28,657 nucleotides of DNA from a virus, in the IMG/VR virus record IMGVR_UViG_3300014711_000006, positions 1 through 28,657 of that record, one strand, 5' to 3'. Shown here one piece after another: positions 1 to 28,657 of this stretch (position 1 is its first letter; the number at the start of each line of letters is the position of its first letter). A program made the position numbers and the translations under genes. Below the pieces are notes generated by a model. It was given only the letters and a program-made list of their open reading frames with translations. It made no database searches and had not been told where the DNA came from.

Positions 1-25
1 ATACACTTTTACGGTTTTTGTATCA

Positions 26-580
26 ATGCGAAACAGTAACCGCACCGGCCAACGTGTCCCACGGTCGCAACTTCCCAAACTACTCGGCGTCAGTTCGACG
101 CAGGTGTCGAAGGACGTCAAGGCCGGGTACTACTCGCCCGGAGCAGATGGTCTCTTCGACCTCGCTGAAGCCAGGAAGGGCAGGGCGAATCGGGCGGCAT
201 CCTACCCACGCGGAGGGAACCACGGAGGCGGGAGGCCGAAGAAAGGCACGCATCCGATCGCGGTTGTGGCCGAGGACATCCCACCACCGATCCCGAGCGA
301 CGAGTCTACCATCACGCTCGCAGAGGCACAGCGCCGGTGGCAATACTGGAAGGCCGAGGCGGCCCGGATCGACGTAGAACAGAAGCGTGGCGAGCTTGTT
401 CCGATGGCTGTGGTGTGCCGCACGTGGTCCGAGCTGGTGACCACTGCCCGCGGGCGACTCCTGTTGATCCCTGACCGCTGCCCGGACCCTGTGCTGCGCG
501 AGCAGTTCCGCGCCGATATTCTCGAAGCACTGGCCGCGCTGGCTGCCGACGAGCCACCGCCCATCAAGAAGTCGAAATGA
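26..580 (+). CDS. Terminase small subunit (Nu1-like)
   Basis: Predicted DNA-recognition subunit of the packaging motor; it binds viral DNA and loads the large subunit. The 184-residue product has a helix-turn-helix-like segment at about residues 12-34 (LPKLLGVSSTQVSKDVKAG), a basic Gly/Arg/Lys linker near 60-75, and a helical C-terminal half of the kind used for oligomerisation (from about residue 97, LAEAQRRWQYWKAEAARIDVE). The length fits Nu1-type subunits. Its stop overlaps the large subunit start by 4 bases (ATGA), which supports the pairing. The ATG at 26 has no clear ribosome binding site and the frame stays open to the window edge, so the true start could lie upstream. The family assignment is by pattern and position; the role is firm from context. 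Confidence 0.8.
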   Translation: MRNSNRTGQRVPRSQLPKLLGVSSTQVSKDVKAGYYSPGADGLFDLAEARKGRANRAASYPRGGNHGGGRPKKGTHPIAVVAEDIPPPIPSDESTITLAEAQRRWQYWKAEAARIDVEQKRGELVPMAVVCRTWSELVTTARGRLLLIPDRCPDPVLREQFRADILEALAALAADEPPPIKKSK

Positions 581-2490
581 TGGACGAGCACGTCGCTAGT
601 CTGCGCGCCGCGTTCTGCCAGGGGTGGGCGTCGGACTTCATTTCCACGGTGTCGGCCTGGGCGGATAGGTCGAGGCTGCTCGACACCGTATCATCCGCAG
701 AAGCCGGTCAATGGCGCACATCCCGCGTGCCGTACCTCCGCGAGCCGATGGATCGGCTTTCCATCACGGACCCCGTGCAGCGCGTGGTGCTGTGGTTCGG
801 GGCGCAGCTCGGCAAGACGGAGGCGGGCCTAAACTGGGTCGGTTATCAGATCGAGTGTGCACCGGGACCCATGATGGCCGTGCAGCCGACCACGGAACTC
901 GCGCAGTCGTGGTCGAAAGACAGGCTCCAGCACATGCTATCCACGAGTCCCGCCCTACTCGATCGCGTCGGCGAACCAAAGACCCGCGATGCCGGTAACA
1001 CGATCACAGCCAAGGCTTATCCGGGCGGCGTTGTCTACATCAGCGGAGCAAACTCACCGGTCGGCCTGCGGTCGAAGCCGATACGATACCTATTCCTTGA
1101 CGAGATCGACACCTACCCGGGGGACGTGGGTAACGAGGGCGATCCGGTGTCGCTCGCGGAGAAACGGTCATCGACCTTTGGGGCGCGTCGCAAGGTGCTC
1201 CTGACATCGACTTGCACAGTCAAGGGATTCTCGCGCATCGAGCGGGAGTTCCTCGCGTCCGACCAGCGATACTACTACGTGCCATGTCCGCACTGCCAGA
1301 CCATGCAGACGCTTGAATGGAGCGGCGTGAAATGGGCGAAGGACAACCCGCATGGGGCGTGGTACGAATGTTCGGCCTGTGGCGGCCATATCCAGAACTC
1401 AGACAAGACATCGATTCTGGCGGCTGGCGAATGGCGGGCCACGGCGGACGGCGACGGACGCACAACAGGGTATCACCTGTCAGGGCTCTACTCGCCCGTG
1501 GGATGGGTCTCGTGGGGCGACTTGGCAGATGAGTGGATCGCTGCGCAGAAGAACCCGATGCTACTCAAGACCTTCATCAACACCAGACTGGCGCAGCCAT
1601 GGGACGACCGGGCAGGGCAGGGCGTCGAGCCGGGCAGCCTCATGGACCGGCGGGAGGTGTTCGACGTGGAGCTCGACCCCGAGGTCCGGGTGATCACGAT
1701 GGGCGTGGACGTGCAGGACGACCGGCTGGAATGCGAGACGGTGGCATGGGGACCGGGCTATGAGTCCTGGTCGCTGGCGTACACCGTGATTCCGGGTGAC
1801 CCGTCGAACCTCACCGCATCCGGTCCGTGGGCAGACCTCGACCAGGCACGCGACACCACGTGGATGCATCCGACGGTCGGACCGATGCACATCTCGACGG
1901 TGTGCGTGGACACTGGCGGCCACTTCACCGGGAGTGCGTACGAGTACGTGAAGCGCCACACTCGCTCGCGGGTGTTCGGTATCAAGGGCAGGTCGGCGCC
2001 TGCTGGCGGGCAACGCATCCCGATCTGGCCGCGGCGTCCATCGAAGAACAACAAGGGCAAGATCGACCTCTACATCGTCGGCATCGACGCGGCCAAAGAG
2101 GACGTCTACGCGCGACTGCGCCTGATGACGCCTGGCGCTGGATATTGCCACTTCCCCGTCGAACGGGACGCGGATTATTTCGCGCAGCTCACGAGCGAGC
2201 GATTGCAGGTGACGTACTCGAAAGGCCGGGAAGCCCGCGCCTGGGTGAAACCAGACGGTGTCCGCAACGAGGCGCTGGACTGCCGCGTCTACGCCTACGC
2301 CGGGCTCCACGCGTGGTTCTCCTTCGGACGTCGCCTCGACCGCCCGCTGGCCATGCCGACGACCGTCCCGCGTCCGACCGGGACCGCCACATCATCGGTG
2401 ACACCACGACCGATAGCCACCGCCCAACGCCCTGCCGCCGAACCTCGCGCGACCGGAGCGAAGCGCCCATCCTCCTGGTTCCGACGCTGA
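577..2490 (+). CDS. Terminase large subunit, GpA family
   Basis: ATPase-nuclease that cuts and pumps DNA into the prohead. The 637-residue length is typical of the lambda gpA family. Visible motifs: a deviant Walker A GAQLGKTE at residues 75-82, a Walker B YLFLDEID at 171-178, a zinc-knuckle pair C237-x2-C240 and C265-x2-C268 between the ATPase and nuclease halves, and the nuclease motif GVDVQDDRLE near residue 376. The C-terminal 40 residues are Pro/Thr/Arg-rich, as expected for the portal-contacting tail. Starts with tandem ATGs inside the end of the small subunit gene (577 or 580). The stop codon abuts the first copy of a repeated intergenic element. Confidence 0.96.
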   Translation: MMDEHVASLRAAFCQGWASDFISTVSAWADRSRLLDTVSSAEAGQWRTSRVPYLREPMDRLSITDPVQRVVLWFGAQLGKTEAGLNWVGYQIECAPGPMMAVQPTTELAQSWSKDRLQHMLSTSPALLDRVGEPKTRDAGNTITAKAYPGGVVYISGANSPVGLRSKPIRYLFLDEIDTYPGDVGNEGDPVSLAEKRSSTFGARRKVLLTSTCTVKGFSRIEREFLASDQRYYYVPCPHCQTMQTLEWSGVKWAKDNPHGAWYECSACGGHIQNSDKTSILAAGEWRATADGDGRTTGYHLSGLYSPVGWVSWGDLADEWIAAQKNPMLLKTFINTRLAQPWDDRAGQGVEPGSLMDRREVFDVELDPEVRVITMGVDVQDDRLECETVAWGPGYESWSLAYTVIPGDPSNLTASGPWADLDQARDTTWMHPTVGPMHISTVCVDTGGHFTGSAYEYVKRHTRSRVFGIKGRSAPAGGQRIPIWPRRPSKNNKGKIDLYIVGIDAAKEDVYARLRLMTPGAGYCHFPVERDADYFAQLTSERLQVTYSKGREARAWVKPDGVRNEALDCRVYAYAGLHAWFSFGRRLDRPLAMPTTVPRPTGTATSSVTPRPIATAQRPAAEPRATGAKRPSSWFRR

Positions 2491-2548
2491 CCTACGGACG
2501 CGCGATGACGGCGTGATTGCATTCGTTGTCGGACGGAACACACCATCG
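2489..2548 (+). promoter_or_regulatory. Repeated intergenic element, copy 1 (candidate promoter)
   Basis: First of three related elements of about 60 bases. It aligns without gaps to 4291-4350: both begin GACCTACG and both have GGAACACACCATC at the same offset (here 2535-2547), with about 70 percent identity by eye. It fills the space between the terminase stop and the gpW gene, 27 bases before that start. Placement and conservation suggest a promoter or activator site; no textbook -35/-10 pair is obvious. A recombination linker between modules is an alternative. Confidence 0.5.
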
Positions 2549-2574
2549 ACCGCGGGACGTACTCGGAGCCCGCC

Positions 2575-2778
2575 ATGCCAGGATACACGCAGACGCAACT
2601 TGATGAACTTGAGGCGGCTATCGCGGCCGGTGTCCTGACGGTGAAGCACGGCGACAAGCTCGTGACTTACCGATCGCTCGCTGAGATGCTGCGACTCGCC
2701 GACCTGATCCGCCAGGCCCTTGCGGCTCCGTCGTCAAGGCGCCCGCTGTGCGGCTACATCTCACACTCACGAGGCTGA
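2575..2778 (+). CDS. gpW-like head-tail connector protein
   Basis: Small protein (67 residues) that in lambda (gpW) sits on the portal after packaging and is needed to attach the tail. The N-terminal pattern is diagnostic for the family: YTQTQLDELEAAIAAGVL, then KHGDKLVTYRSLAEMLRLADLI, the helix-hairpin-helix fold with a 'TYRSLAEM' motif. The last 15 or so residues (SRRPLCGYISHSRG) look unlike the family and may be a variable tail. A GGAG at about 2565 precedes the ATG. It lies directly before the portal, the usual place. Confidence 0.85.
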   Translation: MPGYTQTQLDELEAAIAAGVLTVKHGDKLVTYRSLAEMLRLADLIRQALAAPSSRRPLCGYISHSRG

Positions 2779-2779
2779 C

Positions 2780-4288
2780 ATGCGACTGTTCGGACTCGAC
2801 ATCAAGCGTGCACGCAAGGCGAAGCCCGCAAAGACCCGCGCCTATGACGGCGCCTCGACTGGCCGCCGCACCGACGGATGGCTGACCACGGGCGCATCCG
2901 GCGCGGCCGAGGTGTCCGCGGGCATCGTGAATCTGCGGACCCGCTCTCGCGACCTAGCCAGGAACAACCCGCACGCGGCCCGCGGCCTGCGCGCCATGGT
3001 GGACAACATCGTGGGAGAGGGAATCCGCCCGCGGTCGCAGACGGGAAACCCGGACCTCGACGCCAGGGTAGACGCCCTCTTTACGGCCTGGTCGCCGTGG
3101 GTCGATGTGGACGGTGAACTGACCTACGACGGTCTGGTCTACCGGGCCGTGCGCGCGTGGCTCGAATCCGGCGACGCATTCGCCCGCAGGCGAACACGCC
3201 GACCTGAAGATGGCCTGCCTGTGCCACTTCAGATCCAACTGCTCGAAGCCGATATGGTCCCATCGGACATGGACGCGGCGACCGCTGACGGCGGGCGGAT
3301 TGTCCAGGGCATCGAGTTCGACCCGATCGGCCGACGCCGTGCGGTGCACTGCTACCGGGTCCACCCGGGCGACACCTACACCACGACCTCGCCACTGACC
3401 ACGATCGGTGAGACGAGCGCGGTGCCGTGGGATTCCATCGCACATCTGTACGACGCGACCTCGGCCCGGCCGGGACAATGCCGCGGTGTGCCGTGGCTCG
3501 CTCCTGTGGTCCGACCGCTGCGCGACCTCGACGACTACTGCGACGCAGAGCGCGTCCGAAAGCGGGCCGAGGCGTGCTACGTGGGCGTCGTCGTCGGTGG
3601 CGATCCGGACCTCGCGCCGGACGAGAACGACGGCATCGCACCAGGACTGACGGATGCGGACGGCAAAGTCATCGAGACCTTCGAGCCTGGCTTGATCGCC
3701 TACGCGCGCGACGGCAAAGACATCCGCTTCAACGCACCAGCGAACGTGAGCGGCTTCCCGGAATACAAGCGCAGCGAGCTGCACACGATCGCCGCGGGCC
3801 TGTCGATGACCTACGAGCTCCTGTCTGGCGACCTGAGCCAGGTGAACTACAGCTCGATCCGCGCGGGCCTCATCGAGTTCCGCCGGATGGTGCGCATCCT
3901 CCGTGCGCAGGTCGTCGAGCCGCTGCTGTGCCAGCGCATCTGGGACTGGTGGATCGACGCAGCGGTCGTGTCCGGCCTGCTGCCGCGCGTGGACGGACGA
4001 AACGCCATCAACTATCGGTGCAAGTGGAGCCAGCCGCGCTTCGAGGCCGTGGACCCGCAGAAGGAAGCTGATGCCACGGTCACCCGCATCCGCGCCGGAC
4101 TGGACACGCTGACCGAGGCACTTGCGGCCGATGGCGAGGACGTCAAGGCCGTGCTGACCGAACGGGCGGACGAACTGCGCCTGTGTGACTCGCTCGGCAT
4201 CGTGCTGGACTCCGACCCGCGCGCTGACATGACTGCGACCATCGAGTCCGAACAACCTGCCGACGACGACGAAGAGACCGTCAACTAG
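2780..4288 (+). CDS. Portal protein, lambda family
   Basis: Forms the dodecameric ring at the packaging vertex through which DNA enters and leaves. 502 residues, normal for lambda-family portals. Recognisable segments: GIVNLRTRSRDLARNNPHA (about residues 54-72), the following RGLRAMVDNIVGEGIRP, a central LLEADMVP, and VNYSSIRAGLIEFRR near residue 356. The ATG at 2780 is chosen because it follows GAGG (2771-2774) and gives the family's short basic N-terminus (MRLFGLDIKR); an earlier in-frame ATG at 2720 would lie inside the gpW gene. The acidic C-terminus (DDDEETVN) is common in this family. Confidence 0.95.
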   Translation: MRLFGLDIKRARKAKPAKTRAYDGASTGRRTDGWLTTGASGAAEVSAGIVNLRTRSRDLARNNPHAARGLRAMVDNIVGEGIRPRSQTGNPDLDARVDALFTAWSPWVDVDGELTYDGLVYRAVRAWLESGDAFARRRTRRPEDGLPVPLQIQLLEADMVPSDMDAATADGGRIVQGIEFDPIGRRRAVHCYRVHPGDTYTTTSPLTTIGETSAVPWDSIAHLYDATSARPGQCRGVPWLAPVVRPLRDLDDYCDAERVRKRAEACYVGVVVGGDPDLAPDENDGIAPGLTDADGKVIETFEPGLIAYARDGKDIRFNAPANVSGFPEYKRSELHTIAAGLSMTYELLSGDLSQVNYSSIRAGLIEFRRMVRILRAQVVEPLLCQRIWDWWIDAAVVSGLLPRVDGRNAINYRCKWSQPRFEAVDPQKEADATVTRIRAGLDTLTEALAADGEDVKAVLTERADELRLCDSLGIVLDSDPRADMTATIESEQPADDDEETVN

Positions 4289-4290
4289 CC

Positions 4291-4350
4291 GACCTACGAA
4301 CATGCCATCACGTCGTGCGTGACCTCGCCTTCGCCCGGAACACACCATCC
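4291..4350 (+). promoter_or_regulatory. Repeated intergenic element, copy 2 (candidate promoter)
   Basis: Second copy of the element at 2489. It shares GACCTACG and CGGAACACACCATC with copy 1, and shares CGTGCGTGAC plus CACACCATCC, separated by exactly 17 bases (GTGCGTGAC 4315-4323, CACACCATCC 4341-4350), with copy 3 at 24673. A 17-base separation is the usual -35/-10 spacing, but neither block matches sigma70 consensus. It ends 15 bases before the protease-capsid start. It overlaps a possible GTG start at 4315, which argues that the GTG is not used. Confidence 0.5.
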
Positions 4351-4365
4351 GTGCAGGAGGTGGAG

Positions 4366-6249
4366 ATGGACCTTCAACGCCGCGCTGCCGACATTCGGCC
4401 TGACACATTCCGGAGTGATTCCAGCGAATCTCCAGCGTCATACGTGGACATCACGTGGACGACCGGCGCCACGGTCCGCCGCCAGCAGTGGGACGGCCAG
4501 CAGTACGACGAGGAACTCATCGTCGCACCCGAGTCGGTCCGCCTCGACCGTCTGAATCATGGCGCGCCATTCCTGCGTGCGCACGACGCCGGGAGCCTCG
4601 ATGCCGTGCTCGGCGTCGTGGTGGACGGTAGCGCCCGCATCGAGGACGGCCTCGGCGTCGCCACGGTCCGCCTGTCCGATTCGCCCGGCGATGCGGAAAT
4701 CGTCCAGAAGATCCGCGCAGGGCTCATTCGCAACATCAGCGTCGGGTATCAGACGCACCGCACAGAGCTGACCGAGCGGTCCGGCCAGGTGCCGCTCGTC
4801 CGCGTCGTGGATTGGGAGCCATTCGAGTTGTCCGCCGTTCCGATTGGAGCGGACGCCGGAGCGGCTTTCCGCGCCCTCGAACCAGTACCAACTCAGGAGG
4901 AACACAGGATGGAAGAGACCAAGATCGTGACGGAGCAGCCCGTCAACCTGGACGAGGTGCGGACGGCTGCGGCCAAGGCCGAGCGGGAACGGATGACCGA
5001 GATCCGCGCTGCCGGACAGAAGCTGCGCATCGAAGATGCACTGATCGACCAGCTCATCAGCGATGGCACCACGCTCGACAAGGCCCGTGCGGCCATGATC
5101 GACGCCGCCGCGAAGCGCGAGCCGGTGACCGAAGCTCGCCCGCGGGTCGAAGTCGGCACGGAAAGCGTCGAGCACCAGGTTCGCGGTATGACCGAGGCCC
5201 TGCTCAACCGCTGCGACAGCCGGAACGAACTGACCGAAGTGGCCCGCCAGTTCCGCGGCCACAGCCTGCTGGACATGGCGCGTGAATCGCTCGAAGCGAA
5301 CGGCGTGCGGACCCGTGGCCGTACGAAGATGGAGATCGCCAGTCTCGCACTGCGTGCCGGTGAGCACGTGACGGCGGACTTCCCGCTGGTCTTGGCGAAC
5401 GTCGCGAACAAGTCGCTGCTGCGAGGCTACACCGAAGCCCCGCGGACGTTCATGCCATTCTGTCGCCAGACCAATCTGAGCGACCTCAAGGACGTGAGCC
5501 GCGTGGCCCTCGGCGAAATGCCCACGATCGCGGACGTGCTCGAAGGCGCTCCCTACGGCAACGTGACCTTCGGCGAGCGGCGCGAGCAGTGGCACCTGTC
5601 GAAGGCCGGCGCCATCTTCGCCATCACGACCGAAGCCCTGATCAACGACGACCTGGATGCCTTCTCGCGTCTGCCCTCGATGTTCGGCGCCTCCTGCGCG
5701 CGCAAGCAGAGCGACGTGGTGTGGTCGATCTTCACCACCAACCCGAACATGGCGGACGGAAATCCGCTGTTCGACCTCGGCACCCACGCGAACGTCGCAG
5801 CCGGAGCCGTCGTGAACCCGCCCGACGCGGCAACCATCGCCGGGATGCAGTCGATCCTCATGAACCAGACCGGCATCGGCGGTGTGGTCGGCGTGGGCGT
5901 CCCTGCCCGCTACATCATCGTCCCAGTGGCTCTGGGATTCCAGGTGCGGCAGTTGCTCTCGACGGGCTATGTCCCGACGAGCGCCGCGAATGCCGTGACG
6001 GACGACCAGCGTCGTCTTGGGATCATCGAGGAGCCGCGTCTGGACGTGGCCGATCCGGTGGCCTGGTACGTGGCCGCCGATCCCTCGCAGATCGACACCA
6101 TCGAATACGGCTTCCTCCAGGGCATGGAAGGTCCGCAGCTCACCCGCGAGGAAGGATTCGACATCGACGCGATGCGGCTCAAGGCCACCCAGTATTTCGG
6201 GGCGAAGGCGATCGACTGGCGCGGGCTGGCCTACAACGCCGGGACCTAG
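4366..6249 (+). CDS. Prohead protease-major capsid fusion
   Basis: One 627-residue reading frame carries both the maturation protease and the capsid protein. Residues 1-165 look like the prohead protease family (PF04586-type): a His motif LRAHDAGSLDAVLG (H73), a serine motif IRNISVGY (S125) and WEPFELSAVPIGAD (E151/E154). Residues about 182-330 are Lys/Glu/Arg/Ala-rich and helical, like a delta or scaffold region. The rest resembles HK97-fold capsids, e.g. GAIFAITTEALINDDL and YGFLQGMEGPQLTREEGFDIDAM. The ATG at 4366 follows AGGAGG at 4355-4360 with ideal spacing. A second AGGAGG precedes an in-frame ATG at 4909 (residue 182), so capsid may also be made separately. The catalytic residues are inferred from motif position. 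Confidence 0.92.
   Translation: MDLQRRAADIRPDTFRSDSSESPASYVDITWTTGATVRRQQWDGQQYDEELIVAPESVRLDRLNHGAPFLRAHDAGSLDAVLGVVVDGSARIEDGLGVATVRLSDSPGDAEIVQKIRAGLIRNISVGYQTHRTELTERSGQVPLVRVVDWEPFELSAVPIGADAGAAFRALEPVPTQEEHRMEETKIVTEQPVNLDEVRTAAAKAERERMTEIRAAGQKLRIEDALIDQLISDGTTLDKARAAMIDAAAKREPVTEARPRVEVGTESVEHQVRGMTEALLNRCDSRNELTEVARQFRGHSLLDMARESLEANGVRTRGRTKMEIASLALRAGEHVTADFPLVLANVANKSLLRGYTEAPRTFMPFCRQTNLSDLKDVSRVALGEMPTIADVLEGAPYGNVTFGERREQWHLSKAGAIFAITTEALINDDLDAFSRLPSMFGASCARKQSDVVWSIFTTNPNMADGNPLFDLGTHANVAAGAVVNPPDAATIAGMQSILMNQTGIGGVVGVGVPARYIIVPVALGFQVRQLLSTGYVPTSAANAVTDDQRRLGIIEEPRLDVADPVAWYVAADPSQIDTIEYGFLQGMEGPQLTREEGFDIDAMRLKATQYFGAKAIDWRGLAYNAGT
4895..4911 (+). promoter_or_regulatory. 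Internal ribosome binding site and start codon
   Basis: AGGAGG at 4895-4900, 8 bases, then ATG at 4909, in frame within the protease-capsid gene and exactly at the junction between the protease domain and the helical delta/capsid part. Use of it would give a 446-residue scaffold-capsid protein in excess over the fusion. Strength and position suggest it is real, comparable in logic to the nested C/Nu3 genes of lambda; this is inference. Confidence 0.6.
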
Positions 6250-6263
6250 TGACGGGATGTGTG

Positions 6264-6293
6264 GCGGGTGGCCCGGGAGGCCGGGCCACCCGC
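6264..6293 (+). terminator. 13-bp perfect hairpin after capsid gene
   Basis: GCGGGTGGCCCGG (6264-6276), loop GAGG, then the exact reverse complement CCGGGCCACCCGC (6281-6293). It lies 15 bases after the capsid stop and 11 bases before the next gene's AAGGAGG. There is no T-run after it, so it is not a classical intrinsic terminator; partial termination or a 3' stabilising structure for the abundant capsid message are the likely roles. Confidence 0.5.
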
Positions 6294-6316
6294 TCTGACA
6301 ACTGAAGGAGGGACAC

Positions 6317-7348
6317 ATGGCGACGAATAAGCTCACTGACGGGGACGTGGTCATCCTGACCGCGCCTGCGAATGTGGATTCCGGGGATCTGGTCGAAGTC
6401 GGGCACTTCATCGGCGTGGCCGTGACCGACGCGGACAACGGCGATCCTGTGCCGGTCTGCCTGTCCGGCGTGTTCGAGCTGCCGAAGGCGGCCGGTGTCG
6501 GCATCAGCGCGGGCGACCGCTGCTACAACAGCGCGGGCGACGTGACGAATGTCGAATCCGGCGAGGCGTTCGGCATCTGCGTCGAGACCGTCGCCGGTGG
6601 CGGGGCGACGGTGAAGGTGCGCCTCGGCGTGCCGAACGAGGCGCTCGACGCGACCACGGCGAACCTGGCCAGCCTGGCTCTGAACAAGGGCGCCAGCCTG
6701 ATCGGTATCAACGACGCAGCGACGCAATACACCGCGACGACGGTCGAAGCGGCTTTGGCCGAGGTCAAGGTCATCGCGGACGACGCGGCTGTGGCTGCCA
6801 CTCTGGCCAGCACGAACAACGCCGAGGGCGCGAGCCTGATCGGTATCGAGGATTCGAGCAACGACATCACCGCGACCACGGTCGAAGGGGCCTTGGCTGA
6901 ATTGGCCGCGCCGCCACGAGTGAAGGTGTCCAAGACCACGATCACGCACTTCGCCGATGCAGCAGCGCATGACGCGACGTTCACACTGCCCACGAAGGCG
7001 GCCGTGCTGGACGCCTGGTATGACCTGCGGGTCGCTGCTGGCGCTGGCGTGACCCTGAGTTTTGGCGTCAACGGGACCCCTGGCGGGTATATGTCTGTCG
7101 CTCCGATGGACGCTGCGATCGGGCTCAAAACGCTCGACGCCACACTGGATGGCACGAACAACTGGTTCGTGGCATCCGTCCGCGGCGCCCTGATCAAGCG
7201 CGAGGTCGCTGGTGCCAACGCCGACGACCGCGGGCTCTTCGCCAAGGTGATCGACGTGTCCTCGGGTGGCAAGAAGCTGGCCTACCAGGCCAGCGCGCCC
7301 GACGCCACGGTCGAGGTCGATGTCTACGTCGCTTACGTCGAGATGTGA
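6317..7348 (+). CDS. DUF2190-like capsid decoration protein with extra C-terminal domain
   Basis: The first 110 or so residues match the DUF2190 pattern (capsid cement or decoration proteins): KLTDGDVVILTAPANVDSG, VEVGHFIGVAVTDADNGD and SAGDRCYNSAGDVTNV with GxxxGICVETVAGGGATVKVRL. Family members are usually only about 110 residues; this one has 343. The added part holds two 46-residue tandem repeats (GASLIGI...TATTVEAALAE) and a C-terminal beta-rich domain of about 150 residues (from PPRVKVSKTTITHF) not recognised. The repeat motif is common in phage surface proteins. An AAGGAGG at 6304-6310 precedes the ATG. Likely a virion surface protein expressed at high level after the capsid. Confidence 0.72.
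   Translation: MATNKLTDGDVVILTAPANVDSGDLVEVGHFIGVAVTDADNGDPVPVCLSGVFELPKAAGVGISAGDRCYNSAGDVTNVESGEAFGICVETVAGGGATVKVRLGVPNEALDATTANLASLALNKGASLIGINDAATQYTATTVEAALAEVKVIADDAAVAATLASTNNAEGASLIGIEDSSNDITATTVEGALAELAAPPRVKVSKTTITHFADAAAHDATFTLPTKAAVLDAWYDLRVAAGAGVTLSFGVNGTPGGYMSVAPMDAAIGLKTLDATLDGTNNWFVASVRGALIKREVAGANADDRGLFAKVIDVSSGGKKLAYQASAPDATVEVDVYVAYVEM
6665..6904 (+). repeat. Tandem 46-codon repeat in decoration protein
   Basis: Two consecutive copies, 6665-6802 and 6803-6904 (second copy shortened), each beginning with codons for LAS and containing GASLIGI, then TATTVE-x-ALAE. The period is 138 bases. The sequence between conserved blocks has diverged, so the duplication is old. Similar units occur as linkers in phage fibre proteins. 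Confidence 0.8.
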
Positions 7349-7361
7349 GTGAGGTGATCCG

Positions 7362-7679
7362 GTGTCCTGGGGTGTAATCGCAGACTTGGCCACGAAAGCA
7401 GTCCGTGAGACTTACGGGGTGTCTGTGACCTATACCCCAGGCACCGGGGCTCCCGTCACCCTGCGTGCCGTATTCGACGCGCTCTACGAGGTCGTGCAAC
7501 TCCTAGATGGCGTACCTGTGACGACGCAGCGCCCGGTGCTCGACGTCCGCCTAGCGGACCTTGGCACCGTGACGCCAGCCATCGGTCACACGCTGGCCAT
7601 CGGGACGGACGGCTACGAGGTCACCGACGTGCAGCTCGACGGGCGCGGGTCCGCGAAGCTGTTTCTGGTGACGCTATGA
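7362..7679 (+). CDS. Head-tail joining protein (gpFII-like)
   Basis: 105 residues with the pattern of phage head-tail attachment proteins (PF05354-type): VSVTYTPGTGAPVTLRAVFD near residue 20, a central RPVLDVRLADLG, and a terminal DGYEVTDVQLDGRGSAKLFL. In lambda, gpFII sits at the head-tail interface after gpW. The GTG start at 7362 follows GAGGTGATC (7351-7359), an extended match to the 16S rRNA tail, so GTG is the credible start. The stop overlaps the next gene by 4 bases. Confidence 0.72.
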   Translation: MSWGVIADLATKAVRETYGVSVTYTPGTGAPVTLRAVFDALYEVVQLLDGVPVTTQRPVLDVRLADLGTVTPAIGHTLAIGTDGYEVTDVQLDGRGSAKLFLVTL

Positions 7680-8200
7680 CACTCACACCAAAGAACATCC
7701 GCCAGGACATCGTGACCCGCCTGACGGGCGAGACGTCCTGCGGCGCGCGCGTCTATGACTCTCGGATGCCGCCGTGGCAGCCGGGCGAGATCCCGGCGAT
7801 CACGGTCTATTCCGGCGGTCACACAGATCAGTCCATCAGCCTTGGAGCGCCCGTCTACCGGCGCACCGAGCAGCTCGTCATCGAGCTTATCCACGAAGGC
7901 GCAACTGACGCGGCTCTCGCGGCGTCCCTCGATGACGACGAGAAGCTGGTCAAGGAAGTGCTGCTGATGGCGCCGGACTGGGTGAGCCAGTTCGAAAAGG
8001 TAGACCGCATCAGCGTGCAGCGCGGCCGGGACATCGAGTCCGATCACCGTCGGATGTTGTCCCGCATCACGTTCGAGATCGAGTACGTCGCAGCCTTCGA
8101 GCCGGTCATCGCAGATGATTTCGACACCGTGCACCTGACGGTGGACGAGCCCGCCCTGACGACCGAAGTCGTCGCGACTTACACCCTGACGGCTCCATAG
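7676..8200 (+). CDS. Tail terminator-like protein
   Basis: 174 residues. The arrangement IRQDIVTRLTG...CGARVYDSRMPPWQPGEIPAITVYS, followed by RRTEQLVIELIHEGA and a long helix rich in acidic residues, resembles tail terminator or minor tail protein U proteins, which cap the tail tube and contact the head. It sits between the head-tail joining gene and the gp38-like and sheath genes, the expected place. Starts in an ATGA overlap with the upstream gene, implying coupled translation. Assignment is from fold-like pattern and position. Confidence 0.6.
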   Translation: MTLTPKNIRQDIVTRLTGETSCGARVYDSRMPPWQPGEIPAITVYSGGHTDQSISLGAPVYRRTEQLVIELIHEGATDAALAASLDDDEKLVKEVLLMAPDWVSQFEKVDRISVQRGRDIESDHRRMLSRITFEIEYVAAFEPVIADDFDTVHLTVDEPALTTEVVATYTLTAP

Positions 8201-8209
8201 GAGGTCGAG

Positions 8210-8482
8210 ATGCTGAGAAACATCAAGGCAGCTCCGGGTCGCGTGATTCGCATCCCAGGAAAGCCCGGCGCCATGTTGTCGCACGAGAAGTGGCTGTCTG
8301 TCGAGTTCGACTCGTACTGGGCCCGCCGTGAACGATGCGGCGACATCATCGCAGAACCGCTGCCCGTGCGTCACCCGCGGCCTGCTCCCGCGCCCGTTGT
8401 CGCTCCTGAGGTGAAGGCCGAAAGCAACGAACCCAAGAAGGCGCCCGCTAAGAAGGCGCCCGTCAAGAAGGCGAAGAAGTAA
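8210..8482 (+). CDS. Mu gp38-like (DUF2635) small protein
   Basis: 90 residues. The N-terminal half (IKAAPGRVIRIPGKPGAMLS, then a WARRERCGDI segment) matches the DUF2635 pattern seen in Mu-like phages directly before the sheath gene, as here. The role is unknown; presumably in tail assembly. The C-terminal 20 residues are a lysine/alanine/proline tract (KKAPAKKAPVKKAKK) from short DNA repeats of AAGAAGGCGCCCG, likely disordered and nucleic-acid or acidic-surface binding. Preceded by AGGAGGTCGAG. Confidence 0.68.
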   Translation: MLRNIKAAPGRVIRIPGKPGAMLSHEKWLSVEFDSYWARRERCGDIIAEPLPVRHPRPAPAPVVAPEVKAESNEPKKAPAKKAPVKKAKK

Positions 8483-8493
8483 CGGAGGGAACC

Positions 8494-10002
8494 ATGTCGA
8501 TCTCCTTCAACAACGTGCCCTCGAACATCCGCGTCCCTCTGTTCTACGCGGAGTTGGACAGCTCCGCCGCCGGGCAGTCGGGCGACAACCCGAAGACGCT
8601 GTGCGTCGGACAGAAGCTCGCCGCTGGCACCGCGACGGCCGATACGCCGATCCTCGTGACCTCGGACGCATCCGCGCGGACGCTGTTCGGTGAAGGCTCG
8701 CAACTGGCCGCCATGTGCATTGCCGCGAGGGCGAATGACCTGCTCGGCGAACTGTGGGCGATCCCGGTGGCCGACAATGGCGCAGGAACGCAGGCGACCG
8801 GACTGCTGACCGTGACCGGACCGGCCACGGCGGCGGGGACCATCTATCTCTACATCGCCGGCAAGCTCATCGAGGTCGGTGTCGCCGCGTCCGATGCCGC
8901 CACCGCCATCGCCGCCGCCATCGCCGCCGCCATCACCGGAGCGGACGACATTCCCGTGACGGCTACCGTTCCCGTAGCGCCGAACGACCACAAGGTGACG
9001 CTGACCGCTCGGCACAAGGGCACGCTCGGCAACGACATCGACGTGCGGCTGAACTATCTCGGCCAGATTTCCGGCCAGGAGCTGCCCACGGGCGTGGGCG
9101 TGGCGATCACTCCGATGGCCACGGGCGCCACGGACCCGTCGCTGACGAATGCCGTCGCGGCCATGGGTGACACCGAGTACGACTACGTGATCCTCGGGTG
9201 GAGCGACGCGACCACGACGACGGCCTTCACCGCTGAGATGCAGGACGTGTCGGGCCGGTGGTCGCCGCTGCGCCAGGTCTACGGGCACGTGTTCTGCGCC
9301 AAGGACGATACCGTCGGCAATCTCTCGACCCGCGGGAATGCGCTGAACGACCAGCACCTCACGCTGTTCGGATGCGAGTCCGTCCCGAACCCGACGTGGG
9401 AGTGGGGCGCGGCCGCCGCCGCGCAGGCCGCGAAGTCGCTGAAGATCGACCCCGCGAGGCCGTTGCAGACACTACCGCTCGTGGGAATCCTCCCGCCCGC
9501 ACTCTCGGACCGTCACACGGCGACCGAACGCAACACGCTGCTATACGACGGTGTGGCGACGTTCTACACCTCGGGTGGATACCTTCGCATCGATCGCTGC
9601 GTGACCACGTACCAGACGAACGCGGGCGGCGTGGCTGATACCTCGTACCTCGACATCGAGACCCTGGCGACCCTGCAATACATCCTGCGGGACACCAAGA
9701 GCCGCATCACCACGAAGTACGGCAGGCACAAGCTGGCTGACGACGGTACGCGGTTCGGTCCCGGTCAGGCCATCGTGACCCCGAACGTGATCCGCGCCGA
9801 GCTCGTCAGTGCCTACCGCGACTACGAGTACGAAGGTCTGGTCGAGCGCGTGGACGACTTCGTAGCGAACCTGATCGTCGAGCGCAACAGCACGGACCCG
9901 TGCCGCATCGACGTGCTCTACCCGCCGGATCTGGTGAACCAGCTCCGGGTGTTCGCGATGCTCGCGCAGTTCCGGCTGCAATACACGGCGCAGGCCGTCT
10001 AG
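8494..10002 (+). CDS. Contractile tail sheath protein (Mu gpL-like)
   Basis: Forms the contractile sheath that drives the tube through the cell envelope. 502 residues. Landmarks: SFNNVPSNIRVPLFYAELD at the N-terminus, YVILGWSDATTTTAF with WSPLRQVYGHVF in the middle, LLYDGVATFYTSGGYLRIDRCVTTYQTN, and the C-terminal RVDDFVANLIVERNSTDP...DVLYPPDLVNQLRVFAMLAQFRLQY. The last segment is the conserved sheath C-terminal arm. A CGGAGGG precedes the ATG. Residues about 128-150 are a run of Ala/Ile from a GCCGCC-rich DNA tract. Confidence 0.95.
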   Translation: MSISFNNVPSNIRVPLFYAELDSSAAGQSGDNPKTLCVGQKLAAGTATADTPILVTSDASARTLFGEGSQLAAMCIAARANDLLGELWAIPVADNGAGTQATGLLTVTGPATAAGTIYLYIAGKLIEVGVAASDAATAIAAAIAAAITGADDIPVTATVPVAPNDHKVTLTARHKGTLGNDIDVRLNYLGQISGQELPTGVGVAITPMATGATDPSLTNAVAAMGDTEYDYVILGWSDATTTTAFTAEMQDVSGRWSPLRQVYGHVFCAKDDTVGNLSTRGNALNDQHLTLFGCESVPNPTWEWGAAAAAQAAKSLKIDPARPLQTLPLVGILPPALSDRHTATERNTLLYDGVATFYTSGGYLRIDRCVTTYQTNAGGVADTSYLDIETLATLQYILRDTKSRITTKYGRHKLADDGTRFGPGQAIVTPNVIRAELVSAYRDYEYEGLVERVDDFVANLIVERNSTDPCRIDVLYPPDLVNQLRVFAMLAQFRLQYTAQAV

Positions 10003-10012
10003 GAGGTGACCC

Positions 10013-10378
10013 ATGGCGAATCAGCGCATCGCTGGCGTGGCATACGTGAAGGCGGACGGCGTGCAATACGCGCTCGGTGGCACGCTCACCGTCTCGACCG
10101 ATCTGGTCGAGCGCGAGGGCATCGCCGGGCTGTCGGGACCTGCCGGTTACAAGGAAAGCTGGCGCATCCCGTACATCGAGGGCGAATTCTTGTTGAAGGA
10201 TGACCTCTCGATCGCGGACCTGACGGCGATCACCGAGGCGACCGTGCAGGCCGAACTCGCGAACGGCCACGTGTACGTGTTGCGTCGCGCCTGGTGCAAG
10301 GGCGCCCACGAGTTGAACGCTGCGGACGGAACCGTCACTGTGCGGTTTGAGGGTCTGGGCGGGGAGGAACTCACCTGA
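10013..10378 (+). CDS. Tail tube protein (Mu gpM-like)
   Basis: Builds the inner tube of the contractile tail. 121 residues, normal for this family. Typical pattern: RIAGVAYVKADGVQYALGGTLTVS, VEREGIAGLSGPAGYKES, PYIEGEFLL, and YVLRRAWCKGAHELNAADGTVTVRFEG. It lies right after the sheath gene, with AGGAGGTGACCC before the ATG; the last base is shared with the next gene's start (TGATG). Confidence 0.92.
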   Translation: MANQRIAGVAYVKADGVQYALGGTLTVSTDLVEREGIAGLSGPAGYKESWRIPYIEGEFLLKDDLSIADLTAITEATVQAELANGHVYVLRRAWCKGAHELNAADGTVTVRFEGLGGEELT

Positions 10379-10650
10379 TGCAACTCCCCATCGGCATTCA
10401 ACTCAAGACCCCGATCAAGGCGTATGGCGACAGCGTGACCTCGCTGACCTTCGCTCGCCGTCCAAACCTCGGTGACCTCCGGGCCACCGATGGCCGCGGC
10501 GAGATGGAGCGGGTCGTCATCCTCGTGTCGCGCCTGGCGGGGATTCCCGAGTCCAGCGCCGAGCAGATCGATGTCGGCGACCTCGAGGCCGTGTCGAAGG
10601 TGATCGAGGGTTTTTTCGGCGGTCCTGGCCAGGAAACTGGTCCGAGTTAG
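10378..10650 (+). CDS. Tail assembly chaperone, short form (gp41-like)
   Basis: 90 residues, gp41-like: LPIGIQLKTPIKAYGDSVTSLTFARRPNLGDLRA at the start, then EQIDVGDLEAVSKVIEGFF. Sits between tube and tape measure, where dsDNA tail phages encode chaperones that coat the tape measure during assembly. The reading frame passes through a slip site at 10608-10617 and then stops at 10648-10650. The short form is the expected majority product. The ATG overlaps the tube stop codon. Confidence 0.85.
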   Translation: MQLPIGIQLKTPIKAYGDSVTSLTFARRPNLGDLRATDGRGEMERVVILVSRLAGIPESSAEQIDVGDLEAVSKVIEGFFGGPGQETGPS

Positions 10651-10772
10651 CCGCCGATCTCGCGTATCACCTGCACTGGCCGCCGTCCGAGATATGGGCG
10701 CTGGAACTTGACGACCTTGAATGGTGGGTCGTCCAGTTGAACGACGCCGCCAAGCGCGCAAGCGGAGACTGA
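10378..10772 (+). CDS. Tail assembly chaperone, -1 frameshift form (gp41-GpE fusion)
   Basis: If ribosomes slip back one base at TTTTTTC (10611-10617), translation continues in the -1 frame to TGA at 10770-10772, adding 51 residues for a 131-residue product. The added part has no start codon of its own, yet reads as a GpE-like protein: WSELAADLAYHLHWPPSEIW, then LELDDLEWWVVQLNDAA, with the HWPPSEI motif typical of P2 GpE-family proteins. P2 E/E' uses a similar TTTTTTG slip. The fusion ends one base before the tape measure ATG, the standard arrangement. Confidence 0.85.
10608..10617 (+). other. Programmed -1 ribosomal frameshift site
   Basis: GGGTTTTTTC. In the zero frame it reads GAG GGT TTT TTC, giving two overlapping canonical X_XXY_YYZ heptamers: G_GGT_TTT and T_TTT_TTC. 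A run of six T is conspicuous in such a GC-rich gene. A pairing-capable GC-rich stretch follows (GGCGGTCC near 10618). Confidence 0.85.
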
Positions 10773-10773
10773 C

Positions 10774-12291
10774 ATGGCGCGATCCAAGAACTACAGCGTC
10801 AAGGCGACCATCTCGGCGGTGGACCGATTCACCACGCCGTTGCGTGCGTTGTCCGCGAACGTGCGGAACGTGACCCGCGGAATCACAGGGGCTGTGACCG
10901 GCACGATCGGGAAGATGACCGCGCTGGCCGGTGCCCTCGGAGTCGCGTTCTCCGCGGCCAAGATCAAGGGATACTTCGACGATTACGTCAGCCGGGCGGG
11001 CGAAGTCGGGGACATGGCCCGCCAACTCGGGCTGTCCGCGCGGGCGTTGCAGGAGCTTCGGTTCGCCGCGGAACTATCCGATGTGTCGCTTGAGTCGTTC
11101 GACTCTTCAATGAATATTTTCGTCCGCTACCTCGGGCAGGCGCGTGCGGGCACCGGCCTGCTCAAGACCTACCTGGACAAGTTGCCTGGCGGGCTAAGGA
11201 AGTCGATCATCGGAGCCAAATCCACAGAGGATGCGTTCGCGGCCGTCATGGACGCGATGGCCAGAATGCCGAAGGCGACCGACCGCGCCGCCCTCGCCGC
11301 GGCCGCATTCGGTCGTTCCGGTCTGGTGATGACCCGCATGTCAGAGAAGGGACTCGCGGGACTGACGGAGATTCGGAAGGAAGCCGCGGAATACGGCCTT
11401 GTGTCCGATGAGTCTGGGGACGCCGCAGACGACTTCTGGCATACGCAGATCCGACTTCGGTACGCCATGATGGGCGTGCAGAACGCCATCGCCGGGGCGC
11501 TCCTGCCCGTCCTCAAGCCGATGGTGCTCGACACGATCAAGTGGGTCAAGGAACTCAAGAACTCGGGGCGCCTGGCGGCGGTGATTGATCGGGTCAAGTT
11601 GTCGCTGATGAACGCATGGCAATGGATCAAGGCCAACAAGGACGTGGCCATCGAGTACGCAAAGATCGCGTTCGATGGGGTTGTCAGCGCGCTTGCGTGG
11701 ATCCGTGACCACTGGGCGCAGATTCTATTCTACACGAAGGCCGTGTTTGCGGTGTGGGTCGGCGCTCAAGTCATCGGCGCCATCAGGGGAATAGCCGCCT
11801 CTATCGGACTGCTCGGCCAGGCATTCGCCGGCCTGCATGCTATCTCATCGGTCGCGCTCGGCACGCTCGGGGCCATCGGTGGCCCGATCGCTGCCGCGGC
11901 TCTTGCCATCGCTGGAATCACGGTCACAGTCTGGAAGGCTGTCGAGGCGTGGAACGCATGGAAAGACGTGCAGGAGTCCGAGCGGCAATCCCGTGAAATC
12001 GTGCAGCAGACGCAGGACTGGGTGACGCGCAAGAACGCGGAGCGGCGAGCACAAGGCTTGCCAGAACTTCCGAACACAGTCGAGGGTCGCGACCTGCTCT
12101 ACAAGCAGCAGCGGCAACTGCGCCTCGATGCCCGTCAAAAGACGGACGTCGGTGGGCAGGTCACGGTGAAGTTCGACAACGCGCCGCCTGGCCTCCGGGT
12201 GACGAGCACAACGGCCACGAATCCAGCGGTGCCCGTCAAGGCGACGGTGGACACCGGGAAATCATCTCTGGCGCTCGGGGTGACGCAGTGA
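10774..12291 (+). CDS. Tail tape measure protein
   Basis: Sets tail length and is ejected first. 505 residues: an N-terminal basic region with VKATISAVDRFTTPLRALSANV and repeated Gly/Thr/Ala helices, a middle tape-measure motif (GDMARQLGLSARALQELRFAAEL, about residues 80-102), amphipathic helices, then a strongly hydrophobic stretch at about 320-400 (FYTKAVFAVWVGAQVIGAI and IGGPIAAAALAIAGITVTVW) that may span the host membrane. With roughly 1.5 angstrom per residue as known for tape measures, the tail would be near 75 nm, a short contractile tail. Start ATG follows CGGAGA and the frameshift stop. Confidence 0.93.
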   Translation: MARSKNYSVKATISAVDRFTTPLRALSANVRNVTRGITGAVTGTIGKMTALAGALGVAFSAAKIKGYFDDYVSRAGEVGDMARQLGLSARALQELRFAAELSDVSLESFDSSMNIFVRYLGQARAGTGLLKTYLDKLPGGLRKSIIGAKSTEDAFAAVMDAMARMPKATDRAALAAAAFGRSGLVMTRMSEKGLAGLTEIRKEAAEYGLVSDESGDAADDFWHTQIRLRYAMMGVQNAIAGALLPVLKPMVLDTIKWVKELKNSGRLAAVIDRVKLSLMNAWQWIKANKDVAIEYAKIAFDGVVSALAWIRDHWAQILFYTKAVFAVWVGAQVIGAIRGIAASIGLLGQAFAGLHAISSVALGTLGAIGGPIAAAALAIAGITVTVWKAVEAWNAWKDVQESERQSREIVQQTQDWVTRKNAERRAQGLPELPNTVEGRDLLYKQQRQLRLDARQKTDVGGQVTVKFDNAPPGLRVTSTTATNPAVPVKATVDTGKSSLALGVTQ

Positions 12292-13472
12292 GCACGTGGA
12301 TTGACGACCTCCAGATGGCGAGCTTCCGTGGCGTGCGGTTCCTCGTATCCGCGGACAGCATGACGGTCGGGCGCCGTATCGTGCGCCATGAGTATCCGCA
12401 GCGCGATCTGCCCTACGCCGAGGACATGGGCCGGGCCACGCGCGAGGTGCAACTGACCGGCTTTGTGGTCGGCGAAGATTGCTTCGCGCAACGCAACCTC
12501 CTGCTGGACGCCTGTGAGACGTCCGGTCCCGGGACACTGATCCATCCGACGCTCGGCCAGATGACGTGCTCCTGCGAGTCCTGCGAGGTAACGGAATCTA
12601 GCGACGCGGGGCGCGTCGTGACCTTCACGCTGACGTTCGTCGAATCCGGCGATGCGAGTTGGCCGCTGGAGATCACCGACGTCGAGGACGTGGTCGAGGT
12701 CTACGCGGACAGCCTGAGCGCGTCTGGCGCCTCGGACTTCGAAGCGGCGTTCCGGTTTGCAGACGAGACGGGCGAGGTGGTCGAGCGCGCCATCGACTCG
12801 GCGACCGCGCAGATTACGGACACGCAGGAAACCCTCGACCTGTATCTGTCCGCGGACACGCTCGGTGATGTCGTCGATGCGCTCGATGCCATGTCTGCAA
12901 GCATCACCGACCTGCTGGAGACTCCCGAGGACCTTGCTGACTCCTGGCAGACCGTCCTCGGCCAGATCGAGGACCTGGCCGCGTGCAACGCGCTGACGCA
13001 GATGTTCGCGGATGCCGCTGCTACCTCCGAGGCTGTGGACACGTCGGCGATGACGCCAACGCAGGCGGCTGTCGCCGAGAACCAGGCCGCACTCGACCGC
13101 CTCGTGTGGCTGTCTGCGATCGCGCAGTCCGCGAAGCTCGCGTCGCAACAATCGTGGACGGTGTTTGACGATGCGCAGTCGATGGCCGACCAGCTCGCCG
13201 AGTGGCTGGACGCGGCGCGGCTGAACGCGACCCACGGGACCTATCAGTCCATCGAGGACCTGCGCGCGGGCATCGTGACCGGCATCCTGGAGCAGTCTGC
13301 GCGTCTGCCGCGTCTGGTGGATCACACGCCAGCCGAGACCACCTCGACCCTGGAGATCGCGCAGCTCCTGTATCAGGACTCGGACCGGGCCGAAGAAATC
13401 GGAGAACGCAACCGGATCGCGCACCCTGGCTTTGTGCCGGGCGGGCAGGCCATCAAGGTGTTGAATGTCTAA
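12288..13472 (+). CDS. Mu gpN-like protein (DNA circulation protein N-terminal type)
   Basis: 394 residues. The N-terminal 130 residues have the family pattern: ASFRGVRFLVSADSMTVGRR, HEYPQRDLPYAEDMG, FVVGEDCFAQRNLLLDACE, GPGTLIHPTLGQMTCSC. This is the Mu gpN domain, a baseplate or tail-hub protein; the old name 'DNA circularisation' is historic. The rest is largely helical, with many Ala/Asp/Glu, as usual. GTG start within GTGA overlapping the tape measure stop, so coupled translation is likely. Confidence 0.88.
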   Translation: MSTWIDDLQMASFRGVRFLVSADSMTVGRRIVRHEYPQRDLPYAEDMGRATREVQLTGFVVGEDCFAQRNLLLDACETSGPGTLIHPTLGQMTCSCESCEVTESSDAGRVVTFTLTFVESGDASWPLEITDVEDVVEVYADSLSASGASDFEAAFRFADETGEVVERAIDSATAQITDTQETLDLYLSADTLGDVVDALDAMSASITDLLETPEDLADSWQTVLGQIEDLAACNALTQMFADAAATSEAVDTSAMTPTQAAVAENQAALDRLVWLSAIAQSAKLASQQSWTVFDDAQSMADQLAEWLDAARLNATHGTYQSIEDLRAGIVTGILEQSARLPRLVDHTPAETTSTLEIAQLLYQDSDRAEEIGERNRIAHPGFVPGGQAIKVLNV

Positions 13473-14574
13473 CGTGTCGAACATGGCGCGCTTGCGCGTG
13501 AATGGCAAGCTCTGGGAGGGCTGGCAGTCTATCGAGGTGACGCGCTCCATCGAGCAGATGGCATCGACGTTCGTGTTCGAATCTGCTGCCCGGTCGCCGG
13601 GTGGTAAGGACGCGCTGCGCATCCAGCCCGGCGCGGCATGTGACGTGCTGCTCGACGATGACGTGGTGCTGATGGGATGGGTGGACGCTCTGGACCTCGG
13701 GCATGATGCGACGTCGCACGCGATCCGGGTGTCCGGCCGGTCGATGACCTGCGACCTCGTGGACTGCTCGGCGGTCTGGCCGACAGGCGGGTGGAAGAAC
13801 GTTACCGCGGCGCAGATCATCAACGACCTGGCGGGCGTATACAACGTGACCACGGCGCTGTCCGGCGGGACCGCGACCCTGCCGGTATTCCGGCTGCAAG
13901 ACGGCGAGACCTGCTCGGAGGCGATCGACCGCCTCTGCCGCACGCAGACCATGCTGGCCTACGATGACGCGACTGGCTCGCTTGTCTGTGGGCCCGTGGG
14001 GACCGAGCGTGGCACCGATGACCTCGTGGTCGGCACGAACCTGCTATCGGCGCGTCTGCACATCGACGTGTCCAAGCGGTACACCGAGTACCGCGTCAAG
14101 GGGCAGCGGGCGAGCGACGAGACGATCGACGGAGTGACGGCATCGACAGCAGTCGGCGGCTCTGAGGACGCCGAACTGACCACGGGGCGCCATCGGGTCC
14201 TTGTGCTGCACGCAGACGGCCACGCCACGATCCAGTCCTGCACCGAACGCGCGAACTGGGAGGCGGCCTACCGCGCGGGCAAGAGCATCGAGGTCGAGGT
14301 GACCGTGCAGGGATGGCGGCAATCGGATGGGTCGCTGTGGGACGTGAACAAACTGCGCCGTGTCCGCGATGCCACGATCGGCGTGGATGCAGACCTGTTG
14401 ACGATCGAGGTGGCATACACCCTATCGGATGCCGGGACCATCACCCGGCTGCGTCTGGCTCCTGCCTGTGGCTTTGTGCCGGAGCCGCCCGTCAAGACCG
14501 TCAAGGGCACGAAGAAAAGCACGGCCAACGAGGGCTTCGATCCGTTCGCGCGTGACGACGGGGGTGATGAATGA
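13465..14574 (+). CDS. Baseplate hub protein, Mu gpP-like (gp44)
   Basis: 369 residues, hub protein of the gp27/gpD type at the centre of the baseplate, beneath the spike. Recognisable: ARLRVNGKLWEGWQSIEVTRSIEQMASTFVFE at the N-terminus, VLLDDDVVLMGWVDALDLGHDATSHAIRVSGRSMTCDLVDCS in two strands' distance, ITAAQ-like 'VTAAQIINDLAGVYNV', LCRTQTMLAYDDATGSLV, and the C-terminal GWRQSDGSLWDVNKLRRVRD. Overlaps the previous gene by 8 bases and the next by 4. Confidence 0.9.
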   Translation: MSNVSNMARLRVNGKLWEGWQSIEVTRSIEQMASTFVFESAARSPGGKDALRIQPGAACDVLLDDDVVLMGWVDALDLGHDATSHAIRVSGRSMTCDLVDCSAVWPTGGWKNVTAAQIINDLAGVYNVTTALSGGTATLPVFRLQDGETCSEAIDRLCRTQTMLAYDDATGSLVCGPVGTERGTDDLVVGTNLLSARLHIDVSKRYTEYRVKGQRASDETIDGVTASTAVGGSEDAELTTGRHRVLVLHADGHATIQSCTERANWEAAYRAGKSIEVEVTVQGWRQSDGSLWDVNKLRRVRDATIGVDADLLTIEVAYTLSDAGTITRLRLAPACGFVPEPPVKTVKGTKKSTANEGFDPFARDDGGDE

Positions 14575-15080
14575 ACCTCGCCAGCATGGCCAGCAACATC
14601 GGGCGCCGCATCTACGGGCTGTTCTCGCGCGGCGTGGTCAAGCGCGTGGACAACAGCAGGAGTCGTCAGACCGTGCAGGTAACGGTGCATGACGGCGAGG
14701 TCCGCGATGGCGTCGAGTCCTGGCAGCCCTACGGCTTCGCCTCTGCACCACACGAGGGCGCCGAGCACCTGATCGCGTCGGTGGGCGGGGACCAGAGTCA
14801 CAGCGTCGTCATCTGCATCGACGACCGCCGCTACCGGCTGACCAGTCTCAATCCGGGCGAGGTGGCTCTGTACGATGACACTGGCGCGAACCAGATCACG
14901 CTCAAGTCCGGGATGGTCGAGGTCAAAGGCCCGATGGTAGTGGTGGTCTCGAACGATGTGCGCCTCGGGTCCGCGACCGCGCCGTACGCGGTGGTCGAGG
15001 CCGGGAACCCGCTGTGCGTCTGTCCGATGAATCCGATCTCCGGTCACCTGATGGGCTCGACGGTCGTGAAGGGAGACTAG
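14571..15080 (+). CDS. Baseplate assembly and spike protein, Mu gp45-like
   Basis: Short membrane-piercing spike under the hub. 169 residues: IGRRIYGLFSRGVVKRVDNSRSRQTVQVT, then the conserved ESWQPYGFASAPHEGAEHL region (OB-fold), and VALYDDTGANQITLKSGMVEV leading into a beta-rich C-terminus. The HxH iron-binding motif seen at the tip of several contractile phage spikes is not evident here; the end is PLCVCPMNPISGHLMGSTVVKGD-like with a Cys pair instead. ATGA overlap with gpP. Confidence 0.9.
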   Translation: MNLASMASNIGRRIYGLFSRGVVKRVDNSRSRQTVQVTVHDGEVRDGVESWQPYGFASAPHEGAEHLIASVGGDQSHSVVICIDDRRYRLTSLNPGEVALYDDTGANQITLKSGMVEVKGPMVVVVSNDVRLGSATAPYAVVEAGNPLCVCPMNPISGHLMGSTVVKGD

Positions 15081-15081
15081 G

Positions 15082-17757
15082 ATGCCGACGTGGGTGTCAT
15101 TCACTGGCGCGACTACTACCGCAGCCACGGGCTACCTTACGACGCCAGGGGACCCGGCCAATCTCTCGGACGCGATTGCCAAGGTGACCCCGCCCGTCAC
15201 GGATGCCTGGGCAGCGATCAAGGCGTCAGAGTCGGCTATCATCCATGCCATCTTTGCGACCCTGGATGCGAATGGCATCTCGCCGTTCCCTGGCGGAGCA
15301 TACGAGCCGGTGCCTGCGGCGGCGGTGAATGGCAACTTCGCATCCTTCGACGCCTCGCGCCTGGTGGTGGACTCCGGGAAGAAGGCGGCTGACTTCGCCC
15401 TCGCAGCGCACAATCACGATCTGGTGTATGCGGCACTCGCCCACAATCACAACACGCTCTACCCGGCTCTTGTGTCGCCGTCCGTGGCCGGTAACTTCGT
15501 CTCCTTCTCGGGGGTGACGGGCGCGCAGTCAGACAGCGGATACAAGGCGGCTGACTTCGCCGCGGCAGGACATAATCACGACATCGCGTACTCTCCGATC
15601 GGACACGACCATGCTGGCGAAGATATTACTTCCGGTACGGTTGGTACTGCTTATGGTGGTACTGGTGCTGGAACGTTTACAGAAGGTTCTGTTGTCTTTG
15701 CAGGATCTGCTGGTGTCTACACCCAGGACAACGCGCACCTGTTCTGGGATGCCGGCAACGGTCGATTCGGAGTGGGGACAAACACTCCTGCGGCACTGTT
15801 CGAGGCCAGCGTTAGCGACATTTGGGCCAATCAGGTCAAGATCGCGGCCCGCTTCACACACCACACGGGGGCCGTGGGAGGTGGGGCTGCCGGCATGGGC
15901 GTCAGGGCTGACTGGGTGGCGACGAACGACGCCGGGGCAGACACCCTCGCGGGAGTTGTGCAGGCAGAGTGGAGCGACCCGGCAGCGGGCTCCGAGGATT
16001 CAATCCTGCGATTCTACTACATGAAGGGTGGGGCGCTGACCGAGGGGTTGGCCGTATCCCTGAACGGGATCACTGTACCCGCCATGACGACTGACGGCCC
16101 GGTCTACAGCGCGAGCGGGGTGCTTTCGTCCGAGCAGTACCTCGACGTGACCCGTGGGGGGACGGGGGTTGGCTCGCTGACGGACCACGGGGTTCTAGTC
16201 GGGAGCGGAACGGGGGATATTACTGCTCTTGCGGTTGGGACCGCGAACTATCTGTTGATGGGCGTCAACGCGGCGGACCCGACATGGGGCCTGCTGACCA
16301 ACGATAACGTAGCCGCGAGCGGAGCCGCCAACATCGCATGGGATAAGTTGGCGGCGAGTACGGTCAACGCAGCCCTGCGAACCGGCGCTGGGGGGTATCC
16401 CGAGGTCGTCCCGGTCAACGCGACGGGGACGAACAAGTTCCTACGACAGGTCTCGTCGGGGGCTCCGTCGTTTGAGGCGCTTTCTGCCTCCGACATCCCT
16501 GCTCTGTCCTATGCTCCCGCGTGGTCCGGGTTGACGGTCGGGAGCCTCATCTACGCGAACGCGGCCACCACGGTCGGCGAGATCACGGCTGTCGCGGCGG
16601 GGCGGTTCCTGGTGTCCAACGGGGCGGGCGTCGTTCCGTACTACCCTGCGGCGGCGGATCTGACCTGGGACGAGGCCAACAACCGGCTCGGTATTGGCAC
16701 GTCAGCACCAGCTACCCGCCTGCATCTGTACGACGAGAACGCGACGACTAACGCCGTGTTGGACGTGTTGACCATCGACCGTGGCGTCACGGGCGCGGGG
16801 GTGGGTGCGGCAGGGTTGGGAGCGGGGATTGCGCTACGGCTGGAAACCACCAGCGCCGCAACGATGCACGAAGCGGGACGCATCAATGCGGTGTGGGAGG
16901 ATGCTTCCAACGGGAGCGAGGATTCCAAGCTCGATTTCGGGGTGGTGTCCGGTGGTGCGGCGACAACACGCATGAGCCTGTCGAGCCTCGGGGCACTGAC
17001 CATCGGCGCGTACACGCTACCCGCGACGGACGCCCCTTCTGACGGTGACGTGCTGACGGGACACGCGGATGGCAGCGTGACGTGGGAGACGCCCGCTAGT
17101 GGCGTTACCGCCCCGCTGACGCTCACCGTGGACGATGCGGTTACGAATGCCGTCACGGACGTGTTGACGATTGAACACACCACAAACGGGACGGCAGCAG
17201 CCGGGTTCGGGGCGGGCATTCCGTTCAAATTGGAGAATGCAGCGGGGACGCCCAAAGAGGCGGCTAGCGTCGATGCCGCATACAAGGTTGCGACGAACGG
17301 ATCGGAAGAATCTTATCTGGCCTTGTCGGCCATGCTAGCAGGGTCCGTGTCAGAGTTTGGTCGGTTTGGCGCCCTCTCAGATGGTTATATTGGTGATGGC
17401 TTGCGCGTTACAGCGCCGGGCGAACAGGCAGAGCTGGTTTTGCGGCCACTCGGCGGTGATGGGCAGTATGGGTCCATCTATTACGACAACGCAACGTACA
17501 AGTTGTATGTGGGGGGGTCTTTAATGGGTGGGGCATGTATCGTCTTTGACGATGACCATGGCCGCGCTGGCATCTTGACCGACTCCCCCGCCTACCCGCT
17601 CGACGTCACGGGCGACATCAACACCACGACGGGGTATCGCACGAATGGCACGGCTGGCGTATCAGCGACCTACAACGTAGCTGGCACAGCAGGAAGCGGC
17701 ACGTTGAAAACGATGACGTTCGCTGGTGGCATCCTGACGGGCGTAACGACGTGGTAA
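15082..17757 (+). CDS. Long repetitive tail fibre-like protein
   Basis: 891 residues, low in charged motifs, rich in Gly/Ala/Thr/Val, with fibre signatures. Residues 107-180 carry His motifs (AAHNHD, LAHNHN, AGHNHD, GHDHAG) of the HxH kind that bind metal in T4-type fibre shafts. NRFGVGTNTPAALF, NRLGIGTSAPATRLHLYD and GILTDSPAYPLDVTGD are shaft repeats. GGTGVGSLTDHGVLVGSGTG near 357 is a common phage fibre motif. An imperfect 80-residue domain occurs three times (about 237-316, 545-627, 677-755). The C-terminus, TLKTMTFAGGILTGVTTW, resembles prophage fibre ends. It lies between gp45 and gp46, away from the usual fibre place. Attachment role is inferred. Confidence 0.75.
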   Translation: MPTWVSFTGATTTAATGYLTTPGDPANLSDAIAKVTPPVTDAWAAIKASESAIIHAIFATLDANGISPFPGGAYEPVPAAAVNGNFASFDASRLVVDSGKKAADFALAAHNHDLVYAALAHNHNTLYPALVSPSVAGNFVSFSGVTGAQSDSGYKAADFAAAGHNHDIAYSPIGHDHAGEDITSGTVGTAYGGTGAGTFTEGSVVFAGSAGVYTQDNAHLFWDAGNGRFGVGTNTPAALFEASVSDIWANQVKIAARFTHHTGAVGGGAAGMGVRADWVATNDAGADTLAGVVQAEWSDPAAGSEDSILRFYYMKGGALTEGLAVSLNGITVPAMTTDGPVYSASGVLSSEQYLDVTRGGTGVGSLTDHGVLVGSGTGDITALAVGTANYLLMGVNAADPTWGLLTNDNVAASGAANIAWDKLAASTVNAALRTGAGGYPEVVPVNATGTNKFLRQVSSGAPSFEALSASDIPALSYAPAWSGLTVGSLIYANAATTVGEITAVAAGRFLVSNGAGVVPYYPAAADLTWDEANNRLGIGTSAPATRLHLYDENATTNAVLDVLTIDRGVTGAGVGAAGLGAGIALRLETTSAATMHEAGRINAVWEDASNGSEDSKLDFGVVSGGAATTRMSLSSLGALTIGAYTLPATDAPSDGDVLTGHADGSVTWETPASGVTAPLTLTVDDAVTNAVTDVLTIEHTTNGTAAAGFGAGIPFKLENAAGTPKEAASVDAAYKVATNGSEESYLALSAMLAGSVSEFGRFGALSDGYIGDGLRVTAPGEQAELVLRPLGGDGQYGSIYYDNATYKLYVGGSLMGGACIVFDDDHGRAGILTDSPAYPLDVTGDINTTTGYRTNGTAGVSATYNVAGTAGSGTLKTMTFAGGILTGVTTW
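15616..15720 (+). other. Codon-usage patch in fibre gene
   Basis: In these 35 codons (ITSGTVGTAYGGTGAG-type residues) 28 end in A or T, e.g. GGT, ACT, GCT, GTT, TCT, while flanking codons overwhelmingly end in G or C. The boundary is abrupt on both sides and the frame is kept. Suggests recent import of a short fibre segment. Confidence 0.7.
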
Positions 17758-17772
17758 TCTGGAGGTAACGAG

Positions 17773-18045
17773 ATGTCAGTAAGACTCGGGTGCGTGCTGG
17801 TGGACATGCCTCGGCTCTGGGATAGGTCGGCGGATAAAGCCCCGCAGAAGATCATTGCTGTCACTGTGGCGGAAGGAACCCAGGCGAAGCTCAGGACCCT
17901 CGACGCCGCGATGCCAACGATGGTCTACGCGATGGGCGATACGGTGTTCGTCCGCGAGGATGCCGGAGATCAGTTCATCCTCGACGATCGACCCGTGGCT
18001 GCCGTGGACGCGAACGACGTGATCTACCACAGGCCTAAGAAGTAG
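17773..18045 (+). CDS. Hypothetical protein in fibre island
   Basis: 90 residues, not recognised. It is compact and mixed alpha/beta in appearance: MSVRLGCVLVDMPRLWD, then IIAVTVAEGTQAKLRTLDAAMPTMVYAMGDTVFVREDAGDQFI, ending in lysines. No signal peptide or membrane segment. GGAGGT at 17761-17766 precedes the ATG and AGGAGGT follows the stop to serve the next gene, so it is a genuine operon member between two fibre-like genes. A small structural or adaptor protein is the simplest guess. Confidence 0.7.
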   Translation: MSVRLGCVLVDMPRLWDRSADKAPQKIIAVTVAEGTQAKLRTLDAAMPTMVYAMGDTVFVREDAGDQFILDDRPVAAVDANDVIYHRPKK

Positions 18046-18057
18046 GAGGTTTCGACC

Positions 18058-18588
18058 ATGGCACCGATATTCACGTACACCGGCCAACTCGGCACCGCCG
18101 GGATGAAGTGCGGGAACTGGAAGCTGTTCTATTCGGACGGGTCTGGGGTGTGGACCGAGTTGGGCCTGGATACATCCGACACGCGGAAGTACCTATCGTG
18201 CCTTAGCACGGGCGGTGTGGCTGCGGCGCCGACGTGGGAAGATGTCGCCGCTGGGGTGACCTATGCGTACGAGGTGAACGACGACGCGGCGACGGTGACG
18301 CTCGATTTGGAGGTGGCGTCGCACCATGAGGTCGTGATGGACAGCGGGGACGCGAATCGGAACCTCGCGGTGAGCAACGCCTCCGTGGGTCAGATGTTCA
18401 CGATCACCCTGGTGCAGGACGGGACCGGGAGTCGGACGGTGACGTGGTGGTCGGGGATCAAGTGGCCGGCGGACGTAGTGCCGACGCTGACGACGACGGG
18501 CGACAGGAAGGACTGTTTCGCGTTCAAGGTCATCGCGAGCGGTGCCTACGAGGGTTTCATCCTCGGGATGAACTTGGCGAAGCCGTAG
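18058..18588 (+). CDS. Fibre-associated beta-rich virion protein
   Basis: 176 residues. The C-terminal two thirds follow a pattern seen in many phage virion proteins: NDDAATVTLDLEVASHHEVVM, SVGQMFTITLVQDGTGSRTVTWWSGIKWPADVVPTLTTTG, DCFAFKVIASGAYEGFILGMNL. This looks like a beta-sandwich with conserved Thr-Val-Thr-Trp and Lys-Trp-Pro turns. The N-terminal 60 residues differ (FTYTGQLGTAGMKCGNWKLF) and may be an attachment part. AGGAGGT at 18044-18050 precedes the ATG. Sits between the long fibre and the beta-helix-like adhesin. Exact role unknown. Confidence 0.72.
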   Translation: MAPIFTYTGQLGTAGMKCGNWKLFYSDGSGVWTELGLDTSDTRKYLSCLSTGGVAAAPTWEDVAAGVTYAYEVNDDAATVTLDLEVASHHEVVMDSGDANRNLAVSNASVGQMFTITLVQDGTGSRTVTWWSGIKWPADVVPTLTTTGDRKDCFAFKVIASGAYEGFILGMNLAKP

Positions 18589-18597
18589 GGGTGGGGC

Positions 18598-20208
18598 ATG
18601 GCGACGTACTACTGGAGGGGTGGGACTGCGGACTGGGGGACGTCGGCCTCGGCGAATTGGACGACGAACGCGGACGGGTCCTCGGACGGGTCCACGCATC
18701 TTCCAACGGCGACAGACGATGTCGTGTTCAATAGCTACAGTACCGGAGTGTGTACGGTCGCGGCGGCGGCGACATGCAAGACGCTGGATCTATCCTCGTC
18801 GGGAGGGACGCTGGCGGGCAGTTCGACGTTGACGATTGCAGGGAACGTTACGCTCGGGGGGACGTTGACGTACACCGGGCGACTGACTGTTACGGACACC
18901 TGCGCCTGGACTAGCAACGGGGTGGCGTTCGGTGGTGAGGTGTACCCCAACTGTTCCGGCAAGGCAGTCACGATGACTGACGACGCCGTGATCGACCGGC
19001 TGACGATTTATCGCGGCACGTTCGATATCAACGGCTCCAATCTGGATACCCGGACAACCTGGATCGAGAACCACAGTACCGCGATTCTGACCGGTGCGGA
19101 TGCGGGGAACATTTGGACGATCCGTGGAGATACGTCGAAACAGCCCTTTGGCAAATACACAGCGAAGCAACGGATCAGAGTGGTGGCTGGATGCACGATC
19201 TACAATATAACTGGCTGCCATTACGAGATTGACCCGGGTTCGGGGAAGCAAGTTACATTCGCGGGGCCGGGTGGGCCGGGGTCTGCATACGATTGCGTGG
19301 TCAAGAGCGGACGGTTGGAATGGGGCTTGGCGTACACAAAGTACGTCCGGCATCTGCTTGGGCAGGGAGGCGTCGTCAGTGGCGAAGGGGTTCCTTACGT
19401 GTACGGCGACATCGACAACGGTGGCGTGACGTGGACGATTAGCGGCGAGGTGCATCTGTACGGGGCGAGCGGTACAACATCGACGATCAAAAGCAATGGT
19501 AAGTCGTGGGCGTGCGCGTTCTTCGTTAGAGGTGCGGGCAAGACCTGGACACTTGCAGACGATTGCACTACGACGAACTGGATGATTTTGGAGAATGGCA
19601 CGCTAGATTTGAATGGGCACGATATGAGTGCGTTGAGGTTCGATACGCGGACCGGCACAAAAACTTTGAAGCTTGGCGCGGGGACGCTGCGGTTGACGGA
19701 CCCGAACACGGGAAACAAGTGGAACAACGTGCAGCCCGCTAACACGACGTGGGAGGCCAGTAGCGGGCGTGTGTTGTTGTCGGGTGGTGGGGCCGGTAAG
19801 ACCTCTACTATCGTGGGTGGCGGTGCAACGTACCCGTGGCGGTTCGAGGTGGAGGAGGCCGCGCACCTGACCATCACCGGGACGAATACGTTCGGCGCCC
19901 TGTGGATTCGCGGTCCCTACACGAAAACGGTGAAGCTCCCTGACACGGTGACGACGACGGTCGGGCAGTTCCACGCCTGGGGTGGTCCGGGGACGAAGAT
20001 CACGCTGCGGAACACCAGCGCGGCGGCGGCGGTCTTGAGCCAAGCGACGGGGACGGTGAATTGCAACTACCTCACCCTGTCGGACGTGACGCCAGCGGGC
20101 GGTGCGATCTGGTACGCGGGGTCTGGGTCGAACATCTCGGCAGGGTCGGCGGGGTGGAAGCTGTATGATATGTCGAGCCCTGCTGCGGCGCTGGTGGGAG
20201 GTGTGTGA
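18598..20208 (+). CDS. Adhesin-like repetitive beta protein (tailspike candidate)
   Basis: 536 residues. It starts with a WRGGTADWGTSASANWTT motif familiar from surface and phage adhesins, followed by many short strands rich in Thr, Gly and Asn (TLTIAGNVTLGGTLTYTG, ILENGTLDLNGHDMSALRF, TLKLGAGTLRLTDPNTGNKW) that look like turns of a right-handed beta-helix. No enzymatic motif is recognised. Ends with MSSPAAALVGGV. The ATG has only a weak GGGGTGGGG before it. One base of its stop codon is shared with the next ATG. Receptor binding is inferred from architecture and neighbours. Confidence 0.65.
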   Translation: MATYYWRGGTADWGTSASANWTTNADGSSDGSTHLPTATDDVVFNSYSTGVCTVAAAATCKTLDLSSSGGTLAGSSTLTIAGNVTLGGTLTYTGRLTVTDTCAWTSNGVAFGGEVYPNCSGKAVTMTDDAVIDRLTIYRGTFDINGSNLDTRTTWIENHSTAILTGADAGNIWTIRGDTSKQPFGKYTAKQRIRVVAGCTIYNITGCHYEIDPGSGKQVTFAGPGGPGSAYDCVVKSGRLEWGLAYTKYVRHLLGQGGVVSGEGVPYVYGDIDNGGVTWTISGEVHLYGASGTTSTIKSNGKSWACAFFVRGAGKTWTLADDCTTTNWMILENGTLDLNGHDMSALRFDTRTGTKTLKLGAGTLRLTDPNTGNKWNNVQPANTTWEASSGRVLLSGGGAGKTSTIVGGGATYPWRFEVEEAAHLTITGTNTFGALWIRGPYTKTVKLPDTVTTTVGQFHAWGGPGTKITLRNTSAAAAVLSQATGTVNCNYLTLSDVTPAGGAIWYAGSGSNISAGSAGWKLYDMSSPAAALVGGV

Positions 20209-20372
20209 TGGGCGTGCTGGTGATAGACGGGGCGGCTGCGTGTTTGACGCCAGTGGCGACCAAGACTCTGGATTGCATGACCACATCAATTGCCACGACG
20301 CTTGCGCCGAGCGCCGCTGCGGGCCCGGTCCGCGCGTACTTCACCGGCTGGACGCGCAACACGAGCTCGTAG
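20208..20372 (+). CDS. Small protein, 54 residues, in fibre island
   Basis: Not recognised. It starts in a TGATG overlap with the adhesin-like gene, has GGGAGGTG at 20196-20203 in front, and ends exactly where the AGGAGGTGAC of the gp46 gene begins. Sequence: short hydrophobic start (MGVLVIDGAAACLTPV), Thr-rich middle, and RAYFTGWTRNTSS end. Good ribosome binding site and tight packing are the reasons to call it real. No membrane segment is convincing. Confidence 0.62.
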   Translation: MGVLVIDGAAACLTPVATKTLDCMTTSIATTLAPSAAAGPVRAYFTGWTRNTSS

Positions 20373-20382
20373 GAGGTGACAC

Positions 20383-20793
20383 GTGGCTCTGTGGGCCGAA
20401 CTGTTTGACCTGGTGCCTGATGCACCATCGGACCCGATGACGAGTCTGCGTGCTGTGGTCATGATCGCCCTGTTCTCGGACCGGCAAGCACGGGATGATG
20501 ACGCACTGCCAGATGGCATCAACGACCGATCCGGCTGGTGGGCGGACCCGGACTTCGGCTCGCGGCTCTGGCTCCTGCGACGCGAGACCCTGACGGATGC
20601 CGTGGTGATCCGCGCGAAGGAGCTGGCGACCGAGGCGTTGCAGGTCCTCGTCGATGACGGCATCTGCCAGTCATTCGCGGTCGAGACTGCCCGCAGTGGG
20701 GACATCCTCGGGATGACTGTGACCCTCTACCGCGACGGGCAACCGCCCGCAATCGTGCAGTTCGATGACCTCTGGAGCGAAATAGGAGGCTGA
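20383..20793 (+). CDS. Baseplate wedge protein, Mu gp46-like (gpW/gp25 fold)
   Basis: 136 residues of the phage gp46 family, counterpart of P2 gpW and T4 gp25, which link sheath to baseplate. Diagnostic segment: GINDRSGWWADPDFGSRLWLLRRETLTD at about residues 45-72. Then a helix (VIRAKELATEALQVLVDDGIC) and beta strands MTVTLYRDG. The GTG start at 20383 follows AGGAGGTGAC at 20371-20380. Confidence 0.9.
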   Translation: MALWAELFDLVPDAPSDPMTSLRAVVMIALFSDRQARDDDALPDGINDRSGWWADPDFGSRLWLLRRETLTDAVVIRAKELATEALQVLVDDGICQSFAVETARSGDILGMTVTLYRDGQPPAIVQFDDLWSEIGG

Positions 20794-20795
20794 CC

Positions 20796-21902
20796 ATGGC
20801 GACCACCACGGGATTCGTCGTCCCGACCCTGACGACGCTGATCGAGCGTATTGCGAGCGACATCAACACGCGCATCCCTGGGCAGGATAGTCGCATCCGG
20901 TACTCGCTGCTGTGGGTGCTCGCGCGCGTGTTCGCGGGCGCGGTCTGGACCGTCTACGCCTTCCAGTCGTGGATCATGGGGCAGCTCATGCTGGACACCA
21001 CAACGGAACTCACCAGGCGCCATGCGACCATCTGGGGAGTGACGCCGAACCCGCCTACGAAGGCGACCGGCAACGTGCGCGTGACCGGTACGGCTGCATC
21101 GGTTATCCCGGCCGGGACCGTGATGCAGACTGTTGCTGGCGTCCAGTACGAGACCGATGTGATCGTGAACTTCCCGACTCCGACCGCGCAGCAGACGGTC
21201 TCGGTGACCGCCCTAGAGGCTGGCGACGATGGCAACGCCGCAGCATCCACGCTGCTCACCTTCGTGTCGCCTCCCGCGGGCGTGGTCGCGACGGCGACCG
21301 TGGATACCGGACTGACCGGCGGGACGGACGTCGAGTCTGACGAGGGCCTGCGCGATCGCGTGGTGGACTTCGTGCGGGACCGTCCGCACGGCGGGTGTAC
21401 GCAAGATTACGAGATGTGGGCGATGGAGGTCGCAGGTGTCGAGCGCGTCTGGGTAGTCGGCGAGACGAACTCGCTCGGCCTGACCGTGCCCGCGGGCGAC
21501 GTCTGGGTCTACTTCGCCACCACCGGCGTTGGCTCTGCTGTCATCCCGGCGGCGCCGCTGATCGCCCAGGTCCAGGCGTACCTCGACGACGATTCGCGGC
21601 GGCCCGTGACGATGGCGGTGAGGGCAAAGGCACCGACACCGCACGTGACGGACATCACCATTGACCTCGTACCGAACACCTCGACTGTCCAGGCACAGGT
21701 CGAGGATGAACTGGAGGCGCTGTTCCTGTCCACGGCCACCCTCGGGGGAACGATCTACAACAGCCAGCTTCACGAGGCCGTGTCGCGCGCGGCGGGTGAG
21801 ACCTCGCACTCCTTCACGGTTGTCGATGGCGGCGCCGGGACCAATGACGTGGTGTGCTCTGGGGACGAACTGGCCATCCTCGGGACGGTGACATTCGTAT
21901 GA
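20796..21902 (+). CDS. Baseplate wedge protein J, Mu gp47-like
   Basis: 368 residues, baseplate J family. Pattern: TTLIERIASDINTRIPGQDSRIRYSLLWVLARVFAGAVWTVYAFQSWI, then TELTRRHATIWGVTPNPPTKATGNVRVTG and IPAGTVMQTVAGVQYETD; C-terminal half has ESDEGLRDRVVDFVRDRPHGGCTQDYEMWAMEVAGVERVWV. It forms the wedge that opens when the baseplate triggers. AGGAGGCTGACC before the ATG; 4-base overlap with gp48. Confidence 0.94.
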   Translation: MATTTGFVVPTLTTLIERIASDINTRIPGQDSRIRYSLLWVLARVFAGAVWTVYAFQSWIMGQLMLDTTTELTRRHATIWGVTPNPPTKATGNVRVTGTAASVIPAGTVMQTVAGVQYETDVIVNFPTPTAQQTVSVTALEAGDDGNAAASTLLTFVSPPAGVVATATVDTGLTGGTDVESDEGLRDRVVDFVRDRPHGGCTQDYEMWAMEVAGVERVWVVGETNSLGLTVPAGDVWVYFATTGVGSAVIPAAPLIAQVQAYLDDDSRRPVTMAVRAKAPTPHVTDITIDLVPNTSTVQAQVEDELEALFLSTATLGGTIYNSQLHEAVSRAAGETSHSFTVVDGGAGTNDVVCSGDELAILGTVTFV

Positions 21903-22486
21903 TTGGACGCAGCACATGGCTCGACTACACGGGACTCCTGCACCGGCTTCTGCCTCGCGGCTGGCTGTGGGTGCGGGACGGGCTGACGAAATTCGGCGCG
22001 CTGCTCGACGCCCTCGGTGACGAGCTCGCGCGTCTGCACAACAGGGCGCTGGACATGATCGAGGAGTGCGACCCACAGACGGCGACCGAGACGCTGGATG
22101 CCTGGGAGCGCATCTGCGGACTACCGATTCCCGTGGGGACCGCGCCTGTGACGGACGCGGACCGGCGCACGGCAATCGTGGCTCACCTACGTACACGTGG
22201 CGGATGCAGTCCTGACTACTTCGAGGGTGTCGCCGCGGAGCACGGGATCACGGTCACCGTCGAGGACCGCCTGCACGACGCGGTGCTGCATCCCGACTAC
22301 TCGCCCGCGTGGGCACACTACTGGATCGCCGACTGCGATGCGTCTGTTGTGAGCCGTCTGCGGTGCGGGGACCGGTGCGGGAATCCGCTCGTCCACTACT
22401 CGGACCCCGATGGCCTTGTGCTGTGCTACCTGTTCGAACGCTACAAGCCAGCGCACACGAAGTGCATCTACAACTACGAAGGATAG
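21899..22486 (+). CDS. Baseplate protein, Mu gp48-like (DUF2313)
   Basis: 195 residues. YTGLLHRLLPRGWLWVRDG, ELARLHNRALDMIEECDPQTATETLDAWERICGLP, and DADRRTAIVAHLRTRGGCSPDYFEGVAAEHGITVTVED are the family pattern; it corresponds to P2 gpI, which anchors fibres to the wedge. The C-terminal 50 residues contain five cysteines. The ATG at 21899 in an ATGA overlap with gp47 is preferred over an earlier in-frame ATG at 21854 lying inside gp47. Confidence 0.9.
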   Translation: MIGRSTWLDYTGLLHRLLPRGWLWVRDGLTKFGALLDALGDELARLHNRALDMIEECDPQTATETLDAWERICGLPIPVGTAPVTDADRRTAIVAHLRTRGGCSPDYFEGVAAEHGITVTVEDRLHDAVLHPDYSPAWAHYWIADCDASVVSRLRCGDRCGNPLVHYSDPDGLVLCYLFERYKPAHTKCIYNYEG

Positions 22487-22498
22487 GAGGCTCGAACC

Positions 22499-23950
22499 AT
22501 GCAACGCATCACCCATCCATCTGCCGTCGCCGCCGAGCCGGTACTTGTCGAGGCTGGCGTTACCGGGTACTGGGACGATCAGACGCCGGGCACTGAAACG
22601 GTCATCACAGCTCGCTGGCTGAACCGCTTGCAGGAGGAAATCTGCAACGTCATCACCGGCAACGGCGGGCTTACGCTGGACGGGACCAGCGACACGCAAC
22701 TGTCTACCGCGCTAGGCTTCGGGATTGGTCGGACGACGGACAGTATCTCCGCACTGATCAACACGCCTTGCGACAAGGGCGTGTTCGTCTCGCAGCACTG
22801 CGGCATCGTGGCCGCGGCCTCCTACGTGGGATGTCTGGCCTCGGTGGACTGCGACCTCGCGACGGTCATCTACTCTGCGACCGTGGCTGCGGACGACTGC
22901 GACATGAGCGCCACGGTGCAGCGGTCCGCCGTCATGGCCTCGCGCGACTGTCTGCTGGACAACTTCGGGACGACGGACTGCTCGGCCATCCTCGCTTGTG
23001 ACGGCGTGTGGATCGGGAACAGCGCGGACGGCCTGATGTGCGCCGCGCTCGGGTGTCAGGACGTTACCGTGGACGGCACGAACAACGTGGCGATCGCGTC
23101 CACGTGTCTCATCCCGTCGAAGGTCGCAGGTACGCAGTCGGTCATCATCGCAAGCAAGGACTGCCTGACCACCTCGGGCGAGATGTACCAGATGGTCCTC
23201 GGGTCCGAGGGATGCACGGCATCGGCTGACTCGGCCATCGTCATCGGGTCCGCGGGGTCGTTCGCATCGGGGAACGCCTCGACCATCATGGCATCGAGGT
23301 GTGCGGAACTGCATCACACATTCTCTGTGGGCGGTGGGTACGACGGCGGGGCGGCGATCACCGAGACGGACCACGACCAGAACCTCTCGTGGCGTATCGA
23401 CTCGGACGGCGGAAACGTGACGATCGACGGCAACTTCGTGGACACCGGCGTCGACTACGCGGAGTTTTTCGAGAACGCCGAGGAAGGCGTCATCCCTGTT
23501 GGATCGATCGTGTCCCGTGTGGGGCGCAAGGTTCGCGCCGCAGTGCCCGGTGACCGCATCCTCGGGGTGGTGTCCGCACAGCCCGCCGTCTGTGGTGGTG
23601 GGGCGGGTCTGCACTGGGCAGGCAAGTACGAGCGCGACCTGTTCGGCGGATACATCTACGAGCAGGACGCGAACGGCCAGATGACCCGCAAGGTGGCTGC
23701 CGACTACGATCGCTCTCGGCCCTACATCGACCGCGCGGCCCGTCCCGAGGAGTGGACCTGCGTGGGGCTGCTCGGCCAGCTCCGGGTCCGTATCGATGAG
23801 ACCGTGACCAGCGAGACCGCCTACATCGAGCCGGGCGTCGATGGCGTCGGGACGGCCACGGACAGCGGTACTCGCTGTGAGGTCATGGACATCGAGACAC
23901 CCTACAGTGCGGAGCGCGGATACGGCGTGGCGCTGTGTCTGGTCCGGTAG
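22499..23950 (+). CDS. Tail fibre with Peptidase_G2-type self-cleaving C-terminus
   Basis: 483 residues. The N-terminal 75 residues (GYWDDQTPGTETVITARWLNRLQEEICNVI) look like a baseplate-attaching fibre start. Residues about 90-270 form cysteine-rich repeats of 10-20 residues, each with short hydrophobic strands (DDCDMSATVQRSAVMASRDC), and then SAIVIGSAGSFASGN, as in YadA-like left-handed rolls. From residue 319 (DYAEFFE), a Peptidase_G2-like domain follows: IPVGSIVSRVGRKVR, DRILGVVSAQPAV, WAGKYERDLFGGYIYE. In phage phi29 gp12 such domains act as intramolecular chaperones that cut themselves off. AGGAGGCTCGAACC precedes the ATG. Host recognition is inferred. Confidence 0.83.
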   Translation: MQRITHPSAVAAEPVLVEAGVTGYWDDQTPGTETVITARWLNRLQEEICNVITGNGGLTLDGTSDTQLSTALGFGIGRTTDSISALINTPCDKGVFVSQHCGIVAAASYVGCLASVDCDLATVIYSATVAADDCDMSATVQRSAVMASRDCLLDNFGTTDCSAILACDGVWIGNSADGLMCAALGCQDVTVDGTNNVAIASTCLIPSKVAGTQSVIIASKDCLTTSGEMYQMVLGSEGCTASADSAIVIGSAGSFASGNASTIMASRCAELHHTFSVGGGYDGGAAITETDHDQNLSWRIDSDGGNVTIDGNFVDTGVDYAEFFENAEEGVIPVGSIVSRVGRKVRAAVPGDRILGVVSAQPAVCGGGAGLHWAGKYERDLFGGYIYEQDANGQMTRKVAADYDRSRPYIDRAARPEEWTCVGLLGQLRVRIDETVTSETAYIEPGVDGVGTATDSGTRCEVMDIETPYSAERGYGVALCLVR

Positions 23951-24613
23951 TCAGCGGGAGGTCCGAAGCACCTCATCGATAGCGCGCAGGGCGTTGTCCG
24001 CGAACTCCTTGTCGCAGACCGCAAGGATCTGTTTCTCGAATTCCCATCGCGGCTTGATCTGCGCCTTGTCCGCGAACACGTAGACGACTTCCATCGGTTC
24101 CCGCGGCAACACCGGTCCTGTCCGGCCGTCGCGCACGCGCTTTCGCGGCTCTGCTGCGCCCGTCTTGTGGCCGAGGAACCGCTTTCCCGATGCGAACTTG
24201 CCGACGAAATACGAGCGTGCCGACTTCTTCGCGTTGATCAGGCTTTTGGGCCACTTCCCCGCGGTTGCAATGCCGCGGTTGTCATCACCTCGGATGACAT
24301 CAGTCGGGATGCCCATCGCCTTGTTCTTCGGCTCCTTCGTTCCGCCCGCTTCCTGCAAGACCATGAACGGGTCGATCGAACCGACCTCGGCGGACTGGTT
24401 CGCCTTCGTGGCCGACTTGATCCGCATCCCCTGTTCTAGCCAGGTCGTTCGGATGGTGAAGTCGTCGGGCAGGTGGCCCACGAGCGCCATCTTGCAGTCC
24501 TGGGCCGTCAGCGTCAACGCCCGCGCCATGGCGAATGGGATCTGCTTCTGCATCGCGAACAGCGCCCGCTCGAATATCCGGGCGTCGATTCTGACCGAGA
24601 TGTCTGGCATCAT
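23951..24613 (-). CDS. Putative GpZ-like virion protein, inverted
   Basis: 220 residues, opposite to all surrounding structural genes. The N-terminal half has a pattern seen in phage minor tail or neck proteins of the GpZ kind: MQKQIPFAMARALTLTAQD, TIRTTWLEQGMRIKSATKAN, AEVGSIDPFMVLQEAGG. It ends with a basic helical segment (WEFEKQILAVCDKEFADNALRAIDEVL). The tandem ATG at 24613/24610 follows AGGAGGTG. Its stop codon abuts the fibre stop codon (23948-23953) with no terminator between. A weak -10-like CATACT (24637-24632) and TTGCGC (24660-24655), 17 bases apart, could drive it. Function uncertain; a moron or stray connector gene. Confidence 0.6.
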   Translation of the reverse strand: MMPDISVRIDARIFERALFAMQKQIPFAMARALTLTAQDCKMALVGHLPDDFTIRTTWLEQGMRIKSATKANQSAEVGSIDPFMVLQEAGGTKEPKNKAMGIPTDVIRGDDNRGIATAGKWPKSLINAKKSARSYFVGKFASGKRFLGHKTGAAEPRKRVRDGRTGPVLPREPMEVVYVFADKAQIKPRWEFEKQILAVCDKEFADNALRAIDEVLRTSR

Positions 24614-24672
24614 GGCACACCTCCTGCCCGGAGTATGTATCGCGGCCACTGTCGGCGCAATCACGGCGCGGC

Positions 24673-24732
24673 AGCCAACAAACCCACCTCGACGCCGTGC
24701 GTGACTCCAGGCGCCCTCGTAGCACACCATCC
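24673..24732 (+). promoter_or_regulatory. Repeated intergenic element, copy 3 (candidate promoter)
   Basis: Shares with copy 2 the blocks CCGTGCGTGAC-like (GTGCGTGAC at 24697-24705) and CACACCATCC (24723-24732) with the same 17-base separation; the GACCTACG block is degraded. It lies in the divergent gap before the amidase gene and ends 25 bases before its ATG, with CGGAGGT at 24747-24753 as ribosome binding site. Suggests a separate lysis-module transcript. Confidence 0.5.
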
Positions 24733-24757
24733 CTATCGGGACAGGTCGGAGGTCCGC

Positions 24758-25387
24758 ATGGGCGTGATCCTGATCGACGGCGCGCTGGTCGAGGTTCCCT
24801 TTCCAACGCGCCGCGCCATCGGCATCGTGGCGACCAAACAGCGCAAGAACTCGATCCGGCAGATCATCCTGCACCACGACGCCTGCACCTCGGCCGACTC
24901 CTGCGCGCGCGTGCTCGCGGCCCGCGGCCTGTCCACGCACTTCTGCATCGATAACGACGGGACCGTGGTGCAATTCGCTGACCCGGCCGCCCTCTGCTGG
25001 CATTGCATCGGGGACATCCGGCGCGAGGACGGCGGCATCGAGGACCGTAAGTCATTCAATCACCGCAGCATCGGTATCGACATCAGCAACGCCGTCCTGC
25101 CCAAGTACGCGGACAAGTACCATCCGCCACGCGAGGAACGCCACGTGACGATCCACGGGCAGGACATCTACGGTCTGATGCCGTATCCGTGCCAGGTCGA
25201 GGCAACCCTCGCTCTGGTCCGCGTCCTGCGTCACCACTACCACATCCCGGCGGATACGCGGACAGGCACCGCCTGGCTCGGTGATCTGCGGTCATGGACT
25301 CCGGGCGTGTACGGTCACCTGCACGTAGCCAGAGGCAAGATTGACCCCTTTGGCTTCCCATTCGTACGACTTACGGAGGCGACATGA
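24758..25387 (+). CDS. Endolysin: N-acetylmuramoyl-L-alanine amidase (Amidase_2)
   Basis: Cleaves the amide bond between muramic acid and the stem peptide to lyse the host. 209 residues, single domain. Motifs: IILHHDACTSADSC (first zinc ligand His, about residue 38), LSTHFCIDNDGTVVQF, CWHCIG, NHRSIGIDIS, and the terminal GHLHVARGKIDPFGFP with the second zinc His and the Lys-x-Asp-Pro motif. No signal peptide, so export needs a holin. ATG at 24758 follows CGGAGGT; an earlier frame extension is inside the intergenic element. Followed by an ATGA overlap with a membrane protein gene. Confidence 0.92.
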   Translation: MGVILIDGALVEVPFPTRRAIGIVATKQRKNSIRQIILHHDACTSADSCARVLAARGLSTHFCIDNDGTVVQFADPAALCWHCIGDIRREDGGIEDRKSFNHRSIGIDISNAVLPKYADKYHPPREERHVTIHGQDIYGLMPYPCQVEATLALVRVLRHHYHIPADTRTGTAWLGDLRSWTPGVYGHLHVARGKIDPFGFPFVRLTEAT

Positions 25388-25746
25388 GCGACGAGGGCGA
25401 CATCGGATGGCTGCGGGATGCGATCAGTGACTTGCAACGGGGGCAGGACGAGATCCTGCGCATTCTCACGGACGTCAGGCTGACCGTGGCCAGGCACGAC
25501 GAGACCATTCAGGTGTCGCGTGACCAGATGGCCGGGCTGAACGCCTGCTCGAAGGAGCTGGCGGCGCGCCTTGAATCTTGCGAGAAACACATGATGCCGA
25601 CGGCAGAATGCTTACGGCTCCGCAATGGATGCGCGGCCATGCTGATGCGGGTCGAGGACAAGAAGCAGAAGCACCTGTCACAGTGGATCGCGCTCGGGGC
25701 CGTGGCCGTGAGCATCATCTCGCTGGTCACGCAGTATCTCATCTAA
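25384..25746 (+). CDS. XhlA-like coiled-coil membrane protein of lysis module
   Basis: 120 residues: an N-terminal heptad-like helix (WLRDAISDLQRGQDEILRILTDVRLTVARHDE), a second helical region with four cysteines (C54, C66, C76, C82), and one C-terminal membrane segment (WIALGAVAVSIISLVTQYLI) after lysines. This layout resembles XhlA-type proteins that act with holins. It overlaps the amidase gene by 4 bases. The topology (C-terminal anchor) is opposite to an inner-membrane spanin. Role in lysis is inferred from position. Confidence 0.65.
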   Translation: MSDEGDIGWLRDAISDLQRGQDEILRILTDVRLTVARHDETIQVSRDQMAGLNACSKELAARLESCEKHMMPTAECLRLRNGCAAMLMRVEDKKQKHLSQWIALGAVAVSIISLVTQYLI

Positions 25747-25758
25747 CAGGAGATCGTC

Positions 25759-26088
25759 ATGTGGGACGTCATCGCGCAGACCCTCGGCCAGTTCGGCATC
25801 GCCGTCGGGCAGGAGGCCGTCAAGAGCATCACCCGGCTGATCCAGGTCGAGGGTGACCTGCTGCTGGCCCGCGGGGCCCTGAAGCTCGCAGAGTCCACGG
25901 GCATGGAAGAAGGCGAAGTGAAGAAGCGTGAAGGCACCGTGCAGGTCCTCGAACACGAGCGCACGCTGCGCCGCGAGGACCTGATCCGGTGCATCCCTAT
26001 CGCCACGCAGGATCAGGTGTCTGGTCTGGTCGGGTGGGCGATCTCGCATGCCGTGCTGCTGGCACGGTCTATCTCGGAGGAAGATTGA
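25759..26088 (+). CDS. Hypothetical protein in lysis module
   Basis: 109 residues, not recognised. Begins with a mildly hydrophobic helix (MWDVIAQTLGQFGIAVGQEAVKSI), continues as a long charged helix (KREGTVQVLEHERTLRRED), and ends in an amphipathic segment (VSGLVGWAISHAVLLARSI). ACAGGAGATCGTC precedes the ATG. No clear signal peptide or full membrane span. Its place between two membrane protein genes suggests a part in lysis or membrane activity. Confidence 0.7.
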   Translation: MWDVIAQTLGQFGIAVGQEAVKSITRLIQVEGDLLLARGALKLAESTGMEEGEVKKREGTVQVLEHERTLRREDLIRCIPIATQDQVSGLVGWAISHAVLLARSISEED

Positions 26089-26090
26089 AG

Positions 26091-26501
26091 ATGAGCGAAG
26101 AAGCGAAGAAACGGACCTGGCGTCTGGTGGACTGGCTCTCGTGGGGCGCCCTCGCCGCGGCACTGCTCGATGCCGGGCTCAAGTGGCTCGTGGACTATGA
26201 CGTGCCCGTGTCGGCAGCGGTGCTGGCGGCCATCGGCATGGTCGTCCGCGTCCTGCGCGCCATGTGCTTCGGAGGTGGGACTGCGAACGTGACCGCGATG
26301 TTCGCCGCGCTCGGCATCGGACTCGGCGGCATGGTCGGCGCCATTCCCGAGCCTCCGAACCGCACCGGATACGAGACCTCTGGCTCGGCTCCGGTCGAAG
26401 TCCCGAACGACGTCATCGAGGAGGTGGCGCCGGAGATCGAACAGTTGCCCGAACCGGAACCGGACGGCGAGTCCATCCCCGCAGCGGAGCTAGTGTCATG
26501 A
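26091..26501 (+). CDS. Holin candidate
   Basis: 136 residues with three probable membrane segments: LVDWLSWGALAAALLDAGLK, VSAAVLAAIGMVVRVL, and TAMFAALGIGLGGMVGAI. The C-terminal 55 residues are a Pro/Glu/Asp-rich soluble tail (EEVAPEIEQLPEPEPDGES), longer than in usual holins. The ATG at 26091 follows GGAGG at 26076-26080 and AAGATTGAAG; an earlier in-frame ATG lies within the upstream gene. Location two genes after the endolysin supports a holin role, but no family motif confirms it. Confidence 0.6.
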   Translation: MSEEAKKRTWRLVDWLSWGALAAALLDAGLKWLVDYDVPVSAAVLAAIGMVVRVLRAMCFGGGTANVTAMFAALGIGLGGMVGAIPEPPNRTGYETSGSAPVEVPNDVIEEVAPEIEQLPEPEPDGESIPAAELVS

Positions 26502-26767
26502 CCCACATCATCCGACTGATCGGTCTGTTCGCCGCGATCCTGCTCGTCGTGACGCTGTCCGGCTGCGGGTGGTGGAACGTGCGCCCAGATGACACCACAG
26601 CGGAGGAGTTGCGCCGGTCCGCCTGCGTGTCGATGGCGTACTACCAGACCCGGCTGCTGCCCGACGGGACACATCTCAACGACGTCGAGCTGGACATTCG
26701 GCTGTCACATCTGCGCCATCTGATGCAGTCTCGGGGCCTCGGTACCTGTGAGGGCGTGCTGCCGTAG
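26498..26767 (+). CDS. Small lipoprotein of lysis module (possible outer spanin)
   Basis: 89 residues. A classic lipoprotein signal: hydrophobic RLIGLFAAILLVVT followed by lipobox LSGC with the modified cysteine at residue 23. The mature part is about 67 residues, with two further cysteines, MAYYQTRLLPDGTHLNDVELDI. Overlaps the holin candidate by ATGA. Phage lipoproteins near holins are often Rz1-type spanin parts that fuse inner and outer membranes; no matching Rz gene is evident and it lacks Rz1-like proline richness, so this role is uncertain. Confidence 0.75.
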   Translation: MTHIIRLIGLFAAILLVVTLSGCGWWNVRPDDTTAEELRRSACVSMAYYQTRLLPDGTHLNDVELDIRLSHLRHLMQSRGLGTCEGVLP

Positions 26768-26768
26768 A

Positions 26769-27074
26769 TTATTCGGAGATGGTGTCAGCGGCCTCGGCGA
26801 GATCCGTGGGGACGTCGTGTTCGTTCTGCAGAAGCCACGCAGCAGCCCGTTCGTTGCTCACCCACTCGGCCCGTGGGCGCGAGCCTTCGTACTGTGACCA
26901 GTGCTCGATGTAGTAGCGTCCCTTGCGCGACACGTGTAGGGCTTCGTGGTCCCATTGTGATCCGGTGGGGACTGAGCATCGGTTGTGCCCATCCCAGTAG
27001 GTGTCCTCATCCCAGTGCTGCTTCGCGTTGTCCGTGTCCACGATGGTCCCGTCGTCCATGCGATAACGTGCCAT
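26769..27074 (-). CDS. Conserved hypothetical protein, small cytoplasmic
   Basis: 101 residues. The layout (MARYRMDDGTIVDTDNAKQHWDED, WDGHNRCSVPTGSQWDHEALHVSRKGRYYIEHWSQYEGSRPRAEWVSNERAAAWLLQNEHDVP) resembles a family of small proteins of unknown function in bacteria and phages with a 'RGRYY-x-E/H-SQ-x-GS-x-P-x-A-x-WVS' motif. AAGGAGGTGTAGC precedes the ATG. Second gene of the short minus-strand transcript that starts near 27590. Its stop is one base from the lipoprotein stop, so the two transcripts converge. Confidence 0.78.
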   Translation of the reverse strand: MARYRMDDGTIVDTDNAKQHWDEDTYWDGHNRCSVPTGSQWDHEALHVSRKGRYYIEHWSQYEGSRPRAEWVSNERAAAWLLQNEHDVPTDLAEAADTISE

Positions 27075-27092
27075 GCTACACCTCCTTCTGCC

Positions 27093-27515
27093 TTACCGGC
27101 AGTCTCCATTGCAGTAGGTCCCACAGTGCGGGCAGAGACCATTCCGCCGCCGCTCGCTATCCAGCCGTTCGGCGTCCGCGATGTTCTGGGCCTCGCGGGC
27201 CATCAATGCCTGATACTCGGGCGCGGCCTTGACCTCAGCGATCAGTGCGAGGATCTGATCCAGTCGCTCCTGAGTCAGCCCGATCCTCCCGAGCCTCGCC
27301 ACCGCGCCAGCCCTGCGGGCCGGATCATCGGCGTCCAGCATCATGGGCTCGCTGTAGGCCACGACGTGGCCCGCCAGCGTCGTGGTAACGCTGAGATCGC
27401 AGCACGCGACCTTCACATCCCACCCGTCGGCCCATTCTTCCCGCTCGGTGTCGAGCCTGACGATCACCTCGACCGTCCGACCGTCTTTCGTCTGCCATGT
27501 AGTGGATTTCTTCAT
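27093..27515 (-). CDS. Hypothetical protein with C-terminal Cys cluster
   Basis: 140 residues. The N-terminal half has beta-type segments (TWQTKDGRTVEVIVRLD, VKVACCDLSVTTTLAGHVVAY), the middle a helical region LTQERLDQILALIAEVKAAPEYQALMAREAQNIADAERLDS, and the end a tight cluster C128-x2-C131-x3-C135-x3-C139 (CPHCGTYCNGDC), likely zinc-binding. CAGGAGGCGAGCAAA precedes the ATG. First gene behind the promoter at 27596-27624. Function unknown. Confidence 0.78.
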   Translation of the reverse strand: MKKSTTWQTKDGRTVEVIVRLDTEREEWADGWDVKVACCDLSVTTTLAGHVVAYSEPMMLDADDPARRAGAVARLGRIGLTQERLDQILALIAEVKAAPEYQALMAREAQNIADAERLDSERRRNGLCPHCGTYCNGDCR

Positions 27516-27548
27516 TTTGCTCGCCTCCTGCCTCTCGGCATTCGACTA

Positions 27549-27589
27549 ACCGGGAGCAGCCCGGTCTCCGGTGAGGACCACCTCCTCAC
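27549..27589 (-). promoter_or_regulatory. Structured 5' leader with two hairpins
   Basis: Between the promoter and the 27515 start, two stems occur: GTGAGGA/TCCTCAC (27571-27577 with 27583-27589, loop of 5) and ACCGGG/CCCGGT (27549-27554 with 27560-27565, loop of 5). A small TGCC-GAGA-GGCA stem follows just before the AGGAGG. Possible attenuation, RNA stability or protein-binding leader. Confidence 0.45.
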
Positions 27590-27595
27590 AGCCTC

Positions 27596-27624
27596 AGTAT
27601 CGATCTGGTCGATCGGGATGTCAA
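27596..27624 (-). promoter_or_regulatory. Sigma70-type promoter for the minus-strand pair
   Basis: On the minus strand: perfect -35 TTGACA (27624-27619), 17-base spacer, -10 GATACT (27601-27596; A at position 2 and T at 6 conserved). An AT-rich stretch of A and T runs lies upstream (27628-27656), like an UP element. It points at the genes at 27515 and 27074, with a predicted start near 27589. Confidence 0.8.
27601..27615. promoter_or_regulatory. Dyad in promoter spacer (operator candidate)
   Basis: CGATC (27601-27605), 5 bases TGGTC, GATCG (27611-27615) form an inverted repeat lying entirely between -35 and -10. A dimeric repressor bound here would block RNA polymerase. The dyad is short, so this is a plausible but unproven operator. 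Confidence 0.45.
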
Positions 27625-27676
27625 GGATTTTTTTTGCGCCATGGAAAAAATTTTGGACGCGGTTTGCACCTTCGCT

Positions 27677-27699
27677 GGCGCGGGCGCGAACCCCGCGCC
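27677..27699 (-). terminator. GC-rich hairpin between the two minus-strand units
   Basis: GGCGCGGG (27677-27684), 7-base loop, CCCGCGCC (27692-27699): an 8-bp perfect stem that begins about 10 bases downstream of the stop of the minus-strand gene at 27709. On the minus strand a TTTTTT run comes only some 25 bases later, so it is not a classical intrinsic terminator, but it may end the Cys-rich protein transcript. Confidence 0.4.
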
Positions 27700-27708
27700 T
27701 CCGGTGAT

Positions 27709-27831
27709 CTAGATTTCTCCCTCGGTGTCGCACTTGGGGCATGTCGGGGTCTCGCCCGCATCGCAGAGGGACATCGGCATCTCGACCTCCCAGACGTGCT
27801 GGCACGATGGGCACTTGAAGTCATACGTCAC
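27709..27831 (-). CDS. 40-residue zinc ribbon protein, FmdB-like
   Basis: Starts at GTG (27831-27829), in a GTGA overlap with the preceding gene, with GTGGAGGCG before it. The product has C7-PSC10 and C31-PKC34 pairs 20 residues apart, after TYDFK, as in FmdB-type zinc ribbons (Y-x-F/Y-x-C-x2-C). The longer in-frame reading to 28185 would run through other genes and has no ribosome binding site, so the short form is preferred. Function unknown; metal binding is inferred. Confidence 0.7.
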   Translation of the reverse strand: MTYDFKCPSCQHVWEVEMPMSLCDAGETPTCPKCDTEGEI

Positions 27832-28052
27832 GGTTTCGCCTCCACCTCGATGACCACCGGGCCTCTCAGCCTGCACGCCTCGGGCCTGTCGCCGTCCACC
27901 ACGCGCTCCTGGCACCAGCGGCAGGATGGTGATAACCACCTTCCGGCATCTCCCAACAACGACGACTTCCACGTCGCCACCTGGAACCACGGGCAGCAGC
28001 AGTTGATCGGCTTCGACGTGAAGCACCTCCCCTCGGGTATCTCGATTCTCAT
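27828..28052 (-). CDS. Cysteine-rich small protein
   Basis: 74 residues with seven cysteines: C10, a C18-C19-C20 triplet in NCCCPW, C44-x2-C47 (SCRWCQ) and C60. Not recognised; the middle has tryptophans (W22, W28, W39, W46). The motif SCRWCQE followed by PEACRL resembles nothing certain, but the spacing allows one or two metal sites. AAGGAGGAGAA immediately before the ATG; 4-base overlaps at both ends show it is a member of the coupled gene chain. Confidence 0.7.
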   Translation of the reverse strand: MRIEIPEGRCFTSKPINCCCPWFQVATWKSSLLGDAGRWLSPSCRWCQERVVDGDRPEACRLRGPVVIEVEAKP

Positions 28053-28354
28053 TTCTCCTCCTTCTTCTCCAAGGCATCAGCAATTCGGCGAATGTTGTCT
28101 GATAAGACTTTGAACAGACCGACGAGTACGACAAACTGGTTTGCCATGCAGACTTCGTTGTCGGATTCGGTTTCAAATTCGCCACCTACGATGCCACGGC
28201 GAATCTCGTGAAGGACATCAACAACGTCCGCCGGTGCCCGTTCGTTCGCGCATTGGATGCAGGCCGAGTCATTGGTATCGCCAAACCTATCGGTCATGTA
28301 ATCGAGGATTCGCCCGCAGTAGTCGCACGTTGGCTCTATACGCTTGGTTGTCAT
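28049..28354 (-). CDS. Zinc-knuckle small protein with C-terminal helix
   Basis: 101 residues. C10-DYC13 and C32-IQC35 form a treble-clef or knuckle-like pair set, as in small zinc proteins of unknown role. The region after residue 40 is helical (VVDVLHEIRRGIVGG, NQFVVLVGLFKVLSDNIRRIADAL) and ends in KKEEK. AAGGAG precedes the ATG, which overlaps the upstream stop by 4 bases. The last residues are encoded by the ribosome binding site of the next gene. Confidence 0.75.
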   Translation of the reverse strand: MTTKRIEPTCDYCGRILDYMTDRFGDTNDSACIQCANERAPADVVDVLHEIRRGIVGGEFETESDNEVCMANQFVVLVGLFKVLSDNIRRIADALEKKEEK

Positions 28355-28527
28355 TTCTCCTTCGCCTCCAAAGCAGTGGCGATGCGCTCAAGGACGGAAA
28401 GAATTTCGGCCCACGGGACCGGTGGCCTTGCCCATTCCTGATACTGGATGGCGCCGCTCCAAGCCCCGCATACGGAACACAATGGGGAATCAGGAATCGT
28501 GCAACCGCAGTTCTGACAGATTCTCAT
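28351..28527 (-). CDS. Compact zinc ribbon protein, 58 residues
   Basis: MRICQNCGC begins a zinc ribbon with C4-x2-C7 and C17-x2-C20, like many 'zinc ribbon domain' tail pieces, followed by a helix (WAEILSVLERIATALEAKEK) whose end resembles that of the next gene (IRRIADALEKKEEK). The ATG at 28527 is chosen since it follows AAGGAGGAGAA and overlaps the upstream stop; an ATG 18 bases earlier lacks a ribosome binding site. Confidence 0.75.
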   Translation of the reverse strand: MRICQNCGCTIPDSPLCSVCGAWSGAIQYQEWARPPVPWAEILSVLERIATALEAKEK

Positions 28528-28657
28528 TTCTCCTCCTTGCTGCACGCGGGATCACCCGTACCCGGACCCGTACTCGTCCCCGTTCCCGGACCCGTACCCG
28601 TCCCCGGACCCGGACCCGGACCCGGACCCGACCCCGTACCCGGACCCGGACCCGGAC
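28524..28657 (-). CDS. 3' end of a Gly-Pro/Gly-Thr repeat protein (partial)
   Basis: Open on the minus strand from the window edge to TGA at 28526-28524. It encodes repeated Gly-Pro, Gly-Thr and Gly-Ser pairs and ends GTGDPACSKEEK. The stop overlaps the next ATG by 4 bases, exactly as in the other genes of this chain, and its last codons again form the AAGGAGGAGAA ribosome binding site; this is the reason for calling it coding. The N-terminal part is outside the window, so function cannot be told. The repeat tail is presumably a disordered linker. Confidence 0.6.
   Translation of the reverse strand, partial: PGPGPGTGSGPGPGPGPGTGTGPGTGTSTGPGTGDPACSKEEK
28554..28657. repeat. Hexanucleotide tandem repeat, 17 units, runs off the window
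   Basis: Units of form N-CCCG-N, mostly ACCCGG and ACCCGT, with some CCCCGT, TCCCGG, ACTCGT and ACCCGA variants, from 28554 to the last base. The most homogeneous runs are four units near 28602-28631 and three at the edge. Consistent with slippage-driven growth in a coding linker; may also explain why the sequence ends here. Confidence 0.9.

Follow-up and report, generated by a model that had tools for sequence, protein, structure and literature searches.

The window analysed here, i.e. the whole IMG/VR record of 28,657 bases with a G+C content of 64.5%, is probably a fragment of a phage genome. Its genes are those of the late region of a phage with a contractile tail: small and large terminase, gpW, portal and protease-capsid fusion, followed by head decoration, closure, sheath, tube, tape measure, baseplate and fibres. 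The right part harbors a leftward minor tail gene, an amidase and then small leftward genes up to the right end. The features relevant here are:

2489-2548, + strand: copy 1 of a repeated element, 43/60 identical to copy 2; putative late promoter ahead of gpW and portal
4291-4350, + strand: copy 2, 43/60 identical to copy 1 and 38/60 to copy 3; putative late promoter of the protease-capsid gene
24673-24732, + strand: copy 3, 38/60 identical to copy 2 and 33/60 to copy 1; putative late promoter of the amidase gene
2508-2515 (copy 1), 4310-4317 and 24692-24699, + strand: upstream block ACG-N-CGTG, invariant save for the central N; candidate activator site
2539-2547 (copy 1), 4341-4349 and 24723-24731, + strand: CACACCATC block with the candidate -10 CACCAT, three exact occurrences
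2575-2778, + strand: gpW-like head-tail adaptor gene (PHROG 2545, E 1.3e-18), first gene 3' of copy 1
2777-4288, + strand, start codon approximate: portal gene (PHROG 21, E 4.3e-94), between copies 1 and 2
4366-6249, + strand: protease-capsid fusion gene (PHROG 4523, E 3e-183), first gene 3' of copy 2, with an AGGAGG Shine-Dalgarno ahead of it at 4356
23951-24613, - strand: leftward minor tail gene (PHROG 1924, E 3e-25), divergent from copy 3
24758-25387, + strand: amidase (endolysin) gene (Pfam Amidase_2, E 2.9e-17), first gene 3' of copy 3

Two further coding features can be mentioned. At 10608-10773 a GGGTTTTTTC run lies in the phrog_166 tail gene and another frame stays open as far as 10773, immediately ahead of the tape measure gene, which makes production of a tail chaperone by programmed frameshift probable. 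A 54-residue ORF at 20208-20372 starts with MGVLVIDGA and the amidase with MGVILIDGA, possibly a duplicated fragment.

Non-coding DNA makes up 2.9% of the window, a percentage that depends on our own gene set, derived from ORFs and families, and only 1.2% of 60-base placements in the window are as non-coding as the three copies. There are four interior + strand gaps of at least 60 bases (2491-2574, 4289-4365, 6250-6316 and 24614-24757), and the element fills three of them; 6250-6316 holds instead a hairpin of high stability that follows the capsid gene. This hairpin, at 6263-6300 in the capsid/decoration gap, has a perfect 14-base-pair G+C stem, a folding energy of -38.1 kcal/mol (z -5.05) and no T run; a smaller one at the equivalent place of the relative IMGVR_UViG_3300001596_000051 (8173-8193 of locus L240) is no better than shuffles. 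The remaining long non-coding stretch inside the window (27516-27708) is that of the leftward genes and includes the consensus sigma-70 site described below. A preliminary description had placed the copies at module junctions and never inside operons: all three are indeed intergenic, but copies 1 and 2 lie within the head operon, at terminase/gpW and portal/capsid, respectively. The first bases of copy 1 overlap the TGA that ends the large terminase gene, and copy 3 sits in a divergent gap in which the amidase has no co-directional upstream neighbour. All copies are on the + strand and face the next gene, whose start codon follows 16-27 bases after the end of the element.

The three 60-mers align in a single ungapped register, with no indels and 30 invariant columns despite 28-45% divergence. 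The left end has GACCTACG and the right end CGGAACACACCATC in both copy 1 and copy 2, while copies 2 and 3 share CGTGCGTGAC and, 17 bases further on, CACACCATCC; the coordinates and shared strings given in the preliminary description are correct, and its 17-base gap is exact for copies 2 and 3, but copy 1 lacks GTGAC and carries TTGCAT in that register, with the alignment still kept. The invariant pattern reads, from left to right, CC-AC--AC, ACG-N-CGTG--TG and CACACCATC; exact matches to the last of these occur three times in the window, all within the copies. When profiles were built leaving one copy out, the omitted copy ranked first over both strands of the whole window in all three cases (34.4, 41.7 and 24.9 bits for copies 1, 2 and 3 vs 11.1, 11.8 and 12.3 for the runners-up). 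The scores of copies 1 vs 2 and 2 vs 3 were reached in 0/600 simulated gaps of the same length each; the pair 1 vs 3 is not significant by itself (33/600) and holds solely via the common register. The profile scan yielded no fourth copy in the window, in agreement with the count of exactly three first reported.

Concerning core promoter signals, the best joint sigma-70 register combines the -35 hexamers TTGCAT, GTGACC and GTGACT with a spacer of 18 and the -10 CACCAT, and is not significant alone (P = 0.11). A start site after CACCAT would leave copy 2 with a leader of only about 10 bases, which counts against a promoter reading. No sigma-70 consensus promoter is present in the + strand late region of the window, whereas the small leftward genes do have one. 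TTGACA-N17-GATACT at 27624-27596 (- strand), facing those genes, is the sole consensus sigma-70 promoter of the window and overlaps GATCGACCAGATCGAT, a possible operator. Two other readings of the element were rejected: an ECF-sigma reading of GGAAC, which is absent from copy 3, and a shared peptide read through the element, whose frames differ between copies. The element matches no Rfam family.

Comparison with relatives places these gaps in context. In relatives the terminase/gpW gap, examined in 11 cases, mostly does not exceed 5 bases, and the portal/capsid gap, examined in 96, is mostly 5-32 bases long; hence, most relatives close both head junctions and the window has extra non-coding DNA exactly there. 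Junction 1 was compared with junction 2 in each of 90 sequences having both, and the paired similarity exceeds the cross-pair null (maximum 17) only in the window (28) and in the two contigs of one relative (23). Conservation in related phages, on which the first reading had been made to depend, was thus found for the arrangement, in one relative among the 90, but not for the sequence of the element, which was not found elsewhere in what was searched. Scanning relatives and control loci (2.3 Mb) with the profile gave no homologous copy and no fourth copy, the best other full 60-base match reaching 18.1 bits vs 18.8 for the reversed-profile control; with the 40-base core the best other match (20.4) lies in L035, a locus fetched for holding GTGAC-N17-CACACCATC. 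That pattern has more than 100 matches in IMG/VR, which look like chance and lie mostly in coding sequence, and with stricter patterns there were no matches, or two within coding sequence; absence elsewhere is provisional, as the IMG/VR searches may omit records very near that of the window. Blastn with copies 2 and 3 against phages, and with copy 2 against plasmids, returned nothing relevant, and the contig start ahead of the small terminase (1-25) holds no element. The survey also brought up IMGVR_UViG_3300038379_000627 (L137), classed as viral, with the following features:

2432-3652 and 3997-5084: Cas12f-like ORF and CRISPR-like repeats

The ORF, of 406 residues and beside the terminase gene, matches Cas12f models (E 6e-11), and the CRISPR-like array has 16 repeats of about 37 bases spaced by 56-74 bases, so that a phage-borne type V-F system is possible.

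The relative that keeps the arrangement, IMGVR_UViG_3300001596_000051, shares 44% identity with the window in the sheath, 40% in the terminase, 37% in the portal and 33% in the capsid. It carries a near-invariant 20-mer, GACCGCAGGAATGCGACCGG, in exactly three copies, co-oriented like the element of the window and located at its three positions, namely terminase/gpW, portal/capsid and the gap upstream of the leftward tail gene. Both head junctions hold GACCGCAGGAATGCGACCGG and the third copy, with one change, lies 17.4 kb downstream; no further occurrence was found in 39.9 kb at up to three mismatches. This third copy adjoins the upstream side of a leftward gene related to the leftward tail gene of the window (30% identity, E 1e-29) and is followed by a tRNA-Met and by rightward genes that run up to an amidase. 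The -10-like hexamers TAGGCT, TAGGCT and TATCGT follow the 20-mers at 17, 16 and 17 bases, respectively. TANNNT at that distance in all three has a joint chance of about 3e-8 from random points, a figure that overstates the case, since the form of the hexamer was picked with the sequence already in view. At the two head junctions the hexamer lies 7-8 bases before the ATG, which suggests that the gpW and capsid messages of the relative may be near-leaderless. The 20-mer is unrelated in sequence to the element of the window, whose profile does not detect it. It should be noted that the relative was first met via a repeat search and not in a planned test, the systematic junction comparison having been made afterwards, and that it is one phage, represented by two contigs whose junction sequences are the same, from which the comparative support comes. 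The relative is probably temperate, since it has an integrase gene. A leftward ORF on its - strand (L254, 1-1815) holds an eCIS_core domain (PF13699, E 5.6e-9), a domain that usually accompanies contractile injection systems.

Taken as promoters the copies can be read with high confidence, above all because the relative has its own three-copy element at the same sites with -10-like hexamers, and the best explanation, only slightly less secure, is that the three form one class of coordinated late promoters. The promoter class of the preliminary description is therefore well supported by placement, fixed spacing and the three-copy element of the relative, while the start sites are putative. In the proposed mechanism, rightward transcripts would start just upstream of the gpW-portal, protease-capsid and amidase/lysis genes. 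Host RNA polymerase would bind the poor -10 and -35 hexamers at their spacer of 18, and a phage protein made earlier would bind ACG-N-CGTG, centred near -42, and CC-AC--AC, near -58. Once bound, this protein would recruit the polymerase, so that the three units would be switched on jointly, with separate transcripts for the capsid and the lysis genes. That a phage activator is needed, as first proposed, seems rather likely, poor core hexamers with strongly conserved upstream blocks having the look of activator-dependent phage late promoters such as those of Mu C and P2 Ogr.

Searches for the activator covered the window, which is a partial genome. They gave no Mor/C family protein, no sigma factor and only a sub-threshold match to the Ogr profile (14 bits at 26818 vs a cut-off of 26.3); the search for a single-subunit RNA polymerase found no match in the window nor in any control genome, and is uninformative. 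Several leftward ORFs carry CxxC zinc-ribbon motifs, one of them, of 40 residues on the - strand, matching a general zinc-ribbon family and the others weakly; as activators these - strand ORFs were discarded, none matching a known late activator. In the same part of the window, an identical 20-base translation start, AAGGAGGAGAAATGAGAATC, occurs on the - strand at 28044-28063 and 28519-28538 ahead of two small ORFs, and a degenerate six-base repeat (CCGGAC-like) extends over 28546-28657, reaching the contig end.

Among alternatives to promoters, sites at which a phage protein binds DNA for a different purpose (as repressor or stoperator, or in packaging or replication) would agree with the conserved upstream blocks and the short palindrome ACG-N-CGT, which look like a protein site; the one-way orientation toward genes and the fixed-distance -10-like partner in the relative make this improbable. 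A role at the mRNA level, as a 5' leader or translation-initiation element comparable to the start-associated sequences of Cluster K mycobacteriophages, would explain why the element is always a short way upstream of a start codon. Its distance to the Shine-Dalgarno varies, however (about 6, 16 and 17 bases, by reading the sequence), no Shine-Dalgarno lies inside it, and its folding is not better than that of shuffled sequence, with a weak consensus fold; such a role is more improbable still. The second proposal of the preliminary description, linker or boundary sequences promoting modular exchange by homologous recombination between phages, fits the location at gene junctions and the lack of the extra DNA in most relatives. 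It is disfavoured, and very unlikely, because the longest identical stretch between copies, which are 55-72% identical, is 14 bases, and RecA- or Red-type recombination needs about 30 bases of identity (PMC2327257); the constant orientation and, in the relative, the fixed distance to a -10-like partner also speak against it. Least probable of all are MITE-like copies without function, left by a small insertion that was mobile or duplicated, since, although the gaps look inserted relative to most relatives, there are no terminal inverted repeats (by eye) and no further copies, the orientation is single, conservation is block-like, and the same sites in the relative hold unrelated sequence.

Returning to late promoters, the more interesting point may be that their position appears to be kept and their sequence not, as read from one relative in two contigs. 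We tentatively propose, without considering it the likelier outcome, that the three late promoters hold fixed places in the gene order, with the recognition sequence and presumably the activator being replaced as a set between relatives; if true, this would amount to a coordinated turnover of a whole phage regulon. Relatives with kept positions and differing sequences would offer a clean setting in which to follow how an activator and all its targets change together. The three copies would also define a late-gene regulon that can be tested, in contractile-tailed phages of a group whose transcription programme we did not find described, and suggest that internal promoters in a tight head operon may be readable from raw sequence by comparing equivalent junctions.

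As regards known systems, the SAS/ESAS of Cluster K mycobacteriophages are likewise asymmetric, repeated and located in unusually long gaps ahead of start codons (PMC3203893). A SAS includes AGGAG and is separated from the start codon by 3-7 bases, and there are 11-19 copies, only in the non-structural half (PMC3203893), whereas the window has three copies, 16-27 bases from the start codon, ahead of head and lysis genes; by reading the sequence, no GGGATAGGAGCCC-like sequence stands 3-7 bases before the start codon in the copies of the window. The element of the relative has the same three junctions, orientation and number of copies and a similar spacing, of 16-17 bases, to the -10-like block, but an unrelated sequence, copies nearly identical to each other and better -10 hexamers. 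The late promoters of phage Mu (lys, I, P and mom) are activated by protein C, lie ahead of lysis and head units, and combine non-consensus -10 and -35 hexamers with binding of the activator at -35 or further upstream (PMC4461284). As in Mu, the window would have a set of like promoters preceding lysis and head genes, with candidate core hexamers that are poor and a conserved block upstream of them; the differences are that the (partial) window has no Mor/C protein and that gene order and sequences differ. In P2, another contractile-tailed phage, the co-regulated late promoters (PP, PO, PV and PF) are activated by Ogr, again from a site upstream of a poor promoter (PMC3931495), but its TGT-N12-ACA dyad is found in 0/3 copies of the window, the five occurrences in the window lying elsewhere. 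The resemblance of the element to the Mu and P2 classes would be one in mode of working, without implying membership in either. The kind of arrangement is already known; its sequences are new.
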